From: Capillimicrobium parvum
GTDB taxonomy: Bacteria; Actinomycetota; Thermoleophilia; Solirubrobacterales; Solirubrobacteraceae
Direction: 5' to 3'
NCBI RefSeq assembly: GCF_021172045.1
Contig: NZ_CP087164.1
Location: 5,270,001 to 5,334,000, forward strand
DNA: 64,000 nt
Part shown: positions 1-64,000 of the stretch, piece after piece
Layout of the letters: the number at the start of each line of letters is the position of its first letter
How positions within the stretch are numbered: the first letter of the stretch is position 1
Notes under the pieces: model-generated
Database searches by the model: none
Told to the model about the DNA's origin: nothing
What the model saw: only the letters and a program-made list of their open reading frames with translations
Position numbers and translations under genes: made by a program

Positions 1-74
1 CGCAGCTCGGCGTACGTCCAGGTCCGCTCGCCTTCGATCAGGGCGATCCCTTCGTGTCCGAGCAGCTGCCTCAG
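1..74 (-). CDS. AMP-dependent acyl-CoA synthetase/ligase, N-terminus only (runs off the window)
   Basis: Only the first 24 codons are present. They read (M)RQLLGHEGIALIEGERTWT followed by YAEL, which resembles the opening of ANL-superfamily ligases (the 'ALI-G-RTWTYAEL' strand that starts the adenylation domain). Such enzymes activate carboxylic acids as acyl-AMP and load CoA or an acyl carrier protein. No ATG, GTG or TTG lies near. The best start is a CTG at 74 that overlaps the TGA of the upstream reductase gene as CTGA, the same coupling geometry as GTGA/ATGA elsewhere here. With the ACP and SDR genes it would form an acyl-loading operon. Identity rests on 24 residues. Confidence 0.55.
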   Translation of the reverse strand, partial: MRQLLGHEGIALIEGERTWTYAEL

Positions 75-775
75 ATGACCATCCCCCCGTCGACCCCGAG
101 CACCTGCCCGGTGATGTAGCCCGCCCGGTCCGACGCCAGGAACGCGATCGCGTCCGCGACCTCCTCAGGCGTCCCGGCGCGGCCGAGCCCGACGCTCGCC
201 ACGCGCTCGTCGAAGACCTCCTCGGGCAGCGCGCGCGTCATGTCCGTGTCGATGAACCCGGGAGCGACCGCGTTGACGCGCACGTTCTGCGGCGCGAGCT
301 CCTTCGCCGCGCTGCGCGTCATGCCGATGACCGCCGCCTTCGAGCCGCCGTAGGCGACCTGGCCGGTGTTGCCGACGACGCCGATGATCGAGGCCACGTT
401 GACGATCGAGCCGCCCCCGCCGCGCGCGATCAGCCGCGCGCACGCCTGCATGACGTTCAGCACGCCGATCGCGTTGACGTCGAAGACCCGCTCGGGCTTG
501 ATCATCCCCAGCAGCGCGTCCTCGAGGACGCCGGCGTTGTTGACGAGCACGTCGAGGCGCTTGTGGCGCTTGAACAGCTCGCGCGCGGCCGCCTGCACCG
601 CGGCGGCGTCAGAGACGTCGAACGCGAGCGCATCGCCGCCGAGCCCGTCCGCCCGCTCGCGCGCCGCCGCCTCGTCGGTCCCGTTGACCACGACGGTGTA
701 GCCCTCCTGCGCCAGCCGCCGCGCCGCGGCGAGGCCGATCCCGCGCGTCGACCCGGTGACGAGCGCGACGCTCAC
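71..775 (-). CDS. SDR-family oxidoreductase, FabG-like 3-oxoacyl-ACP reductase
   Basis: A 234-residue classical short-chain dehydrogenase. The N-terminus carries the Rossmann glycine motif TGSTRGIG (residues 7-14), then NNAG near residue 80, and the catalytic Ser (NVASIIG) and YGGSK (Tyr-X3-Lys) near residues 128-146. It ends GYITGQVLGVDGGM, as FabG proteins do. Likely role: NADPH reduction of a 3-oxo-acyl group on the adjacent acyl carrier protein; a sugar or other alcohol substrate is possible. It starts with GTG preceded by GGGAGG seven bases upstream. It lies 52 bases after the ACP gene and overlaps the ligase gene by four bases, so the three are probably co-transcribed. Confidence 0.85.
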   Translation of the reverse strand: MSVALVTGSTRGIGLAAARRLAQEGYTVVVNGTDEAAARERADGLGGDALAFDVSDAAAVQAAARELFKRHKRLDVLVNNAGVLEDALLGMIKPERVFDVNAIGVLNVMQACARLIARGGGGSIVNVASIIGVVGNTGQVAYGGSKAAVIGMTRSAAKELAPQNVRVNAVAPGFIDTDMTRALPEEVFDERVASVGLGRAGTPEEVADAIAFLASDRAGYITGQVLGVDGGMVI

Positions 776-827
776 GTCGATGCCTCCCGCCGGATCGCCG
801 CCGCCGCGTGTGAGGACCCGCGGGGTC

Positions 828-1067
828 TCACAGCACGACGTCGTAGCGCGTCCTGAGCATCTCCACCGCCACGGGGTAGCTGCTCATGCCGATCACGTCG
901 TCGGTGTCCATCATGATGTCGAAGGCCTCCTCGATCTCGGCGACCAGCGCCATGTGGCCGAGCGAGTCCCAGTGCTCGTGCTGGGCGTACGCGAGGGCCG
1001 CCCAGTCGGTGTCGCCGGGCAGGTCGAGCGCGGTCTGGAAGGCTTCACGCAGGCGAGCTTCGGACAT
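828..1067 (-). CDS. Acyl carrier protein
   Basis: A 79-residue acidic protein with the phosphopantetheine attachment motif WDSLGHM (Ser near residue 35) followed by the helix LVAEIEEAFDI, as in ACP and PCP domains. The serine would carry 4'-phosphopantetheine and present acyl intermediates to the neighbouring reductase and ligase. Such discrete ACPs next to an SDR and an AMP-ligase occur in loci that acylate sugars or make small acyl products; which applies here cannot be told. The ATG at 1067 has a TAGCAT box 11 bases upstream and no clear Shine-Dalgarno sequence, suggesting a leaderless transcript. It is divergent from the FAD dehydrogenase gene, with only about 16 bases between start codons. 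Confidence 0.9.
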   Translation of the reverse strand: MSEARLREAFQTALDLPGDTDWAALAYAQHEHWDSLGHMALVAEIEEAFDIMMDTDDVIGMSSYPVAVEMLRTRYDVVL

Positions 1068-1078
1068 GGCGGGGCCAG

Positions 1079-1084
1079 ATGCTA
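1079..1084 (-). promoter_or_regulatory. Probable -10 box (TAGCAT) of the ACP operon
   Basis: TAGCAT on the minus strand ends 11 bases before the ACP start codon with no Shine-Dalgarno sequence between; fits a leaderless or nearly leaderless transcript. Inferred from the pattern repeated across the window. Confidence 0.45.
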
Positions 1085-2475
1085 TGACGGCGGGACAACA
1101 CGCAGACTCCGGCGCGCTGGTCGCAGACCTGCAGGCGGCGATCGGCGACGCGCGGCGCGTGAGCACGAGCGAGTCGGTTCTGCGCACCCACGGCGAGCCG
1201 CTCATGGCCGACATGCCGCCCGCGCCGCCGGACGTCGTGGTGTTCGCCCGGTCGCGCGACGACGTCGTCGCCGTCCTGGCCCTGGCCCGCGAGCATGGCG
1301 CCCCGGTGGTCGCCTTCGGGGCGGGCTCCGGGCTCGAGGGCGAGTCGCTCGCGCCGCGCGGCGGCATCTCGCTCGACCTCACCGGCCTGGACCGCATCGA
1401 GATCCGCCCCGCCGACCTGCAGGCGACGGTCGGCGCCGGCGTGACCCGCAAGGCGCTCGACAGGGCGACCGGCGAGCACGGCCTGTGGTTCCCGGTCGAT
1501 CCGGGCGCCGACGCCACGCTCGGCGGGATGGCGGCGACGAACGCGAGCGGCACCACGACCGTCCGCTACGGATCGATGCGCCAGAACGTCCTCGGCCTGG
1601 AGGTCGTCCTCGCCGACGGGCGCGTGGTGCGCACCGGCTCGCGCACCGTGAAGACCTCGGCCGGCTACGAGCTCGGACAGCTGTTCGTCGGATCGGAGGG
1701 GACGCTCGGGATCATCACCGAGGTCACGCTGCGCCTCTACGGCATCCCCGAGCACGTCGTCGCGGTCCGCGCGCCCTTCCCCGACATCGAGGCGGCCTGC
1801 CGGTGCGCGGCGGCGCTCGTCGCGACCGGCGTGTCGGTCATCCGCTGCGAGCTCGTCGACGCCTCGACGATCGAGATGGTCAACGCCTACCGCGGGACGC
1901 GCCTGCCCGCCGACGTCCACCTCTTCCTCGAGTTCGGCGGCAGCAGGGAGGGGGTCGAGGGCGACGTCGCCGCCACGCGCGATCTGGCGGCCGAGTTCGG
2001 CTGCACGGACCTGCAGGCGTCCAGCGCGTGGGCCGAGCGTCAGGAGCTGTGGGCGGCGCGCCACGACGCGCTGTACGCCACGCAGCACGCCAACCTCGGC
2101 AAGGCGATGTTCGGCACCGACACGTGCGTGCCGGTCTCCGAGCTGCCCGGCGCGGTCGCGTACGCCCGCGGGCTGATCGCCGCCGCCGGTCTGGAGGCGT
2201 CGATCGTCGGGCACGTCGGCGACGGCAACTACCACGCGCTGATCGCCGTCGACCCCCGCGACGAGGACGAGGTCGCCCGGGCCCACGCGGTACGGGGGCA
2301 GATCGTCCGCGACGCCCTGGCCCGCGGCGGGACGTGCAGCGGCGAGCACGGGATCGGCATGGGCAAGATGGGCTACCTCGAGATCGAGCACGGCGACCTG
2401 ATCCCGCTGATGCGCGGGATCAAGGAGCTGCTCGATCCGGCCGGGATCCTCAACCCCGGCAAGATCTTCGACTGA
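1084..2475 (+). CDS. FAD-linked oxidase, D-lactate/glycolate dehydrogenase (GlcD/LDHD family)
   Basis: A 463-residue flavoprotein with an N-terminal PCMH-type FAD domain (FGAGSGLEG near residue 80; PVDPGADATLGGMAATNASG near 140; VGSEGTLGIITEVTL near 205) and a C-terminal FAD-oxidase_C domain with HVGDGNYH (about 376-383) and SGEHGIGMGKMGYL (about 420). It finishes LDPAGILNPGKIFD, the standard family ending. It should oxidise a 2-hydroxy acid such as D-lactate to the keto acid with FAD. Start chosen at the ATG at 1084; an in-frame ATG at 1066 would overlap the ACP start on the other strand. No iron-sulfur partner gene (GlcF/LldE type) lies nearby, resembling single-subunit LDHD enzymes. Confidence 0.92.
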   Translation: MTAGQHADSGALVADLQAAIGDARRVSTSESVLRTHGEPLMADMPPAPPDVVVFARSRDDVVAVLALAREHGAPVVAFGAGSGLEGESLAPRGGISLDLTGLDRIEIRPADLQATVGAGVTRKALDRATGEHGLWFPVDPGADATLGGMAATNASGTTTVRYGSMRQNVLGLEVVLADGRVVRTGSRTVKTSAGYELGQLFVGSEGTLGIITEVTLRLYGIPEHVVAVRAPFPDIEAACRCAAALVATGVSVIRCELVDASTIEMVNAYRGTRLPADVHLFLEFGGSREGVEGDVAATRDLAAEFGCTDLQASSAWAERQELWAARHDALYATQHANLGKAMFGTDTCVPVSELPGAVAYARGLIAAAGLEASIVGHVGDGNYHALIAVDPRDEDEVARAHAVRGQIVRDALARGGTCSGEHGIGMGKMGYLEIEHGDLIPLMRGIKELLDPAGILNPGKIFD

Positions 2476-2516
2476 GCGGCGCGCCCGGAACCGGTGATGC
2501 CCGACCGACCCGGAGC

Positions 2517-2548
2517 GGTGCGCACACAAGAGTGGTGCGCACACGTGT
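2517..2548. promoter_or_regulatory. Tandem palindromes upstream of the DUF1801 gene
   Basis: GGTGCGCACAC occurs twice (2517-2527 and 2534-2544, 17-base period). Each copy contains the 8-base palindrome GTGCGCAC, and a third palindrome ACACGTGT follows at 2541-2548. The spacing suggests an operator bound on one face of the helix. Function is inferred. Confidence 0.4.
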
Positions 2549-2613
2549 CAACGCGGGAGGCGCGCGTCATCGACGCACCTGGCTTGAACTGTCAGGTTGC
2601 ACCCCGAGATCGA

Positions 2614-3009
2614 ATGGAAGAGAAGTCTCCAAAGCCGGTCGACGTTGATTCCTACATCGTCAGTGCTGACGGTGCGGCTCGTCCGATACTCGAAGAGCTC
2701 CGGGCGATAATCAAAGCGACTGTGCCTGAAGTGCAAGAAGGCATCAGCTGGGGCGTTCCCTTCTACCGACACCATGGTGCCCTCGCCGGCCTTGCTGCAT
2801 ACACGAACCATGTCAGCTTTGGTCTGGGCGGCGCCGTGCTGCAGAGCAAAGATCGCAAGATGCTTGAAGACAGCGGCTATGTGACCGGGAAGAAGACGGT
2901 ACGGATCAGGTTCGACCAAGAGGTGCCGGCCGCGGTGATTCAGCAGCTTCTCCAGGCACAAGCCGAGATGAACGCAGCCGAAGGGAACGATGAGACGAAG
3001 GAACGATGA
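2614..3009 (+). CDS. DUF1801 (YdhG-like) domain protein
   Basis: A 131-residue protein with the pattern of the DUF1801 family: DVDSYI, then RPILEELRAIIKATVPEVQE, the core GISWGVPFYRHHG, the SFGLGG strand, and a C-terminal YVTGKKTVRIRFD helix-strand. These small proteins have a TATA-box-binding-like fold and no firmly assigned function. I start at the ATG at 2614; an upstream in-frame ATG at 2494 would add 40 residues without family resemblance and would cover the tandem palindromes. The gene is visibly less GC-rich than everything around it, with A- or T-ending codons common, suggesting recent acquisition. Confidence 0.8.
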   Translation: MEEKSPKPVDVDSYIVSADGAARPILEELRAIIKATVPEVQEGISWGVPFYRHHGALAGLAAYTNHVSFGLGGAVLQSKDRKMLEDSGYVTGKKTVRIRFDQEVPAAVIQQLLQAQAEMNAAEGNDETKER

Positions 3010-3094
3010 GGTTCCGACGCAACGCGATCCACCGTCCGGACCACGCCGCGGACGCGTTCTCTCGCGCGGCGCGGAAAGCTCAACAGGCTCCTAA

Positions 3095-3517
3095 CTAACC
3101 GCAGTTGACCCGCGCGAGCGTCGACGTGTAGGAGGCCTCGAGTTGCTGGACCGCCGTGGTGAGCTGCGCCTTGGCGTCGGACGCCGAGAGCGATTTCAGG
3201 AACTGGCTGGAGATCTGCTGGATCGAGCTCGTGAACGCCTTGTTGGCGGCCTGGATCTGGCTGCGACGATCGCTGCTGAGATCCGACTGCGCGCCGGTGA
3301 TGTCCGTGAGGTCGTTCTTGATCGCGTTCAGCGGCTGGGTGACGGCGTCCTTGGTCACAGTCGCCGGGGTGAGGCCCTTCAGAGCGTCGATCTGCTTGCT
3401 GATGTCGGCCCGGGCATCGCAGACGGTGTTCTTGGCCTTGTCCTGTGAGGATTCGCCGCACGCGCCGAGCGCGAGGACCACCGACACGGCGGCCAGGGCG
3501 CAGAAGGTGGTTCTCAT
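3095..3517 (-). CDS. Small secreted lipoprotein of unknown function
   Basis: A 140-residue protein beginning MRTTFCALAAVSVVLALGAC: a short positive start, hydrophobic stretch and lipobox LGAC with the lipidated Cys near residue 20. The mature part is Ala/Ser/Gln-rich, predicted helical (KNTVCDARADISKQIDALKG...), and has two further cysteines, one in CDAR and one in the last residues (VNCG), possibly a disulfide. No enzyme motif is visible; a helical binding or scaffold protein outside the membrane is the most that can be said. The start at 3517 rather than 3532 is favoured because a TACCGT box sits six bases upstream. Confidence 0.72.
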   Translation of the reverse strand: MRTTFCALAAVSVVLALGACGESSQDKAKNTVCDARADISKQIDALKGLTPATVTKDAVTQPLNAIKNDLTDITGAQSDLSSDRRSQIQAANKAFTSSIQQISSQFLKSLSASDAKAQLTTAVQQLEASYTSTLARVNCG

Positions 3518-3523
3518 GGCGAC

Positions 3524-3529
3524 ACGGTA
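3524..3529 (-). promoter_or_regulatory. Probable -10 box (TACCGT) of the lipoprotein gene
   Basis: TACCGT lies six bases before the ATG at 3517 and inside the alternative longer reading frame, so it both suggests a leaderless transcript and argues for the shorter start. Confidence 0.4.
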
Positions 3530-3587
3530 CATCCACCAGGATGGCGCTCACGTCAGTCGGCGAGGGTGAGCCGCGCGCCGGGCGCTC

Positions 3588-3857
3588 TCAGCCGGCGAAC
3601 TTCGGCAGGATGTCGCGCTCGTAGGCGTCGAAGAACGCCTCGTGGCCGCCGCCGATCTGCTGGATGTGCAGCTCGTCGACGCCCGCGTCGGCGTACTCCT
3701 GGATCGTCTGCAGGTGCTCGTCGAGGTCCGGTCCACACGGGACGGTCTTGCCTGCGCCGCCCTTGTCGCGGAAGCGCCCGATCATGTCGTCGGGCGACGT
3801 CGTGCAGTAGCCGTCGCCGATGCGCGCGGCGAGGTCGACCGCCTTGGGCCCGAACCT
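3588..3857 (-). pseudogene. 3' remnant of an F420-dependent LLM-class oxidoreductase
   Basis: About 88 codons match the C-terminal quarter of actinobacterial F420-dependent luciferase-like oxidoreductases: FGPKAVDLAARIGDGY, then CTTSPDDMIGRFRDKGG, then DEHLQTIQEYADAGVDELHI and a final DAYERDILPKFAG. Reading upstream in the same frame, a TGA at 3858-3860 interrupts just before FGPK, and no family sequence continues beyond. Family members are usually about 320 residues, so roughly three quarters is missing. An internal ATG (MIGRF, 3785) could still make a 65-residue peptide, unlikely to be functional. The break abuts the hairpin at 3862-3890. Confidence 0.75.
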
Positions 3858-3861
3858 TCAT

Positions 3862-3890
3862 GCCCCGCCGCCTCCCACGGGCAGCGGGGC
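3862..3890. terminator. Possible hairpin terminator after the DUF6325 gene
   Basis: GCCCCGC (3862-3868) and GCGGGGC (3884-3890) form a 7-bp GC stem 30 bases past the stop of the minus-strand gene ending at 3920. There is no T-run. Confidence 0.35.
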
Positions 3891-3919
3891 GGCAAACGTC
3901 GAGGCCGCCCGGGGACGCC

Positions 3920-4375
3920 CTACGCGTTGAGGCCGACCGCCTGCAGGTCGAGCGGGTCGATCCACGACTCCGCGAGCAGCGCGCCGCCGGTGCCGCGTAG
4001 CGCCTGCTTGAGGCCGAGCGCCCAGCGGTGCTCGATGAGCGCCAGCGCCGCCATGCTCCCGGGCGGGATCGCGTCGGCCGGGAACCAGATGTCGTCGTCG
4101 TCGATGTCTTCGTACTCCGAGGGCAGCTCCGGGGCCTCCTCGTCGCCGTGCAGCCCGGTGAGGACCGCGACGACCGACCCGCTCTCGTTCGCCTCGACGA
4201 TCGACACCGTGTCGTCGTCCTCCTTGCGCACGACGAGGACGTCGAGCACGCGGATCGTGCCCGCGTCGGAGAGGCGGCCGAGCTCGGCCAGGACCTCGCC
4301 GCGCAGCTCGGCATCGGGATCGAAGCCGCAGATCAGCAGCTGGACCGGGCCCAGCATCTCGCCGTCGCCGCTCAT
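3920..4375 (-). CDS. DUF6325 family protein
   Basis: A 151-residue acidic protein of the actinobacterial DUF6325 type (formerly annotated DUF1269-like). It starts GPVQLLICGF, continues with ELGRLSDAGTIRVLDVLVVRK, and ends with the family hallmark WFPADAIPPGSMAALALIEHRWA (quoted in part: IPPGSMAALALIEHRWA) and a C-terminal segment. A run of acidic residues (EYEDIDDDDI) lies in the middle. Function is unknown. It overlaps the upstream SHOCT gene by four bases (ATGA) and the two are commonly neighbours in Actinobacteria, suggesting joint action, probably at the membrane. Confidence 0.85.
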   Translation of the reverse strand: MSGDGEMLGPVQLLICGFDPDAELRGEVLAELGRLSDAGTIRVLDVLVVRKEDDDTVSIVEANESGSVVAVLTGLHGDEEAPELPSEYEDIDDDDIWFPADAIPPGSMAALALIEHRWALGLKQALRGTGGALLAESWIDPLDLQAVGLNA

Positions 4376-4686
4376 CCGAGCACCTTCTTCTTGGCCGCGT
4401 CGAACTCCTCGGGGGTCAGAACGCCGGCGTCGAGCAGGCCCTTGAGCTTCGTGAGCTCGCCGACGACGTCGGTGCCGCCCGCGGGGGCGGCGGCCGGCGG
4501 CGCGGCGACGGGCGGCGCCATCGCGGCCGTGGCGGGCGCGGGCGCCTGCTGCTGCTCGAGCGCCTCGAGACGCTCCTCCTGCTCGCTCTCGCGCGCCCGG
4601 CTCTGCGCGCCCTTCTTGCCCGCCATGTACCCGGCGCCGCCGACCATCGCCGCCCGCATGACCGGACGCCTTCGCGGTCTGAACAC
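4372..4686 (-). CDS. SHOCT-domain protein
   Basis: A 104-residue protein with a basic start (VFRPRRRPVMRAAMVGGAG), a Glu/Arg/Gln-rich predicted coiled coil (residues about 27-46), an Ala/Pro linker and a C-terminal SHOCT domain (ELTKLKGLLDAGVLTPEEF then DAAKKKVLG). SHOCT domains mediate oligomerisation. The GTG at 4686 has AGGAGGG six bases upstream, one of the few strong ribosome-binding sites here, with a TAGCGT box about 30 bases further up. An ATG at 4659 is an alternative start. It overlaps the DUF6325 gene by four bases. Confidence 0.85.
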   Translation of the reverse strand: MFRPRRRPVMRAAMVGGAGYMAGKKGAQSRARESEQEERLEALEQQQAPAPATAAMAPPVAAPPAAAPAGGTDVVGELTKLKGLLDAGVLTPEEFDAAKKKVLG

Positions 4687-4773
4687 GTCAGTCCCTCCTG
4701 TCGCTCTGATGTTCGCGCCACGCTAGTCGGCACGGCGCGTCGCGTCCACCGGTCGCGCGCCGCCGCCCGCGGC

Positions 4774-6654
4774 TCAGCCCGCGAACGTCTGCAGCCACTC
4801 CTCGACCGACAGCAGCGACCAGATCAGCAGCCGGCGGTTCTCGCGGCCGGCGAGGTGGTCGTCGACCAGGGCGAGGACCTCGTCGCGGTCGAGGTAGCCG
4901 TAGATGCGCGCGTCGCCGTCGACGAGGCGGCGGCGGACGTAGTCGATCGACTCGCCGCGAAACCAGGACGCGTCGGGCGCGGCGAAGCCTTGCTTCTCGC
5001 GGCCGGTGACGTCGGCCGGGACGTGGCGCTCCATCGCCTGGCGCAGAATCAGCTTGCCGTCGCGGGCGTTGTTGAAGAAGCGCTCGGTCTTCCACCCCGG
5101 CTCGTTCTCGTCGAGTCGGACAACCTCGCCGAGGTTGCCGAGCTTCAGGCCGACGGGCACGGCCTGGGCGAAGTCGACGAGGTCGTTGTCGAGGAAGGGC
5201 AGCCGCGTCTCGAGCGAGTGCGCCATCGACAGCTTGTCCTCGACGAGCAGCAGGCCGTGCAGGAACGTGCGGGCCTCGAGGTAGAGCGAGTGGTTGATGT
5301 AGTCCTCGGGGCGCGTGAGCTGCGGCGCGTGGGTGGCGAACGCGTCGGCGAAGATCGCGCGCGTGTCGACGTCGGCCACCTCGGCGCGGATCGGCGCGAA
5401 CACGCGGTCGATCGCATCCGGCGGGAGCAGCCGCTGCCAGAAGCCGTAGTACTTGCCGACGTAGTCGTCGAACGAGTCGTTGACGACCGCGCGGTAGTAG
5501 CGCCAGGGGTAGCCGCCGAAGAGCTCGTCGCCGCCCGCGCCCGACAGGACGACCGTCACGAACTTCGAGGCCAGCCGTGCCGCGTAGTAGTTCGGATAGC
5601 ACTGCCCGACCCGCAGGTCCTCCAGGTGCCAGGTCAACGCGGGCATGACGCGCTCGAGGTCGCCGGCCTTGAGGACCATCTCGTAGTGCTCGGTGCCGAA
5701 CAGGTAGGACATCCGCTCGGCGCGGGTGCGCTCGTCGAAGGCGAGCTCGATGCCCGAGGCGGAGCTCAGGTCGAAGCCGACCGTGAACGAGGTGAACGTG
5801 TCGAACTGCGGCGCGGCGACCGCGGTGATCGAGCCGGAGTCCATGCCGCCGGACAGGTAGGAGCCGATCGGCACGTCGGCGACCAGCTGGCGGTTGACCG
5901 CCTGGCGGAAGAGGCGGTCGAGCTCCTCGAGGTACTCGCGCTCGTCGATGCGCCCGGCGTCGCCGTCCGGCTCGCGGAAGTCGAAGTCCCAGAACGTCTG
6001 GACCGGGCCCACCCCCGCCACGCCGATGCGCACGAACGATCCAGGCGGCAGCAGCTCGACGCCGTCGAAGAGGGTGCGGCGGGTGAAGAGGTTCTGGAAG
6101 GTGAAGTACTCCAGCAGCGCGCGCGGGTCGACGCTCGGGCGCACCTCCGGGTGGGCGAGCAGCGCCTTGATCTCCGAGCCGAACAGGACGCGGCGGTCGT
6201 CGCGATGCCAGTACAGGGGCTTGATGCCGTAGCGGTCGCGGGCGAGCAGCAGCTCCTCGCGCTCCGTGTCCCAGAGCGCGAGCGCGAACATGCCGTTGAA
6301 GCGCTCGAGCGCCTGCACGCCCCACTCGGCGAGCGCGTAGAGCACGACCTCCGTGTCGCCGCGCGACCGGAAGCCCCACCCGCGCGCCTCGAGCTCCCGG
6401 CGCAGCTCCTGGAAGTTGTAGACCTCGCCGTTGTAGGTGAGGACGAAGCGCCCGTCGCGCGTGGCCATCGGCTGCTCGGCGGCCGGCGAGCGGTCGATGA
6501 TCGCCAGGCGCCGGTGCCCGAACCCGAGCGCCCCGTCGACGTACGTGCCCTCGCCGTCGGGCCCGCGATGGCGTACGGCGTCGGCCATCGCCCGCAGGAC
6601 GCGGGGGGCGACGGGCTCGCCGTCGAGGTTCAGGATGCCGGTGATGCCGCACAT
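4774..6654 (-). CDS. Asparagine synthase (glutamine-hydrolysing), AsnB family
   Basis: A 626-residue two-domain amidotransferase. The N-terminal Ntn glutaminase begins MCGITGILNLDGE with the catalytic Cys2, followed by RHRGPDGEGTY, GHRRLAIID and YNGEVYNF. The C-terminal synthetase domain has the PP-loop SYLSGGMDSGSI near residue 265 and SGAGGDELFGGYPWRYY near 375. It would transfer glutamine nitrogen to an AMP-activated carboxylate. True AsnB is about 550-620 residues, but paralogs in polysaccharide loci amidate sugars or other acids, and this window has four AsnB-type genes, so asparagine need not be the product. A TAGCCT box 18 bases upstream coincides with the stop codon of the nucleotidyltransferase gene. 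Confidence 0.88.
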   Translation of the reverse strand: MCGITGILNLDGEPVAPRVLRAMADAVRHRGPDGEGTYVDGALGFGHRRLAIIDRSPAAEQPMATRDGRFVLTYNGEVYNFQELRRELEARGWGFRSRGDTEVVLYALAEWGVQALERFNGMFALALWDTEREELLLARDRYGIKPLYWHRDDRRVLFGSEIKALLAHPEVRPSVDPRALLEYFTFQNLFTRRTLFDGVELLPPGSFVRIGVAGVGPVQTFWDFDFREPDGDAGRIDEREYLEELDRLFRQAVNRQLVADVPIGSYLSGGMDSGSITAVAAPQFDTFTSFTVGFDLSSASGIELAFDERTRAERMSYLFGTEHYEMVLKAGDLERVMPALTWHLEDLRVGQCYPNYYAARLASKFVTVVLSGAGGDELFGGYPWRYYRAVVNDSFDDYVGKYYGFWQRLLPPDAIDRVFAPIRAEVADVDTRAIFADAFATHAPQLTRPEDYINHSLYLEARTFLHGLLLVEDKLSMAHSLETRLPFLDNDLVDFAQAVPVGLKLGNLGEVVRLDENEPGWKTERFFNNARDGKLILRQAMERHVPADVTGREKQGFAAPDASWFRGESIDYVRRRLVDGDARIYGYLDRDEVLALVDDHLAGRENRRLLIWSLLSVEEWLQTFAG

Positions 6655-6675
6655 GGACGCTTGTCGAGACGGAGG

Positions 6676-7494
6676 CTAGGCCCGCGAGTTGCGCGCGAGC
6701 GCCTGCAGGTCCTCGCCCAGGTCGCCCGGCCGGGGCTCGTCGATCCCGAGCCGGCGGCGCGCGGTGTACAGGTGCTCGACGAGCCGGTCCCACACGCGTC
6801 GCTGCCGGGTGCCCGGCGGTGGGCGTCGCCCGACGGGGTTGTCGGCATCGAGGGTCGCCGGCCGCCCGAACTCGTCGCGGTACCGGTAGACGTACTGCGC
6901 ACCGTCGTCCCACGCGCGCGCCAGCCGGCGCCGCGCCGGGCGGTCACCGAGCAGGACCACGGCCGGGTCGGCCGGGTCGACCATGCGGACATCGCCGAGG
7001 TCGGGGTCGTCCGATCGGCGGATCCGCTGCACGTCGGTGAGCACGGCGATGTCCTCGAGATCGATCGACCGGCCTGACGCCCGCTTGAGTGCCACGAGGT
7101 CATCGAGCCCCGCGACGGGGATCGTGAGTGCGCCGAGGGGAACCTCGATCGACCGGTCCCGCAGCTCGTCGTAGGCGGGTGCGCCGGCGGCGTCCTGCAT
7201 GATGTCGAGCATCCCCGCCCGCGTGTCCAGGAACAGCGAGCCGGCACGCGCGACCGTCGAGGGATCGCCAGGGTCGTGCAGGTGCTCGGAATCGACACCG
7301 CGATTGGTCGCCCCGAGGTCGCGCAGGGCGGCCGCCAGGCGCTCGGCGTTCTCGGGCGAGGGTCGCGCGATGATGTCGAGATCACGGGTCGTCCGGACGT
7401 GGCCGTGCGCCTGCACGGCGACGCCGCCGATGACGACGAAGTCCACGCCGTGCGCGGACAGGACAGAGAGGAGCTCGCGGGGATCAGCGGCCAT
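6676..7494 (-). CDS. Nucleotidyltransferase-fold protein, probable toxin of an HTH/NTase pair
   Basis: A 272-residue protein starting MAADPRELLSVLSAHGVDFV. It carries the pol-beta-type nucleotidyltransferase signature VIGGVAVQAHG then TRDLDIIARP (G-G...D-X-D near residues 23-43), as in AbiEii/MNT-type proteins. An ALKRAS element follows (LDDLVALKRASGRSIDLEDI), also standard for this fold. The C-terminal third (RYRDEFGRPATLDADNP, ARRRLGIDEP) has no assignment. Family members transfer nucleotides to proteins or tRNA and act as toxins or enzymes. The start at 7494 overlaps the HTH gene by 11 bases, so translation is coupled; antitoxin-first order is usual for such modules. The toxin role is inferred. 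Confidence 0.75.
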   Translation of the reverse strand: MAADPRELLSVLSAHGVDFVVIGGVAVQAHGHVRTTRDLDIIARPSPENAERLAAALRDLGATNRGVDSEHLHDPGDPSTVARAGSLFLDTRAGMLDIMQDAAGAPAYDELRDRSIEVPLGALTIPVAGLDDLVALKRASGRSIDLEDIAVLTDVQRIRRSDDPDLGDVRMVDPADPAVVLLGDRPARRRLARAWDDGAQYVYRYRDEFGRPATLDADNPVGRRPPPGTRQRRVWDRLVEHLYTARRRLGIDEPRPGDLGEDLQALARNSRA

Positions 7495-7834
7495 GCGGGG
7501 GGCGCCCCTTCTGCGCGGCACCCGCCAGCTCGGTACCGAACTCGTTCCAGGCCAGCGCGCCGGCCAGGCGCTCCTCGGGAGCGCGGCCGGCCTCGGCGGC
7601 GAGGTCGGCCCGGCGGTAGCGGTGCGCCGTGGGCGCGGCCTCGAGCCGGAGGTCCTCTCCCATTACGCCGAGCAGGCGGCTGAGCGTGTCGACTGTGGGC
7701 GACTTCTCGCCGTTCTCGATCTGGCTGACGAAGGCCTGACTGGTCCCGGCTCGCCGGGCCAGCTGCGCCTGGGTGAGCCCGTTCACCAACCGGCGCGCCC
7801 GCAGGAATTGGCCGGACTGCATCGTGCGGATCAT
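7484..7834 (-). CDS. XRE-family helix-turn-helix regulator, probable antitoxin/repressor
   Basis: A 116-residue protein with a Cro/CI-type HTH: FLRARRLVNGLTQAQLARRA, then GTSQAFVSQIENGEKSPTVDTLSRLLGVMG (about residues 10-60), the classical five-helix pattern with SQIENG in the recognition helix. The C-terminal half (ADLAAEAGRAPEERLAGAL) is a short helical tail likely to contact the partner protein. It directly precedes and overlaps the nucleotidyltransferase gene. An ATG at 7834 and another at 7822 are possible starts. The 7834 start codon lies inside the palindrome at 7831-7850, so a repressor bound there would block its own expression. Confidence 0.85.
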   Translation of the reverse strand: MIRTMQSGQFLRARRLVNGLTQAQLARRAGTSQAFVSQIENGEKSPTVDTLSRLLGVMGEDLRLEAAPTAHRYRRADLAAEAGRAPEERLAGALAWNEFGTELAGAAQKGRPPHGR

Positions 7835-7850
7835 ATCTCATCGGATATGA
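7831..7850. promoter_or_regulatory. Palindromic operator of the HTH/nucleotidyltransferase pair
   Basis: TCATATC (7831-7837) and GATATGA (7844-7850) form perfect 7-base inverted arms with a 6-base spacer. The site is AT-rich in a GC-rich genome and covers the first possible start codon of the HTH gene, as expected for autorepression. Confidence 0.6.
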
Positions 7851-7877
7851 ACACGAGGCGGTGTCCCGCTCCGGAGC

Positions 7878-7883
7878 TACCCT
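7878..7883 (+). promoter_or_regulatory. Probable -10 box (TACCCT) of the epimerase-deacetylase operon
   Basis: TACCCT ends eight bases before the ATG at 7892 with no room for a Shine-Dalgarno sequence; leaderless pattern. Confidence 0.5.
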
Positions 7884-7891
7884 CCCCGGCG

Positions 7892-8767
7892 ATGCGGATC
7901 CTGCTCACCGGGGCGACCGGCCTGATCGGCCGCGAGGTGGTTCGCCTGGCTCCGGCGGGCTGGGAGATCGTCGCGGCGGCGCGGCGCCCGGTGCCCGGCC
8001 TGGAGACCGCCGAGGCGGACCTGGCGGCGCCCGGGTTCGCGGCGGCGCTGCCCGTCGCGGTCGACGCGATCGTGCACCTGGCGCAGGCGCGGGAGTACCG
8101 CGACTTCCCGGCGTGCGCTCCCGGCGTCATCGCGGTCAACGTAGCCGCCACCGCGGAGCTGCTCGACCACGCGGCGCGGTGCGGCGCCGGGCAGTTCCTG
8201 CTCGCGTCGACGGCCACGGTGTACCGGCCGGGCACGACGGACGGGCCGCCGCTGCGCGAGGACGGACCGGTCCGGTGCCGCTCGATCTACTCGTCGTCGA
8301 AGCGCTCGGCAGAGCTTCTCGCGGGGCCGTACGCGGCCCTGTTCGGAGTCCGCGCCCTGCGCATCTTCACCACGTACGGCGCGGTGCGCGACGAGCGGCT
8401 CGTGAGCGACCTCATCGACCGGGTGGAGCACGGCCGGGCGGTGGAGGTGCAGGGCGAGCGGGGCCTGGTGACGAGCCCGATCCATGCATCTGACGTGGCC
8501 CGCGCGGTGATCGCCGCAGTGCAGCGCCCGCCGGAGCGCGGTGAACTGGACGTCGTCAACGTCGGCGGCCCGCAGGCGCTCGGCATCGCCGACATGGCGC
8601 GCGCGATCGGGCGGGTGCTCGGCCGCGAGCCTCGCCTGGAGGCGCGCCCGGGCGAGCCGCCCGCGTTCGCCGCCGACCGCGGGAAGTGCGTCGCGCAACT
8701 GGCGGTGCCGGAGCCGGTCGCGTTCGAGGAGGGCCTGGCGCGAGAGCTCGTGGGGAGCCGGGCGTGA
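7892..8767 (+). CDS. NAD-dependent epimerase/dehydratase (extended SDR)
   Basis: A 291-residue extended SDR beginning MRILLTGATGLIGREVV, the NAD-binding GxxGxxG motif. The catalytic Ser/Thr strand is FLLASTATVY near residue 110 and the YSSSKRSAE segment near 140 supplies Tyr-X3-Lys. A late ITSP-like IHASDVARAV stretch fits nucleotide-sugar epimerases/dehydratases. It is slightly short for the family (about 310-340). It probably acts on a nucleotide sugar in the cytoplasm. Its TGA overlaps the GTG of the next gene (GTGA), and that gene overlaps the third in the same way, so the three form one operon with two deacetylase-like proteins. Confidence 0.85.
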   Translation: MRILLTGATGLIGREVVRLAPAGWEIVAAARRPVPGLETAEADLAAPGFAAALPVAVDAIVHLAQAREYRDFPACAPGVIAVNVAATAELLDHAARCGAGQFLLASTATVYRPGTTDGPPLREDGPVRCRSIYSSSKRSAELLAGPYAALFGVRALRIFTTYGAVRDERLVSDLIDRVEHGRAVEVQGERGLVTSPIHASDVARAVIAAVQRPPERGELDVVNVGGPQALGIADMARAIGRVLGREPRLEARPGEPPAFAADRGKCVAQLAVPEPVAFEEGLARELVGSRA

Positions 8768-9492
8768 CGGCCGCGCTCACCCTGGACGTCGACTGGGCGC
8801 CGGACTTCATGATCGACGCCGCCGCCGACGCGCTGCTGGCCCGCGAGGTGCGCGCGACGTGGTTCGTCACCCACGCGAGCGCGGCCATCGACCGTCTGCG
8901 CGAGCGCCCGGACCTCTTCGAGCTCGGCATCCACCCGAACTTCCTCGCCGGTTCGAGCCACGGCGAGACGCCGCAGGACGTGGTCGCGCACTGCCTGGCG
9001 CTCGTGCCCGAGGCGCGCGCCGTGCGCACCCACTGCCTGCTGCAGTCCACGCCGCTGCACGACGCGCTGCTGGAGGGCGGGCGCATCGAGGTCGACGTGT
9101 CGCTGTTCCTGCCGCGGGCCCGCAGCGTCGAGCCGGTCGTCCAGCACAGCCCGGGCGGGCGGCTTCTGCGGCTGCCGTACGTGTGGCAGGACAACATGGA
9201 GATGTACTCGCCGGACCCGCTGTGGGACGTCGGCGCGCTGCTCGACGGCGCCGGCCCGCGGATCTTCGACTTCCATCCCGTCCACGTGTGGCTGAACTCC
9301 GCGGCGTTCGCGCCGTACGAGCGCATGAAGCAGGCCGGCCCGCTGCCGCAGATCGCCCCGCAGGAGACCGCGCGCTACCGCAACTCCGGCACGGGGACCA
9401 TGACCGCGTTCCTCGACCTCGCGGACCGCCTCGCCGCGACGGGCGGCGGCGCGCGGATCTGCGACCTGTCCGCCGAGGCGGTCGGCGCGTGA
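8764..9492 (+). CDS. Polysaccharide deacetylase-like (CE4 fold) protein
   Basis: A 242-residue protein starting at GTG: (M)TAALTLDVDWAPDFMIDAA. The early LTLDVDWAPD has the Asp pair of NodB-type deacetylases, FELGIHPNF supplies a His-containing strand (about residue 58), and IFDFHPVHVWLN (about 162) a second metal/substrate His motif. It resembles the WbmS-type deacetylases of O-antigen loci more than secreted chitin deacetylases and has no signal peptide, so it probably acts on a cytoplasmic sugar nucleotide or lipid-linked sugar. Both flanking overlaps are GTGA. Confidence 0.75.
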   Translation: MTAALTLDVDWAPDFMIDAAADALLAREVRATWFVTHASAAIDRLRERPDLFELGIHPNFLAGSSHGETPQDVVAHCLALVPEARAVRTHCLLQSTPLHDALLEGGRIEVDVSLFLPRARSVEPVVQHSPGGRLLRLPYVWQDNMEMYSPDPLWDVGALLDGAGPRIFDFHPVHVWLNSAAFAPYERMKQAGPLPQIAPQETARYRNSGTGTMTAFLDLADRLAATGGGARICDLSAEAVGA

Positions 9493-10286
9493 GCGGCACG
9501 TCGTGGCACGGGGAGTTCAGCTACGCGTTCCTGCGCGAGCTGCTCGAGATGGCCCGCGAGCGCGAGGACGTCCGCCTGCTCGCCGAGGGCGTCGACGCGC
9601 CGGGCCTGATCGTGCGCCACGACATCGACCTGTCGCTCGAGCGGGCGGTCGCCGTGGGTGCCGTGGAGCAGGACGCCGGGGTGCGCGCGACGTTCCTCGT
9701 GATGGTCGACTCGCCGCTGTACGACCTCGACGAGCCGGGCGCCCGCGCGGCGCTCGCCCGCCTGCGCGAGCAGGGCCACGACGTCGGGTTGCACATGGAC
9801 CTCGGCCCGCGCGGCGAGCGCGACGGCCTCGTCATCGAGGACGTCGCCCCCGAGGTCGAGGCCTGCCGCGAGCGGCTGGCCGCCGTGCTCGGCGACGAGG
9901 TGCGCGCGATCTCGTTCCACCGGCCCGCCGACCCGCTCGTCGCGGCGCTCGCACCGGTCGGCGAGGTCTGCGGCATGGTCAACGCGTACGCGGCGCCGCT
10001 CATGCGCTGCTATCTCGCCGACTCGGCCGGCGCGTGGCGCCATGGCGATCCCCGCCCGGTGCTGCGCGACCCGCCGTGCGACACCGTCCAGCTGCTGCTG
10101 CACCCGTTCTGGTGGGGCGAGGAGCACCTGAGCGCTGCGGAGCGCCTGGAGGCCTTCTACCACGAGCGGACGGCCGGCCTGGCGCCGTTCGACGCGCTCG
10201 CGTTCGACCGCCAGCTGGCCACGGTGGTGCGCCGCTCGCGGCGCACCGGGCTGCTGTCGGCGGCGCGCGCCGGGTCGCTGCCGTAG
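9489..10286 (+). CDS. Second polysaccharide deacetylase-like protein
   Basis: A 265-residue protein starting at GTG ((M)SGTSWHGEFSYAFL). It has the CE4-type strand GLIVRHDIDLSLERAV (His-Asp-Asp metal triad, residues about 37-52), GHDVGLHMDLG near 98 and ISFHRPADPLVAAL near 140. No signal peptide is visible. It is not closely similar to the preceding deacetylase, so the two probably act on different positions or substrates. The pair plus the epimerase suggests synthesis of a sugar with a free amine. Two hairpins follow the stop codon, ending the operon. Confidence 0.72.
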   Translation: MSGTSWHGEFSYAFLRELLEMAREREDVRLLAEGVDAPGLIVRHDIDLSLERAVAVGAVEQDAGVRATFLVMVDSPLYDLDEPGARAALARLREQGHDVGLHMDLGPRGERDGLVIEDVAPEVEACRERLAAVLGDEVRAISFHRPADPLVAALAPVGEVCGMVNAYAAPLMRCYLADSAGAWRHGDPRPVLRDPPCDTVQLLLHPFWWGEEHLSAAERLEAFYHERTAGLAPFDALAFDRQLATVVRRSRRTGLLSAARAGSLP

Positions 10287-10327
10287 CGCACCGGATTGCC
10301 GTGCGCCGCGCGGCACCGTAAGGTGCC
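10286..10327 (+). terminator. Double-hairpin terminator
   Basis: GCGCAC (10286-10291)/GTGCGC (10301-10306) is followed by GGCACC (10312-10317)/GGTGCC (10322-10327) closing a GTAA tetraloop. Two tandem stems at the stop codon of the deacetylase operon; no T-run. Confidence 0.5.
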
Positions 10328-10418
10328 CGCCGAAGTCGCGGCACGCCAAGCCGTCTTCCCGCGTGCCGCAGGAATTGCGGAAGGGATCACATTGCGCATC
10401 GTCACGAAGGACCACTCA

Positions 10419-11189
10419 ATGCCGGATGTGCGCGCGCGCTCGCCGCGCGTGCGGCGGGCTGCCGCAGGAGCGGCCGCGCTCGTCGCCGCCACGCTCGCCT
10501 GCGCAAGCCCGGCCGCGGCGGCTCGCCCGTCGACCACCGAATACCGCGTCACGTTCCACGCCGAGATGAGCGAGCGCTGGGAGTTCCGCGAGCTCTCCTC
10601 CCGCGAGTGCACGGTCGGGCGCTGCGTGCGCGAGGAGAAGGGCGCGGGCTCGGCGCGCATCACGCTCGACAGCGCGGGGCCCACGCCGGTCACCGTGCTC
10701 CGGACGGGCGGCAACGCCGCGCCGATGATCCACGTCGGCACCGACGGGCTGGCCCTGCGCGGCTCCTACCGCCGCGACGGCGCCCACACGACGGACTACT
10801 CGGGCGAGTGGGAGTCTGCGAACCCCGACGAGGCCGAGGCCACCACCGGCTGCGGCGCGCGGTCGTTCAAGACGGGGCTGGGCTTCGACTGGGCCGGCCG
10901 GCGCGAGCTGCGCGTCGTCACGGCGATCGACCAGATGCGCGCCGACTGCCCGTCGGGTCCGCCGAACTTCGACTGGGATGACGGCGCCCCCGACCTCAGC
11001 GCGGTGCTGGCGGCGGCGTCCCGGAGCCGGTTCGGCAAGACGCGGCAGTTCACCGTCCGGGGACAGAGGAAGTGGACGGGCACCGTGCCGCCGATGAACC
11101 GCACGGATCCCGACGACACGTTCCAGCGCAGCGGCTCGGTGGAGGCGACCTGGCAGTGGCAGGCGACCTTCCAGCGCAGGAAGCGCTGA
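10419..11189 (+). CDS. Secreted protein of unknown function
   Basis: A 256-residue protein with a signal peptide: basic start MPDVRARSPRVRR, hydrophobic AAAGAAALVAATLACAS, and cleavage near PAAAA. The mature domain is beta-rich (TTEYRVTFHAEMSERWEF, GSARITLDS, RGSYRRDGAHTTDYSGEWES) with four or more cysteines (ECTVGRCV, TTGCGARS, DCPSGP), so disulfides are likely. No known domain is recognised. The chosen ATG has GAAGGA about eight bases upstream. The in-frame region from 10296 overlaps the terminator hairpins and is unlikely to be translated. It stands alone between two transcription units. Confidence 0.7.
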   Translation: MPDVRARSPRVRRAAAGAAALVAATLACASPAAAARPSTTEYRVTFHAEMSERWEFRELSSRECTVGRCVREEKGAGSARITLDSAGPTPVTVLRTGGNAAPMIHVGTDGLALRGSYRRDGAHTTDYSGEWESANPDEAEATTGCGARSFKTGLGFDWAGRRELRVVTAIDQMRADCPSGPPNFDWDDGAPDLSAVLAAASRSRFGKTRQFTVRGQRKWTGTVPPMNRTDPDDTFQRSGSVEATWQWQATFQRRKR

Positions 11190-11238
11190 CGGCCCCATGC
11201 TCCGTGGCCGCGCCCGCGGGCGCGGCCAGGGCCGCGGC

Positions 11239-11244
11239 TAGCAT
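11239..11244 (+). promoter_or_regulatory. Probable -10 box (TAGCAT) of the methyltransferase gene
   Basis: TAGCAT ends nine bases before the ATG at 11254; no Shine-Dalgarno sequence between. Confidence 0.45.
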
Positions 11245-11253
11245 CCCGGCGCG

Positions 11254-12015
11254 ATGAGCAAGATCGGACGGTTCGACACGGACTCCGCGGCGCTGACCGC
11301 CCGCATCGACGCCCACGCCCGCTACGCCGGCGGCGACATGACCGGATGGGCGCTCGAGCGGCTCGGCGCCGGCCCGGACGACCGCGTGCTCGACGTCGGC
11401 GCCGGGACCGGTCAGCAGACGCTGCGCCTCGCGCCCCACGTCCGGTCGGTGCTCGCCGTCGACGCGTCCGAGGAGTCGCTGCGCGCTCTCGCCGCCGAGG
11501 CGCCGGACAACGTGCGCACGCGGGCGGGCCGCTTCGACGACCTCGCCGCCGCGCCGTGCGACGGGCGCTTCGAGCGCATCGTCAGCGGCTACGCGCTCTA
11601 CTACGTCGAGGATGCCGAGCGCGCGATCGCCCGCCTGCACGACCTGCTCGAGCCGGGCGGCGTCCTGTTCTTCTGCGGGCCGTCCTACGAGAACAACGGC
11701 GAGCTTCGCCGCTTCCACTGGGGCCTCGCAGGCACCGAGCCGCCCGGCCCGACGCCCGCCTCCACGTTCATGGAGGAGACCGGCCCGGCGCTGTGCGAGG
11801 CGCGCTTCGCCGCGGTCGAGCGCTTCGAGTTCGCCAACGAGATGCGCTTCGACTCGGCCGATGCGCTCGTCGGCTACTGGTCGGCCTACAACCTCTACGA
11901 CCCGGCGCTCGAGGACCGCTTCCGGGCCGCTGCGGCCGAGCACTTCGCCGGCAGCGACGTCTTCTCCACGTCCAAGCGCGTCGTCGGCATCCGCGCGGCG
12001 AAGGCCGCCGCCTGA
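11254..12015 (+). CDS. Class I SAM-dependent methyltransferase
   Basis: A 253-residue Rossmann methyltransferase. Motif I is VLDVGAGTGQQTLRLA (about residues 44-59), followed by the acidic end of strand 2 (VLAVDASEESL), then FERIVSGYALYYVED (motif IV region) and LEPGGVLFFCGPSYEN. The C-terminal SADALVGYWSAYNLYD segment resembles ubiE/BioC-like enzymes that methylate small molecules. Its substrate is unknown; a sugar or lipid intermediate is plausible in this locus. It is convergent with the glycosyltransferase gene downstream, with hairpins between. Confidence 0.85.
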   Translation: MSKIGRFDTDSAALTARIDAHARYAGGDMTGWALERLGAGPDDRVLDVGAGTGQQTLRLAPHVRSVLAVDASEESLRALAAEAPDNVRTRAGRFDDLAAAPCDGRFERIVSGYALYYVEDAERAIARLHDLLEPGGVLFFCGPSYENNGELRRFHWGLAGTEPPGPTPASTFMEETGPALCEARFAAVERFEFANEMRFDSADALVGYWSAYNLYDPALEDRFRAAAAEHFAGSDVFSTSKRVVGIRAAKAAA

Positions 12016-12040
12016 ACGGCGCCCTCGGCGAGACGGCGCC

Positions 12041-12071
12041 CGCCGGCCTCATCGCGGACGCGCGGCCGGCG
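12041..12071. terminator. Bidirectional hairpin between convergent genes
   Basis: CGCCGGCC (12041-12048) and GGCCGGCG (12064-12071) form a perfect 8-bp stem with a 15-base loop. A second GGCGCC pair lies just upstream. It sits between genes ending at 12015 and 12097. Confidence 0.5.
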
Positions 12072-12096
12072 CGCGGAGCCCACGGGCCGGGGAAGG

Positions 12097-13245
12097 TCAG
12101 GCTCGCGACCTGAACGCGGCCAGCGTGCGCTCGTAGCTGTCCAGCGTGGCGCGGGCGGTCGCCTGCCACGTGAAGCGGGCGGCCTGCGCGCGGCCGGCCG
12201 CCCGCAGCCGGTCCGCTTCGGCGGGGTCGTCGAGGACGGCGGTGATCGCGTCGGCGATGTCGCCGGGGCGCTCGGGATCGAACCGGCGGGCGGCGTCGCC
12301 GGCGACCTCGCGCAGGGAGCCGCGGTCCGAGCACGCGACCGGCAGGCCGCGGGCCATCGCCTCGAGCACCGGCAGGCCGAAGCCCTCGTAGAGCGAGGGG
12401 AAGGCGAAGACCGATGCGGCCGCGTAGAGGCCCTCGAGCTCCTCGTCGCTCACCCAGCCGAGCAGTCGCACGTCGCCGGCGATGCCCAGGCGCGCCACGA
12501 GCGCGCCGAGTTCGTCGTCGTGGAACGCGGTGCCGTAGCCGGGGACGACGAGGACCGGGCGACGGGCCGGGTCGACGAGCGCGAGCGCCTCGAGCAGCCG
12601 CGGCAGGTTCTTGTGCGGGCGCTTGGCCGCGACGGTGAGGACGATCGGCCGGTCGCCGAGGGCGTGCTCGGCGCGCAGCCGTGCCTCGGGCCTGGGGGTC
12701 GCGCGGGCGGTCGAGCCGACGCCCAGCGCGACCACGTCGATCTTGGCGCGCGGCACGCGCAGCTCGCGGACGAGGTCCTCGGCCGTGGACTGCGAGTCCG
12801 CCATGACCCGGTGCGAGCGGCGGATCGCCAGCGGCACGAGCAGGGCCATCCCGCGCGCCTTCAGCCCGCCGTGGGTGTCCGGGTGGAAGCGGTGGATCAG
12901 GTCGTGGATCGTCACGACCCGCGCGCAGCGTCCCCAGGCCGGCCCCGTGTTCGCCAGGCTGTGGAGCACGTCCACGCCGGCGCGGCCGGCCAGGCGCGGC
13001 AGGTGCTGCTGCTCGCCGCGGACCCACTGCACGCGGTTGGTCGCCGCGACGGGCACGGTCACCGCCGGCATCAGCTCCTTCCACGGGCCGCCGGGCGCCG
13101 CGGCGGCCTCGCGGTTGACGAACGCCGTGAAGCGGATCCGGTCGCCCGCCGCCGCGACGAGCGCGGGCAGCAGCTCGCGCGCGACGACCTCGGTCCCGCC
13201 GGTCTGCCCGGGCACGAGGTAGACCAGGTTCAGCCCGACGTGCAT
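12097..13245 (-). CDS. Glycosyltransferase, GT-B fold (family 4 type)
   Basis: A 382-residue retaining glycosyltransferase starting MHVGLNLVYLVPGQTGGTEV, with the N-terminal GGTE acceptor loop, IHDLIHRFHPDTHGG, and a donor domain with VLTVAAKRPHKNLPRLLEAL and the E-X7-E motif in PSLYEGFGLPVLEAMARGLP (Glu near residues 285 and 293). It closes with the Ser/Arg-rich nucleotide-sugar region. It likely transfers a hexose or deoxysugar to the growing surface glycan. The ATG at 13245 has TAGCCT ten bases upstream and starts back-to-back with the next plus-strand glycosyltransferase gene. Confidence 0.9.
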   Translation of the reverse strand: MHVGLNLVYLVPGQTGGTEVVARELLPALVAAAGDRIRFTAFVNREAAAAPGGPWKELMPAVTVPVAATNRVQWVRGEQQHLPRLAGRAGVDVLHSLANTGPAWGRCARVVTIHDLIHRFHPDTHGGLKARGMALLVPLAIRRSHRVMADSQSTAEDLVRELRVPRAKIDVVALGVGSTARATPRPEARLRAEHALGDRPIVLTVAAKRPHKNLPRLLEALALVDPARRPVLVVPGYGTAFHDDELGALVARLGIAGDVRLLGWVSDEELEGLYAAASVFAFPSLYEGFGLPVLEAMARGLPVACSDRGSLREVAGDAARRFDPERPGDIADAITAVLDDPAEADRLRAAGRAQAARFTWQATARATLDSYERTLAAFRSRA

Positions 13246-13255
13246 TCGCCGCGAG

Positions 13256-13261
13256 AGGCTA
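13256..13261 (-). promoter_or_regulatory. Probable -10 box (TAGCCT) of the glycosyltransferase gene
   Basis: TAGCCT ends ten bases before the ATG at 13245 on the minus strand. Confidence 0.45.
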
Positions 13262-13352
13262 GCCCCGCCTCGGACCACCGCCCCTCCCGATCCTGTCGCG
13301 GAGACGGCGCCAGGCGCCGTGAACGCGACAGGATCGCTCGCGGCGGCCCACC

Positions 13353-13358
13353 TAGCAT
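13353..13358 (+). promoter_or_regulatory. Probable -10 box (TAGCAT) of the GT-methyltransferase fusion
   Basis: TAGCAT ends eight bases before the ATG at 13367; leaderless pattern. Confidence 0.5.
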
Positions 13359-13366
13359 GGGCGGCG

Positions 13367-15058
13367 ATGTCCGACCTGCTCGACCTGTGGATCCTCGACG
13401 ACGGCCTGATCATGGGCGGCGGCCAGCGCTTCGCCCTGCGCCTCGCCGACATCCTGGCCGAGCAGGACACGCGCGTTCGGTTCGTGGCGCCGGCCGATAC
13501 CGAGCTCGGCGCCGAGGTCCGCGCCCGCGGCCTGGACCTCGTGCACGCCGAGTTCCCGCGCCTGGTCCCGCCCGCCGCATGGGCGATCCCGCCCGCCGTC
13601 CTGCGGCTGCGCGAGGTGCTTGCCGACGCCCACTCCGACACGCTCGTCGTCGGCAACACCGCCCGCTGCCAGGCCTACGCGACCGCGGCGCTCGTCACGC
13701 TGCCCCACCCGCCCCTGCTCGTCCACCTGATGCACGAGCAGGAGTCCGCCCACCGGCCGACCGCCCGCGCGGTGTACCGGCGCGTCGGCGCGCTCGTCGC
13801 AGTGGGCGAGAACGCCGCGGAGACCTACCGCGACCGGCTCCCCGACGTGCCGGTGGCCTGCGTGAACAACTTCCTCTCGCCCGACGAGATGCGACGGCTG
13901 GCGGCGCAGCGGACCCCGCCGCCGGACGCCGCCACGCCCGTGCTCGGCGTGCTCGCCCGGATGATTCCCGAGAAGGGCATCATCGAGCTCGTCGAGGAGC
14001 TCGCCGCCATCCCCGGCGCCTGGGAGCGCCTGCGCGTCGGTGCGCCCGAGCAGGATCGCCGCTACACCGACGCCGTCCGCCGGCGGATCGCCGAGCTCGG
14101 CCTCGAGGAGCGCATCGACCTCCTGGGCCGCGTCGACGACCTCAGCGAGTTCTTCGCCGCGGTCGACCGGCTCGTGGTGCCCTCCACGGGAACCGAGGGC
14201 CAACCCACCGTCATCCTCGAGGCGCTCCTGTACGGTCGGCCGGTCATCGTGCGCGCTCCGCTCTGGTCCCCCGACTTCGACGGCCTGCCCATCCGGCGCT
14301 ACGAGACGCCGGACGAGCTCGCCGCGCAGCTGGCCGACCCCGTCCCCGAGCCGGTGGGAGTCGACCGCCTCGAGCAGCGCTTCGGCGCGCGACAGGTCGT
14401 CTCTGCCCTGCAGCAGACCGCCATGGCCGCCAACGGCGCCCGCCGCGGCGGCCCGAGCTACCACGACTGGCACGCCCAGCCCGGCTACTACCGCGACGTG
14501 ACCAGGCACTTCTCGCCCGGCGACCGGATCCTCGACGTCGGCTGCGGCACCGCCTGGCTGGCCGACTCCTTCGAGGACTACACCGGCGTCGACGAGTCGG
14601 CCGCGGCGGTCGCGCTGGCCCGCAGCCTCGGGCGCAACGCCCGCCAGCACAGCGTCGACGAGCCCCTGCCGTTCGAGGACGCGAGCTTCGACGCGGTCGT
14701 GGCCAAGGACCTGCTCGAACACGTCGCCGATCCCGTCGGCGTCGTCGCCGAGATGCTGCGCGTCCTGCGCCCCGGCGGCCGCCTGTTCGCCTCCTCGCCC
14801 GACGCGCAGAAGTGGGCGTGGGACGACTACACGCACCGCCGCCCGTTCACGCGCAAGAGCTACCGGCTGCTGTTCGCCGACCAGGGATTCGTCGTCGAGC
14901 ACGTCGGCTACGAGTCGGTCATGCCCGGCATCGGCGTCGTGTCGGGGATGACGGAGCGCAAGCAGCGCCCGAAGCTCCTCGGCGCGCTCGCGGCGCTGCC
15001 GATCACCCGCCGCAATGTCTTCGTCGTCGCCCGCCGGCCGAGCAGCCCGGCGCCGTAG
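13367..15058 (+). CDS. Glycosyltransferase fused to a SAM-dependent methyltransferase
   Basis: A 563-residue fusion. Residues 1 to about 350 form a GT-B glycosyltransferase: MGGGQRFALRLADILAEQDT at the N-terminus, then a donor domain with VLGVLARMIPEKGIIELVEE and the GTEGQPTVILEALLYGRPVI motif. Residues about 365-560 form a class I methyltransferase: ILDVGCGTAWLADSF, FDAVVAKDLLEHVADPVGVV, LRPGGRLFASSPDAQKWAWD and ADQGFVVEHVGYES. It may add a sugar and methylate it or a neighbouring residue, as glycan chain-capping enzymes can. The start at 13367 is preferred over 13319 because TAGCAT ends eight bases upstream. It is convergent with the next methyltransferase gene, 11 bases apart. Confidence 0.88.
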   Translation: MSDLLDLWILDDGLIMGGGQRFALRLADILAEQDTRVRFVAPADTELGAEVRARGLDLVHAEFPRLVPPAAWAIPPAVLRLREVLADAHSDTLVVGNTARCQAYATAALVTLPHPPLLVHLMHEQESAHRPTARAVYRRVGALVAVGENAAETYRDRLPDVPVACVNNFLSPDEMRRLAAQRTPPPDAATPVLGVLARMIPEKGIIELVEELAAIPGAWERLRVGAPEQDRRYTDAVRRRIAELGLEERIDLLGRVDDLSEFFAAVDRLVVPSTGTEGQPTVILEALLYGRPVIVRAPLWSPDFDGLPIRRYETPDELAAQLADPVPEPVGVDRLEQRFGARQVVSALQQTAMAANGARRGGPSYHDWHAQPGYYRDVTRHFSPGDRILDVGCGTAWLADSFEDYTGVDESAAAVALARSLGRNARQHSVDEPLPFEDASFDAVVAKDLLEHVADPVGVVAEMLRVLRPGGRLFASSPDAQKWAWDDYTHRRPFTRKSYRLLFADQGFVVEHVGYESVMPGIGVVSGMTERKQRPKLLGALAALPITRRNVFVVARRPSSPAP

Positions 15059-15069
15059 AGCGCCGGCCG

Positions 15070-15798
15070 CTACGGCAGCCGCGTCGCGACGAGCTCGACG
15101 TTCGTCGCCACGCGGTTGAGCAGCGGCACCGCCGACAGCGCCCGGCCGGCGCCCCAGATGGCGCCGGCGCCGCGCTCGGCCCAGCCCGCCGTGAGCGTCA
15201 GCGGCAGCATGTTCGCCAGGCGCAGCTCCGTCACGCGGAAGCCGTGCGCCATGACGAGCGCGCGGGCGGTCGACATCGTGTAGAGCGCGTCGTGCTCCAG
15301 CTGGCCGTGGTAGTAGAGGCCGGCCCGGCGGGCGAGCCGCTCGAGGTAGGAGCGCCGGTTGGGCAGCTTGTAGACGTAGAGCGTGCCGCCGGGCCGCAGG
15401 ACGCGGTGCAGCTCGTCGAGGCTCGCGCCGGGCTCCTGGACGTGCTCGAGGACGCCCATCGACAGGACGGCGTCGAAACGGCCGTCGTCGTAGGGCAGCC
15501 GGACGGGCTCCCGCGTGTAGCGGACGAGCACGTCGGGATAGCGCGCCGCCGGGCGCACCGTGCCCTCGTCGATCTCCGGGTTCCACTCGATGGAGGTGAC
15601 GTCGAGCCCGCGGGCCTTGAGCATGTGCGAGATCTGACCGAACCCGCAGCCCCAGTCGAGCAGCTTGGCGGGGCCGTCCGCGGCGATGCGGTGCACCGCC
15701 GCCTCGTACTCGCGCATCTGGGCGCCGGCGCGCAGGTGGACGTCGCCGCCTCGGTCGCGCGGCGCCGCCCGCTCGGTCGCCTCCTTGGCGGAGGTCAC
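15070..15798 (-). CDS. Class I SAM-dependent methyltransferase
   Basis: A 242-residue methyltransferase starting at GTG ((M)TSAKEATERAAPRDRGG). Motif I is LLDWGCGFGQISHML (about residues 47-61), followed by VTSIEWNPEI, FDAVLSMGVLEHVQEP and LRPGGTLYVYKLPNRRSY. It ends in a helical, partly hydrophobic segment (TLTAGWAERGAGAIWGAGRA) that could associate with the membrane. Its substrate is unknown; a lipid-linked sugar is a reasonable guess because its start overlaps, by GTGA, the stop of a large polytopic GT-C-like protein gene. Confidence 0.83.
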   Translation of the reverse strand: MTSAKEATERAAPRDRGGDVHLRAGAQMREYEAAVHRIAADGPAKLLDWGCGFGQISHMLKARGLDVTSIEWNPEIDEGTVRPAARYPDVLVRYTREPVRLPYDDGRFDAVLSMGVLEHVQEPGASLDELHRVLRPGGTLYVYKLPNRRSYLERLARRAGLYYHGQLEHDALYTMSTARALVMAHGFRVTELRLANMLPLTLTAGWAERGAGAIWGAGRALSAVPLLNRVATNVELVATRLP

Positions 15799-17555
15799 GC
15801 CGGCGTCACCCGGAAGACGGCGTACGAGCCCGGCGTCGCGGCGACGGGCGTGAGGCGAACGCCGGGGCAGCGCCGGAGCTTCGCGAGCTGGGCGGCCTCG
15901 TCGGCTCCGAAGACGTTCGTGAGCAAGGCCACGACACCGTAGCGGCGCAGCTGCGCGCAGTCGGGCACCGGGGCGAGCACGTCGGCGTCCGTGAGGAAGT
16001 AGAAGAGCAGGCGCCCGTCGTTGGTCACCACGCGGTCGCCCGGGCGCCGCGCCGCGCGGATGCCGTTCACCAGGCCGCCGAGCTGCGGGTCGGCGGCGAC
16101 GCGCGCCCTGTCGGGATGAAACCAGGTCGACGGCGTGAGGTCGCGCAGCGCGCGCACGCTGTTGATCGAGCCGTCCGGCCGCGCGCCCAGGGCATCGAGG
16201 TTGCGCAGGTCGGCGACCGCGATGCCGAGCAGCAGCGCGACCCCGGCCGCCGCCAGCAGCGGCCCGCGCACTCGCAGGCCCGACACGCCGGCGGCCACGA
16301 CGGTCGCCATCAGCAGGAACAGCGCGGGCCACGCGGGCGACAGGGTGCGGGTGTCGCCGAGGATGCCGAACAGGCCCCACGCCAGCAGCGGCGGGACGCC
16401 CCAGACGAGCAGCCGCCCCAGCCACAGCCGGTCGGGCTCCCACTCGCGCGGGCACCAGGCCACGGCGAGCAGCGGGCCGATGAGCAGGATCGAGGCGATG
16501 CGGGCGCCCGCCGCGGTCGACACCGGCGCCAGTCCGCCGGGGAGGATCGACGGCCCGAGCCAGTACCAGAACACCGCCGCCGCGACGGCCGCCAGCGCGG
16601 CCGGACGGTGCGCCAGGCGGACGATCCGCAGCACCGCGTAGATCAGCGCGAAGAGCACGACGATCCGCAGGTACGGGCCCAGCCACTCCGCCCGCAGGAT
16701 GAGCGCGATGCGGCCGTTGCTCTCGCTGAAGCTCGACACCGCGTCGCCCACGCGCGAGACCGCGTTGTCGTCGCCCGAGGCCGTCGTCCCGCCGAGGAAC
16801 GAGTTGACGGCGAGGTCGAAGTGCGCCGCCATGACCTTGTCGTAGATCAGGGCCACGACCGTGCCCGCGGCGATGGGCACCACGCCGAGCAGCGCTCGCC
16901 CGCGCAGCCCGGGCAGCGACCCGATCAGGTGGGCGAGGGCCAGGCCGGCGAGCGCGGGCAGCGCGGTCGGCTTGGCGAGGACCGCCGCGCACGACGCGAC
17001 GGCGATGAGCAGCGCGGACGCGGCGCCGGGCGCCCGGCACCACAGCCCGACGGCGGCCAGCGCGATGAGCGCCGCCACCGGCACGTCGGTCTGCCCGGCG
17101 AAGGCCTGCTGGACGACGTCGGGACAGGCGAGCAGCAGCACACACGCCAGCAGCGGCGCCCCGGGCGCCAGCCGCTGCCCGCGCGCCAGCTTCGTCACGC
17201 ACCACAGCAACAGCACGAAGAACGCGAGCGAGAGCAGCCGCCCGATCCACTCGTGCGAGCCGACGACCGCCCAGATCCAGCCCTGCGGCGCGTAGAACAG
17301 CGGCCGGCTGTACGGCGGGTAGCCGACGAGCGCGTCGAAGAACCACCCGTGCTCGACGGCGATGGCGCGCGACCACGTGCCGAACACCAGCGCGTCGGTC
17401 GCGTGGAACGGCACGATGAGCGCCAGCAGGACGCAGAGGGCGAGCAGGAGGCCGATGCCCCAGCGCCCGATGCGCAGCAGGAGGGCCTCGACACCCGACG
17501 GCTCGGGCGGGAGGCCGGGGACGGGCGCGGGAGCGGAGGCGGCCGCGACGTTCAC
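15795..17555 (-). CDS. Polytopic membrane protein, GT-C glycosyltransferase-like
   Basis: A 586-residue protein from a GTG at 17555 ((M)NVAAASAPAPVPGLPPEPSG). Around 10-12 hydrophobic spans alternate with short loops (GIGLLLALCVLLALIVPF; LACVLLLACPDVV; ALLGVVPIAAGTVVALI and so on), then a soluble C-terminus. The first extracytoplasmic loop after TM1 has PFHATDALVFGTWSRAIA, similar to GT-C mannosyl- and arabinosyltransferases that place an acidic residue there. Such enzymes use polyprenyl-phosphate sugars at the outer membrane face. The protein at 42183-43937 shares PFHATD, TDVPVAA and DLRNLD-LGAR motifs, so they are paralogs. A TTG/ATG start further upstream would overlap the divergent gene. 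Confidence 0.72.
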   Translation of the reverse strand: MNVAAASAPAPVPGLPPEPSGVEALLLRIGRWGIGLLLALCVLLALIVPFHATDALVFGTWSRAIAVEHGWFFDALVGYPPYSRPLFYAPQGWIWAVVGSHEWIGRLLSLAFFVLLLWCVTKLARGQRLAPGAPLLACVLLLACPDVVQQAFAGQTDVPVAALIALAAVGLWCRAPGAASALLIAVASCAAVLAKPTALPALAGLALAHLIGSLPGLRGRALLGVVPIAAGTVVALIYDKVMAAHFDLAVNSFLGGTTASGDDNAVSRVGDAVSSFSESNGRIALILRAEWLGPYLRIVVLFALIYAVLRIVRLAHRPAALAAVAAAVFWYWLGPSILPGGLAPVSTAAGARIASILLIGPLLAVAWCPREWEPDRLWLGRLLVWGVPPLLAWGLFGILGDTRTLSPAWPALFLLMATVVAAGVSGLRVRGPLLAAAGVALLLGIAVADLRNLDALGARPDGSINSVRALRDLTPSTWFHPDRARVAADPQLGGLVNGIRAARRPGDRVVTNDGRLLFYFLTDADVLAPVPDCAQLRRYGVVALLTNVFGADEAAQLAKLRRCPGVRLTPVAATPGSYAVFRVTPA

Positions 17556-17583
17556 GGCGCGCCACCTTGCCAGAATCCCGCCG

Positions 17584-18489
17584 GTGCCGCGTGTCAGCGT
17601 CATCGTGCCCGCCCGCGACGCCGCTCCCACGCTGGGCGAGACGCTGGCCTCGGTCAGCGCGCAGACCTACCGCGACTGGGAGGTCGTGGTCGCCGACGAT
17701 GGTTCGACCGACGCGACCGCGGACATCGCGCAGCGCGTCGCGGGCGTACGGGTCGTGCCCACCGCGGGCGGGCTGGGCCCGGCGGGCGCGCGCAACGCGG
17801 CGCTCGAGCACGCCGGCGGCGAGCTCATGGCGCTCCTCGACGCGGACGACCTGTGGGCTCCCGGGTTGCTGGCCGAGCAGGTCGCCCTGTACGACCGCGA
17901 GGACGGGCGCGCCCCCGGCGTCGGGGTCGTCTGCTGCGACGCCAGGCTGTTGACGGCGGAGGGGATGCTCGGCGAGACGTACGCGCAGCGCTTCGGCTCC
18001 CCCGAGGGCATCGACCTGACGGGCCTGCTGCAGGCGAACCCGATCTTCGCCGGGGGCACGGTGGTCCCGATGGGGCTCGTGCGCGAGCTCGGCGGCTTCG
18101 ACCCGGCGACGTGGGGCTCCGAGGACCACGACCTCTGGCTGCGGATCCTCGAGCGCGGCCGCCGCGTGGTCTACAACCCCCGCGCGCTCGCGGTGTACCG
18201 GCTGCGCGAGGGCAGCGTCTCCGCCGACCTGGCCGGCATGGCGCGCACGAACCAGACGACGTACCGCAACGCGCTGCGCCGGGGCTCGCTGGATCCGGAC
18301 CAGCGGCGGATCGCCGCCCGGGAGCTGCGCCTGCACGGCGCCGTCGAGCAGCTCGCGCACGCACGCGCGGGCCGCTCGCCGCGCGCGTTCGCGCGCGCGC
18401 TGCCCGCGCTGGCCCGAGTGGTCGCCGACAACCCGCAGCGGTGGCGCGGGTGGGCGCGGCGCGGCGCCCTGGCAGTCAGTCGGCGCTAG
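17584..18489 (+). CDS. Family 2 glycosyltransferase
   Basis: A 301-residue GT-A glycosyltransferase. It begins at GTG with PRVSVIVPARDAAPTLGETL, followed by VVVADDGSTDATADIA, GPAGARNAALEHAGGEL, the metal-binding ALLDADDLW (DXD near residue 88) and FDPATWGSEDHDLWLRI (the ED catalytic-base region near 180). It transfers a sugar from a nucleotide donor with inversion, presumably on the cytoplasmic face. A CAGAAT hexamer lies seven bases before the GTG. Its stop codon is the left edge of a 17-base inverted repeat shared with the convergent flippase gene. Confidence 0.92.
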   Translation: MPRVSVIVPARDAAPTLGETLASVSAQTYRDWEVVVADDGSTDATADIAQRVAGVRVVPTAGGLGPAGARNAALEHAGGELMALLDADDLWAPGLLAEQVALYDREDGRAPGVGVVCCDARLLTAEGMLGETYAQRFGSPEGIDLTGLLQANPIFAGGTVVPMGLVRELGGFDPATWGSEDHDLWLRILERGRRVVYNPRALAVYRLREGSVSADLAGMARTNQTTYRNALRRGSLDPDQRRIAARELRLHGAVEQLAHARAGRSPRAFARALPALARVVADNPQRWRGWARRGALAVSRR

Positions 18490-18588
18490 ATGATCGATGC
18501 CACGCCGTCGTGCTCGGATGTGCGCGCATCCGTGGATGCCGGGCGCGGCGCGTACAGCCGAGTGCGAGGGTCGTGGCATCGATCATCT
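18488..18588. repeat. 17-bp perfect inverted repeat spanning a convergent intergenic region
   Basis: The left arm (18488-18504) begins at the last two bases of the glycosyltransferase stop codon; the right arm (18572-18588) overlaps the flippase stop codon. Arms are exact complements (core ATGATCGATGCCAC/GTGGCATCGATCAT). The 67-base spacer has further short stems (GGATG/CATCC, CTCGG/CCGAG). It fits a bidirectional terminator or a MITE-sized element; no transposase is nearby. Confidence 0.75.
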
Positions 18589-20148
18589 GGGCGCCGTGAC
18601 GTCGTGCTCGAGGCCGACGGTGCGCCGGATGGTCTGCGTCAGCGCCGCGCGGTGCGGGCCGTCGAGCCCGACGAACCAGTAGACCGCGTAGGCGACCGCG
18701 ATCGACACGCTGCCGAGCAGGGCGACCACGACGAGCGAGCCGCTGTCATCGGCGAGCTGCAGCAGCCCGTAGCCGACCGCACCCTGCACCACCAGGCCCG
18801 GGATCACCGGCAGGACGACCGCGCGGTTCCACAGCCACAGCGAGACGTCGAGCTCGTCGAGGAAGAGCCAGATGTTCGGCGGCACCAGCGCGACGGTGGC
18901 GATGAGCGTCGCGACGATGACCCCGTTGATCTCCCACATCTGCACGAACCAGATCGACAGGCCGACGTTGATGGCGGTCCAGAGCGCGGCGAGGATCAGC
19001 AGCTCGTTCATGCGCCCGAGCGCGACGAGCATGGTCTGGCCCACGGCGATGAGAAAGCCGGGCGCGAGGGAGAGCAGCAGCAGCTGGGCGGGCAGCGCCG
19101 CCTGGACCTGCGACTCGCCGATCCACGTGCGGATGAGCGGCGAGGCGAAGATGATCCCGGCGAGGGTGACGGGCAGCGCGATCGCCAGCGTGTAGTTCGA
19201 GCCGCGCAGCAGGATCGCCCGCAGCTTCTCGGCGTTCGCCCGGCTGTAGGCGACGGCGGGCACGAGCGAGGACGTCGCCAGCGACTGGACGAGCGCGGCG
19301 CTGCCGTACAGCTTGTTGGCGACCTCGTAGGTCGTGACGAACGAGGCGGCCAGCGCGACGCCGATGATCGTCTTGTCGAGCTGGCGGTAGACGCTCGACA
19401 GCAGGCGGAAGCCGAACAGCCGCGAGCCGAAGTGCCACAGCTCACGCACGACAGTCCGGGAGAACAGACGCGGCGTGATGCGCGCGTCGGGCACGGCCAG
19501 GCGCATGGCCACCCAGCCGAGCACGAACACCGCGATCGTTGCGCCCAGCGTCGCCGCGCCGAGCACCGCGATGCCGTTGCCGGTGAGCACGGTCACCGCC
19601 ATGGCGACCGCGATGAGGATGCCTTGCACGAGCCGGACGATCTGCAGCACGCCGAAGCGCTGCGCGCCCTCCAGCGCGCTCGCGAACCCGCGGCCGGGCA
19701 GCTCGAACGCGAGCTGGGCCATGACGAGCGCGAACGCCCACGTCGCCTCGTGGCGCATGTCCTCGGGCACGTTGAAGAGGTCGACCAGCGGCACCGCGAG
19801 CGCCATGAAGATCGGGGTCAGGACGAGCCCGATCGCCGCGAGGATGAAGAACCCGGTCGAGAGGACCCGGTTCATCTGCTCGATGTCGCCGTCCGCGCGG
19901 GCGATCGCGACGTACCGGGCGGCCGCCTGCTCGAAGCCGAGGTCGGCGAACGACAGGTAGCCGAAGCCGAACGTGAGCGTCGTCGCGAGGATCCAGATGC
20001 CGTAGGCCTCGGTCCCGAGCCGGTCGATGAGCAGCGGCGTCATCACCAGCGTGATGAGCACCCCGGCCACCGCGCCGGCGCCGTTGGCGACGGTGTTGCG
20101 CACCACGCGCGTGTCGGAGTCCTCCGCTGATCGGCGCAGGGCAGGCAT
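18583..20148 (-). CDS. Oligosaccharide flippase (Wzx/RfbX-like, MOP superfamily)
   Basis: A 521-residue protein beginning MPALRRSAEDSDTRVVRNTV, then around 14 hydrophobic helices (AGAVAGVLITLVMTPLLI; ILATTLTFGFGYLSFADLG; and a TLAIALPVTLAGIIFASPL pair later). The segment YGIWILATTLTFGFGYLS and LFGFRLLSSVYRQLDKTIIG are typical of PST/MOP polysaccharide exporters. It would move undecaprenyl-linked oligosaccharide across the membrane. Start taken at the ATG at 20148, eight bases after a TAGCCT box; an ORF extension to 20205 would run into the divergent gene. It is convergent with the family 2 glycosyltransferase gene. Confidence 0.87.
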   Translation of the reverse strand: MPALRRSAEDSDTRVVRNTVANGAGAVAGVLITLVMTPLLIDRLGTEAYGIWILATTLTFGFGYLSFADLGFEQAAARYVAIARADGDIEQMNRVLSTGFFILAAIGLVLTPIFMALAVPLVDLFNVPEDMRHEATWAFALVMAQLAFELPGRGFASALEGAQRFGVLQIVRLVQGILIAVAMAVTVLTGNGIAVLGAATLGATIAVFVLGWVAMRLAVPDARITPRLFSRTVVRELWHFGSRLFGFRLLSSVYRQLDKTIIGVALAASFVTTYEVANKLYGSAALVQSLATSSLVPAVAYSRANAEKLRAILLRGSNYTLAIALPVTLAGIIFASPLIRTWIGESQVQAALPAQLLLLSLAPGFLIAVGQTMLVALGRMNELLILAALWTAINVGLSIWFVQMWEINGVIVATLIATVALVPPNIWLFLDELDVSLWLWNRAVVLPVIPGLVVQGAVGYGLLQLADDSGSLVVVALLGSVSIAVAYAVYWFVGLDGPHRAALTQTIRRTVGLEHDVTAPR

Positions 20149-20156
20149 CCGGCCGC

Positions 20157-20162
20157 AGGCTA
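20157..20162 (-). promoter_or_regulatory. -10 box (TAGCCT) of the flippase gene
   Basis: TAGCCT ends eight bases before the ATG at 20148. Its TA (20161-20162) is shared with the plus-strand TACCCT box. Confidence 0.5.
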
Positions 20163-20166
20163 CCCT
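20161..20166 (+). promoter_or_regulatory. -10 box (TACCCT) of the alpha/beta-hydrolase gene
   Basis: TACCCT lies 16 bases before the ATG at 20183 and overlaps the divergent flippase box at its TA, so one polymerase at a time could open this site. Confidence 0.45.
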
Positions 20167-20182
20167 CCGACCCCGCGTTTCC

Positions 20183-21097
20183 ATGGCCGCATCCCGCCTG
20201 TCCAACCTGCTCGACCGCGCCGACGAAGCGGTCCGCCGGCTGCGCCCAGCGCCGCCTCCCGCGCTGGCGCGGGCCTCGGCCCCGCCGGCCGCCGCGCGGT
20301 CTCCGCGCCGGGGCCGCTTCGACCGCGAGAGCGCGCTGCAGCGCTACCGCCGGGCCGTCGAGATCGAGGGCCGCCTCTACAACTACGTGCTCTACCCGGG
20401 CGACGGCGACGCGCTGTGCGTGCACTTCTCCGCGTTCTTCGGCGAGTGGGGCGAGCGGCGCCCGTACCGCGAGCAGTTCGGCGGCTACTTCCACCGGCTG
20501 CGCATGTTCTGGCCCGACACCGCGCACCGCTACCTGTTCCTCTGCGACACGTTCGGCGCGGACGCCAACGGCACCTACTACAAGGGCGAGAACGGCGACT
20601 TCTTCGTCGAGCGCGCGATGGACCGCATCCTCGCCGACACGCTCGAGGAGACCGGCACGCCGCCGGATCGGGTCGTGGCGATGGGCTCGTCGATGGGGGC
20701 CACCGCCGCGGTGCGCTTCGCCCTGCGCCACTCCTATGCCGGGGCCGTGGCGGTCTCGCCGCACTTCGACCTCGACCTGTGCGCCCGCCACCAGGGCCGC
20801 GAGCGCCATGTCGCCGCGACGCTGGGCGCCGTGGACGTCGAGGACCCGCGCCACTTCGCGGTGACGCGTGAGATCCGGCACCTCGCCGCCACCGTCGACC
20901 CCCTGCCGCGCCTGGCGGTGCAGTCGATGGCCGACGACCACGGCGTCCACGCCGAGCAGGTCGAGCCGCTCGTCGAGCTGTGGCGCACCCGCGGCGGGGC
21001 CGTGCGCCCGGACTTCCACGCGAGCGGCGGGCACACGAGCGACTTCGCGACCGCCGACTGGTTCGCCGAGCAGGTCGACTGGTGCCTGGGCTCGTGA
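20183..21097 (+). CDS. Alpha/beta-hydrolase-fold protein of a polysaccharide locus
   Basis: A 304-residue protein. After a basic, Pro/Ala-rich N-terminus comes a hydrolase-like core: LCVHFSAFFGEWG, YLFLCDTFGADANGTYY, and the nucleophile elbow VAMGSSMGATAAVRFAL (Ser near residue 172), with a later Asp (MADDHGVHAEQ) and His (GGHTSDFATADW) in the right order for a Ser-Asp-His triad. Related proteins near capsule genes act as acyltransferases, esterases or polymer-linking enzymes; the exact activity is unknown. It has no signal peptide. Its TGA overlaps the GTG of the next methyltransferase gene. Confidence 0.68.
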   Translation: MAASRLSNLLDRADEAVRRLRPAPPPALARASAPPAAARSPRRGRFDRESALQRYRRAVEIEGRLYNYVLYPGDGDALCVHFSAFFGEWGERRPYREQFGGYFHRLRMFWPDTAHRYLFLCDTFGADANGTYYKGENGDFFVERAMDRILADTLEETGTPPDRVVAMGSSMGATAAVRFALRHSYAGAVAVSPHFDLDLCARHQGRERHVAATLGAVDVEDPRHFAVTREIRHLAATVDPLPRLAVQSMADDHGVHAEQVEPLVELWRTRGGAVRPDFHASGGHTSDFATADWFAEQVDWCLGS

Positions 21098-21753
21098 ACC
21101 TGCGCGAGCGTCTCGCGGAGCGCGTGCTGCTCTGGCGCGCCGAGCACGGCCGCGCGCCCGAGCGGGAGCGCGCGACCGCCTACTGGGCCGGTCTGCGCGG
21201 CTACCACGACACGAGCGACGACGACCCGCACGCGCTCGAGCGCAGCGGCCTGGTCGCGGACATCGTCGGCGAGCTCGGCGCCGGATCCCTGCTCGAGCTC
21301 GGCACGAACACCGGACGCAACCTCGCGGTCGTCCACGACCGCCACCCGGACGTGCGCGTGTGCGGCCTGGACGTCAACGAGCGCGCGCTCGAGCACGCCC
21401 GCCGGCGCCGGCCCGGCATCGAGTTCCGACAGCAGGACGTCAACGCGTGGTCCGAGGCGCCCGGCGACTGGGACGCCGCGCTGACCATGTCGGTGCTCGA
21501 CCACATCCCCGACGACGCCTGCGAGGCCCTCGCGCGCAACCTGGCGAACACGGTGCGGTACGTCATCTGCGTCGAGCTCTTCGACGGCGCCGACGGCGAG
21601 CGGGCCCTGTTCAAGTACAGCCGCGACACGTGCGCGCTGTTCGAGCGCCACGGCGCGCGCACCCTGCGCTGGGAGCTGTGCCCGGTCGGCCAGTACGACC
21701 CGGCGAAGAGCCCGCTGTGGCTCTACGTCGGCGCGTTCGGCGCGCCCACCTGA
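21094..21753 (+). CDS. Class I SAM-dependent methyltransferase
   Basis: A 219-residue protein from a GTG start ((M)NLRERLAERVLLWRAEHG). Motif I is SLLELGTNTGRNLAVVHDRH (about residues 64-83), then VCGLDVNERALEHARRRRPG and WDAALTMSVLDHIPDDA. The 'ELGTNTGRNL' variant, with Asn-Thr in the loop, resembles enzymes of the FkbM-neighbouring surface-glycan type. Substrate unknown. It is coupled by GTGA to the alpha/beta-hydrolase gene, suggesting two steps on one substrate. Confidence 0.82.
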   Translation: MNLRERLAERVLLWRAEHGRAPERERATAYWAGLRGYHDTSDDDPHALERSGLVADIVGELGAGSLLELGTNTGRNLAVVHDRHPDVRVCGLDVNERALEHARRRRPGIEFRQQDVNAWSEAPGDWDAALTMSVLDHIPDDACEALARNLANTVRYVICVELFDGADGERALFKYSRDTCALFERHGARTLRWELCPVGQYDPAKSPLWLYVGAFGAPT

Positions 21754-21770
21754 GGCCCGCGCCGCGAGGG

Positions 21771-21800
21771 TTGACCTGGCCGGTCGGACCGGAGGACAAT
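21771..21800 (+). promoter_or_regulatory. Sigma70-like promoter of the DUF1326/DUF2182 pair
   Basis: TTGACC (21771-21776) and GACAAT (21795-21800) are separated by 18 bases; the ATG lies 30 bases further after a GGAGG-type ribosome-binding site. This classical leadered layout contrasts with the leaderless pattern of the glycan genes. Confidence 0.6.
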
Positions 21801-21830
21801 CTCCCGGTCCGCCGACCGGAGGGGTTCTCA

Positions 21831-22433
21831 ATGTCGTGGAGCCTGAAGGGCAACTACGTCGAGACGTGCTCATGCGAGCTGATGTGCCCGTGCAACCTGT
21901 CGTTCGACCACGGGGCCACCTACGACTTCTGTCGCGCCACCCTGGCGTTCGACATCCGGGAGGGGGCGATCGACGGCACGGACGTCGCCGGCCTCTCGGT
22001 GGTCGCCATCATCGACACCCCGAAGGTGATGACCGACGGCAACTGGCGGCTCGGCGTGTTCGTCGACGAGAACGCGACCGACGAGCAGGCCGACAAGCTC
22101 GTCCAGGTCTTCAGCGGGCAGCTCGGCGGCCCGATGGCCGGCTTGGCTCCGCTGGTCGGCGAGATGGCCGGCGTGGAGCGCGCGCGGATCGAGGTGGGCC
22201 ACGACGGGCTGCGCCACAGCGTGCGCGTCGGCGACGCGATCGACTTCGAGATCGAGGACATCGTGCCCTTCGGCAGCGAGACCGGACGGCCGGTCCGGTT
22301 CGACGGCATGTTCCACCCGGCGGGCACGGACCTGACGATGGCCGAGGCCACGCGCTCGCGCATCGACGCGTTCGGCATCGCGTACGAAGGCAAGACCGGG
22401 GTTTCCAAGTCCGGGTTCGCCTGGGCCGCCTGA
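21831..22433 (+). CDS. DUF1326 family protein
   Basis: A 200-residue protein starting MSWSLKGNYVETCSCELMCP with the family's cysteine cluster C-X-C-X3-C-X-C (residues 13-21), suggesting metal binding. Further family features are VAIIDTPKVMTDGNWRLGVF, QLGGPMAGLAPLVGEMAGVE and a final SGFAWAA. Function is unproven; DUF1326 genes are regularly paired with DUF2182 membrane proteins, as here (5-base gap). The ATG is preceded by CGGAGGGG at good spacing. Not related to the glycan genes around it. Confidence 0.9.
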   Translation: MSWSLKGNYVETCSCELMCPCNLSFDHGATYDFCRATLAFDIREGAIDGTDVAGLSVVAIIDTPKVMTDGNWRLGVFVDENATDEQADKLVQVFSGQLGGPMAGLAPLVGEMAGVERARIEVGHDGLRHSVRVGDAIDFEIEDIVPFGSETGRPVRFDGMFHPAGTDLTMAEATRSRIDAFGIAYEGKTGVSKSGFAWAA

Positions 22434-22437
22434 GCGG

Positions 22438-23265
22438 ATGATCGCCTCCGCGCCGGATCGCGCCGGGCTGGGTCCGGCATTCGCGGCCGCTCGGTCGCGA
22501 GCGTGGCTCGTGGCGGCGCTCTTCGCCCTCGCCGCCGTCAGCTGGTGGGCGACGGTCGACCGGATGGCCGGCATGGACGACGGGCCCTGGACGCAGCTGG
22601 GCACGTTCGGCTGGTTCGTCGGGGCGTGGGTCGTGATGATGGCCGCGATGATGCTTCCGTCGGTCGCTCCGACGGTCGCCCTGTACTCGCGCATGACCCG
22701 TGAGCGGGCCGCGCTCTGGCCGCTGTTGTTCACCGGCGGTTATCTCGTCGTGTGGGGCGCGGTCGGAGCGTTCGCCTTCGCCGTCGCACTGGCCGGGAGC
22801 CGCCTCGCGGGCGACGTCCTCGCCTGGGAGCGAGCGGGACGGTGGGTCGCGGGCGCGACGCTCGTCGGCGCGGCCGCCTACGAGCTCACGCCGCTCAAGG
22901 ACGTCTGCCTCGGCAAGTGCCGCAGCCCGCTCGGGTTCCTGCTCGGCTCGTGGCGCGACGGCCCGGCGGGCGCGCTGCAGATGGGCGCCCGGCACGGCGC
23001 CTGGTGCGTCGGGTGCTGCTGGGCTCTGATGGCGGCCCTCTTCGCGCTCGGGCTGATGAGCATCGCCTGGATGGCGGTCGTCGCCGGGCTGATCGCGGCC
23101 GAGAAGATCCTGCCGTGGCGTCGCGTCGCCACCTACGGGACGGCGACGATCCTCCTGGCGCTGGGCGTGCTGCTGCTGGCCGCGCCGGACGCCATCCCCG
23201 GCCTCACCATCCCCGCCCATCACGCGATGCCGCAGATGGATCAGATGCAGCAGATGGGGATGTAG
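22438..23265 (+). CDS. DUF2182 membrane protein
   Basis: A 275-residue integral membrane protein. The family pattern is clear: WFVGAWVVMMAAMMLPSVAP (residues about 60-80), YELTPLKDVCLGKCRSPLGF (about 150-169) and GAWCVGCCWALMAALFALGL (about 184-204), with conserved Met and Cys clusters that suggest metal handling. Around seven hydrophobic spans are visible. The C-terminus is Met/Gln/His-rich (HHAMPQMDQMQQMGM), again metal-like. It is translated just after the DUF1326 gene. A transport or assembly role for copper or another metal is inference only. Confidence 0.88.
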   Translation: MIASAPDRAGLGPAFAAARSRAWLVAALFALAAVSWWATVDRMAGMDDGPWTQLGTFGWFVGAWVVMMAAMMLPSVAPTVALYSRMTRERAALWPLLFTGGYLVVWGAVGAFAFAVALAGSRLAGDVLAWERAGRWVAGATLVGAAAYELTPLKDVCLGKCRSPLGFLLGSWRDGPAGALQMGARHGAWCVGCCWALMAALFALGLMSIAWMAVVAGLIAAEKILPWRRVATYGTATILLALGVLLLAAPDAIPGLTIPAHHAMPQMDQMQQMGM

Positions 23266-23270
23266 TCAAG

Positions 23271-24128
23271 TCAGCCGTGGTGCAGTGACAGCGGCCCGCT
23301 GTCGTAGCGCATCAGCACGTACGGCTTGCCGTTGCCGGTGAGCAGCGGATCGAGGCCGACCCGCACCTGCGCGTGGCCGGCGTGCAACCAGGAGGCGACC
23401 TGCTCGCGCGGCACCTGCACGCGGTGCAGGCCGCGGGCGGGGAAGGTGAGCGTCTGCTCGAAGAGCACCGGCTCGCCGCCGCCGGCGGCGTGGACGCGCA
23501 CGGTCGTCGAGCGCTCCTGCGGTGCGTGGTTGATGGCGACGACCTGCAGCTCGGTGAGGCGCTCGGCCTCGATGAGCCGCCACGAGCGCCACGGCTCGCC
23601 GATCCCCGTCGCCCGCGTGAGGCTCCACGTCACGAGCTTCGGCGCGCCGTACATCACTCCGGCGAGCGTGTCGATCGAGTGCACGTACATGTACGACTGG
23701 CTGTCGTCGTAGTACGCCATCCAGTACGGCGTGTTGATCTGGATCTGGTCGGGGTCGGGCAGGTCGCCGAACTGTCGGCGCACCTCGGCGTCGGGCTCGA
23801 GGTCGATCGCGACGATCCCCTCGGGCACGCCGTCCGCGCCGAGCTCGGCGAGCAGCTCGCGCACCTCGAGAAACAGGGAGCCGAAGCGCGGGATCGACCG
23901 GTCCAGCTGTCCCAGCCCCCGGCCGGAGGCGTCGTAGGCCTCGATGTGCGCGATCGCCGGACGGTCGACCTGCGGCCAGAACGTCGACCAGAAGTTCTGC
24001 AGGTGGATCCGCGAGTGCAGGCCGTCGGACTCGATGAAGTAGTGCGCGTACGGGATGCGCGGCGCCTTGCCGCGGCGCGCTCCGCGCTCGCGCAGCGCGG
24101 TGCCGACGCGCTCGCCGAGCGCGGTCAT
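23271..24128 (-). CDS. Uncharacterised protein, last gene of the 15-gene operon
   Basis: A 285-residue soluble protein not recognised as any known family. The first part has PYAHYFIESDGLHSRIHLQNF (quoted as IESDGLHSRIHLQNFW) followed by DRPAIAHIEAYDASG and an acidic, likely beta-rich region. The middle has INTPYWMAYYDDSQSYMYVH and the C-terminal 90 residues form regular beta strands (TTVRVHAAGG, VLFEQTLTFPARGLHRVQVP), suggesting a beta-sandwich. No signal peptide or membrane span. It overlaps the preceding unknown gene by ATGA, and the operon context implies a step in making or attaching the surface sugar. Function open. Confidence 0.75.
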   Translation of the reverse strand: MTALGERVGTALRERGARRGKAPRIPYAHYFIESDGLHSRIHLQNFWSTFWPQVDRPAIAHIEAYDASGRGLGQLDRSIPRFGSLFLEVRELLAELGADGVPEGIVAIDLEPDAEVRRQFGDLPDPDQIQINTPYWMAYYDDSQSYMYVHSIDTLAGVMYGAPKLVTWSLTRATGIGEPWRSWRLIEAERLTELQVVAINHAPQERSTTVRVHAAGGGEPVLFEQTLTFPARGLHRVQVPREQVASWLHAGHAQVRVGLDPLLTGNGKPYVLMRYDSGPLSLHHG

Positions 24129-25075
24129 GGCGCCGCCGCCCCTGCGGGCTGCGGCGCGGGCACGTCGGCGAAGAACTCGGCCTCCAGGCGCGCGTTGGCG
24201 GCGTGGCGGGGCTCGCCGCCCCACGTCGAGAGGTAGAACTTCGGCGGGAGCGTGTGGTCGCAGGCGATGGCGCCGGTGACCTTGTTGCGCGTCAGCGAGA
24301 TCGGCACGAGCGTCCCGTTGCGCGAGAGGCCGAGGAACATCCCGAGGCCGCCGCCGGCGCGGTACTCCTCGAGCTTGCCGGCATGCTCGAGCGCCTCGGT
24401 CGCGCTGACCAGGCGGAACGTGAACGGCGGCACCTCGACGTGCGAGCGCGCCACCCGCGACCCGTCCGCGCCGAGGATCCAGTAGTCCATCCGCACGGGG
24501 TCGGCGTAGCCGAAGCTCGTCGACACGTTCATCAGCAGGAACAGCGTGTCGACCGGGTCGGAGACGATGACCTTCGGCGCCTGGCAGACGGTCGAGCGCG
24601 TGGAGGACAGGCGCGTGTCGTTCAGCGGGCCGGTCTGGTAGGCGACGCCGGTCACGACGCCCTTCGGGCGCTGGTAGTACTCGATGAAGTCGTCGGAGGC
24701 GAGCACGTGGGCCTGCATCGCCGCGATGCCGGCGTCGACCGCGGGCCGGCCCGCCATCGCCTCGGGGACGACGTGGACGACGGCGAGGACGTCGCCGGCG
24801 GGCACGTCGGGCAGCGTGCCGAGCGGGCCGTCGGCGTCGAACTTGCGGATCTCGCCAGGCTCGAGGCGGTCGAACGCCTCGGTCGTGCCGATGTGGCGCC
24901 CGTCCGCGGCGTCCCAGGCGCTCATCGAGACGAGCATCGGGGTGGCGTGGGGACCGGAGGACACGCCGTTGTTGACCGTCGCGCGGGTCCCGTAGTCGAG
25001 CTCGCGCAGCATCGCGAAGATGCACGGACGGAAGAAGCGCGGGTCCAGGCCCTCGATCGTGGACGCGGGCGCCAT
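24125..25075 (-). CDS. Uncharacterised protein, operon partner of the 23271-24128 gene
   Basis: A 316-residue soluble protein with no family I recognise. It begins MAPASTIEGLDPRFFRPCIF and contains DYGTRATVNNGVSSGPHATP, VIVSDPVDTLFLLMNVSTSFGY, MDYWILGADGSRVARSHVEV and a final LPPKFYLSTWGGEPRHAANA. The alternation of short strands suggests a beta-sandwich like its neighbour, and both have a 'P(K)(V/L)-S/T' strand before a hydrophobic core, but I see no convincing alignment. Cys residues are few. It lies three bases after the methyltransferase gene and is coupled (ATGA) to the next gene; the pair is probably functionally linked. Confidence 0.75.
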   Translation of the reverse strand: MAPASTIEGLDPRFFRPCIFAMLRELDYGTRATVNNGVSSGPHATPMLVSMSAWDAADGRHIGTTEAFDRLEPGEIRKFDADGPLGTLPDVPAGDVLAVVHVVPEAMAGRPAVDAGIAAMQAHVLASDDFIEYYQRPKGVVTGVAYQTGPLNDTRLSSTRSTVCQAPKVIVSDPVDTLFLLMNVSTSFGYADPVRMDYWILGADGSRVARSHVEVPPFTFRLVSATEALEHAGKLEEYRAGGGLGMFLGLSRNGTLVPISLTRNKVTGAIACDHTLPPKFYLSTWGGEPRHAANARLEAEFFADVPAPQPAGAAAP

Positions 25076-25078
25076 GCG

Positions 25079-25879
25079 TCAGGAGGGTATCGCCGCGGGT
25101 TCGAGGAACGCCCAGAGCGTGTACTTCGCCGACGGCTCCTGCAGCCGGGCCAGCTCGGCCACCTCGAACCCGGCACGGGCGGCCAGCAGGCACAGCGAGG
25201 CGGGCGAGAACGCGTAGAGGTGCTCGAGGAAGAACTCCTCGCGGCCGGGGCCGCCGGCAGCCGCCCGCTCGCCGTCGGGCACCTCGACGTACACCCGGCC
25301 TCCCTCCGCCAGGAACGCGCGCGTGCCGGCGAGCATCGCCACCGGATCGGCGACGTGCTCGAGCACCTTGTTCAGCGACACGAGGTCGAACCGGCCCAGC
25401 CCATCGGCCTCGAAGAAGTCCCCCGCGACGGCATCGACGCCCGCCACCGTCCGCGCGTGCTCCGCCGCCCGCGGGTCGGGGTCGAGCGCCGTGCAGCGCC
25501 AGCCGAGCGCGCGCATCCGCGCCGGGAAGACGGCGAGCCCGGAGCCGACGTCCAGCAGCGTGCCCGGCGCGGCGAAGCGCGCGTGCACCCGCCGCGCGCG
25601 CGCCGCGTTGTCCGAGCGCTCCTCGGGCAGGCCCATGATCCGGTCATAGGTCGCGTGCATCGCATCGCCGTAGGTGGCGTCGACGTACTCGCCGGAATAC
25701 AGCCGCGAGAGGTCGAGGTCCATCCGCGCCACCCACAGCCCGCAGCGCGGGCAGCGCAGGAACGCGCGGTGGTAGCGCTGGCCCGCTTCGAGCGGGAACG
25801 GCGTCTCGCCCTCCGGCGGCGCGTCGTACGCGAAGCCGGGGCCCAGCGCCGCGTCGCACAGCGCGCAGCGGTCGCTCAC
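25079..25879 (-). CDS. Zinc-ribbon SAM-dependent methyltransferase
   Basis: A 266-residue protein. The N-terminus is a zinc ribbon (CALCDAAL ... RCPRCGLW, Cys-X2-Cys twice, residues about 5-47), common in methyltransferases of polysaccharide loci. The catalytic part has TLLDVGSGLAVFPARMRALG (about 106-125), CTALDPDPRAAEHAR, FDLVSLNKVLEHVADPVAML and EGGRVYVEVPDGE. Likely O- or N-methylation of the locus sugar. It overlaps neuB-like gene by four bases, so it is coupled to nonulosonate-type synthesis. Confidence 0.85.
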   Translation of the reverse strand: MSDRCALCDAALGPGFAYDAPPEGETPFPLEAGQRYHRAFLRCPRCGLWVARMDLDLSRLYSGEYVDATYGDAMHATYDRIMGLPEERSDNAARARRVHARFAAPGTLLDVGSGLAVFPARMRALGWRCTALDPDPRAAEHARTVAGVDAVAGDFFEADGLGRFDLVSLNKVLEHVADPVAMLAGTRAFLAEGGRVYVEVPDGERAAAGGPGREEFFLEHLYAFSPASLCLLAARAGFEVAELARLQEPSAKYTLWAFLEPAAIPS

Positions 25880-26871
25880 TCCACGTCCTCGACGCGGATC
25901 GTCTCGCCGAACGCCACGGCGCGCCGCAGGGCCCGGCCGAGCAGGAGGTCCTCCTGTCCGGGCGCCAGCCCGTCGCGCGGGCGCAGCCAGGTGAGGTCCC
26001 CGGGACCCAGCACATGGCCGGCCTCGAACTCGCCCGCGGCGACGATCGAGCGCCGCACCGCCGCGCGCAGCGCTTCCTCCTCGGGCTGCGGCGCCTTGCC
26101 CGGCTCGCCCACGAGCGTGCGCACCTCGTCGACGCGGCGCACGAGCTCGGCCAGCTCCCCGGGATCGACCGACAGCTGATGGTCGCGGAAGTCGGAGTAG
26201 TCGTGGCGCAGCGTGACGTGCTTCTCGAGGATCTCGGCGCCGAGCGCGGCCGCCGCGACGCAGGCGTCGACGCCGAGGGTGTGGTCGGAGTAGCCGACGG
26301 TCCCGCCGATCGCTTCACGCAGCGTCGCCATCGCCGCCAGGTTCACCGACGCAGGCGGCGTCGGATACGCCGTCACGCAGTGCAGGACCGCCACCTCGCC
26401 CGAGCCGGCCGCCTCCAGCGCCGCCTTCGCCCGGCGGACGCCCTCGATGTCCACGAGCCCCGCCGACAGCACGACCGGCTTGCCGGTCGCGCCGATGCGC
26501 TCGAGCAGCGGCCAGAAGTCGTTGTCGCCCGACGCGACCTTGTAGGCGTCGACGAGCGGCTCGAGCACGTCGACCGAGCCGAGGTCGAGCGGCGATGAGA
26601 GAAACAGCAGCCCGCGCGATCGCGCCCGCTCGGCCAGCCCCCGCACCTCGTCCGCGCTGAGCTGGAAGCCGCCGTAGCGCGCAAGTCGGTCGGGCTCGGA
26701 CGGGCGGACGAACCAGCGCACGTCGAAGGTCTGCAGCTTCACCGCGCCGGCGCCGGCGTCGGCCGCCGCATCGAGGATGTGCGCCGCCACCTCGGGGTCG
26801 CCCTCGTGGTTGTTGCCGATCTCGGCGATGACCAGGGGCCGGACCGCGGTGTCGCAGGCGCCGATCCTCAC
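25876..26871 (-). CDS. NeuB-family nonulosonic acid synthase (SpsE/PseI/LegI-like)
   Basis: A 331-residue sialic-acid-synthase family enzyme, starting at GTG ((M)RIGACDTAVRPLVIAEIGNN). It has the NeuB TIM barrel (EIGNNHEGDPEVAAHILDAA; AGAVKLQTFD; FLSSPLDLGSVDVLE; YKVASGDNDFWPLLERIG; PVVLSAGLVDIEG; LHCVTAYPTP; VGYSDHTLGVDACVAAAALG; EKHVTLRHDYSDFRDHQLSV) and a C-terminal SAF/antifreeze-like domain (ARRS...EFEAGHVLGPGDLTWLRP). It condenses phosphoenolpyruvate with an N-acyl hexosamine derivative. Typical length is about 345. It is coupled by overlaps to the acetyltransferase and methyltransferase genes. Which six-carbon sugar it uses cannot be read from sequence. Confidence 0.92.
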   Translation of the reverse strand: MRIGACDTAVRPLVIAEIGNNHEGDPEVAAHILDAAADAGAGAVKLQTFDVRWFVRPSEPDRLARYGGFQLSADEVRGLAERARSRGLLFLSSPLDLGSVDVLEPLVDAYKVASGDNDFWPLLERIGATGKPVVLSAGLVDIEGVRRAKAALEAAGSGEVAVLHCVTAYPTPPASVNLAAMATLREAIGGTVGYSDHTLGVDACVAAAALGAEILEKHVTLRHDYSDFRDHQLSVDPGELAELVRRVDEVRTLVGEPGKAPQPEEEALRAAVRRSIVAAGEFEAGHVLGPGDLTWLRPRDGLAPGQEDLLLGRALRRAVAFGETIRVEDVE

Positions 26872-27572
26872 GCGACGTGGCGGTGGAGGTTGTAGACGGT
26901 GGCCGTGGTCCCGAACCCGAGGCGCTCGTAGAAGCGGATCGAGCCGACGTTGGCCGCCTGCGTCCCGACGCTCACTGCGCCCGGCACCATCCCCAGCAGC
27001 CCGCGCACGAGCGTCCGGCCGACGCCCGCGCCCTGGTGCTCGGGCGCGACGCCGATCAGGTCGATCACCGCGTCGTCGCCGCGCTTCACGAGCACGAGGA
27101 AGCCGACCGCCACCCCGTCGCGGCGCTGCACGAGCACGCCGTCGCCGCGCGCGCCCGCGAGCGCGTTGGCCACCCAGTCGCGCTTGATCGCGGTGGCGAC
27201 CGCGTCGGGGATGTCCGGGTCGAGATGGAACCGCGTGCGCGTGAACGCCGTCTCGGCGATGCGCGCGAGCGCCTCGGCATCGCCCGGCTCGGCCCACTCG
27301 AGCCTCAGCGGCTGCGCCGTGCCGGTGCGCGCCAGCGTCACGCCGACGTCGACCACGCGCATCCCGGCGTCGCAGAGCGCCTGCAGCTGCGCGACGCGCT
27401 CGGTGGCCACGCGCGCCAGATAGGTCCCGGGCCGGGCCTGCGCCAGGTCGCCCGGCGCGTCGACCCACCACACCGGGTGGCCGAAGCGCTCGGACAGCCA
27501 GGCGTCAGCGCGCAGAGAGGACCCCGTCGGAGACGAGGTCGCGGTACCAGGCGACGTAGCGATCGAGACCAT
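26868..27572 (-). CDS. GNAT-family N-acetyltransferase (SpsD/PseH-like position)
   Basis: Up to 234 residues. The C-terminal GNAT domain has the acetyl-CoA loop LIGVAPEHQGAGVGRTLVRG (Q/R-X-X-G-X-G/A near residue 175) and NVGSIRFYERLGFGTT. The N-terminal half (WLSERFGHPVWWVDAPGDLAQ, DVGVTLARTG) resembles WecD/SpsD-type sugar amine acetyltransferases. It probably acetylates the amino sugar made by the adjacent aminotransferase before NeuB. Start uncertain: the ATG at 27572 would overlap the epimerase gene by 68 bases, while a CTG at 27515 overlaps by only 11; the shorter form has better family resemblance. Confidence 0.85.
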   Translation of the reverse strand: MVSIATSPGTATSSPTGSSLRADAWLSERFGHPVWWVDAPGDLAQARPGTYLARVATERVAQLQALCDAGMRVVDVGVTLARTGTAQPLRLEWAEPGDAEALARIAETAFTRTRFHLDPDIPDAVATAIKRDWVANALAGARGDGVLVQRRDGVAVGFLVLVKRGDDAVIDLIGVAPEHQGAGVGRTLVRGLLGMVPGAVSVGTQAANVGSIRFYERLGFGTTATVYNLHRHVA

Positions 27573-28533
27573 CCTCCAGCTTCGTGCGAGGGTCGTAGCC
27601 GATCGCCTCGCGGGCCTTGTCGATCTTCAGCGTGCCGCGGAACGGCCGCAGCGCGTCGCGCTCGACGTACTCGACCTCCACCTCGGGGAAGTGCTCCTGG
27701 ACGATCTCGATGAGCTCGCGCAGGGTCCGCGCCCCGCCCGTGGTGATGTTGAACGCCTCGTTGCGCCCGGCCGGGTGCTCGATCGCCCGGACGGTGCCCT
27801 CGATGACGTCCTCGACCCACGAGAAGTCGATGCGCTCCTCGCCGAGGCCGTCGACGCGCAGCTTGTCGCCGACGAGCGCGTTCTCGATGAACACCTGGCT
27901 CACGCGCCGGCTCACGCACCCCGGGCCGTACAGGGCCGACGGGCGGATGATCGTGTAGTCGAGGTCGAAGACCTGCTTGTAGGCGATGCACATACGTTCG
28001 CCCGCCAGCTTCAGCGCGCCGTAGATGCCGATCGGGTCCAGCGGATGCGTCTCGTCGACCTCGGGCGTCAGGAAGTTTCCGTAGACCATCGAGGAGGAGA
28101 AGTAGACGAAGTGCTCGGCCTTGTCGCGCGAGTAGTCCAGCGCGTTCTCGAGGGTGCGCAGCGAGTGGTCGAACGTCGACATCGGGTCCTTGTTGGACCG
28201 GTTGGCGTGCGCCACCGCGGCGAGCTGCACGACCGTCTGCGGCTCGATCTCGCCGAGGATCCGCGAGAGCTTGTCGTACTCCCGGGCGTCCTGGACGTGC
28301 AGCGGCACCCCGGCCGCCTCCAGCTTGCGCAGCCGCTGGTTGATGATCTTCAGGTACAGGTCGCGGTTCGGGTTCTGCGACGGGAGCGCCAGGTAGGACA
28401 GGAGGTTGTTGACCTCCAGGCCGTCGATGACGTGGACGTCGGCGCCGCGCTCCTTGAGCGTCAGCGCGAGATGGTGGCCGATGAAGCCGGCGCCGCCGAC
28501 CAGGGCGATCCGGCGCCCGCTGAGGTCAGGCAC
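27505..28533 (-). CDS. NAD-dependent epimerase/dehydratase of the nonulosonate-type operon
   Basis: A 342-residue extended SDR from a GTG start ((M)PDLSGRRIALVGGAGFIGHH). GGAGFIGHHLAL binds NAD; VYFSSSMVYGN (about residues 139-149) and IYGALKLAGERM (about 165) supply Ser and Tyr-X3-Lys. RPSALYGPGCVSRRVSQVF and DFSWVEDVIEGTVRAI fit nucleotide-sugar epimerases/4,6-dehydratases. It may be the dehydratase that starts the pathway (LegB-like) or a later C4/C5 epimerase. It overlaps the aminotransferase gene by eight bases. Confidence 0.85.
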   Translation of the reverse strand: MPDLSGRRIALVGGAGFIGHHLALTLKERGADVHVIDGLEVNNLLSYLALPSQNPNRDLYLKIINQRLRKLEAAGVPLHVQDAREYDKLSRILGEIEPQTVVQLAAVAHANRSNKDPMSTFDHSLRTLENALDYSRDKAEHFVYFSSSMVYGNFLTPEVDETHPLDPIGIYGALKLAGERMCIAYKQVFDLDYTIIRPSALYGPGCVSRRVSQVFIENALVGDKLRVDGLGEERIDFSWVEDVIEGTVRAIEHPAGRNEAFNITTGGARTLRELIEIVQEHFPEVEVEYVERDALRPFRGTLKIDKAREAIGYDPRTKLEDGLDRYVAWYRDLVSDGVLSAR

Positions 28534-29677
28534 GGGCCACCAACCGATCCACGACCTGCCCCACCGTCTCCACGATCCGCTGCACGTCTTCCTCCTCGAT
28601 ATGGGGGCCGACCGGGAAGGCGATCGACTCGTACGAGATCCGGGCGGCCACCGGGCATGAACGCTCAGGATGGCCGTAGGTCTCGCGGTAGTACTTCGTG
28701 TCCGGCAGCGGCTTGGGGTAGTAGACGCTCGTCCCGACCCCCTCGCCCTTCAGCGTCTCGATGAGCTCCTCGCGGCGCTCGGCGAGCGGCGCGTCGAGCA
28801 GCGCGACGAGGCAGTAGTGGCTGGCCCCGGGGCCGTCCGAGTCGATGACGGTCAGGCCGTCGACGCCGCCGAGGCCCGCGGCCAGCGACCGGAAGTTGCG
28901 CGCGCGCTGCTCGAGGAAGCCGGGCAGCCGCTTGAGCTGCTCGACGCCCATCGCGGCGCCGATCTCGCCCATGCGGTAGTTCAGGCCGACGTACTCGATC
29001 TCGTAGGCGGCCGTGTGACGGCGGTCGGCGAGGACGCTCTTGTCGATGCCGAACGCCCGCTGCTTGGAGACGCGGTCGGCGATGTCCGCGCGGGTGGTGA
29101 TGACCATCCCGCCCTCGCCGGTCGTGATGTGCTTGACCGGATAGAAGGAGAAGCAGCCGACGTCGCCGTGCAGGCCGACGTGGGTGCCGTCGATGCGGGC
29201 GCCGAGGGCGATCGCGCAGTCCTCGACGACGAACAGGTCGTGGCGGCGGGCGACCTCGAGCACACGGCCCATGTCGACCGGCAGGCCGAGGTAGTGGACG
29301 ACCGAGACCGCCCGGGTGCGCTCGGTGACCGCCGCCGCCAGCAGGTCGAGGTCGACGTTGCCGGTGCGCGGGTCGGCGTCGACGAAGACGGGCGTGGCGC
29401 CACAGATCTCGACCGCGTGGGCCATCGCGACGTGCGTCTGGGCCGGGACGAGCACCTCGTCGCCGGGCCCGATGCCGCAGGCCAGGTAGGCCAGGTGCAG
29501 CGAGGCCATGCAGGTCGCGGTGGCGATGGCGTGCGGCGCGCCGGTGAACTCGGCGAAGGCCTGCTCGAAGGCCTTGACCCGGGGGCCGTGGGTGAGGGTC
29601 GTGCCCTCGAGCACCTCGGCGACGGCGCGACGCTCCTCCTCGCCCACCATGGGCTTTCCGAAGGGGATCGTCGTCAT
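28526..29677 (-). CDS. DegT/DnrJ/EryC1-family sugar aminotransferase (SpsC/PseC-like)
   Basis: A 383-residue PLP enzyme starting MTTIPFGKPMVGEEERRAVA. Hallmarks are LTHGPRVKAFEQAFAEFTGA, the N-terminal PLP-phosphate region ATATCMASLHLAYLACG, VVEDCAIALGARIDG (Asp that contacts the pyridine N) and the lysine in FSFYPVKHITTGEGG (about residue 183). ERSCPVAARISYESIAFPVG is the conserved C-terminal motif. It should transaminate a 4-keto sugar nucleotide to the 4-amino sugar, providing the substrate for the N-acetyltransferase and NeuB-family enzyme. Overlaps the upstream oxidoreductase gene by ATGA. Confidence 0.92.
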   Translation of the reverse strand: MTTIPFGKPMVGEEERRAVAEVLEGTTLTHGPRVKAFEQAFAEFTGAPHAIATATCMASLHLAYLACGIGPGDEVLVPAQTHVAMAHAVEICGATPVFVDADPRTGNVDLDLLAAAVTERTRAVSVVHYLGLPVDMGRVLEVARRHDLFVVEDCAIALGARIDGTHVGLHGDVGCFSFYPVKHITTGEGGMVITTRADIADRVSKQRAFGIDKSVLADRRHTAAYEIEYVGLNYRMGEIGAAMGVEQLKRLPGFLEQRARNFRSLAAGLGGVDGLTVIDSDGPGASHYCLVALLDAPLAERREELIETLKGEGVGTSVYYPKPLPDTKYYRETYGHPERSCPVAARISYESIAFPVGPHIEEEDVQRIVETVGQVVDRLVARA

Positions 29678-30681
29678 TGAGCCGTGAAGGGTAGCTCGAC
29701 GGGCGTCCCGCTCCGGACCGCGTGCTCGATCGCGAACAGCACGTCCATCGTCGCGAACACGTCGTCCTCGGTGACCACCGCGTCCCCGCCGGTGAGGATC
29801 GCCTCGACGAACGACGCGATGAGGTCGCCCTTCAGCACGCCGGGATACGGCGCATCGATGGTCTCGGCCCGCGGGTCGTCGTCGCGGCCGAGCCACAGCG
29901 TGCCCGCCTCGCGGCCGTTGACGAACGTCCCCTCGGTGCCGAAGAGCTTGAGCGCGTGGAAGTGCGGCTGGACGCAGGCGAAGTTCGCGGTGACCTTGAG
30001 GATCGTGCCGCTGGCGCACTCGAGCACGGCGATGACGAAGTCGTCGTAGCGGAACCGCGTGCCCTCGGTGGCGATCCGGTTTCCGTGCGCGGTGACGCGG
30101 ACGACGCGCTCGCCGGTCAGCCAGAGCAGCAGGTCGACGACGTGCACGGCGCCGCCGAGGACGACCGAGTAGTACGGCAGCCGCCCGCGCCAGCCCTCGG
30201 TGAGCTTCCACAGCCGGCCGTACTCGTAGTCGGCCTCGGCGTAGTAGATCCGCCCGAGCCGGTCAGCCGCGAGCGCGTCGCGGACCGCGAGGAAGCGCGG
30301 GGAGAGCCGGAGAGGCAGGTTCGACGACATCCGCAGCCGCGGATGCGCGGCGCGCAGCTCGTGCAGCTGCCGCGCCTCGCCGGGGTCCAGGCACAGCGGC
30401 TTCTCAACGAAGACGTGCTTGCCGTTGCGCAGCGCGCGGCTGACCTGGGCGAAGTGGGCGTCGTCGTAGGAGGCGATCGAGACGACGTCGATGCCTGGGT
30501 CGTCGAGCAGCGCGCCGGGGTCGGGCTCGAGGCGCAGGCCCGGGTGCCGGGCGCCGACCTCCTCGAGCCGGACGGGGTCGACGTCGCTGACCGCCACGAC
30601 CTCGCAGCCGGCGTGCGCGCGGTAGCCGGCGATGTGCGCCTCGCCGACCCCGAGCCCGATGACCGCGGCGCGCAGCCTCAT
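29674..30681 (-). CDS. Gfo/Idh/MocA-family oxidoreductase
   Basis: A 335-residue NAD(P)-dependent sugar oxidoreductase. The Rossmann start is RLRAAVIGLGVGEAHIAGYR, and the family's EKPLCLDPGEA motif (Lys near residue 92) and the GGAVHVVDLLLWLTGE helix (His near 175) are present. It probably oxidises or reduces a ring carbon of a nucleotide or free sugar in the pathway. Gfo/Idh enzymes recur in nonulosonic-acid and spore-coat polysaccharide operons. It is coupled by overlaps on both sides. Which carbon is modified is unknown. Confidence 0.9.
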   Translation of the reverse strand: MRLRAAVIGLGVGEAHIAGYRAHAGCEVVAVSDVDPVRLEEVGARHPGLRLEPDPGALLDDPGIDVVSIASYDDAHFAQVSRALRNGKHVFVEKPLCLDPGEARQLHELRAAHPRLRMSSNLPLRLSPRFLAVRDALAADRLGRIYYAEADYEYGRLWKLTEGWRGRLPYYSVVLGGAVHVVDLLLWLTGERVVRVTAHGNRIATEGTRFRYDDFVIAVLECASGTILKVTANFACVQPHFHALKLFGTEGTFVNGREAGTLWLGRDDDPRAETIDAPYPGVLKGDLIASFVEAILTGGDAVVTEDDVFATMDVLFAIEHAVRSGTPVELPFTAQ

Positions 30682-31367
30682 GCGGCGAGGACCTCGTGGG
30701 CGAGCGCGGCGACCTCGGCGCTCGAGTAGTCCCAGTGCGGGCGGTCCATCCGCGCCAGCACGGCCTCGATGAGCTCGGCGTCCGCTTCGGTGTCGAGCGA
30801 GACGTCGAGGCGGCCCTCGTCGGCGGGCTGGGTGAAGTTGCGGATCCGCCAGTCGTCGGGGTGCGTGTAGAAGTAGCGGGTGACGTGCTCGAGCTCGTCG
30901 GGCTCGGTCATCCGCGCGTAGGCGCTGCGGAACGCGGCGACGTCGACGACCTCGAGCGAGTGCCCGGAGGGATACGTACTGCGCGGGAAGACGTTCGTGA
31001 CGACGTCGGCGCCTCCCTCGGCGAACAGCGTCGCGCCGTGGTCGACGAGCGCGTGGTCGATCAGCGGCGAGTCGCCGGTGATGCGCACGAACGCGTCGAG
31101 GCCGCGGGCGTCGGCGGCGAGCAGGTAGCGCTGCGCGACGTCCTCGAGCGGCCCACGGAAGCACGCGACGCCCTGGGCGGCGCAGAATCCGGCGATGGCG
31201 TCGTCCTCGGGCTGGACGGAGGTCGCCAGCGCGAAGCCGTCGATGCGCTCGCAGCGCGCCAGGCGCTCGAAGATGTACTGCAGCGCCGGGCGCCCGTGCA
31301 GCGGCCGCAGGACCTTCCCGGGCAGCCGGCGCGAGGACATGCGGGCCTGAACGACCGCTTCGATCAT
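30678..31367 (-). CDS. SpsF-type cytidylyltransferase
   Basis: A 229-residue nucleotidyltransferase starting MIEAVVQARMSSRRLPGKVL, the CTP/CMP-sugar pyrophosphorylase signature (Q/A-R-X-S-S-X-R-L-P-G-K). It continues with DDAIAGFCAAQGVACFRGPL, VRITGDSPLIDHALVDH and a C-terminal LDVSLDTEADAELIE. SpsF proteins activate 3-deoxy-sugar acids as CMP-sugars. This completes an SpsC-SpsD-SpsE-SpsF set with the genes further down the operon. The ATG overlaps the AsnB-like gene stop (ATGA). Confidence 0.9.
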   Translation of the reverse strand: MIEAVVQARMSSRRLPGKVLRPLHGRPALQYIFERLARCERIDGFALATSVQPEDDAIAGFCAAQGVACFRGPLEDVAQRYLLAADARGLDAFVRITGDSPLIDHALVDHGATLFAEGGADVVTNVFPRSTYPSGHSLEVVDVAAFRSAYARMTEPDELEHVTRYFYTHPDDWRIRNFTQPADEGRLDVSLDTEADAELIEAVLARMDRPHWDYSSAEVAALAHEVLAA

Positions 31368-33151
31368 GGCTGCGGAAGGGCGTCGAGCCAGCGCAGCCAG
31401 ACGTCGAGGTTGACGAGCTGCCACAGGAACATCATGTGGTTCTCGGCCGGCCGGCCCGAGCGGACGATCTCGTCGTGCTCGTCGATCAGGCGGCGCACCT
31501 CGGTGAGGTCGTAGATGCCGCGGTCGAACGCCGCGCTGCCCACGACGTCGTGCAGCAGGTCGCGGCCCGGCCCCGAGAACCAGTTGTCCGCGGGCGCGTT
31601 CCAGCCCGTCTTCTTGATGCGCGTCCGCGTCTCCTCGGGCAGCAGGCCGCGCGTCGCCCGGCGCAGCAGCTGCTTCGTCACGCCCTCGTGGATCTTCAGC
31701 TCGCCCGGCACGCGGAACATGAGCTCGGCGAGGCGGTGGTCGAAGAACGGGTCGCAGTTGCGCAGCCCGGCGGCGTGGGTCTGGCGGTCCTCGGCGCGCA
31801 GGCAGCACGGCGCGGTCTCGCGGAACAGGTCCTGGTAGGTGCGGTTGCGCAGGTAGGACGCGAACACCCGGTCCATCACCGGGTCGAAGGTCCGCAGGTC
31901 GTAGAAGCCCGGCGCAAGGGCGGCGTCGTAACGCTCGATGCGGGCCCGGTCGGGCAGGATGCGGCCCGGCGTGTGCAGGTCCACGGTTCGCGCCAGGCCC
32001 GCCTCCATCGCGTCCCGGCTCTTGCGGAAGATCGGGTGGTCGTGGTGGCGCACCCACGCCTCGACCTCCTCGCGCAGCTGCGCCTCGCGGCCCGCGGCCC
32101 GCAGGTCGGCGAAGTTGAAGAAGAAGTACTCGTACTCCCCGGCGTTGAGCTCGTCGCCGCCCAGGCCGCCGAACAGCGTGTCGAAGCCGGCCTCGGCCAC
32201 GACGCCGCACAGCACGTGGTGCGACAGCCACGTCGCGGTGGCGACCGGCTCGTCGTGCGCGGCGACCATCTGCTCGACGAGGCCGACCACGTCGGGGCGG
32301 TTGCCGATCGGCACCTGGTGCCACCCGGCCACGGCGAGGTCGAGCATCGAGCGGATCTCGTCGGACTCGTCGTACTCGGCGTGCGCGTAGACCGTCGAGT
32401 ACGCGTGCTGCCGCTCGCCGCTGAGCGAGACCGCGCTCGCCAGGACCGAGGAGGAGTCCATGCCGCCCGACAGCGTGAACGCGGGCCGGCCGGCCGCGGC
32501 CAGCCGGATCCCGACCGCGTCGAGCAGCAGCTCGCGGTAGCGCTCGGCGAGCTCGTCCGGCGCGCCGTCGAGGTCGGGCGCCTCCTCGAGCGCCCACCAC
32601 GCCTCGCGCAGCGGCGGCTTGCCGGGGGCCACCCGCAGGAGGTGGCCGGCCGGAAGCTGGTCGATCGCCTCGTACGGCGACGCGGTGCGGTCGTTGTCGA
32701 ACGTGCGGTAGTGCGAGGCGGCGAAGCGGGCGACGAACGAGCGGCGCGGCGCGCGCGGGACGCCGGGCAGCGTGAGGAGCGCTCTCGGCCGGGACGCGAA
32801 CGCGCTGCCGTCGGCGAGGTGGAACAGCGGGCGCACACCGAAGCGGTCGCGCCCGAGCCACAGCGTGTCGCCGTCGCGCAGCGCGATCGCGCCGTCGAAG
32901 TTCAGGCGCCGCAGCGCCTCCGCGAAGCCATGCTCGCGGTACAGCCGCGCGACGAGGGCCGCGGCCGGCTCCCCGGCCCGCACCGCCGGCGCGTAGACCG
33001 TCCCGTCGACGACGACCGCCAGGCCGTCCTCGCGGTGGGCGTTCGCCGGGCCGGCGCCGACCCAGCCCAGCTCGCCCTCGACCCACGCCTCGCCCGGGCC
33101 GCTCTCGGCCAGCATCGCGCGCACCCGCGGCCCGCCCGCGATGCGGCTCAC
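31364..33151 (-). CDS. AsnB-like amidotransferase lacking the catalytic Cys2
   Basis: A 595-residue protein from a GTG start, coupled by GTGA to the upstream methyltransferase gene. Residues 1 to about 200 fold like a class II glutaminase (RRLNFDGAIALRDGDTLWLG; RDRFGVRPLFHLADGS) but the N-terminus is (M)SRIAGGPRVRAML with Ser, not Cys, at position 2 and none of the MCGI motif. The C-terminal synthetase domain has FTLSGGMDSSSVLASAV (PP-loop, about residue 230) and FGGLGGDELNAGEYEYFFF. It may use free ammonia, cyclise like beta-lactam synthetases, or use Ser2. Its placement between methyltransferase and cytidylyltransferase genes suggests amide formation on the sugar acid. Confidence 0.82.
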   Translation of the reverse strand: MSRIAGGPRVRAMLAESGPGEAWVEGELGWVGAGPANAHREDGLAVVVDGTVYAPAVRAGEPAAALVARLYREHGFAEALRRLNFDGAIALRDGDTLWLGRDRFGVRPLFHLADGSAFASRPRALLTLPGVPRAPRRSFVARFAASHYRTFDNDRTASPYEAIDQLPAGHLLRVAPGKPPLREAWWALEEAPDLDGAPDELAERYRELLLDAVGIRLAAAGRPAFTLSGGMDSSSVLASAVSLSGERQHAYSTVYAHAEYDESDEIRSMLDLAVAGWHQVPIGNRPDVVGLVEQMVAAHDEPVATATWLSHHVLCGVVAEAGFDTLFGGLGGDELNAGEYEYFFFNFADLRAAGREAQLREEVEAWVRHHDHPIFRKSRDAMEAGLARTVDLHTPGRILPDRARIERYDAALAPGFYDLRTFDPVMDRVFASYLRNRTYQDLFRETAPCCLRAEDRQTHAAGLRNCDPFFDHRLAELMFRVPGELKIHEGVTKQLLRRATRGLLPEETRTRIKKTGWNAPADNWFSGPGRDLLHDVVGSAAFDRGIYDLTEVRRLIDEHDEIVRSGRPAENHMMFLWQLVNLDVWLRWLDALPQP

Positions 33152-33834
33152 GAGCGACGCTCCCCGAGCAGGATCCGCCACTGGTGCGGGATGTCGACGA
33201 CCATCTCGGTGCCGTCGCCGGTGCGCTCGTCGCGGATGCGGGTGACCGCGAAGCCCTCGGCCTCCATGAGCCCGATCACCTCGTCGGCGGGATAGGTGTT
33301 GTGGTAGACGCGGATGTGGCGCTTGCCCTCGTCGAGGTACGGGTCGGGCGTGAAGCGGACCACGAGCTCGTCGCCGAGCGACTCGCGCAGCAGGATGCGC
33401 TTGCGCGCCGCGCGAAGCAGGCGCTCGAGCGGCGCGGCGTAGTGCGGGCTGTTCGTCAGCACGTTGAAGCACAGGACGTTGTCGTAGGAGCCCTCCGCCA
33501 GGTCCTCGATCGCGCCGAGCATGAAGCGCTCGGGCGCGAGGCCGGCCCGCGGCGCGACCTCGGCGCGTGCGAGGTCGACGAGCTCGGGCGTGTGGTCGAG
33601 CCCCCACCACTCGGGGATGAAGCCGCGCCGCCTGAACGACCACAGGTAGGAGCCGCCGCCGCAGCCCGCGTCGAGCAGGCTCTCGCCGGGCCCGATCAGC
33701 GGGCCGAGCACCGCCGCCGCCTGGGCGGCGCACGTCATCTCCTCGGCCTCGTCGCGCGCGCGCCTCCGGTAGAGGTCGAAGGTCGCGCGGTCGTTGGCCC
33801 AGGGATTGGCGTCCGGGTTGGCCGCCCCGGGCAC
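33148..33834 (-). CDS. Class I SAM-dependent methyltransferase
   Basis: A 228-residue protein. The GTG at 33834 overlaps the previous stop as TAGTG, giving (M)PGAANPDANPWANDRATFDL. Motif I is SLLDAGCGGGSYLWSFRRRG (about residues 49-68), followed by WGLDHTPELVDLARAEV, YDNVLCFNVLTNSPHYA and a C-terminal IRVYHNTYPADEVIGLMEAE. An ORF extension to 33930 is not supported. Substrate unknown; probably the sugar handled by the neighbouring AsnB-like protein. Confidence 0.83.
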   Translation of the reverse strand: MPGAANPDANPWANDRATFDLYRRRARDEAEEMTCAAQAAAVLGPLIGPGESLLDAGCGGGSYLWSFRRRGFIPEWWGLDHTPELVDLARAEVAPRAGLAPERFMLGAIEDLAEGSYDNVLCFNVLTNSPHYAAPLERLLRAARKRILLRESLGDELVVRFTPDPYLDEGKRHIRVYHNTYPADEVIGLMEAEGFAVTRIRDERTGDGTEMVVDIPHQWRILLGERRS

Positions 33835-34583
33835 TACTTCACCGCGTAGACGATGAGCATCGACTGCAGGTACGCGTCGTAGCCGCGCTTGCCGGCCTCG
33901 CTCGCCGGGATCTCGTACCGCGCCAGGCACGGCTCGACGAGGGAGAAGCCGTCGAACAGGCGGTGGATCTCGTCCTTCGTGAAGAAGTGCGAGAGCCCGA
34001 TGTTCGACAGGTAGAAGTTCGAGCCGCCCTCCTCGAGCTGCACCGTGCCCGGGTCATCGGCGAGCTGCTCGTGCTCGTGGCGACCGAAGACGGTGTGGCC
34101 CTGCTCGAGCATGTGGCCGACGAACACCCCGCCCGGGCGCAGGAGCCGGCCCACCTCGGCGAACGCGCGCTCGCGATCGCCGCGCGGCAGGTGCTGGAAG
34201 ACGCACGACTCGAGCAGGCCGTCCATCGACCCGTCCGCCCACGGCACGTCGGCCACGGAGCCCTCGACGAGCGCGCCGACCTGACCGGCGAAGCCGTGGC
34301 GGTCGAGGTTCTGCCGGGCCAGGTCGAGCGCCGTCGGCGCGATGTCGACGCCGGACACCGTCATGCCCTTCTCGGCCAGCCACACCAGGTTCGGGCCGGC
34401 GCCGCAGCCGAGCTCGGCGAAGTGCAGGTCCGCGATGCGATCGGCCTCGACACGGTCGCGCAGGTAGTAGGACACGGTGCGCACCAGCGCCTCGACCGGC
34501 GCGGTGTTGTAGGCGCCGCGGGCGACCTGCTCCTTGAAGGAGGTCTCCCAGGTCTCGCGCATCGCCTGATCGTTCGTGCTCAT
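33834..34583 (-). CDS. Class I SAM-dependent methyltransferase
   Basis: A 249-residue protein starting MSTNDQAMRETWETSFKEQV. Motif I is FAELGCGAGPNLVWLAEKGM (about residues 54-73), then VSGVDIAPTALDLARQNLDR, MDGLLESCVFQHLPRGDRER and LRPGGVFVGHMLEQGHTVFG. It is a second, different methyltransferase directly before the 33148-33834 one. Nine bases separate it from the upstream small gene. Role in the glycan pathway inferred from position. Confidence 0.85.
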   Translation of the reverse strand: MSTNDQAMRETWETSFKEQVARGAYNTAPVEALVRTVSYYLRDRVEADRIADLHFAELGCGAGPNLVWLAEKGMTVSGVDIAPTALDLARQNLDRHGFAGQVGALVEGSVADVPWADGSMDGLLESCVFQHLPRGDRERAFAEVGRLLRPGGVFVGHMLEQGHTVFGRHEHEQLADDPGTVQLEEGGSNFYLSNIGLSHFFTKDEIHRLFDGFSLVEPCLARYEIPASEAGKRGYDAYLQSMLIVYAVK

Positions 34584-34592
34584 AAGCGTTCC

Positions 34593-34982
34593 TCAGTCAA
34601 GCAGAGCGGCCAGGCGCTCCACGGCATCGTCGGTGTCCAGCCACGCCACCACGCGCATCCCCTCGGCCGCCAGGTACTCGGCGAACGCGGCGTCCCCGCC
34701 CTCCTCGACCGCGAGCAGGTACATCCGCGGGCGCTCGCCGTCCCGGCGCGGGACGCCCATGCACAGCACGGCGCGCAGGCCGTGCTCGGCCAGGCGCTGG
34801 TTCAGCGAGGGCGTCAGGTAATAGCCCCACGCCTTGCGCGTCACGTCGGCCTGCGAGCCGGCCGGGCCGCGGAGGGTCACGACCTCGTCGGCCTCGAGCG
34901 CGACGTCGGCGACGTGGCGCAGCGTGCCGCCGCGGGTCCCGACCCCGAACTCGCGGGGCGGCTCGATCGGTTCGATCCTCAC
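34593..34982 (-). CDS. Small uncharacterised protein between two AsnB-type genes
   Basis: A 129-residue soluble protein from a GTG start that overlaps the AsnB stop by GTGA. It reads RIEPIEPPREFGVGTRGGTL, then VADVALEADEVVTLRG, a DVTRKAWGYYLTPSLNQRLA motif, VLCMGVPRRDGERPRMYLLA and EYLAAEGMRVVAWLDTDDAV. The compact alpha/beta pattern suggests a single small domain. I do not recognise the family. Its fixed position directly after an AsnB gene suggests an accessory or substrate-carrier role; this is inference. Confidence 0.75.
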   Translation of the reverse strand: MRIEPIEPPREFGVGTRGGTLRHVADVALEADEVVTLRGPAGSQADVTRKAWGYYLTPSLNQRLAEHGLRAVLCMGVPRRDGERPRMYLLAVEEGGDAAFAEYLAAEGMRVVAWLDTDDAVERLAALLD

Positions 34983-36817
34983 GTCCCGTGCTCCTCGAGG
35001 AAGAGCTTCACGCAGAGGAAGTTGAACAGGAACTTGCTCTTGGAGTTCGGCAGCCACTCCTGCGTGAGCAGCTCGTGCACAGCGTCGCGGCGCACGAGCT
35101 CCCACACCGGCGAGTCGGCGCCGAGCTCCGCCTGCACCGCCGGGTCGTCGACGTCGAGGAAGTCGAGCACCGGCGCGTTGAAGCCGACCTTGCGGCGGTT
35201 GTCGAGGATCTTGTCGGGCACGATGCCCCGCATCGCGTCGCGCAGCACCGCCTTGGCCATGCCGCGCTGGACGAGGTGGCGGGTCGGCACCGAGCACGCC
35301 CACTCGTAGAGGTCGCGGTCCAGGAACGGCGAGCGGTTCTCGATCGAGAACGACATGGCGTTGAGGTCGTCCTCGTGGAGGATCACCGGGACCGACTCGT
35401 GGAAGAGCTCGTTGAGCATGCGGTTGCGCAGAAGGCGGTCGCCGGCGAGGTCGGCTTCGGTGAAGGGCTCGGTGAACGGGCGGGTGAGCATCGCCGAGAA
35501 CTCGCCGGCGTCCAGGTAGACGTGCTCGCGCCGCGCCGGGTCCTCGACGAGGTAGAACGGGTCCTGCAGGTACGGGTTGCGCACGATCGGGGCGATGTGC
35601 TCGCGCCAGTTGGCGACCGAGCGCTCGAACAGCTCGGCGTCGGGGTGCACGTCGCGCAGGTAGGCGAGGTGGTGGTCGTAGTAGCCCGAGTAGAGCTCGT
35701 CGGCCGCCGTCCCGCTGATCGACACGCGGTAGCCGTGCTCGTGGATCGACTGCATGAGCAGCCAGTGCGCGTAGTAGGTGATCGTGTACAGCGGCGCGTC
35801 GTGCCGGTGGACGAGCTCGCGCAGGCGCGGCAGGAAGCGGTCGGTGTCGACGGGGATCGCGGTGTGGCGCACCTGCAGCTGCGCGACCGCGTGGTCGACC
35901 ATGTCCTGCTCCTCGTAGCGCTCGTCGGAGTTGACGATCGTGAAGCCGTGGACGTCGTAGTCGAAGACGCGCTTGGCGATCGCGATGAGCGAGAGGGAGT
36001 CGATGCCGCCGCTCATGCAGAACGCCAGCGGCGTGTCGGCGCGCAGGCGCAGCTCGACGGAGCGGATGAGGCGCTCCCGGGTCCCCGCCACCGCCTCGTC
36101 GTAGCTCATCTCGGCACGCTCGTCGGGCGGCGCGGCGTCCCAGTAGCGGCGTTCGCGCTCACCGCCCGACCCCAGCTCGAGCACGATGCCCGGCCGGAGC
36201 TCCTCGACGCCTTCGAAGAACGTGGCGCGCGTCTTGTAGAGCGCCTTGTAGCCGTTGACGAGATACCGGCGCAGGTGCTCACGGTCCGGCTTCAACGGGC
36301 GGCCGGACAGAGCGGCGAGCAGCTTGACCTCGCTGCCGAAGTAGAGGCCGCCGTCGCCGTCGCGCAACAGGTACAGGGGCTTCTCGCCGAAGCGGTCGCG
36401 GCACAGCGCCACGACGCCGGAGGACTCGTCGTACGTGGCGAACGCCCACATCCCCTCGCAGCCGTCCAGCCCCTCGAAGCCGTGGCGGACGAGCTGGCGC
36501 AGCAGCACCTCGGTGTCGGACGTGGTCGCGAACGTCTCCCCGTGCGCCTCGAGCCCCTTGCGCACCTCCACGTAGTTGTAGAGCTCGCCGTTGTAGCTCA
36601 GCCATGTGCCGCCGACCCGGTAGGGCTGGTTGGAGCGCTCGTCGAAGTCGATGATCGTCAGGCGGGCGTGCAGCAGCGCGACGTGGCGGCCGTCGGCGGT
36701 CTGGAACGTGCGCGCGGTGCGGTCGTCGGGGCCGCGATGGCGCATGAGGCCCAGGGCCGCGTCGATGCGCTCGCGGTCGAGCGGCGCGCGCCCGACGTAG
36801 CCGGCGATCCCGCACAT
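34979..36817 (-). CDS. Asparagine synthase family amidotransferase (intact glutaminase)
   Basis: A 612-residue AsnB-type protein: MCGIAGYVGRAPLDRERIDA with Cys2, LMRHRGPDDR, LLHARLTIIDFDERSNQP, YNGELYNYVEV, then the synthetase PP-loop LAFCMSGGIDSLSLIAIAKR (about residue 260) and SGTAADELYSGYYDHHLAYL. The C-terminus ENRSPFLDRDLYEWACSVP and MRGIVPDKILDNRRKVGFNA are family-typical. It starts one base after the N-acetyl sugar amidotransferase gene, so it may supply or share ammonia with it, or amidate the sugar carboxylate itself. Asparagine as product is not assumed. Confidence 0.9.
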   Translation of the reverse strand: MCGIAGYVGRAPLDRERIDAALGLMRHRGPDDRTARTFQTADGRHVALLHARLTIIDFDERSNQPYRVGGTWLSYNGELYNYVEVRKGLEAHGETFATTSDTEVLLRQLVRHGFEGLDGCEGMWAFATYDESSGVVALCRDRFGEKPLYLLRDGDGGLYFGSEVKLLAALSGRPLKPDREHLRRYLVNGYKALYKTRATFFEGVEELRPGIVLELGSGGERERRYWDAAPPDERAEMSYDEAVAGTRERLIRSVELRLRADTPLAFCMSGGIDSLSLIAIAKRVFDYDVHGFTIVNSDERYEEQDMVDHAVAQLQVRHTAIPVDTDRFLPRLRELVHRHDAPLYTITYYAHWLLMQSIHEHGYRVSISGTAADELYSGYYDHHLAYLRDVHPDAELFERSVANWREHIAPIVRNPYLQDPFYLVEDPARREHVYLDAGEFSAMLTRPFTEPFTEADLAGDRLLRNRMLNELFHESVPVILHEDDLNAMSFSIENRSPFLDRDLYEWACSVPTRHLVQRGMAKAVLRDAMRGIVPDKILDNRRKVGFNAPVLDFLDVDDPAVQAELGADSPVWELVRRDAVHELLTQEWLPNSKSKFLFNFLCVKLFLEEHGT

Positions 36818-36818
36818 C

Positions 36819-37937
36819 TCAGGACCAGGGCCAGTCGTCGACGAGGAAGCCCTCGATCGTCCAGACGCCGTCGTCGCGCCGGGTCCAGACGTCGGGGTTG
36901 CGCCAGCGCTCGGCTCGGGCGAAGAAGTCGTCGGTGCCGATCCCGACGTAGGCCGAGAACTTGGCGATGTCGTCGTAGGGCGTCTCGTCGCCGAGCTCCC
37001 TGAGGCGCGCGATCGCCTCGTCGCGGGTGAGGCGCCCGTTGCGGATCTCCAGCGAGAGGTTGTCGAAGGAGCGCGTGAACCCGAACTTCGGCCACTTGAG
37101 GTGGTGGTGGATCGAGATGAAGTCGTCGTCGATGTCGGCGTGCGCGTAGACGCCGGTCCTCGGGCCCTCGTCGCGGGCGCGGAAGCCGTGCTCGGCGGCG
37201 ACGCGGGCGGTCATCTCGGGGTCCCAGCGCAGGTACTCGCCGAGGAACACCGCCTCGATGCCCTTGGCCTCGAGCTCGGCGTCGGTGGGGCCGAAGTACG
37301 GGGCGAGGTCGCGCTCGGTCAGCTCGTCCGACACCCAGTCGGCGGCCGTCGTGCCGTGGACGGCGCCGTAGCGGCGCACCCACTCGGCGTCGAGCCGGTG
37401 CGTGGCCGCCGTGTCGCCCACGTACTCGGCCGCCGAGTTCTCGCCCCACACGACGAGCGGCACGTCGTAGCGCGCCGCGACGGTCAGCGGGACGTTGAAC
37501 AGGGCCAGGTGCATCGGGATCGCGGTCGTGCCGAAGCGGTCCAGGCTGGCGAGCAGGAAGCGGCGCTCGACCAGCGGGCTGCAGGTGAAGTCGACGTGGT
37601 CGACGCCGAGGGAGATCAGGTTGTCGAGGTTCTGCTGGCCGAGCGGCGTGCGCCCGGGCGTGCGCCACGTCACGGCCAGGGGATGCAGCCCGTGCTCGAG
37701 GCAGGTGACGACCTGCCAGGTCGAGTCCTTGCCGCCGGAGACCGGGATCACGCAGTCCCAGCGGCGGTCCAGCGCACGGGTCCGCTCGACGAGCTCGCCG
37801 AACGCGGCGGCGCGCGCCGCCCAGTCGACCGCCTCGTCGCGGGTGCCGTGCGCACGGCAGGCGGAGCACACGCCCGCGGCATCGAGCACGATGCCGGGGC
37901 GCGTGTCGGGCAGGACACAGCGCGTGCACCAGTTCAC
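36819..37937 (-). CDS. N-acetyl sugar amidotransferase (WbpG/PseA family)
   Basis: A 372-residue protein from a GTG: (M)NWCTRCVLPDTRPGIVLDA with a zinc site of two Cys-X2-Cys pairs (WCTRCV near residues 3-6 and CSACRAHG near 24-27), then the ATP-pyrophosphatase loop VIPVSGGKDSTWQVVT (about residues 63-78). The C-terminal half includes YVGDTAATHRLDAEW, FLGEYLRWDPEMTARVAAEH and HHHLKWPKFGFTRSFDNLSL. Relatives make acetamidino groups on N-acetyl sugars. The ammonia source is normally HisH/HisF-like proteins, which are absent here; an AsnB gene follows after one base. It is the first gene of the 15-gene operon, with a TACGCT box nine bases upstream. Confidence 0.88.
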   Translation of the reverse strand: MNWCTRCVLPDTRPGIVLDAAGVCSACRAHGTRDEAVDWAARAAAFGELVERTRALDRRWDCVIPVSGGKDSTWQVVTCLEHGLHPLAVTWRTPGRTPLGQQNLDNLISLGVDHVDFTCSPLVERRFLLASLDRFGTTAIPMHLALFNVPLTVAARYDVPLVVWGENSAAEYVGDTAATHRLDAEWVRRYGAVHGTTAADWVSDELTERDLAPYFGPTDAELEAKGIEAVFLGEYLRWDPEMTARVAAEHGFRARDEGPRTGVYAHADIDDDFISIHHHLKWPKFGFTRSFDNLSLEIRNGRLTRDEAIARLRELGDETPYDDIAKFSAYVGIGTDDFFARAERWRNPDVWTRRDDGVWTIEGFLVDDWPWS

Positions 37938-37946
37938 GGGGCGAAG

Positions 37947-37952
37947 AGCGTA
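37947..37952 (-). promoter_or_regulatory. -10 box (TACGCT) heading the 15-gene operon
   Basis: TACGCT ends nine bases before the GTG at 37937; all following junctions to 23271 are overlaps or gaps of at most nine bases, so this is the likely single promoter. Confidence 0.5.
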
Positions 37953-37960
37953 GCCAGCGC

Positions 37961-37966
37961 TACCCT
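37961..37966 (+). promoter_or_regulatory. -10 box (TACCCT) of the divergent GT-B operon
   Basis: TACCCT ends eight bases before the ATG at 37975; nine bases separate it from the oppositely oriented TACGCT box. Confidence 0.5.
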
Positions 37967-37974
37967 CGCCCCCG

Positions 37975-39267
37975 ATGCGGCTGTTGGCGCACGACCACTA
38001 CTTCGCGCAGGACATCGCCGCGTTGGGCGACGCGCTCGAGCCCGGCGACCGCATCGAGGTCGTCTCGTTCGACGTCCTGCGCAGCGAGGCCATGCGCGTC
38101 CTCCCGGAGGAGGTGGCGACGAACCTCGAGCCCTTCACCCGGCCCGAGCACGCCGCGGCGCGCGCCGAGTGGGCGCGCCGGCTGCGGACGCTGCTGCACG
38201 AGCTCTGGATCCGCCACCGCTTCGACGCGTTCGTCTCCCCCTCGGACACGTTCTTCTACGTGCGGGCCGCGCCGGACGCGCTGCACGAGCTCGGCGTCCC
38301 GTTCGCGTGCGTGCAGAAGGAGACGACGATCTCGCCGTTCGTGATGCGCGCGCTCGTGGAGGACGTGCGCGACCACGCGCCGCCGATCGCGGACCTGACC
38401 ACCGTCTGCAGCGAGCGCAACCGCGACTTCTGGGTGCGCGCGGGCGCCGCGCCCGAGACGGTGCACGTGACCGGCCAGCCGCGCTTCGACGTCTACGGCC
38501 GGCGCCGGCGGCCGGCGCTGGAGTTCGGCTCCGGCGGGCCGGTCGTCCTGTTCTTCTCCTACATGCGCGAGGCCTACCACCCCAAGGAGTTCGTCGGCGG
38601 CGCACCGGGCTGGCAGGCGCTGCACGAGCAGACCGAGGAGGGGCTCTGGGAGCTCGCGCGCCGCGGCTGGCGCGTGCTGATCAAGCCGCACCCGCAGCAG
38701 CCGTTCGCCGAGGAGCGCCGGCGGATCGCGCGGGCGGCCGGCCCGCTGCTCGACGACCGCGTCTTCCTCGTCGACGCGCTGCACGACACGCGCGAGCTGA
38801 TCCTGGGCAGCGACGTGCTGGTGGGGTTCCTGACGACCGCGTTGATCGAAGGCCTGGCGGCGCGCAAGCCGATCGTCTACACGGGCTGGGATCCCGAGGC
38901 GCACGAGGTGGTCGACGACCTCATCCCCTTCCACCGCTGGGGCGACGTGCTCGACGTCGTGACCGACGCGGGCGCGCTGGCCGACACGGTGGCCGCCGCT
39001 CGGGGTCGCACCTGGAGCGCGGCGCAGGACGCGCGCGCCGGCGAGATCGTCGCCGAGCACCTCGGGCCGGTCGACGGGCGCGCCGCGCAGCGGGCGCTGG
39101 CGCTCATCCGGGCCGAGGTCGACGCGTTCGCCGCGGCGCGCACGCCGGAGGTCGAGGCGCGCCGCGCCGCGCTGGCCGCCCGGCGCCCGCCGCTGGAGCT
39201 CGGCCGCAAGGCGCGGGCCGGCGTGCGGCGGCTGCGGGCCACCGTCTCGGCCCTGTCCTCACGGTGA
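37975..39267 (+). CDS. GT-B fold polysaccharide biosynthesis protein (CDP-glycerol/capsule transferase-like)
   Basis: A 430-residue protein beginning MRLLAHDHYFAQDIAALGDA. Mid-protein features are DLTTVCSERNRDFWVRAG and VHVTGQPRFDVYG; the donor domain has GWRVLIKPHPQQPFAEERRR (the KPHP motif of CDP-glycerol and capsule glycosyltransferases, about residue 237) and DVLVGFLTTALIEGLAARKP with the late IVYTGWDP. It likely transfers a sugar or glycerol-phosphate in polymer assembly. GTGA overlap to the next gene means the two are translated together. No membrane span. Confidence 0.78.
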   Translation: MRLLAHDHYFAQDIAALGDALEPGDRIEVVSFDVLRSEAMRVLPEEVATNLEPFTRPEHAAARAEWARRLRTLLHELWIRHRFDAFVSPSDTFFYVRAAPDALHELGVPFACVQKETTISPFVMRALVEDVRDHAPPIADLTTVCSERNRDFWVRAGAAPETVHVTGQPRFDVYGRRRRPALEFGSGGPVVLFFSYMREAYHPKEFVGGAPGWQALHEQTEEGLWELARRGWRVLIKPHPQQPFAEERRRIARAAGPLLDDRVFLVDALHDTRELILGSDVLVGFLTTALIEGLAARKPIVYTGWDPEAHEVVDDLIPFHRWGDVLDVVTDAGALADTVAAARGRTWSAAQDARAGEIVAEHLGPVDGRAAQRALALIRAEVDAFAAARTPEVEARRAALAARRPPLELGRKARAGVRRLRATVSALSSR

Positions 39268-40871
39268 GGCCGGCGCTTCAGCGCCTGCGCGCGCTCGGCG
39301 ACCCGCACCGCTACGACGGCGGCGCGCTGGAGCACGCCGTCGCGCGCGCCCGGCTGCCGCTGGACCGCCGCTGGTACGCGAAGGCCGGCGCCCTCGACGC
39401 GCTGCGCGAGCTGGGGACGAGCGTCGCCGCGGCCGCGCCGGCGGCCACCGGGCCCCGCGTCGTCGTGTCCTCGCTGCGCGCCTGGTCGACCCATGCCGCC
39501 TACGAGTCGGTCATCGCGCTGGCGCTGCAGATGCGCGGCGCCCGCGTGGCGCTGCTGACCTGCGGCGGCGGCCAGCCGATCTGCGAGATGGGCTGGGCGC
39601 GGCGGGCGCACCCGCGCCCCTGCGACCGCTGCTCCTGGTTCACCGGCGAGCTGGCGGCCGGGATCGGGCTGGAGCACGTACGGCTGGCCGACCACCTGCC
39701 GTGGGGCGCCGACGCGCGCCAAGCGCCGCTGACCCTCGACGCGGCGCGCGGCCGCGACCTCAGCGCCGCGTGGTTCGCCCGCAGCTCGAAGCCGGAGCGC
39801 GCGCCGGAGGGCGTCGCCGTCGTGCGCGACTTCGGCGTGTCGACCGCCGGCGTGCAGGCGGCGATCGAGCCGATCCTGGACCGCCTGCGCCCCCAGATCC
39901 TGTTCTCGCTGAACGGGTTGTTCGACGCCGAGCGGGCGATCCGCGCCGCGGCGAGCGTCCGCGGCGTCCGCGTGCCGACCTACGAGATGGCCGCCCGCGA
40001 CGGCGCGCTCGTCTTCGGCCAGCGCTCCGACGCTCCCGACATGGACACGACCGTCGTCTGGGAGCGGATCCGCGACCGGCCGCTCACCGCCGAGCAGCGG
40101 GCGGCGATCGAGCACCTGCTCGCCGACCGCGTGCGCGGGGTCGGGCGCGAGGTGTACTTCGACGCGGTCGACGCCGACCTCGCCATCCCGCCCGGCGCGC
40201 AGGTCGTCACCGCGTTCACGAACCTGTCGTGGGACTCGTCGCTCATGCACAAGGACGTCGCGTACCCGTCGATGTTCGACTGGCTCGCCGCGATGGTCCG
40301 GTCCGTCGAGGGCCGGCCGGACGTCGTACTCGTGGTCCGGGTGCACCCGGGCGAGACGCGCTGGGGCACCCGCGAGGCGGCCGCCGACGAGCTGCGCGCG
40401 CGGGTCGGCGCGACGCTGCCGGCCAACGTGCGCGTCGTCGGGCCGTCCGATCCCACCGACTCCTACGCGCTCGTGGACCGCAGCGACCTCGTCTGCGTGT
40501 ACGCGTCGACGGTCGGCCTGGAGGCGGCGACGCGCGGCGTGGCCGTCGCGGTGGCCGGCGACACGCATTACCGCGGACGCGGGTTCACGCACGACGTCAG
40601 CCGCCACGACGAGCTCGCCGCGCTGCTCGCCGCCCCGCCCGGCCGCCTGGACCCGGCGACCGTCGACCTCGCCCACCGCTACGCGTTCACGTTCTTCTTC
40701 CGCACGATGATCCCGTTCGGGCTCGTGGCCACCGACGGGCCGCAGGTCACCCGGGTGCCGGCCCGCGCCGAGCAGCTCGCGCCCGGCGCCGACCCTTACC
40801 TCGACCTGCTCTGCGACCGCATCCTCGACGGCGAGGAGCTCATCGTGCCCGACGCGCTGGCGCTCGCATGA
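39264..40871 (+). CDS. Capsular polysaccharide biosynthesis-like GT-B protein
   Basis: A 535-residue protein from a GTG start ((M)RPALQRLRALGDPHRYDGGA). A Cys-rich patch (CGGGQPICEMGWARRAHPRP, then CDRCSWFTGELAAG) lies near residues 95-125. The C-terminal domain resembles KpsS/LipB-type capsule proteins: AFTNLSWDSSLMHKDVAYPS, VLVVRVHPGETRWGTREAAA and DLVCVYASTVGLEAATRGVA. It may build the linker or transfer the acidic sugar. Its 3' end overlaps the convergent flippase gene by 32 bases. Exact activity unknown. Confidence 0.75.
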   Translation: MRPALQRLRALGDPHRYDGGALEHAVARARLPLDRRWYAKAGALDALRELGTSVAAAAPAATGPRVVVSSLRAWSTHAAYESVIALALQMRGARVALLTCGGGQPICEMGWARRAHPRPCDRCSWFTGELAAGIGLEHVRLADHLPWGADARQAPLTLDAARGRDLSAAWFARSSKPERAPEGVAVVRDFGVSTAGVQAAIEPILDRLRPQILFSLNGLFDAERAIRAAASVRGVRVPTYEMAARDGALVFGQRSDAPDMDTTVVWERIRDRPLTAEQRAAIEHLLADRVRGVGREVYFDAVDADLAIPPGAQVVTAFTNLSWDSSLMHKDVAYPSMFDWLAAMVRSVEGRPDVVLVVRVHPGETRWGTREAAADELRARVGATLPANVRVVGPSDPTDSYALVDRSDLVCVYASTVGLEAATRGVAVAVAGDTHYRGRGFTHDVSRHDELAALLAAPPGRLDPATVDLAHRYAFTFFFRTMIPFGLVATDGPQVTRVPARAEQLAPGADPYLDLLCDRILDGEELIVPDALALA

Positions 40872-42186
40872 GGGCGCGCAGGTCGGCGACCTCCTCACGC
40901 GTCGGCACGAGCAGCGGCGCCACGTGGTCGCCGGTGGCGGCGCGGTAGTACACCGCGGTGACGGCGAAGTTCAGCGCGTAGGAGGCGGTGGAGGCGATCG
41001 CCGCGCCGGTGTCGCCGAGCAGTGGGATCAGCACCGCATAGAGGACGAGCGCCGGCGGCGTCGACCAGATCGCCGCGCGCAGCGACAGCTCCGGCCGGCC
41101 GCGGCCGTTGATCGTCGCCGCGAGCACGGAGGCGATGCCGAACAGCGCGACGCCGGGCAGGAGGATCACGCCGAGGACCACGGCGCCGTCGAACTCCGAG
41201 CCATAGAGCAGCGGGATGAGGACCGCCATCGCCACGCCGACGACGGGGAGCGTCACGAGCGTCAGCAGCGACACGTGGCGCAGGCTCTTGGCCTCGACCG
41301 TCGCCCGCTGCGCCTCGCCCTCGGCGCCGGCCGCGCTCAGGGCGGCCACGCGCGGGAAGACGACGTAGGCGAGCGTCTGCGGGGCGAGGAACATCACGCC
41401 GGTCACGCTGACCGCCGTCGCGTAGAGGCCGAGGTCGGTGCCCGACGCGACCGCCGACAGGACGAAGAGGTCCAGGCGGTAGTTGAGGAACTGCAGCGCG
41501 GTGGCGGCGTTCGCGCGCACCCCGAAGCCGGTCGCCTCGCGCAGGCGCACGCGGCCCCCGGGATCGTCGGCGCCGCCGCGCGCGGCATCGACGTTCGGCA
41601 GCGCCCGCAGCGCGTCCGCGATCGAGAGCACCGCGGTGAGCACGTAGGCGACGAGCAGCCCCCAGATGACGCCGTCGACCTCCCACACGGCGGCCCCGAC
41701 CCCGCAGAGCACGAGCGCGAGCGTGCTGACGATCGCCGGCGGCAGGACGAACGCCTCGTAGCGGTCGAGCGCGACCGCCAGCCAGCGGGCGTACTGCCAG
41801 GAGATGAGGAAGGGCAGCCCGGCCGCGGCGACGACGACGAGGCCCACCGACAGGCCGCCGAACGCGTTCGGCATCAGCAGCCGCAGGACGGCCGCGAGCC
41901 CGACGCCGATCGTCCCGGTCACCGCGGCGACGACCTGCGTCTGCGCGAACGCGGCGCGCGGCGACCACCGGCCCGCGGCGACGCTCCATGCGATGCCGTT
42001 CTCCAGGCCCAGCGAGCAGACGACGCCGAGCACGAGCAGCAGCGACAGCGCGACGGTGTAGGCGCCGACCTCCTCCGGGCCGAGCATGCGCGCGATGATG
42101 ATCGTGGTCAGGAAGCCGGTCGCCGCGGTGACGAGCTGGCAGGCCGCCATGAGCACCGCCCCGGTCCGCAGGGGCCGTGCGCTCAC
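40840..42186 (-). CDS. Second oligosaccharide flippase (Wzx-like, MOP superfamily)
   Basis: A 448-residue polytopic protein from GTG ((M)SARPLRTGAVLMAACQLVTA). Around 12-14 hydrophobic helices are visible (TAATGFLTTIIIARMLGPEE; AYTVALSLLLVLGVVCSLGL; FGIASVLAATINGRGRPELS region). The early GFLTTIIIARMLGPEEVGAY and later YRLDLFVLSAVASGTDLGLY are signature positions of polysaccharide exporters. Distinct from the flippase at 18583-20148, suggesting a second glycan. It is coupled to the GT-C-like gene (GTGA) and overlaps the plus-strand gene end by 32 bases. Confidence 0.85.
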   Translation of the reverse strand: MSARPLRTGAVLMAACQLVTAATGFLTTIIIARMLGPEEVGAYTVALSLLLVLGVVCSLGLENGIAWSVAAGRWSPRAAFAQTQVVAAVTGTIGVGLAAVLRLLMPNAFGGLSVGLVVVAAAGLPFLISWQYARWLAVALDRYEAFVLPPAIVSTLALVLCGVGAAVWEVDGVIWGLLVAYVLTAVLSIADALRALPNVDAARGGADDPGGRVRLREATGFGVRANAATALQFLNYRLDLFVLSAVASGTDLGLYATAVSVTGVMFLAPQTLAYVVFPRVAALSAAGAEGEAQRATVEAKSLRHVSLLTLVTLPVVGVAMAVLIPLLYGSEFDGAVVLGVILLPGVALFGIASVLAATINGRGRPELSLRAAIWSTPPALVLYAVLIPLLGDTGAAIASTASYALNFAVTAVYYRAATGDHVAPLLVPTREEVADLRALMRAPARRAR

Positions 42187-43937
42187 CGCCGCACCGCGAA
42201 GACCGTGAACTGCCCGGGCCGCTGGGCGACGACCTCGAGGCGCGGGTCATGGCAGCGCGCCCAGAACGCGGGGTCGGCCGCGTTGCCGCCGGTGGCCTCG
42301 GCGCGCTCGCTCGGGGTGAGCCGGCGCTCGCGCTCCGCGTCGAGGCCGAGCGAGGACTGCACGACGACGAGCGTCGAGAAGCCCAGCACCGCGGCGCAGC
42401 GCTGCGCCTCGGCGCGCACGGTGCGCCGCGGGTACCAGAACCCGACGCGGCCGTCGAGGGTGACGAGCCGCCCCGGCCGCGCCATCGCCCGGTCGACCGC
42501 GGCGTGCAGGGCGGCGAGATCCGGGTCGGCGGCGCGCTCGGCCCGGTCGCGATCGAACCAGCCGGTGACGCCGAGCTCGCGCACCGCGCTCGCCGCGTTG
42601 ATCGTCCCGTCGCTCCGGGCGCCGAGACCGTCGAGGTTGCGCAGGTCGAAGATCGCCATCGCGCACAGCACCGCGACCACGCCGAGCGCGAGCGCCGGCC
42701 CGGCCCGGCGCTGGGCCAGCGTGCCGCGGACCGCCGTCCACGTCGCGGCGGCGATGAGCACGAACAGGGGCGCCCACGCGGGGCTCAGGTAGCGGGTCTG
42801 GAACGGAGCCGAGACGATCCACGCCACCGCGGGCGGCGCCGCCCAGATGAGCATGCGCAGCAGGTGCGGCCGGCTCGGCGCCGCCTCCTCGGGGCAGTCG
42901 CGCGACCACCAGAGCGGCACGATCAACAGCAGTGTCCCCAGCAGCGCGGCCGGCTTGGAGGTGTCGAACGGGCCGACGTCGCCGCCGGCGACGAGCGGCA
43001 GCACGATCGCACCGGCGACCGCGGCGGGCGCCGCCACGGTGGCCGCACGCCGGTGCGTCCAGCCCGGCAGCGCCCGCCCCGCGCCGTAGACGAGCCCGAA
43101 CAGGAGCAGGAGCAGCAGATAGGGGCCCAACCAGCCGGCCCCGAGGATGAACGACGCGCGCGACTGGGCGTTGAGCTGCTGGTAGTAGCTCACGACGCCC
43201 CGGGCGAGATCCGAGTCCGCGCCCTGCAGGAACGAGACGAAGCCGGTGCCGATCTCGTGCGCCTGCCACGCGTCCCACCCGAGCGCGACGACGCCGCCCA
43301 CGACGAGCGCGGCCCAGTCGCGCTTCCAGTCGCCGCGCGGCTTGACGAGCAGGGCGAGCGCGAGCCCGCCGACCGCGGGCAGCGCCGACGGCTTGGCGAG
43401 GATCGCCAGCGCGGCGGTCACCGCCAGGGCGGCGAAGCGCAGGCCGCCCGTGCGCGGGCCGGCCAGGGCGACCACGCCGCACAGCGCGATGCAGGCGGCG
43501 ACCGGCACGTCGGTCAACCCCGACGCGGCCAGGGCGACCACGTCGGGCGTGGCGACGAGCAGCACGCCCGCGAGCGCGCCGACGGCCACGCCGCCCTCGA
43601 TCGCGGCCAGCCGCCAGACCGCGGCGACGAGCACGACGAGGAACAGCGCCATCCACAGCCGGCCGATCGGCTCGGAGAAGCCGAGCACCCGCCACAGCCA
43701 GCCCTCGCCGACGTAGACGAGCGGCCGGTGCAGGAAGCCCGAGCCGACCCCGTCGAAGTGCAGGTTGCCCGTGTCGGCGATCAGCCGCGACCAGCGCCCG
43801 TAGATGAGCGAGTCCGTCGCGTGGAACGGCACCCACACCGCCACCCACAGGACCGCGGCGAGGAACAGGGCGACGACCGCCGTCATCGCCCAGCGGGCGA
43901 GCTCCGGCACGCCCGCCGCTGCCGGGCGCTCGCTCAC
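42183..43937 (-). CDS. Polytopic membrane protein, GT-C glycosyltransferase-like (paralog)
   Basis: A 584-residue protein from GTG ((M)SERPAAAGVPELARWAMTAV). About 11 hydrophobic spans are seen. The first outer loop has WVPFHATDSLIYGRWSRLIA, and further on ASGLTDVPVAACIALCG and AIFDLRNLDGLGARSDGTIN, all shared in order with the 15795-17555 protein. It is likely a polyprenyl-phosphate-sugar-dependent transferase working outside. The C-terminal 110 residues are soluble. It is coupled by GTGA to the FkbM gene and to the flippase gene, forming a three-gene operon. Confidence 0.75.
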   Translation of the reverse strand: MSERPAAAGVPELARWAMTAVVALFLAAVLWVAVWVPFHATDSLIYGRWSRLIADTGNLHFDGVGSGFLHRPLVYVGEGWLWRVLGFSEPIGRLWMALFLVVLVAAVWRLAAIEGGVAVGALAGVLLVATPDVVALAASGLTDVPVAACIALCGVVALAGPRTGGLRFAALAVTAALAILAKPSALPAVGGLALALLVKPRGDWKRDWAALVVGGVVALGWDAWQAHEIGTGFVSFLQGADSDLARGVVSYYQQLNAQSRASFILGAGWLGPYLLLLLLFGLVYGAGRALPGWTHRRAATVAAPAAVAGAIVLPLVAGGDVGPFDTSKPAALLGTLLLIVPLWWSRDCPEEAAPSRPHLLRMLIWAAPPAVAWIVSAPFQTRYLSPAWAPLFVLIAAATWTAVRGTLAQRRAGPALALGVVAVLCAMAIFDLRNLDGLGARSDGTINAASAVRELGVTGWFDRDRAERAADPDLAALHAAVDRAMARPGRLVTLDGRVGFWYPRRTVRAEAQRCAAVLGFSTLVVVQSSLGLDAERERRLTPSERAEATGGNAADPAFWARCHDPRLEVVAQRPGQFTVFAVRR

Positions 43938-44728
43938 CGCGCCGGCGGGGTCCCGACCACGTAGCCGTAGCGCGGGTCGTCCGACAGCCCCTCGCCGGCC
44001 AGCGGCGCGACGTCGTAGCCGGCGCCGTCCAGCAGCGCGGCCACCTCGTCGTGCGTGTCGTGGATCTCGCACAGGACGACCGGCCGATGGTCGCGCAGCG
44101 TCGCCGCCATCCCGCGCAGCGCCGCGCCCTCGGTGCCCTCGACGTCGAGCTTCACGAGATCCGGCGCGGGCAGGCCGCCGGCGATCTCGGCGTCGATCGT
44201 CGTCAGCCGGATCGGCCCGTCGTCAATGGCCTCCACGTCGCCCCAGACGAGCGACGAGTGGCCGGTGAAGGCGCCGCGGCCGGCGCGGTCGACGACGCCG
44301 GCCCGGACGAGCGTGACGTTCCGCAGGCCGTTGAGCGCGACGTTGTGGCGCAGGCGCCCGGCGGCGTCGTCGCCCGGCTCGAAGGCCACGACGCGCCCCT
44401 CGGGCCCGACCAGCCGCGCGCAGATCACCGTGAGGAAGCCGATCGACGCGCCCACGTCGTGGACGACGTCACCGGGGCGCAGGCGCCGCTCGAGCTCACG
44501 CTGGACGGCGAGCTCGGTCGTGCCGACGAGGTAGCCCGGGATGCCGCCGGTGGCGTTGAAGCGCAGGCCCGCGCCGGGTCCGCCCGCGATCACCCGGTCG
44601 CCGCCGAGCCAGCGGCCGGTCAGCCGCCGCACCGGGACGATCAGCCCCGGATGGCGGTGCTGCAGCTCACCGGCGCGGCGCAGCCACGACGCGGGCAGCC
44701 GGGCCAGGAGCTCCTGGGTCGTCGGCAC
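43934..44728 (-). CDS. FkbM-family methyltransferase
   Basis: A 264-residue protein from GTG ((M)PTTQELLARLPASWLRRAGE). The FkbM domain is recognised by VVHDVGASIGFLTVICARLV (about residues 90-109), GRVVAFEPGDDAAGRLRHNV, NVTLVRAGVVDRAG, and LTTIDAEIAGGLPAPDLVKL then DVEGTEGAALRG. FkbM enzymes O-methylate sugars and antibiotics. It is first in its operon, with a TAGCCT box eight bases before the GTG and no ribosome-binding site. Confidence 0.9.
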   Translation of the reverse strand: MPTTQELLARLPASWLRRAGELQHRHPGLIVPVRRLTGRWLGGDRVIAGGPGAGLRFNATGGIPGYLVGTTELAVQRELERRLRPGDVVHDVGASIGFLTVICARLVGPEGRVVAFEPGDDAAGRLRHNVALNGLRNVTLVRAGVVDRAGRGAFTGHSSLVWGDVEAIDDGPIRLTTIDAEIAGGLPAPDLVKLDVEGTEGAALRGMAATLRDHRPVVLCEIHDTHDEVAALLDGAGYDVAPLAGEGLSDDPRYGYVVGTPPAR

Positions 44729-44736
44729 GGCGCCCA

Positions 44737-44742
44737 AGGCTA
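44737..44742 (-). promoter_or_regulatory. -10 box (TAGCCT) of the FkbM operon
   Basis: TAGCCT ends eight bases before the GTG at 44728; leaderless pattern. Confidence 0.5.
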
Positions 44743-44795
44743 GTGCCTCCATCCGCAAGTTCTGCGGGTCTCGGCGGCGCTCGCACGCGTCTGAC

Positions 44796-44848
44796 GGCGG
44801 TCGCCGACCGCACACGTACCACCAGTATGCGAGCGGCCGGCGACCGCC
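44796..44848. terminator. Hairpin after the 44904-45554 gene
   Basis: GGCGGTCGCCG (44796-44806) and CGGCGACCGCC (44838-44848) are perfect 11-base arms with a 31-base spacer, 56 bases past the minus-strand stop and before the FkbM promoter. No T-run, so a termination role is likely but not certain. The remaining intergenic sequence (44849-44903) shows nothing else. Confidence 0.5.
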
Positions 44849-44903
44849 CCCAGCCACGCACGATCATCCACCGAATACCTCGAGGAACTTCCGGACGGCT
44901 GCA

Positions 44904-45554
44904 CTAGTGGCGCGCCCCGCCGGCACGCACGACGAGCAACGCGCGCGCGGTCTTCTGGCGGTAGTCGTAGCCCTCGTCGAGGACCGCAGCGGGCGGTGCC
45001 TGCTCCCAGCGCGGACCGGGGCCGGTGCGGCGCAGCGCGCTCACGTGCAGGTCGCCAGCCTCGCCCGCCGCGAGCGCGCGATCGAGGACGGGGTTGTAGC
45101 CGACGGGCACGGTGATGAGCAGGTCGCCGCCGGCCGCGACGCGGCCCGCCAGCAGGCGCACGGCGTCGACGGCGCGCGTGGGGTCGCGGGGCTCGTCGTC
45201 GACGCCGACGTGCTCGACCGTCGAGATCGACACGACCCGGTCCCACTCACGGCCGGGCTCGAGCGAGAGCACGTCGATGTTGCGCACCCCGGGGGCGCGC
45301 TCGTAGCGGTCGACGACCTCATGGCCGAGCTCGCCGTAGTGGGCGAGCACGTTGCCGACCTCGAGGATGCGGCCGCCGCGGCGCATGACCTCGAGCGCCA
45401 GCGGCAGCTCGACGGCGCGCTCGTTGAGCCAGGTGAGGTTGTAGCGGGCGTAGTGGTACGGGCGGCGCACGCCGTCGAGCGCGAAGCCGCCGCCGCGGTT
45501 GCGCAGCACGATGTGCGGCAGGCCGGCCGCGAACGCGCCCAGGCGCCTCAGCAC
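44904..45554 (-). CDS. SAM-dependent methyltransferase-like protein
   Basis: A 216-residue protein from a GTG: (M)LRRLGAFAAGLPHIVLRNRG. It has GGRILEVGNVLAHYGELGHE (motif I variant, about residues 66-85), NIDVLSLEPGREWDRVVSIS then TVEHVGVDD, and GGDLLITVPVGYNPVLDRAL. The unusual EVGNVLAHYG motif and the following IDVLSLEP match small methyltransferases found in surface-glycan loci. Start overlaps the previous gene by seven bases. Last gene of the operon headed at 48080, followed by an 11-bp stem hairpin. Confidence 0.75.
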   Translation of the reverse strand: MLRRLGAFAAGLPHIVLRNRGGGFALDGVRRPYHYARYNLTWLNERAVELPLALEVMRRGGRILEVGNVLAHYGELGHEVVDRYERAPGVRNIDVLSLEPGREWDRVVSISTVEHVGVDDEPRDPTRAVDAVRLLAGRVAAGGDLLITVPVGYNPVLDRALAAGEAGDLHVSALRRTGPGPRWEQAPPAAVLDEGYDYRQKTARALLVVRAGGARH

Positions 45555-46264
45555 GGGCCCTCCACGGTGAGCACGGCGATCAGCTCGCCGTCCTGCACCC
45601 GCACGTCGCCGCGCGCCCGGCCGGCCAGCTCCCGCGACACGTTGCGCTCCTCGCCCGGCCGCCACACGACGAGCTCGCCGTCGCGGGCGTCGAGGTTCCA
45701 CTGGTGCAGCCCGAGGTAGCGCTGCGTCTCGCCCTCGTTGCGCGCATGGCGCAGCACGACGGCGCCGCCGGGGCGCACCACGGCGACCATCGCCGCGATC
45801 GCCGCGGCGGGGTCGTAGCCGTGGTCGAGCGCATTGGAGGAGTAGGCGACGTCGAAGCTGGCGGGCGCGAACAGCTCGGCCACCTGCTCGCCGTGGCCGG
45901 CGCGGGTGCGGACGAGCGGGTCGATGCCCGCCTCGGCGAGCAGGCGGTCGTAGGCCTCGGCGAGCGGGTCGATCGCCGCGATCTCGACCGCCTTGCCCGG
46001 ACAGCGCTTGCCCAGGACGGTCAGCGGCCCGGCGCCGACGTCGAGGATGCGCACGCGGTCGCCGTCGAGCCCGGCGACGACGGGCGCGAGCACGGCGTCC
46101 TCCTCGAGGCTCCAGTCCGGGTCGACGCGGTAGTGGCCGGGGCCGCCGGGCTCGAGGTTGTGGCGAAGGTACGCGCGCCAGAAGCGGACCTCGGTGTCGA
46201 GCCCGTCCTCCCAGCGCTCGCGGCTGCCCATCCCGCGGTGGCGGGCCCGCTGCCAGGCGCTCAT
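45548..46264 (-). CDS. Class I SAM-dependent methyltransferase
   Basis: A 238-residue protein starting MSAWQRARHRGMGSRERWED. Motif I is VRILDVGAGPLTVLGKRCPG (about residues 71-90), then IAAIDPLAEAYDRLLAEAGI, FDVAYSSNALDHGYDPAAAI and VVRPGGAVVLRHARNEGETQ. The N-terminal WRAYLRHNLEPGGPGHYRVD resembles methyltransferases that sit beside FkbM and epimerase genes. It ends with a beta-rich tail. Substrate unknown. Followed, with seven bases overlap, by another methyltransferase gene. Confidence 0.82.
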   Translation of the reverse strand: MSAWQRARHRGMGSRERWEDGLDTEVRFWRAYLRHNLEPGGPGHYRVDPDWSLEEDAVLAPVVAGLDGDRVRILDVGAGPLTVLGKRCPGKAVEIAAIDPLAEAYDRLLAEAGIDPLVRTRAGHGEQVAELFAPASFDVAYSSNALDHGYDPAAAIAAMVAVVRPGGAVVLRHARNEGETQRYLGLHQWNLDARDGELVVWRPGEERNVSRELAGRARGDVRVQDGELIAVLTVEGPC

Positions 46265-46296
46265 GACCGGCAGTGCGGCGTGGCGGGCGCGGTCCC

Positions 46297-47010
46297 TCAG
46301 GCCCGGCACAGGTACACCTCGTCGGGGCCGAAGCGGTCGGCGCGGCGCAGGCCGTGACGGCGCTCCCGCTCGGCGCCGAACCGCGTCAGCGGGTCGACCA
46401 CGTCGTCGGCGCCCAGCCTGGTCGCGACGTCGGCGCCGTACAGCCGGACGTGATCGTCGTGGCCGTAGCGGGCCAGGCGCTGCTCGGGCTTCGTGACCGA
46501 CGGGTCCTCGATCGTCTCCCGGACCGAGCGGTCGACCGGCACCATGATGGCCGCCCAGCCGCCGGGCGCCAGGACGCGGCGCAGCTCGCGCAGGGCGCCC
46601 TGTTCGTCTCCGACGTGCTCGAGGACGTGCGAGCACAGGACGCAGTCGAAGGAGCCGTCGTCGAACGGCAGGCGCGTGACGTCGGCGGCCACCATCGCCT
46701 GCGTGCCGTCGATGTCCGCGCTCAGGTAGTCGAGGCCGGGCCGCGCGCGCAGCCGCTGCTCGGTCGCGTCGTCGGGGCCGAAGGCGAGCATGCGCCCGTG
46801 CAGGCGGTCCTCCTCGGTCAGCCACAGCCACAGCAGGCGGTGACGCTCGGCGCACCCGCAGCCTGGGCAGATCGCCCCCTCGCGCCCGCCGTAGGGCAGG
46901 AAGCGCGCGAACCGCCCGCCGCAGACCGGGCACTGCACCGCGTCCCCGCGCTCGGCCCACCGCGTGCGCTCGGCGCGCAGCCGCGCGAGCGGGCTGCCCG
47001 GCAGGCGCAT
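46297..47010 (-). CDS. Zinc-ribbon SAM-dependent methyltransferase
   Basis: A 237-residue protein starting MRLPGSPLARLRAERTRWAE. A zinc ribbon (VQCPVCGGRFARF ... ICPGCGCAERH, Cys-X2-Cys twice, residues about 27-53) precedes a methyltransferase domain whose motif I is degenerate (MLAFGPDDATEQRLR), followed by YLSADIDGTQAMVAADVTRL, FDCVLCSHVLEHVGDEQGAL and LAPGGWAAIMVPVDRSVRET. Such proteins occur in polysaccharide loci. It lies 11 bases after the epimerase gene. Confidence 0.82.
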   Translation of the reverse strand: MRLPGSPLARLRAERTRWAERGDAVQCPVCGGRFARFLPYGGREGAICPGCGCAERHRLLWLWLTEEDRLHGRMLAFGPDDATEQRLRARPGLDYLSADIDGTQAMVAADVTRLPFDDGSFDCVLCSHVLEHVGDEQGALRELRRVLAPGGWAAIMVPVDRSVRETIEDPSVTKPEQRLARYGHDDHVRLYGADVATRLGADDVVDPLTRFGAERERRHGLRRADRFGPDEVYLCRA

Positions 47011-47021
47011 CCTCAGCGCCC

Positions 47022-48080
47022 CTACTCCGCGCCGGCCTCGGCGGCGACCGGCTCCTCGAGGTCCTCGAGCTCGAGGGCGCGGCGCTGCTCGCCCGCGGCG
47101 GCGTCGCGGCGGCGGGCGACCTGGTCGAGATGCGCGCGGCGCCAGGCGATGAGCTCGCGCAGGCCCTGCTCGAGCTCGACGGCCGCGGTGTAGCCGAGGT
47201 CGCGCGTGGCCGCGGTCGGGTCGCCGATGCGGTTCTTGACGAACGTCAGGCCCTGCGCCTCGTAGCGGATGCCGGCGTCCGCGCCGGTGATGTCGAGGAC
47301 GAGCTGGGCCAGCTCGCGCAGCGATGTGCGGATGCCGGTGCCGACGTTGTAGAAGGCGTCGGTGGCGTCGGCCTTCATCGCGCAGACGTTGGCGGCCGCG
47401 CAGTCGGTGACGTAGACGAAGTCGTAGGCCTGCGAGCCGTCGCCGTACAGCGTCACCGGCTCGCCGCGGTCGATCGCGTCGAGCATCTTCATGATCACGG
47501 CGATGTACGCGCCGCGGTAGTCCTGGCGGGCGCCGTAGACGTTCATGTAGCGCAGGCCGGCGTAGTCGAGGCCGTAGCGCTCGTGGTACGCGCGGGCCAT
47601 CGCCTCGCCGGCGATCTTCGTCGCGCCGTAGAAGTTGCGGTTGTTGAACGGATGCTCCTCGGTCATCGGCTCCTCCACGGCGTCGCCGTAGACCGACGCG
47701 CTGGAGGAGTAGACGAGCCGCTGCACGTTCTGGGCGACGCACGCCTCGAGCACGTTGAACGTGCCGCGGATGTTCACGTCGAAGGCGCTGCGCGGGTACT
47801 CGTGGCACTGCAGCAGCCACAGCGCGGCGAAGTGGAACACGCCGTCGGCGCCCTTGAGCGCGGCGCTGAGGATGTCGGTCTGGGTGACGTCGCCGCCGAT
47901 CTCGAAGATCGACACCCGGTCGTCGCGCAGCGCCCCGGCCAGGTTCTCCTCGGTCCCGCGCACGAAGTTGTCGTAGACGACGATCTCTGAGACGTCCTCG
48001 CGCGTGAGCGCGTCGACGGTGTGCGAGCCGATGAGCCCCGCGCCGCCGATGACGACGAGCTTCTTGCCTCGGATGTCCAT
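47022..48080 (-). CDS. NAD-dependent epimerase/dehydratase (UDP-glucose 4-epimerase-like)
   Basis: A 352-residue extended SDR. MDIRGKKLVVIGGAGLIGSH carries GGAGLIG; YSSSASVYGDAVEEPMTEEH (Ser near residue 127) and FYGATKIAGEAMARAYHERY (Tyr-X3-Lys near 151) are the catalytic strands, and YMNVYGARQDYRGAYIAV is typical of WcaG/GalE-like enzymes. It acts on a nucleotide sugar. The last 35 residues are Ala/Glu/Arg-rich and look like an add-on tail. Start at 48080 chosen because TAGACT ends eight bases upstream; the longer ORF to 48197 overlaps the sulfatase region. Confidence 0.9.
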   Translation of the reverse strand: MDIRGKKLVVIGGAGLIGSHTVDALTREDVSEIVVYDNFVRGTEENLAGALRDDRVSIFEIGGDVTQTDILSAALKGADGVFHFAALWLLQCHEYPRSAFDVNIRGTFNVLEACVAQNVQRLVYSSSASVYGDAVEEPMTEEHPFNNRNFYGATKIAGEAMARAYHERYGLDYAGLRYMNVYGARQDYRGAYIAVIMKMLDAIDRGEPVTLYGDGSQAYDFVYVTDCAAANVCAMKADATDAFYNVGTGIRTSLRELAQLVLDITGADAGIRYEAQGLTFVKNRIGDPTAATRDLGYTAAVELEQGLRELIAWRRAHLDQVARRRDAAAGEQRRALELEDLEEPVAAEAGAE

Positions 48081-48088
48081 GGCCGGGG

Positions 48089-48094
48089 AGTCTA
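48089..48094 (-). promoter_or_regulatory. -10 box (TAGACT) of the epimerase-methyltransferase operon
   Basis: TAGACT ends eight bases before the ATG at 48080; leaderless pattern. Confidence 0.5.
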
Positions 48095-48199
48095 GGACGG
48101 TCGCTGGCGGCGTCGTCGTGAGTGTGAAAGGCTGATGACACCGTGTCGCGCATATGGCACGGCCCCCACGTGAAGGCCGACCCCGGAGGAAGCGCACCG

Positions 48200-49912
48200 A
48201 TGCCGACAGGACAACCGCCGCCCCCGGTCACCCGCAGGGCGTTCCTGGAGACCGCCGCGAAGACCGGCGTGGCCGCCGGGGCGCTCGCTGCCGCGCCGGG
48301 CCTGCTGAGCGCGCCCGCCCGCGCCGCCGGCGGCACCGGTGCCGCCCCGCGTCCGGGGATGAACATCCTGCTCGTGATGGTCGACCAGATGCGCACGCCG
48401 TGGGTGTACCTGCCGCGGGGGCTGCAGCGGGCGGCCGTGCCGAGCATCACGAAGCTCGCCGGCCAGGGCGTGCGCTTCTCGCACTACTACACGTCGTCGA
48501 ACGACTGCACGCCGTCGCGCACCACGCAGGCCACCGGCCTCTACACCCACCAGACCGGGATCTTCGCGACCACCCCGCCGACGAACCTCAACCCCGGGTT
48601 TCCGACCTGGGGCACGATGTTGCGCCAGAACGGCTACGACACCTACTGGTTCGGCAAGTGGCACATGTCCGGCGACCAGGACGGCGGGTGCCAGCCTGAC
48701 CCGTACGAGGCCTACGGCTTCACGGCGAACTGGCCGGGCTCGGGGACCTGCCCGTCGCCCAACGGCGGCGCCGGCCAGGGCCAGGCGATGGACCCCGTCA
48801 TCCGCCAGCAGTTCCGCGACTGGCTCGCCGCGCGCCAGCCCGGCGGCAACCCGTGGGCGGCGACGGTGAGCTTCGTCAACCCCCACGACATCGCCTGGTA
48901 CCCCCGCTTCACCCGCAACGTCGAGGGCCAGAACGAGACGCCGTCGATCTTCAGCAAGCTGCCGGCGAACTACGAGACCGCGATCGAGCGCCACGAGCGC
49001 AACAAGCCGGAGATGCAGCGCCGCGCCCAGCAGATCGAGAACGAGCTCTTCGGCGTGATGCCCGACGGCCGCCGGCGCCAGCGCCTGTGGACGAAGATGC
49101 TCGACACGTACCTGCTCATGCACAACCAGGTCGACATCCAGATCGGCCTCGTCCTGGCGGCGCTGGAGAGCTCCCCGTTCGCGGACGACACGATCGTCGT
49201 GTTCACCGCCGACCACGGCGAGTATGCCGGGGCCCACGGCATGCGCGGCAAGGGCTTCGCGTTCTACGAGGAGGGCATCCGCGTCCCGCTGGTGGTCAAG
49301 GACCCGACCGGCGGCTGGACGAAGGCGCCGCGGGTCGACCGCCCGCAGCTCGTCGAGAGCGTCGACCTCGCGGCGCTCATGCTGACGCTGGCGACCGGCG
49401 GCGACGCCTGGCGCGGCGACTCCGCGTACGCGCAGATCGCCGGACGCGCGGACATCGCGGCGATCCTTCAGGATCCGAGCGCTCGCGGGCGCGACTACAT
49501 CGCCCACGCGACCGACGAGCCGGGCACCAGCACGCTGGCTCCCACGCCGCAGCAGAACCGCCCGGCCCCGTTTCACATCACGGCCGTGCGCACGCAGCAC
49601 GGCAAGCTCGCGCGCTACGCGTTCTGGAAGGACGGGACGTTCGAGATCGACGAGTCCAAGCCGATCCAGTACGAGGCCTACGACCTCGACACGAAGCCCG
49701 GACGCCTCGAGCTCGACAACATCTACGACAAGCCCAGGGCCCCGCGCGCGCAGAAGGCGTTCGTCCGGCGTCTGTCGAACCTGCTCGACCAGGCGATGAC
49801 GGACGAGATCCAGCAGTCCCTGCCGGCCGTGCTGCAACCGGTTCAGCAGCAGGCCTTCGCGGACTGGTTCTCACAGCCGGCCGGGGAGTTCACACGCAAG
49901 ACCGACAACTGA
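48200..49912 (+). CDS. Tat-exported sulfatase
   Basis: A 570-residue enzyme with a twin-arginine signal (PVTRRAFLETAAKTGVAAGA, residues about 9-28; cleavage near 45). The sulfatase core starts MNILLVMVDQMRTPWVYLPR and contains the formylglycine motif CTPSRTTQATGLYTHQTG (Cys-X-Pro-X-Arg). GKWHMSG and FTADHGEYAGAHGMRGKGFA supply metal and sulfate ligands. It should hydrolyse sulfate esters outside the cell, perhaps on the surface glycan. ATG at 48200 has GGAGGAA about eight bases upstream; a GTG at 48143 is an alternative. No formylglycine-generating enzyme gene is in the window. Confidence 0.9.
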   Translation: MPTGQPPPPVTRRAFLETAAKTGVAAGALAAAPGLLSAPARAAGGTGAAPRPGMNILLVMVDQMRTPWVYLPRGLQRAAVPSITKLAGQGVRFSHYYTSSNDCTPSRTTQATGLYTHQTGIFATTPPTNLNPGFPTWGTMLRQNGYDTYWFGKWHMSGDQDGGCQPDPYEAYGFTANWPGSGTCPSPNGGAGQGQAMDPVIRQQFRDWLAARQPGGNPWAATVSFVNPHDIAWYPRFTRNVEGQNETPSIFSKLPANYETAIERHERNKPEMQRRAQQIENELFGVMPDGRRRQRLWTKMLDTYLLMHNQVDIQIGLVLAALESSPFADDTIVVFTADHGEYAGAHGMRGKGFAFYEEGIRVPLVVKDPTGGWTKAPRVDRPQLVESVDLAALMLTLATGGDAWRGDSAYAQIAGRADIAAILQDPSARGRDYIAHATDEPGTSTLAPTPQQNRPAPFHITAVRTQHGKLARYAFWKDGTFEIDESKPIQYEAYDLDTKPGRLELDNIYDKPRAPRAQKAFVRRLSNLLDQAMTDEIQQSLPAVLQPVQQQAFADWFSQPAGEFTRKTDN

Positions 49913-49925
49913 GCGCCCGCGGGGC

Positions 49926-49948
49926 GCGGGGCGCGGCGGGCGCCCCGC
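49926..49948 (+). terminator. GC-rich hairpin after the sulfatase gene
   Basis: GCGGGGCGC (49926-49934) and GCGCCCCGC (49940-49948) form a perfect 9-bp stem with a 5-base loop, starting 14 bases after the TGA. No T-run. The rest of the 49949-50087 gap shows no gene. Confidence 0.55.
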
Positions 49949-50087
49949 CCGCGCGGCTCAGCCGACGTGGACCCCGCCGAGGCGCCACGCGCCGCGCCCG
50001 CCACCCGGACATCCGTCCAGTTCCGGTGCCGGCTGTGACGCAGGCGGGCGCGTGCCGCTGCGGGGCGACACCGCCACCAGCCGAGGA

Positions 50088-51095
50088 TCAGCCGGGGCGG
50101 CGGATGCGGTACGTCCCGCCGATCCCGGCGTGCAGGTCGCCGTGCATCGGGCGATGGCCGTAGTCGTAGCGCAGGCCGCGCAGGAACTCGCGGTGCTCGG
50201 GCGCGAGGCGCTCGTCGGTGATCGCGAAGCCCCACGACTCCTGCATCGCCCTCAGCTCCCACTGCGACAGGTAGCCGCCGGCGTAGCGCGCCTCGAAGCC
50301 GGCCTCCTCGAGCAGCGCCACGAACTCCTCGCCGCGGTAGCAGTTGGCGATCGGGCAGTCTTCGCCGTCCGTGGTGCGGTGGAAGGCCTCGTCGGCGGTC
50401 TGGCCGGGCCAGCGGCCGTCGCGGATCAGCACCTCCCACGCCACGTGGAGGTGAAACCAGACCGAGTCGCGGTTGTAGACCATGATCGAGCCCTCGCCGC
50501 CCGGGCGCAGCACGCGGTGCAGCTCGCGCAGGATCGCCCGGGGGTCGCTCGCGTGGTGCAGGACGCCCTGGCTGGAGACGAAGTCGAACTCGCCGTCGGC
50601 GAACGGCAGGGCGGTCCGGTCGTCGGTCAGGCGGACGAGGTCGACGCGGTCGGGGCCGGCGCCGTGCAGCGACAGCCGGTGGCGAGCGAGCGCCAGCGCG
50701 CTCGCGGACACGTCGGCGCCGACGATCCGCCGCGCGCCGGTGTGGATCGCGAAGCCCGTCACGTCGTTGCCCGGACCGCAGCCGTAGTCGAGGATCGCCT
50801 CGCCGTCGTGCGCGCCGTAGAGCCCCGAGAACTCGCGGAACAGCGGGTACTCGCGGAAGCGCCACTCCAGGTAGCGCTCGGACTGTCGCGCCGTCAGGAA
50901 CGGGGCGGCATTGACGAGGTGCCCGGTCCAGTAGTCGTCGACGGCGTTGTGGTCGCCGCTGGCCGAGCGGATCTCCGGGGCCGGGCCGCCGCGGCGCGCG
51001 CGCACGTCCATGTAGGCGCGGCCGGCGCGCTGCTTGGCGCGCGGCACGATGCCGAAGCGGAAGACCTTGGAGGCGATGCGTTGCGCGCGCGTCAC
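50088..51095 (-). CDS. Class I SAM-dependent methyltransferase
   Basis: A 335-residue protein from GTG ((M)TRAQRIASKVFRFGIVPRAK). Motif I is ILDYGCGPGNDVTGFAIHTG (about residues 102-121), then IVGADVSASALALARHRLSL, FDFVSSQGVLHHASDPRAIL and LRPGGEGSIMVYNRDSVWFH. It is longer than most in this window, with an N-terminal 85-residue extension (DDYWTGHLVNAAPFLTARQS). It probably methylates a lipid or sugar acceptor. The GTG at 51095 has TAGCCT ten bases upstream, shared with the divergent gene. Confidence 0.83.
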   Translation of the reverse strand: MTRAQRIASKVFRFGIVPRAKQRAGRAYMDVRARRGGPAPEIRSASGDHNAVDDYWTGHLVNAAPFLTARQSERYLEWRFREYPLFREFSGLYGAHDGEAILDYGCGPGNDVTGFAIHTGARRIVGADVSASALALARHRLSLHGAGPDRVDLVRLTDDRTALPFADGEFDFVSSQGVLHHASDPRAILRELHRVLRPGGEGSIMVYNRDSVWFHLHVAWEVLIRDGRWPGQTADEAFHRTTDGEDCPIANCYRGEEFVALLEEAGFEARYAGGYLSQWELRAMQESWGFAITDERLAPEHREFLRGLRYDYGHRPMHGDLHAGIGGTYRIRRPG

Positions 51096-51105
51096 GAAGC
51101 GCAGG

Positions 51106-51111
51106 AGGCTA
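51106..51111 (-). promoter_or_regulatory. -10 box (TAGCCT) of the 50088-51095 methyltransferase gene
   Basis: Ends ten bases before the GTG at 51095. Its TA (51110-51111) is also the start of the plus-strand TACCTT box. Confidence 0.5.
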
Positions 51112-51115
51112 CCTT
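51110..51115 (+). promoter_or_regulatory. -10 box (TACCTT) of the 51126 glycosyltransferase operon
   Basis: Ends ten bases before the ATG at 51126 and shares its TA with the divergent TAGCCT box. Confidence 0.5.
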
Positions 51116-51125
51116 CCGGCCGCGC

Positions 51126-52457
51126 ATGCGCCGACCCAACGTCCTGGTGGTCTACGTCCTGCGCCAGCACCCGCTGCGCGCCACGATCCGCGACCACCTC
51201 TACAGCTTCGAGCGCTACTCGGACGGGCGCACCGCCTACCTCAACCTCGCGGTCCGCCGCCGCGTCCCGGCCTGGGTGCGCCACGTGCCGTGGGACCTCG
51301 TCGTCTTCCACACGTCCTACCTGGCCACGTACCGCTGGACGCCCGACGGCGCGCCGTGGCTGCGCCGGCGCTCCCAGGCGCTGCGCGGGGTGGGCCGGGT
51401 GCGCGTCGCGCTGCCGCAGGACGACTTCCTGCGCTCCGACCTCGTCGCGGAGGTCATGGAGGAGCTCGGCGTCGACCACGTCTTCACGCCGGTGCCGGCG
51501 TCCGAGCACGCGAAGGTCTACGGACGCATGGATCTCGACCGGGTCCGCTTCCATCTCGCGCTCACCGGCTACCTCGACGACGACGAGGTCGCGCGCATGA
51601 TCGCGATCGCCGAGGAGGTCGATCACGGGCCCGGGCCCGGGCGCGACATCGACGTCGGCTACCGCGCCTGGCACGCGGCGAAGTGGCTGGGACGCCACGG
51701 CCAGCTGAAGACCGAGATCGCGCGGCTGTTCCGCGAGCAGGGGCCCGCGCACGGGCTGAACGTCGACATCTCCACCGACGACGCGGACGTCCTGTACGGC
51801 GACGACTGGAACCGCTTCATGGCCCGTTCGAAGTACACGATCGGCGTCGAGGGCGGCGCGTCGATCCTCGACCGCGACGGCTCGTTGCGGGCGAAGGTCT
51901 ACGAGTACGAGCTCGATCATCCGGACGCGTCGTTCGAGGAGGTCGAGGCCGCCTGCTTCCCCGGCCGCGACGGCGAGCTGAAGCTGTTCGCGGTCTCCCC
52001 GCGCCACCTGGAGGCGTGCGCGTCGGGGACCTGCCAGGTCCTCGTGCGCGGCGACTACAACGGCGTGCTCGAGGCGGACCGCCACTACATCCCGCTCGAG
52101 CCGGACTTCTCCAACCTGGGCGAGGTGCTCGAGACCATGCGCCGCGACGACCGGCGGGCCGCGATCACCGCCGCGGCGTTCGACGAGGTCGTCGGCAGCG
52201 GGCGCTGGACGTACCGTGGGCTGGTGGAGGCGGTCGAGGCTGTGGCGGAGCCGGTACCGGTCCGCGCCGGCCCGCCCTCACGCGTCCTGAGGATCGCTCG
52301 CGCGCAGGATCGTCTGACCTGGGCGTACGTCGCGTTCCTCATGCGCGTCGTGATGCCGGTCTGGCTGAAGGCGCTGGCCTCGATCCCCGGGCCCGTCGCG
52401 CGGCCGCTCAAACGCGTGGCGATGGCCCGCGCCCAGCGGCGCGCGGCGGGATCATGA
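51126..52457 (+). CDS. Glycosyltransferase-like protein (CgeB/exostosin-like pattern)
   Basis: A 443-residue protein starting MRRPNVLVVYVLRQHPLRAT. N-terminal strands give DLVVFHTSYLATYRWTPDGA and RVALPQDDFLRSDLVAEVME. The second half has DVLYGDDWNRFMARSKYTIG then VEGGASILDRDGSLRAKVYE, which matches the conserved core of GT-B CgeB-like glycosyltransferases, and ASGTCQVLVRGDYNGVLEAD. A hydrophobic, basic C-terminus (YVAFLMRVVMPVWLKALASI) probably associates with the membrane. Substrate unknown. It is followed by the next glycosyltransferase gene with ATGA overlap. Confidence 0.75.
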   Translation: MRRPNVLVVYVLRQHPLRATIRDHLYSFERYSDGRTAYLNLAVRRRVPAWVRHVPWDLVVFHTSYLATYRWTPDGAPWLRRRSQALRGVGRVRVALPQDDFLRSDLVAEVMEELGVDHVFTPVPASEHAKVYGRMDLDRVRFHLALTGYLDDDEVARMIAIAEEVDHGPGPGRDIDVGYRAWHAAKWLGRHGQLKTEIARLFREQGPAHGLNVDISTDDADVLYGDDWNRFMARSKYTIGVEGGASILDRDGSLRAKVYEYELDHPDASFEEVEAACFPGRDGELKLFAVSPRHLEACASGTCQVLVRGDYNGVLEADRHYIPLEPDFSNLGEVLETMRRDDRRAAITAAAFDEVVGSGRWTYRGLVEAVEAVAEPVPVRAGPPSRVLRIARAQDRLTWAYVAFLMRVVMPVWLKALASIPGPVARPLKRVAMARAQRRAAGS

Positions 52458-53626
52458 CGCGCGTCGTCTCGCTCACCCCCGCGAGCCTCGACCGCGACTC
52501 GCGCACGATGCGCCAGGCCTCCGCGGTCGCGCGGTTCGGCTACGAGTCGATCGTCGTCGAGGCCCAGCGCAGCGAGACCGAGATCGAGCGCGCGCCGTTC
52601 GCCGTCATCACGCTCAGCAGCGTCGGCGAGTCGCTGGCCGACGGCGAGGCCGCGGCGCCGGACGTCGGGCGCGGCCGGATCGAGCGCATCGCCGAGACCC
52701 TGGGCCGGGTCGCGGGCCCGCTGTACTTCCTTGCGAGCTGGGCCGCGTTCAACGTCCTCACCGCCCGGCGGCTGCCGCGTGCGGACCTCTTCTACCTCCA
52801 CGGCTACGAGCAGGCGCTCGCGGTGTGGCTGCGGCGCACGCCGTACGTCTACGACGCCCACGACCTCTACGTCGCGCTGCCCCACGACGGGCGCCGGCTG
52901 AGCCGGCAGGAGCGCGCGGTGCACCGGGTGCGCGAGTGGATCGAGCGTGCGTGCATCCGCCGGGCCGCCGCCCGGGTGACGACGAGCGATGCGATGGCGC
53001 GCGCGTACGCGGCCCGCTACGGCGGTACGTGGGAGGTGGTCCGCAACGCCCAGGACGCGCGGCTCGCGCGAGCCGCCGCCGGCGACGTCCGCACCGCCGC
53101 GGGCGCGCGCCCCAGCGACTTCGTGCTCGCCATGGTCGGGCAGCACAAGCCGGGCACGATCGTGCCGCGCGCGCTGCCCGACGGCGTGCGCCTGGCCTTC
53201 GTCGGCGACGGCTATGACGGCGACCCGCCGCCGGGCGTCGCGTTCGTCGGGTCCGTCGCGCCCGACGAGATCGCGTCGTTCATCGCGACCGCCGACGCCG
53301 CGGCGCTGCTCTACGTCCCGGTCACCGAGAACTCCCCGGCCCAGCTCGTCAACGGGCTCTTCCACGCCGTCGCCGCCGGGCTCCCGCTGCTCTACCCCGG
53401 CCGGATGGACGCGATCCGCGAGCTCTGCGAGGCGCACGGGCTCGGCGTCGAGATCGACCCGGAGGACCCGGCGTCGCTGGCCGCCGGGATCGCCGCGCTG
53501 CGCGCCGACCTCGAGGCGCGCCGCGCCGCCGTGCGCGCGGCGGCGCCCGAGCTGAGCTGGCGCCACGAGGAGCGCATCCTCGCCGCGGTCATCGAGCGGG
53601 CGCTCGGCGCCGGCGCTCGGTCCTAG
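52454..53626 (+). CDS. Glycosyltransferase, GT-B fold (family 4-like)
   Basis: A 390-residue protein: MTRVVSLTPASLDRDSRTMR, then YVYDAHDLYVALPHDGRR, VTTSDAMARAYAARYGGTWE, VRLAFVGDGYDGDPPPG and TADAAALLYVPVTENSPAQL then VNGLFHAVAAGLPLLYPG. The usual E-X7-E motif is replaced by ENSPAQLVNGLFH (one Glu, then Asn), seen in some family 4 relatives. It probably adds a sugar in the same pathway as the preceding protein. Its stop codon shares a CTAG with the convergent membrane protein stop. Confidence 0.83.
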   Translation: MTRVVSLTPASLDRDSRTMRQASAVARFGYESIVVEAQRSETEIERAPFAVITLSSVGESLADGEAAAPDVGRGRIERIAETLGRVAGPLYFLASWAAFNVLTARRLPRADLFYLHGYEQALAVWLRRTPYVYDAHDLYVALPHDGRRLSRQERAVHRVREWIERACIRRAAARVTTSDAMARAYAARYGGTWEVVRNAQDARLARAAAGDVRTAAGARPSDFVLAMVGQHKPGTIVPRALPDGVRLAFVGDGYDGDPPPGVAFVGSVAPDEIASFIATADAAALLYVPVTENSPAQLVNGLFHAVAAGLPLLYPGRMDAIRELCEAHGLGVEIDPEDPASLAAGIAALRADLEARRAAVRAAAPELSWRHEERILAAVIERALGAGARS

Positions 53627-54318
53627 ATCTCGTCGAGGATCTCCTGGCGGCGCTGCGCGTGCTCGGCCGCGGTGATCGACCCGGCCGCGCGCAGCTCGTC
53701 CAGGCGCTGCAGCCGCACGGAGAGCCCGCCGTCCTCCGGCTGCTTCGCGGCATCGGCGATCTGCGCGAGCTGGTCGTGGAGGGTGGCGATGGAGACGGCG
53801 GGCGGGGCGCTCGCCTTCCTCGCCGTGGCCGCGACCGCCGCCATTCCCGCGAGCTCGTGCGCCGGCACGGCGGGGGCGCGTTCGGCGCGTTCAGCGCGCC
53901 GGCGGCCCGCGCCGCGCGCGAAGCCGAGCAGCACGCGGAGCACGATGAGGGCGGTGATCGCCGCGCCCACGATCGCGATCCAGCGGGTGTCCGGATCGGC
54001 CGACGGGCCGAGGCCGGAGACGATCGCGCCGGTCACCATGCCGAGCGGGATCAGCCCGATGATCGGCACGAGGAGGACGGGGGCGTCGGTGCCCTGGCGG
54101 CCGGCGAGCCCGATCGCGAGCGGGGCGAGGATCGTCAGCGACAGGACGATGCCGAGGATCCACAGCGCCACGTCGTCGGGGCACGGCGGTCCGAACGTGC
54201 TGTACCCGTCCGAGCCGCACGAGGGCGTGCGCAGCAGGTGGTAGAGCCCCCACGAGGGGGCGACGACCGACACGAGGCCGATCGCCATCCCGGTCAGTGC
54301 CCGGATCGCCTGGATCAC
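53623..54318 (-). CDS. Four-helix membrane protein with C-terminal SHOCT-like segment
   Basis: A 231-residue protein from GTG ((M)IQAIRALTGMAIGLVSVVAP). Four hydrophobic spans are visible: residues about 8-25, 50-70 (LWILGIVLSLTILAPLAIGL), 77-95 (PVLLVPIIGLIPLGMVTGAI) and 108-126 (IAIVGAAITALIVLRVLL). A basic linker follows, then an alpha-helical C-terminus ending LQRLDELRAAGSITAAEHAQ then RRQEILDEI, which has the SHOCT pattern. Function unknown. Coupled to the next gene by GTGA. Confidence 0.72.
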   Translation of the reverse strand: MIQAIRALTGMAIGLVSVVAPSWGLYHLLRTPSCGSDGYSTFGPPCPDDVALWILGIVLSLTILAPLAIGLAGRQGTDAPVLLVPIIGLIPLGMVTGAIVSGLGPSADPDTRWIAIVGAAITALIVLRVLLGFARGAGRRRAERAERAPAVPAHELAGMAAVAATARKASAPPAVSIATLHDQLAQIADAAKQPEDGGLSVRLQRLDELRAAGSITAAEHAQRRQEILDEI

Positions 54319-55523
54319 AGGGGCCTGACCCGGCTGCCGTCGAGCGACGCGTACCAGCCGTGGTCGCGCTCGCGCACGTTCTCGAAGAAGATCGTCCACT
54401 GGGTCGGGAGGTCCACCCGGGGCGGCGGCGGCGAGATCACCGCGTAGTCGATCCGCGCGGGGGAGATCCCGGCCTTCGCCCGGATGCGCTGCAGCGCGCG
54501 GTAGAGCCCGTCGGGCGGGACGGCCGAGACCCGGACGCTGCCCGACGACCCCGGCCCCGGCGAATCCGAGGTCGTCGCGCGCAGCGCGGCGTCGATGTCC
54601 ACGGCGCGCGTGCCGCCGTCGCGGCGCAGCGTCGCGTCGATGCGGTCGGGGGCGACGCGGATCGTGGTGATGCGCGTGCCGTGGCCGGCCAGGATCGCCT
54701 TCGCCTTGGCGAAGTTCGCCGGACGGATCAGCGAGCGGCCGGCCACGCCCTCGGCGAACGGCAGCTCGCCCGGGTGCGTGACCGCCAGCCCCTGGAGGTC
54801 GGCGGTCCACGTGCGGTCGGCGATGCGCACGTCCTCGAGGCCGACCGACCAGCTCGGCGGGTTGCCGGACGACAGCGACAGGTACGACAGGTTCTCGTCG
54901 GTCGCGTCCGCCTGGCGCAGGGTCTGGCGCACGATCCGCTCGACGGCGCTCGGGTTGACGACCTCGAGGCTGAACGCGTCGGTCGACGTGTTGGTGCCGG
55001 CGTCGCGCGTCTCGACGCCGAACGTCACGCCGGCGCTCAGGATCCGGGCGCGGCCGCGCTCGTCGCGCACGTAGACGATGAGCTCGTCAGGCTCGAGCCG
55101 CAGCAGCGTGACCTCCTCGGTCGGCCGCAGCCGCCGCTGGACCGCGCGCAGCGCCCGGCGCAGGTTCGGTGCGCGGATCAGCGAGCGCTCGGCCAGCGCG
55201 TGGCCGTCGACCTCGCGCACCACGACGTCGGGCGAGTCCAGGGAGTCGCGCTCGGAGCTCCAGAGCATGAGGCCGAGGCCGGCGAGCGCGAGGATCGTGA
55301 AGACCGGCGCGATCCACCCGCCGCGCCGTCGGCGGCGCGGGCGCGGCGCCCCGGGCGGGCGCCGTGGGTCGCTCCGGGCCGGCGCGGGCGGCTCGTCCTC
55401 GGACAGGGCGAGCGGCTGGTCCTCGGGCAGCGCGAGCGCGGCGTCGACGCGCTCCGGCGCGCCCGCCGTGGAAGCGGCCTCGCCGATCGGGTTGCCGAAC
55501 GCGTCGTATTCAGGAGCCGCCAT
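54315..55523 (-). CDS. Single-pass membrane protein with extracytoplasmic domain, unknown function
   Basis: A 402-residue protein. A disordered acidic/Pro-rich cytoplasmic N-terminus (about 65 residues), an Arg cluster (PRPRRRRRGGW) and one transmembrane helix (IAPVFTILALAGLGLMLWSS, about residues 71-90) precede a 300-residue extracytoplasmic region. This has repeated alpha/beta elements (SLIRAPNLRRALRAVQRRLR; SLIRPANFAKAKAILAGHGT; GLYRALQRIRAKAGISPARI): three related 'GHALAERSLIRAPN'-like units, suggesting a triplicated domain. I do not recognise it. Operon partner of the SHOCT protein. Confidence 0.72.
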   Translation of the reverse strand: MAAPEYDAFGNPIGEAASTAGAPERVDAALALPEDQPLALSEDEPPAPARSDPRRPPGAPRPRRRRRGGWIAPVFTILALAGLGLMLWSSERDSLDSPDVVVREVDGHALAERSLIRAPNLRRALRAVQRRLRPTEEVTLLRLEPDELIVYVRDERGRARILSAGVTFGVETRDAGTNTSTDAFSLEVVNPSAVERIVRQTLRQADATDENLSYLSLSSGNPPSWSVGLEDVRIADRTWTADLQGLAVTHPGELPFAEGVAGRSLIRPANFAKAKAILAGHGTRITTIRVAPDRIDATLRRDGGTRAVDIDAALRATTSDSPGPGSSGSVRVSAVPPDGLYRALQRIRAKAGISPARIDYAVISPPPPRVDLPTQWTIFFENVRERDHGWYASLDGSRVRPL

Positions 55524-55593
55524 GTGGCGGTGATCCTCTCCGACGGCGATCGCTCCGGACAAGCCGGAATCGGCCGCCTGCCACACTGGTCGC

Positions 55594-56610
<1,017 letters not shown>

Positions 56611-56631
56611 CCACCGGCCGTCGCGCGCCGG

Positions 56632-57471
56632 TCACCGGATCTCCACCGGCGTGCCGACCGTGACGAAGCGGCCGAGGCGCGCGATGTCGCGGTTCGTCAG
56701 CCGCACGCAGCCGTGCGTCACGCGGCCTCCGATGAGGCCGGGCTCGTTCGTGCCATGGATGCCGACCTGGCCGCCGCCGGGCCAGTCGGTGCCGGTCTCC
56801 GAGTAGGCAGCCAGCCCGAGGGCGAGCACCCCGTAGGCGCCGGTGGTGAGCTGCGGGACGAGGATCTCGCGCACGTAGGTGCGCCCCACCGGCGTCGGCG
56901 TGCGCGCCCGGCCGACCGCCACCGGCGCGCGCAGGACGACGCGGCCGGCCCGCGCGAGGATCGCCTGTCGGCGGCGAAGGTCGATGACGAGGCTCGTGTC
57001 GGTATAGGTCAGCGGCCCGAGCCGGGCGGTCGGGACCCAGCCCGTCGGGCTCCCGTCGCCGGGGAAGCGGACATACGACCAAGCCGTGATGCTCGGCGTG
57101 CGGGTGGGGCCGGCGGTGCCCGGCGTCCCCGGCGGCGCCGCCACCTCCGGCGCGCCGGTCACGGTCCGGCGAAACGCCGCCCGGCCCAGCACGAGCACGC
57201 TCTCGGCGCTGCCGAGGTACGTCGACGCGCCGACGACGCCGGCGCGCGGCCCGGCCGCGGACGGCTCGGCGCGCACGACCGTGCGGCGCAGCACGATCGC
57301 CGACGCGGTGCGCTCGCGCTCATCGGAGAGCCGGTGGTACGTCAACCCCCGTGCCTGCGCCTGTACCTGCTCGGGCGGTGCGTCGGTGGCGGCGACCGCC
57401 GGGCTCGGGCAGGACACGAGCCCGGCGGATAGCACCGCCGCTCCCATGGAGAGCAGCTTGGCGAAGCCCAA
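56632..57471 (-). CDS. L,D-transpeptidase with SH3-like domain (YkuD)
   Basis: A 279-residue secreted enzyme. A TTG start gives (M)GFAKLLSMGAAVLSAGLVSC with cleavage after about residue 28; an ATG at 57447 is an alternative. An SH3-like region follows (VVRAEPSAAGPRAGVVGAST), then the YkuD domain (TSLVIDLRRRQAILARAG) ending in HGTNEPGLIGGRVTHGCVRL with the catalytic Cys near residue 257. It makes 3-3 cross-links or anchors proteins on peptidoglycan. It is the second of two paralogous transpeptidase genes, 16 bases apart. Confidence 0.9.
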   Translation of the reverse strand: MGFAKLLSMGAAVLSAGLVSCPSPAVAATDAPPEQVQAQARGLTYHRLSDERERTASAIVLRRTVVRAEPSAAGPRAGVVGASTYLGSAESVLVLGRAAFRRTVTGAPEVAAPPGTPGTAGPTRTPSITAWSYVRFPGDGSPTGWVPTARLGPLTYTDTSLVIDLRRRQAILARAGRVVLRAPVAVGRARTPTPVGRTYVREILVPQLTTGAYGVLALGLAAYSETGTDWPGGGQVGIHGTNEPGLIGGRVTHGCVRLTNRDIARLGRFVTVGTPVEIR

Positions 57472-57487
57472 TGCCGGCAGGCCCTCT

Positions 57488-58234
57488 TCAGCGGATCTCC
57501 ACCGGCGTGCCGATGCTCAGCCGCCGCCCCAGCCGGCGGATGTCGGCGTTGCGCAACCGGATGCAGCCGTTGGAGATGTGCCCCGGGATCAGCTCGGGCT
57601 CGTTGGTCCCGTGCACCCCGACCTGCCCGCCGCCCGGCCAGTCCGTCCGATAGCGCGAGTACACGCTCAGGCCGAACGCCAGGTCGCCGTAGATCGAGTT
57701 CTTCCTGCTCGGCACGAGCCGCTCGCGCACGTAGCCATGCCCGGCCGGCGTCGGCGACCCGGACGCCCCGACCCCGATCCGCGCCCGCACGAGCACCCGC
57801 CTGCCCCGGTACAGCGTCGCCTGCATCCGCCGCCGGTCGATGACCAGCCGCTCGTGCACGATCGACGTCGGCCCGAGCCAGTCGCTGTGCACCCAGCCGG
57901 TCCGGTTGCCCAGCCCCGGATAGCGCACGTACGACCAGTCCTTGTCCACGCCCCGCGTCCGGCCCAGCACGAGGACGCTGTCGGCGCTGCCGAGGTACGT
58001 CGACGCCCGCACGGTCCCCACGCGCCTGGAGTCGTCGGTCGGCTCCGCCCGCACGGCCATCCGGCGCAGCACGACGGCCGACCCCGTGTGCGCGCGCTCG
58101 TCCGACACGCGCGTGTAGGTCATGCCGAGGCTCTGCGCCTCGACGCGCGGCGACACCGAGGACGATGCCGCCGCGACGCCGACCGGCCCGCCGGCGGCGG
58201 TCGCCAGAGCGACCGCCGTCAGCGGAGCCGTCAG
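57488..58234 (-). CDS. L,D-transpeptidase with SH3-like domain (YkuD), paralog
   Basis: A 248-residue secreted enzyme. No ATG, GTG or TTG is suitably placed; a CTG at 58234 overlapping the upstream TGA as CTGA gives (M)TAPLTAVALATAAGGPVGVA, a plausible signal peptide. The SH3-like part (MAVRAEPTDDSRRVGTVRAS) and YkuD core (RLVIDRRRMQATLYRGRRVL, HGTNEPELIPGHISNGCIRL with Cys near residue 226) are clear. It is translated directly after a secreted protein that ends in the shared module, so it may cross-link or anchor that protein. Confidence 0.85.
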   Translation of the reverse strand: MTAPLTAVALATAAGGPVGVAAASSSVSPRVEAQSLGMTYTRVSDERAHTGSAVVLRRMAVRAEPTDDSRRVGTVRASTYLGSADSVLVLGRTRGVDKDWSYVRYPGLGNRTGWVHSDWLGPTSIVHERLVIDRRRMQATLYRGRRVLVRARIGVGASGSPTPAGHGYVRERLVPSRKNSIYGDLAFGLSVYSRYRTDWPGGGQVGVHGTNEPELIPGHISNGCIRLRNADIRRLGRRLSIGTPVEIR

Positions 58235-58536
58235 CCGGTGAAGGTGGGGCTGACGGCCGAGCACTTGCGCAGCACGTAGCTCCGGGTCGAGGTCCGGGCG
58301 TTGCGCCCGCCGGCCGTGACGACCAGCCGGTGGCGCCCGGCGTCCAGCTTGGCGACCGGCACGCTGACGGTGAAGCTCCGCTTCGTCGAGCGGGCGATCA
58401 CCTTGCCGTCGAGCCGGACCCGCACGCGGAAGCCGGACCGCATGCCGCGCACGCTCGCCCGCACCGTGACCGTGGACGCGGACACGCAGCCGCGCGACGG
58501 GGTGCCCGAGAGCCGGGCGCTCAGCACGCGGATGCG
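58231..58536 (-). repeat. C-terminal module, copy 1 (101 codons)
   Basis: Encodes RIRVLSARLSGTPSRGCVSA through RKCSAVSPTFTG. About 86 of 101 residues match copy 2 at 60344-60649, with near-identical DNA over long stretches. Two cysteines are conserved. Confidence 0.9.
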
Positions 58537-60309
58537 CGGGGTCGTGGACGGAACCGTCGTGGGGGTCGTCGTGGTGGACGGCGCCGTCACGGGCACCGGC
58601 TCCGGGGCCGGCGCCGGCGTGGGAGCCGGGGTCGGCGCCGGCGTGGTCCCGCCACCGCCGCCACCGCCACCGCCGCCACCGCCGCCCTCGCCCCACGTCT
58701 TCGTCGCGGAGCCGGTGACGAGCCCGACGGCGCCGGTGATCGAGTCGACGCCCTTGTTCTTGCCCTGGTAGCACATGACGGCCTGGCCGGTCGCGTTCGC
58801 GGTGACCGAGCTCGTCTGCGGGTTGACCCCGGTCACCGTGAAGTCCACGCGGACCCCGCCGACCCGGGCGCCGTTCTGGTCGGTGACCGTCGCGGTGACG
58901 CAGCCCTGGCTGTCGACCGGCAGCGTCTCCGCCGGCGGCGACAGCGTGACCGCCACGACCCGTGCGACCGGCGCGAGCGAGAGTCCGCCCGCGTAGCCGT
59001 AGGAGTCGAACGACGCGAACCCGTACACGAACACGCCGAACGGACTGCCCGTGCCGGTCACCGTGTGGCTGCCGATCGCGATGTCGACCTGGGCGCCCTG
59101 GAACCCGGTGGTGCCGATGGGCGTGAAGTCGGCGGCGGGCACGACCGTGCCGTCGACCTTGATCGAGCCGATCTCGGCGTCGGGCGCCACGATGTTCAGG
59201 AAGTTGTTCGGGAAGCCCGTGGCCGGCGTGCTGATCGTGTAGCCGGTCTGGTACTGCTCGAACGGCGGGACCATCATCATGAACGGATCCGACGTGACCC
59301 CGTCGAACGACGAGCTGTTGGAGAACTGGGCCACGTAGATCGGCTTGTTCGACGTGATCGTCGAGTTGCCCGCGATGATCTGCTGGATGGACTCTCCGGC
59401 GTTGATGGTGCCGACCGGGGTGCCGTTGACGCTTACCGTCGTCCCGTCCTCCGCGGCGAGGAACTTGAACGTGTCACCGTTGAGACGGGTCTTCAGCGGC
59501 ACCGTGAGGAACGACGTCCCCCACGCCTGGTTGGGCGAGAGCTGCTCGACGACGTGGTCGCACGCGGTGAAGCCGTTGTTCGGGATGTTCGCGCACTGGT
59601 GGCCGGCGAAGACGGCGATGTGCTTCGCCGACTGCAGGGTCGTGCCGCTCAGGTCCTCGTTGGCGACGCCCGCCTGCACCTGGTACATCTCGCCGGCGTC
59701 CAGCGTGACGTCGTAGGGCGTTCCGGCGGCGTGGCCGCCCGCCGTGAGGACCGTCGGCGTGATCGTGACGGTCGTGTTGTCCGCGGTCGCGACGAAGCCG
59801 AACTCGCCGACCCCGCCGAGACCCGTCGGCCAAGCGGTGACGGTGTACGTGCCGTCCATCACGTCCGTCGGAAGGCCGAGGAACGCGTCCGTCGAGAACT
59901 GGATGCGGCTGAGGCCGTAGACCGCGACCTCGTCGGCCGCCGTGACGTGGACGGCCACGGCGGCCGTCCCCTCGCCCGTCGGCATCTCGGCCGCGGCGGG
60001 CAGCACGACGCTCGTGACCGTTCCCGGGGTGACCGTGAAGTTCTGGGAGAACGCCAGCCCGTCGACGGTCACCGTGCCGTTGGTCGCCGTGTCACCGGTG
60101 ATGAACAGCGTCTTCTCGGCGTTGCCCTGGAAGTTCGTGATGAAGCCGAGGTGGAAGTCGGTGCCGAAGTTGTCCGGCGCCGCGACCGCCGGCGCCGCGG
60201 TGGCGGCCAACGCCGCCACCGCCGCGCACAGCGCGAGCAGACCCCTCGGGGCCCGTGCGCGTCCCGCGAACCGCCTCGGCCGTCCCTGAACGGGCCCTGA
60301 GGGTGTCAT
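58231..60309 (-). CDS. Large secreted IgGFc-binding-domain protein with shared C-terminal module
   Basis: A 692-residue protein. Signal peptide: LLALCAAVAALAATAAPAVA (residues about 24-43). Residues about 45-430 match the IgGFc-binding N-terminal domain pattern (GTDFHLGFITNFQGNAEKTL; AVYGLSRIQFSTDAFLGLP; GHQCANIPNNGFTACDHVVE; WGTSFLTVPLKTR), a non-enzymatic beta domain. Then a Big_1-like Ig domain (VTLSPPAETLPVDSQGCVTA), a run of 13 Gly, a Thr/Pro/Ala-rich linker and the 101-residue C-terminal module. Ribosome-binding site AAGGAG lies close upstream of the ATG. A surface adhesin-type protein; ligand unknown. Confidence 0.83.
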   Translation of the reverse strand: MTPSGPVQGRPRRFAGRARAPRGLLALCAAVAALAATAAPAVAAPDNFGTDFHLGFITNFQGNAEKTLFITGDTATNGTVTVDGLAFSQNFTVTPGTVTSVVLPAAAEMPTGEGTAAVAVHVTAADEVAVYGLSRIQFSTDAFLGLPTDVMDGTYTVTAWPTGLGGVGEFGFVATADNTTVTITPTVLTAGGHAAGTPYDVTLDAGEMYQVQAGVANEDLSGTTLQSAKHIAVFAGHQCANIPNNGFTACDHVVEQLSPNQAWGTSFLTVPLKTRLNGDTFKFLAAEDGTTVSVNGTPVGTINAGESIQQIIAGNSTITSNKPIYVAQFSNSSSFDGVTSDPFMMMVPPFEQYQTGYTISTPATGFPNNFLNIVAPDAEIGSIKVDGTVVPAADFTPIGTTGFQGAQVDIAIGSHTVTGTGSPFGVFVYGFASFDSYGYAGGLSLAPVARVVAVTLSPPAETLPVDSQGCVTATVTDQNGARVGGVRVDFTVTGVNPQTSSVTANATGQAVMCYQGKNKGVDSITGAVGLVTGSATKTWGEGGGGGGGGGGGGGTTPAPTPAPTPAPAPEPVPVTAPSTTTTPTTVPSTTPRIRVLSARLSGTPSRGCVSASTVTVRASVRGMRSGFRVRVRLDGKVIARSTKRSFTVSVPVAKLDAGRHRLVVTAGGRNARTSTRSYVLRKCSAVSPTFTG

Positions 60310-60343
60310 CTGCGCTCCTTGGATGTATCCGTTGTCGACCGAC

Positions 60344-60649
60344 TCAGCCGGTGAACGTGGGGCTCACGGCCGAGCACTTGCGCAGCACGTAGCTCCGGGT
60401 GGAGCTGCGCGCGTTGCGCCCCGTCGCCCGCACCACCAGGCGGTGACGTCCCGCGTCGAGTGAGGCCACCGGCACCTTCACCGTGAAGGACCGCTTGGTG
60501 GAGCTCGCGATCACCTTGCCGTCGAGCCTGACCCGCACCCGGATCCCCGATCGCCTGCCGCTGACGCTCGCCTTCACCGCGATTGTGGAGGACGAGACGC
60601 AGCCGCGCGACGGGGCGCCGGAGAGCCGGGCGCTCAGCACGGCGATCCG
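60344..60649 (-). repeat. C-terminal module, copy 2 (101 codons)
   Basis: Encodes RIAVLSARLSGAPSRGCVSS through RKCSAVSPTFTG, the same tail as copy 1. Regular beta strands (VRVRLDGKVIASSTKRSFTV, GRHRLVV) suggest an Ig-like fold. Confidence 0.9.
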
Positions 60650-61873
60650 GGTCGGCGTCCGCGACGGAACCGTCGTCGTGGTCGTCGTGGTCACCGGCGG
60701 CGCGGGCGACTCCGCCACGGGCGCAGGCGGCGCGGGCGCCGCGGTGGTGGTGGTCGTCGTCGTCGTCGAGGACGGCGTGGCCGGCGGCGGCGGCGGGGCG
60801 CTGGGCGGCGGCGCCTGGCACTCCGGGTTGTTCGCGTTGGCCGGGTCGTCGCAGTTGACCGTCGTGGCCCGCGCGCGCGCCGTGATCTGGATCACCGCGA
60901 GGAACACGTTGTCGTCGTCGGACGGGTTGGCCGTGTCGATCTTCAGCTGCGTGTCGCCCTGGTGAAGCAGCGGGACGAGGTTGTAGAGCTCGTCGTCCTC
61001 GCCGGTCGTGCTGCTGTTCGGGTCGACCGGGTTGTCGATGCTGTCACCGACGCCGCCGACCGTGATCAGCGCGCCGTTTCCGGCCGCCCCGTCGTCGAAG
61101 TTGCCGGCGCAGCTCGTGAGCCGCTGGGCGTTGATGTCGATGGTCGAGAACTGGCCGCCACCGCAGATGTGGCCCGGCTGCCCGCCCTGGAAGCTGAAGC
61201 CGCTGCCGATGGCCATCGTCGAGGCGAAGCCCGGAGCCGTCGTGTCCAGTGGGTTGGCGAACAGGAACGTCACCGTGTCGCCCGCCTGGGCGGCGCCGCC
61301 GTCGAGCGCGGCGATCGTCACCTCAGGCAGGCTCGGGGCCGAGTAGATCACGAGCAGCCCCACGCCCTCGAGGCCCGGGGGGTCGTTGCCGATGACGAAG
61401 TCCGTGATGCCGCCGGCGGTCCCGACCTTCGCCGCGACCTGCGCGGTGACGGTCGCCCGCGCCGCGTTCAGCGAACAGCAGCCGGGCGACACGTCGGGCA
61501 GCCCGGCGAGGACCACGTTCGTGCCGTCGAAGTCGATCGTGGCGTTGGTCGCCGGGTCGAACGCCGTCGTTCCGGAGTACGTGCCGTAGAGATAGGCCTG
61601 GACGACGGTCGCGCCGGCCGGCACCTCGGCCTGGATCGTGCCGCCGGGCTCGAACTGGCCGAGACCGTCGGTCGAGAATCCGCCGTGGCCGCTGAACGTC
61701 GCGAGATCAGTGGGCGATGGCTTGAGCAGGGCGAGGCTGGCGTTCGCCGCCCCCGCGTCGATGGCGATGATCGCCAATGCCGCCGCGACCACAGCCGCGA
61801 CCCTTCCCACCACGCGGCGAGCGCGCAGCACCCGCCGACCCACCATGGGGCCTCCGGCCCCGGTGAACATCAT
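60344..61873 (-). CDS. Secreted cell-surface protein with Pro/Thr linker and shared C-terminal module
   Basis: A 509-residue protein (ATG at 61873; a GTG at 61879 and ATG at 61870 are alternatives, with AGGAGG just upstream). Signal peptide: VAAVVAAALAIIAIDAGAAN (residues about 28-47). The first 300 residues form a beta-rich domain with a Cys pair (PGCCSLNAARATVTAQVAAK) and acidic Asp-rich loops (SIDNPVDPNSSTTGEDDELY) that suggest calcium binding; no family is recognised. Then a Pro/Thr linker with TTTTTTTT runs and the 101-residue module. It heads an operon with the IgGFc-type protein and two L,D-transpeptidases. Confidence 0.8.
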   Translation of the reverse strand: MMFTGAGGPMVGRRVLRARRVVGRVAAVVAAALAIIAIDAGAANASLALLKPSPTDLATFSGHGGFSTDGLGQFEPGGTIQAEVPAGATVVQAYLYGTYSGTTAFDPATNATIDFDGTNVVLAGLPDVSPGCCSLNAARATVTAQVAAKVGTAGGITDFVIGNDPPGLEGVGLLVIYSAPSLPEVTIAALDGGAAQAGDTVTFLFANPLDTTAPGFASTMAIGSGFSFQGGQPGHICGGGQFSTIDINAQRLTSCAGNFDDGAAGNGALITVGGVGDSIDNPVDPNSSTTGEDDELYNLVPLLHQGDTQLKIDTANPSDDDNVFLAVIQITARARATTVNCDDPANANNPECQAPPPSAPPPPPATPSSTTTTTTTTAAPAPPAPVAESPAPPVTTTTTTTVPSRTPTRIAVLSARLSGAPSRGCVSSSTIAVKASVSGRRSGIRVRVRLDGKVIASSTKRSFTVKVPVASLDAGRHRLVVRATGRNARSSTRSYVLRKCSAVSPTFTG

Positions 61874-61912
61874 GTGCACTCATCCTCCTGCCAGAGATGG
61901 AGTGGGTTGTAT

Positions 61913-61930
61913 GTGGACTGCCGTGTCCAC
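61913..61930. promoter_or_regulatory. Inverted repeat upstream of the secreted-protein operon
   Basis: GTGGAC (61913-61918) and GTCCAC (61925-61930) flank a 6-base spacer; a weaker GTGG/CCAC pair follows around 61943. Possible operator between the divergent promoters. Confidence 0.35.
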
Positions 61931-61964
61931 CGCGGGAAGGTGGAGCGCCACACCATAGACCGGG

Positions 61965-62110
61965 TTACCGGAAAAGTGGAAAAAATTGCACAAGCCCTTT
62001 CAGGCAATCCGCCGGCCCTTGAGCAAAAAACCGTTGCGTCGGTTTCTCTGGCGTTTTCCTGAAATCCGGCCGCAGGTGTTCAGTACGGCAACCGCAGGTT
62101 TTGCGGACGG
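61965..62110. other. AT-richer intergenic island with short hairpins
   Basis: This stretch of the 271-base divergent intergenic region is much richer in A/T than its surroundings (runs such as GGAAAAAATT and GCAAAAAACCG). It contains AAACCG/CGGTTT around TTGCGT (about 62028-62045) and CCGCA/TGCGG (62092-62106). No ORF and no recognisable riboswitch. Possibly a binding region for a nucleoid protein such as Lsr2, or upstream promoter elements of asnB. Confidence 0.5.
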
Positions 62111-62137
62111 CACCCCTGGGGCCGGCCGGCCCGCCCC

Positions 62138-62143
62138 TATGCT
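62138..62143 (+). promoter_or_regulatory. -10 box (TATGCT) of the asparagine synthase gene
   Basis: TATGCT ends seven bases before the ATG at 62151; leaderless pattern. Confidence 0.5.
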
Positions 62144-62150
62144 CGGCGGC

Positions 62151-63992
62151 ATGTGCGGCATCGGCGGCATCGTCGGCTCGCCCGCGCCGGAGCCCGGCGT
62201 GCTCGAGCGCATGGCCGAGGCGATGGCCCGCCGCGGCCCCGACGGGCAGGGCACCTGGGCGGCCGGCGGCTGCGGCCTGGCCTTCCGCCGGCTGGCGATC
62301 ATCGACCTCGCCGACCGGGCGATGCAGCCGATGAGCCTCGGCCCGCTGCGGCTCGTCTTCAACGGCGAGGTCTACGACTACCGCGAGCGCCGGGCCGAGC
62401 TCGAGGCGCTCGGCCACGCCTTCGTCACCGAGTCCGACACCGAGGTCCTGCTGCACGCGTGGATGGAGTGGGGCGAGGGCGCCCTGGACCGCATCAACGC
62501 GATGTTCGCGTTCGGCGTGTACGACGAGCGCGACCGCTCCCTGACGCTGGCCGCCGACCCGTTCGGCGAGAAGCCGCTGCTGTACGTGCACGACGACGAC
62601 CGCCTCGTCTTCGCCTCCGACGTGCAGGCGCTGCAGGAGGCCGTGCCCGGCTGCGGCGCGCCCGATCGCGCCGCGATGGCCGCGTTCGTCTCGCACGGCA
62701 CGATGCCGCCGGTCGACCGCACCTTCTTCGCGCGCATCCGCCGGCTGCCCGGCGGCCACGTGCTGCGCTGGCGCGACGGCGACCTGTCGATCCGCCGCTA
62801 CTGGGCCCCGCAGCCGGTCCCGGTGCCGGATGCCTATCCGGACGCGGTGGCCGAGCTGCGCGAGCTGCTGCTCGACTCGATCCGGCTGCGTCTGCGCTCC
62901 GACGTGCCGGTCGGCACGTCGCTGAGCGGCGGGGTCGACTCGAGCGCGATCGTCACGCTCTCCGCGTTCCTGGCCGGCGACCACCGCCGCCACGCCTTCA
63001 CCGCCCGCTTCCCCGGCTACGAGCGCGACGAGTGGCGCTACGCCGAGGCCGTCGCGCGGGCGGCCGGCGTCGTCGAGCACCACGCGGCCGAGCCGACGCT
63101 CGAGACGCTCGCGGGCGACCTGCGGGCGTTCGTCGGCGCCCAGCAGGAGCCGGTGCTCAAGCTCAACCAGTACGCGCAGTGGGCGGTGTTCGCGGCGGCG
63201 CGCGAGGCCGGCGTGACCGTCCTGCTCGACGGCCAGGGCGCCGACGAGCTGCTGGCCGGCTACATCCTGACGCGGGGCTTCGCGCTGCGGTCGCTGGGAC
63301 CGCGCGCGATGGCGCGCGCCTACGCCCGCGACCCGGCGACGCGGCTGCCGCTGCGCCTCGCGCTCGCCCGGGACCTCATGCCGCAGGCCGTCGCGACCCG
63401 GATGCGCGCCCGGCACGCCTCGCCCTACGCGACCGCGGCGGCCGCCGCCCGCGGGGCCGCCGCGGCGCCCGAGGAGCCGGACTGGCCGCGCACGCGCGAC
63501 CCGCTGCGCGACCAGCTCCTGCGCGAGGCGTTCTTCATCAGCCTCCCCCACCTGCTGCGCTACGGCGACCGCAACTCGATGGCCCACAGCCGCGAGGTCC
63601 GCCTGCCGTTCCTCGACCGGCGCGTCGCCGAGCTCGCGCTGTCGCTGCCGCCCGGCTTCCTGCTCGACGACGGCGTCACGAAGCGGGTGCTGCGCGACGC
63701 GGTGCGCGACCTCGTGCCGGCCGAGGTGCTCGCCCGGCGCGACAAGGTGGGCTTCGAGCCGCCGCAGGCGCAGTGGCTGGGCTCCGAGACGGGCCTCGCC
63801 TGGGCCGCCGAGGTGCTGCTGGACCCGGCCGCACGCGAGAGCGGGATCGTCGACGCCGGGGCGGTCGAGGCGGACCTGCGGGCGGGGGCCTGGCGGGACC
63901 CCGACGCGCTGTGGCGGGCGATGAACGTCGAGCTCTGGCGCGACGCGTTCGACCCGGCGCGGCGCAACTCGGCCGTCGGGGCCGCGTCCTAG
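62151..63992 (+). CDS. Asparagine synthase (glutamine-hydrolysing), AsnB family
   Basis: A 613-residue protein starting MCGIGGIVGSPAPEPGVLER with Cys2, RRGPDGQGTWAAGG, FRRLAIIDLADRAMQPMSLG, VFNGEVYDYRERRAELE, then VGTSLSGGVDSSAIVTLSAF (PP-loop near residue 265), LDGQGADELLAGYILTRGFA and SMAHSREVRLPFLDRRVAEL. All catalytic features of a working enzyme are present. An Ala-rich loop (YATAAAAARGAAAAPEEPD) interrupts the synthetase domain. It lies alone, after a leaderless-type promoter, and may be the housekeeping enzyme or act on a glycan precursor. Confidence 0.88.
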   Translation: MCGIGGIVGSPAPEPGVLERMAEAMARRGPDGQGTWAAGGCGLAFRRLAIIDLADRAMQPMSLGPLRLVFNGEVYDYRERRAELEALGHAFVTESDTEVLLHAWMEWGEGALDRINAMFAFGVYDERDRSLTLAADPFGEKPLLYVHDDDRLVFASDVQALQEAVPGCGAPDRAAMAAFVSHGTMPPVDRTFFARIRRLPGGHVLRWRDGDLSIRRYWAPQPVPVPDAYPDAVAELRELLLDSIRLRLRSDVPVGTSLSGGVDSSAIVTLSAFLAGDHRRHAFTARFPGYERDEWRYAEAVARAAGVVEHHAAEPTLETLAGDLRAFVGAQQEPVLKLNQYAQWAVFAAAREAGVTVLLDGQGADELLAGYILTRGFALRSLGPRAMARAYARDPATRLPLRLALARDLMPQAVATRMRARHASPYATAAAAARGAAAAPEEPDWPRTRDPLRDQLLREAFFISLPHLLRYGDRNSMAHSREVRLPFLDRRVAELALSLPPGFLLDDGVTKRVLRDAVRDLVPAEVLARRDKVGFEPPQAQWLGSETGLAWAAEVLLDPAARESGIVDAGAVEADLRAGAWRDPDALWRAMNVELWRDAFDPARRNSAVGAAS

Positions 63993-64000
63993 CCTCCGAC

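Follow-up and report, generated by a model that had tools for sequence, protein, structure and literature searches.

Surveys of nonulosonic acids (NulOs) take the type of NeuB as their guide to the product, and the routes that are well described lead to Neu, Leg or Pse; Kdn is a simpler relative of these. The legionaminic acid pathway of B. subtilis (SpsM-C-D-G-E-F, PMC7439481) resembles the gene cassette described here in that a surface-sugar operon encodes DegT, GNAT, NeuB-family and SpsF-type enzymes; however, SpsG (PseG-like) and SpsM (a dehydratase), both of which are needed for Leg in B. subtilis (PMC7439481), have no cassette counterpart, whereas Gfo/Idh, SDR, AsnB1 and WbuX proteins are extra in the cassette. 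The Leg/Pse systems of Campylobacter share with it the decoration of a NulO by a WbuX/PseA-family amidotransferase (the amidinase PseA/PtmG) and a methyltransferase (the N-methyltransferase PtmH), yet the cassette contains neither PseB/LegB nor PseG/LegG, and its WbuX is tied to AsnB1 and a small orphan protein rather than to HisH/HisF-type partners.

The window, a 64,000-nucleotide stretch of the genome of Capillimicrobium parvum, carries at 23271-37937 fifteen genes on the minus strand, the first starting at 37937 and the last ending at 23271. The preliminary description had noted that no gap exceeds nine bases, and this is the case: adjacent genes either overlap by 1 to 8 bases or are separated by 1, 3 or 9, and codon-position GC bias matches each frame in turn. 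The sole uncertain start is that of the GNAT gene (g11), where ATG 27572 would overlap the preceding gene by about 65 bases and CTG 27515 by about 10, while GTG 27473 would open a gap of 31 bases and trim conserved residues. HMM searches confirmed the families first assigned to these genes (WbuX, two AsnB, three SAM methyltransferases, SpsF-type, Gfo/Idh/MocA, DegT, SDR, GNAT and NeuB) and left three of the proteins without any Pfam family.

Although initially labelled actinobacterial, the operon contains a cassette that spans multiple phyla. Its core, SpsF-Gfo/Idh-DegT-SDR-GNAT-NeuB together with AsnB, recurs with conserved gene order (roughly 30-60% identity) across ten or more phyla, and often has WbuX, a small orphan protein of 129 aa and a methyltransferase alongside; the window and about 12 loci share one arrangement of the six-gene block from SpsF to NeuB, and a locus on an Azospirillum plasmid (L010) has 12-13 of the window's 15 genes. 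AsnB1 is present in 24 of 28 cassette loci, SpsF, which opens the core block, in 19 and Gfo/Idh in 18. The SDR is found in 21 loci (45-61% identity), WbuX across 15-16 (49-62%), the orphan in 15, nearly always together with an AsnB-type WbuX, and the methyltransferase MT3 in 13 (43-57%). The remaining decorating genes are rarer: MT2 (44-62%) and AsnB2 (55%) have orthologues in L010 and in a Fibrobacteres locus (L044), and MT1 has a 54% orthologue in the latter and a weak match in the former. Since one cassette is without DegT (L016), another without Gfo (L038) and a third is minimal (L036), not every core enzyme is obligatory. Most of the comparison genomes are MAGs, which may be incomplete. 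A plasmid search with g15 and g03 found relatives only on Azospirillum p5, and the viral contigs searched yielded a single, irrelevant NeuB. No description of the cassette was found in the open-licence papers searched; its core thus appears to be previously undescribed, with novelty not proven by such a search.

Membership of g12 (25876..26871) in the NeuB family of PEP-condensing synthases is clear from PF03102 (207 bits, cut-off 22.1) and SAF (28.4 versus 21). It carries the signatures KVASGDN and FRDH, and the residues His197 and His218 (the metal pair), Lys45, Lys111 and Arg297 are invariant. A reading as DAHP synthase was ruled out by the E-values (1e-38 against NmNeuB, 9e-6 against DAHP synthase) and the conserved active-site residues, which uphold the earlier identification of a sugar-acid synthase. 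At the NeuB specificity position, where Phe is the criterion for pseudaminic acid (PMC7371886), g12 has Gly115. It also scores below the equivalog cut-offs for NeuB (TIGR03569, 268.6 bits versus 399.65) and PseI (210 versus 340). In two trees the cassette NeuB proteins form one clade (support 100/100 and 99) apart from the NmNeuB, PseI and Leg/Neu references, SpsE itself lying outside the trees; the relatives were gathered with patterns drawn from the cassette clade, so that recovery of the clade is partly built in, which does not hold for its correlation with gene content. The position of NmNeuB Glu134 is an invariant Asp in these proteins and acceptor-side residues differ as well, which might point to a ulosonic acid of other than nine carbons (e.g. 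an octulosonic acid from a pentose), or to a uronic-acid-based one whose uronic carboxylate AsnB1 would amidate; UDP-sugar dehydrogenase-like genes indeed precede SpsF in three loci (L026, L028 and L035). We regard this as improbable, because such dehydrogenases are missing from most cassettes and because Arg297 is the equivalent of NmNeuB Arg314, which binds the acetamido group.

The operon had also been said to encode no PseG/NeuC-type enzyme, and profile searches extend this to the whole 5.95-Mb single-contig window genome: the PseG model, which matches in B. subtilis, found nothing there, and no NeuC/LegG exceeded its cut-off, the two PF02350 proteins being non-hydrolysing WecB over cut-off. 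Neither hydrolase was found in the cassette loci, bar one weak partial match in L016, whereas the same probes do detect NeuC/PseG in reference NeuB loci. In the searched genomes that encode NeuC or PseG at all (L016, L019, L021, L044 and L033), it lies no further than about 4 kb from a second NeuB, and the seven genomes that have the cassette NeuB only, the window's included, encode neither; the absence is accordingly a feature of a whole pathway type rather than a gap in one locus. A conventional pathway of the Leg, Pse or Sps type could still operate if its dehydratase and hydrolase were encoded elsewhere or were too divergent to be recognised, as the position of the dehydratase gene spsM apart from the sps operon in B. 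subtilis might suggest (PMC7439481), and one PF02719 UDP-GlcNAc dehydratase-type gene does lie in the window genome, at 134044. This seems distinctly unlikely, given the seven hydrolase-free genomes and the separate NeuB of those that do encode a hydrolase, the separate clade of the cassette NeuB, the failure to find PF02719 in three of the seven cassette-only genomes (Leptolyngbya L026, L014 and L031), and an SDR that has its own slot in the operon but no dehydratase residues.

This SDR (g10, 27505..28533; PF01370), an extended NAD-dependent enzyme, has the motif SSSMVYG, in which Ser-Ser-Ser is invariant and Met gives way only to Thr, in two orthologues. The acid/base pairs that follow the catalytic Ser/Thr in 4,6-dehydratases are DE, DK or SE (Table 1 of PMC8987622); the corresponding residues are S-M or S-T in 22 of 22 SDR orthologues. 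Its second-best PDB match, Pal of B. thuringiensis (PDB 6bwl), likewise has Met where dehydratases carry Glu/Lys (STCMVYD), but the similarity is low and the partner dehydratase of Pal, Pen, has no cassette counterpart. Run against the Pse, Leg and Neu equivalogs, the SDR, DegT and NeuB all fell below cut-off (PseC 298 bits versus 423.5, LegB 83 versus 475, LegC 221 versus 420, and PseI as above). Together, the separate NeuB clade, the restriction of NeuC/PseG to the vicinity of a second NeuB and the SDR lacking an acid/base pair set this pathway apart from those for Pse, Leg and Neu and from Sps of B. subtilis. The earlier description of the genes as the SpsC-D-E-F set of known pathways hence cannot be maintained: counterparts of SpsG and SpsM are missing, the NeuB clade is its own and the equivalog cut-offs are missed.

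The DegT aminotransferase (g09, 28526..29677; PLP-dependent, PF01041 359 bits) has an invariant Lys182, and its closest solved relatives are ArnB and perosamine synthase. GNAT (g11, 26868..27572 or from one of the later starts; PF00583) is closest to WecD/RffC, and in L013 and L029, from two phyla, its slot is held by a formyltransferase nearest ArnA; since one acyltransferase thus replaces another, the slot probably N-acylates the amine that the ArnB/PseC-like DegT generates. The likeness to the ArnB-ArnA route to UDP-4-amino-4-deoxy-L-arabinose ends there, for the cassette continues with NeuB and SpsF, and g10 is not an ArnA-type decarboxylase by NCBIfam match (21 bits versus 777). In the Gfo/Idh/MocA NAD-dependent oxidoreductase (g08, 29674..30681; PF01408/PF22725), the Lys of EKP (Lys94) and His180 are invariant and Gly176 stands where Asp is usual. 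Its profile matches include YjhC, a member of the Gfo/Idh family with a link to sialic acid metabolism, and those of DegT include KdnA (PDB 5k8b), observations that would suit a different order of events: NeuB would condense PEP with a free or phosphorylated sugar, as for Kdn or Neu5Ac, and the ulosonate would then be oxidised (by Gfo/Idh or the SDR), aminated by DegT and acylated by GNAT. Such a scheme would account for the lack of both nucleotide-sugar hydrolase and dehydratase, and KdnA/KdnB, in making 8-amino-Kdo, similarly combine oxidation and DegT-family amination around a ulosonic acid. KdnB, however, belongs to another dehydrogenase family, and the cassette DegT is nearer ArnB and perosamine synthase than KdnA; the ArnB/perosamine synthase, WecD/RffC and ArnA relatives all act on nucleotide-linked 4-amino sugars, and GlcNAc 2-epimerase is encoded too inconsistently to be a general supplier of free ManNAc. 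Amination after condensation is therefore unlikely in our view. It is very doubtful, though conceivable, that g08 itself takes the place of PseG/NeuC by stripping the nucleotide from a UDP-amino-sugar through NAD-dependent oxidation, elimination and hydration, in the manner of a redox glycosidase; if so, an entire type of NulO pathway would do without a classical nucleotide-sugar hydrolase.

Enzymes expected to activate and decorate the sugar fill most of the remaining operon. The SpsF-type CTP transferase (g07, 30678..31367; CTP_transf_3, PF02348 77.9 bits, cut-off 22.6) is a CMP-sugar synthetase by family. The WbuX/PseA-like N-acetyl sugar amidotransferase (g01, 36819..37937) passes the TIGR03573 cut-off (299.7 versus 203.2 bits) and is expected to convert an acetamido to an acetamidino group. 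AsnB1 (g02, 34979..36817; PF00733 plus GATase, TIGR01536 361 bits), part of the cassette core, has the features of a glutamine-dependent AsnB, with the N-terminal Cys (Cys2), R52/N76/E78/D101 and SGGxDS invariant in 22 orthologues. In the AsnB-like AsnB2 (g06, 31364..33151; PF00733 168 bits), the GATase domain is only partial and the glutaminase nucleophile Cys is replaced by Ser, in the window and in L010. The 129-aa orphan (g03, 34593..34982; no Pfam family) conserves the motif D...KxWGxYxTPSxNxRL; its AlphaFold model (pLDDT 87) has no fold match in the PDB, and it is a probable accessory of the WbuX step. The three SAM methyltransferases are MT1 (g04, 33834..34583; PF08241), MT2 (g05, 33148..33834; PF13489) and the cassette member MT3 (g13, 25079..25879; PF13489), which has a Cys-rich, zinc-finger-like N-terminal part.

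On this gene content we lean towards viewing the operon as a fourth type of CMP-nonulosonate pathway together with its decorating enzymes, with substrates, reaction order, nine-carbon skeleton and decoration sites as we infer them. The SDR would generate a keto sugar without 4,6-dehydration, which the ArnB/PseC-like DegT would aminate, C-4 of a nucleotide-linked acetamido-hexose being the probable site; GNAT, or the formyltransferase in some phyla, would then N-acylate the new amine. The sugar would leave its nucleotide by a step other than PseG or NeuC, for which Gfo/Idh is a speculative candidate, whereupon NeuB would join PEP to the free aldose and SpsF would form the CMP derivative. AsnB1 may supply ammonia or amidate a carboxylate, WbuX with g03 would make an amidine from an acetamido group, MT1-MT3 would methylate, and the CMP-sugar would then serve a transferase encoded in the surface-glycan locus around the operon. 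Of the amidated, methylated NulO predicted earlier, a CMP-nonulosonate-type sugar that is probably amidinated and methylated fits the gene set; the known SpsC-D-E-F route to it does not.

A deep NeuB clade with fixed partners in at least ten phyla, lacking the usual hydrolase, means that widespread sialic-acid-like sugars may be misassigned. The cassette also implies an undiscovered route, either for freeing the precursor from its nucleotide or for aminating the ulosonate itself. It is small, amenable to in vitro work and found in strains that can be cultured; Leptolyngbya sp. PCC 6406 carries it, as does Rhabdaerophilum calidifontis, which has a second neuB as well. Both the exchange of acetyl- and formyltransferase in one slot and the tie of a 129-aa orphan to an amidotransferase provide direct experimental handles.

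The last two genes of the operon stand apart from this scheme. The 316-aa g14 (24125..25075) and 285-aa g15 (23271..24128), neither with a Pfam match, had been counted within the pathway set, but as cassette members they are ruled out, no copy having been found in any of the 28 cassette loci; they form a separate lineage-specific pair, also seen together at further polysaccharide loci within the same family (L006 and L007). In two other genomes of that family g14 is conserved at 58% identity, adjoining a flippase-like gene. A weak co-linear hhalign match suggests that g15 is perhaps a distant paralogue of g14; the single-sequence model of g15 is of low confidence (pLDDT 51). Divergent from the operon on the plus strand are a CDP-glycerol glycerophosphotransferase-like glycosyltransferase (37975..39267; PF04464 just at cut-off), 50% identical to a gene beside g14/g15 in L007, and a protein of the Capsule_synth (KpsC/KpsS) family (39264..40871; PF05159 25.8 bits, cut-off 20), a candidate CMP-sugar transferase. 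Beyond them lies a Wzx-type flippase-like protein (40840..42156, minus strand; weak NCBIfam matches), and a second flippase-like protein is encoded at 18583-20106 (PF13440, 68 bits).

Fifteen genes (g01-g15, in transcription order) form a minus-strand run from 37937 down to 23271, as claimed in the preliminary description and now borne out by ORF, codon-position GC and HMM analysis. Successive genes overlap by 1-8 bases or are separated by gaps of 1-9 bases, and only GNAT g11 has an open start. The products are, in order, WbuX (g01, over its family cut-off by HMM), AsnB1 (g02), a 129-aa orphan protein (g03), the methyltransferases MT1 and MT2 (g04, g05), AsnB2 (g06, 31364-33151), an SpsF-type CTP transferase (g07), Gfo/Idh (g08), DegT (g09), SDR (g10), GNAT (g11), NeuB (g12), the methyltransferase MT3 (g13), and a neighbouring pair to which no Pfam family could be assigned (g14, g15; 23271-25075).

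A search with a two-sequence NeuB alignment across a collection covering some 85,000 species found 33 loci. SpsF-Gfo-DegT-SDR-GNAT-NeuB occur in exactly this order in about 12, nearly always with AsnB1 next and often WbuX, g03 and MT3 thereafter; in the window a WbuX-AsnB1-g03 block precedes this core rather than following it. Among 28 loci counted, several of which end early at contig ends, AsnB1 occurs in 24, SDR in 21, DegT in 20, SpsF and GNAT in 19 each, Gfo in 18, WbuX in 16, g03 in 15 and MT3 in 13. The operon had been described as actinobacterial; the cassette, however, is no one-off, its hosts including Actinomycetota, Elusimicrobiota, Pseudomonadota, Bacteroidota, Nitrospirota, Cyanobacteriota, Omnitrophota, Handelsmanbacteria, Chloroflexota and Fibrobacterota. 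Plasmid p5 of Azospirillum brasilense (NZ_CP032350.1; locus L010), found with the window's NeuB, carries 12-13 of the fifteen genes in a single run at 35-60% identity, with MT1 as a weak match only; its Gfo and DegT genes (L010:6675-8981) are frame-broken and give split matches, reflecting either decay or sequencing errors. The cassette is a conserved, predicted CMP-nonulosonate-type gene set, all chemistry of which we infer, and in membership tests it falls outside the Neu, Pse, Leg and B. subtilis Sps pathways.

By sequence, its NeuB represents a separate clade. Maximum-likelihood trees split 28 cassette-type NeuBs from NmNeuB, PseI and Leg/Neu-context NeuBs (support 100/100 without PDB references, 99 SH-aLRT with PDB references), with the caveat that loci were gathered using peptides of this same clade; three members (L018, L023, L032) have no SDR/DegT block in the available locus DNA. 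Catalytic residues are kept, NmNeuB Glu134 is replaced by an invariant Asp in the region KVASGDN, the acceptor-side loop reads FRDH, and the clade has the Gly that marks Neu/Leg enzymes, where Pse enzymes carry Phe.

NeuC and PseG probes were positive in reference NeuB loci (L011, L054-L056, L058, L059) and in L037, which branches with them, but gave no match in cassette loci save a weak partial one in L016. Genome-wide, NeuC exceeded the cut-off in the genomes of L016, L019, L021 and L044, and PseG was found in that of L033; in each of these five a second NeuB is encoded no more than about 4 kb away. Neither occurs in the seven genomes in which the cassette NeuB is the sole strong one (the window, L013, L014, L024, L026, L028, L031), an absence weakened for some by MAG incompleteness. 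The window genome is one contig, and the claim that a PseG/NeuC-type enzyme is missing holds throughout it, its two PF02350 proteins being non-hydrolysing WecB. As to how the precursor might be freed, the boldest option, a redox role of Gfo/Idh, seems quite improbable; amination after condensation, the main rival reading, is somewhat less so, yet still unlikely.

The cassette also appears, from its residues, to be without a classical dehydratase. At the position of the acid/base pair of 4,6-dehydratases (PMC8987622), SDR g10 has SSSM(or T)V in 22/22 orthologues, and PF02719 UDP-GlcNAc dehydratase-type proteins are absent from three of the seven cassette-only genomes. Among PDB entries the SDR matches Pal, from the Pse pathway of B. 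thuringiensis, second best, and Pal likewise has Met at this site, a lead only. DegT g09, with invariant Lys182, is nearest to ArnB and perosamine synthase, and GNAT g11 to WecD/RffC. In L013 (Actinomycetota, 9075-10001) and L029 (Omnitrophota, 5106-6035) GNAT is replaced, in the 0.9-kb SDR-NeuB slot, by formyltransferases nearest ArnA and 45% identical to each other. Occupation of the slot by two unrelated N-acyl enzymes is good evidence that it acylates an amine, most simply the DegT product. A UDP-sugar 6-dehydrogenase family gene lies directly upstream of SpsF in L026 (3941-5206), L035 (4105-5445) and L028 (3944-5311), as called by Pfam in the first two, a possible sign that these lineages use a uronic acid as substrate. 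Gfo/Idh-like and putative C-methyltransferase genes lie upstream of SpsF in L016, L021 and L025, the latter assignment having been examined with PF08421/PF08484 in L021 only.

Among the decoration genes, WbuX of the g01 type is usually accompanied by g03, with HisH/HisF absent; as exceptions, g03 is missing in L016 and L027, and L034 carries both sets. L014, L028 and L036, which have HisH/HisF-like genes only, are without g03. AsnB1, with invariant Cys2, glutamine-site and SGGxDS residues, is present even in L013 and L033, which have no such WbuX, and therefore has a separate function. In the window as in L010, AsnB2 has Ser for its N-terminal nucleophile Cys, which probably leaves the glutaminase half inactive; AsnB2 is conserved together with MT2 and MT1 in L010 (MT1 weakly) and in Fibrobacteres locus L044. 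L017 and L038 have an additional formyltransferase-like gene, and these and L044 a polysaccharide-deacetylase-like gene.

The g14-g15 pair, possibly distant paralogues of each other, is found in none of the 28 cassette loci. In two further genomes from this family it recurs near a Gfo/Idh and a flippase-like gene, accompanied in one (L007) by a homologue of the window gene at 37975-39267. Elsewhere in the window are further surface-polysaccharide genes, for flippase-like proteins, glycosyltransferases, a WbmS-like polysaccharide deacetylase (8764-9492) and more AsnB proteins, among them those at 4774-6654 and 62139-63992. Divergent from the operon, a Capsule_synth (KpsC/KpsS) family protein at 39264-40871 is a candidate CMP-ulosonate transferase.
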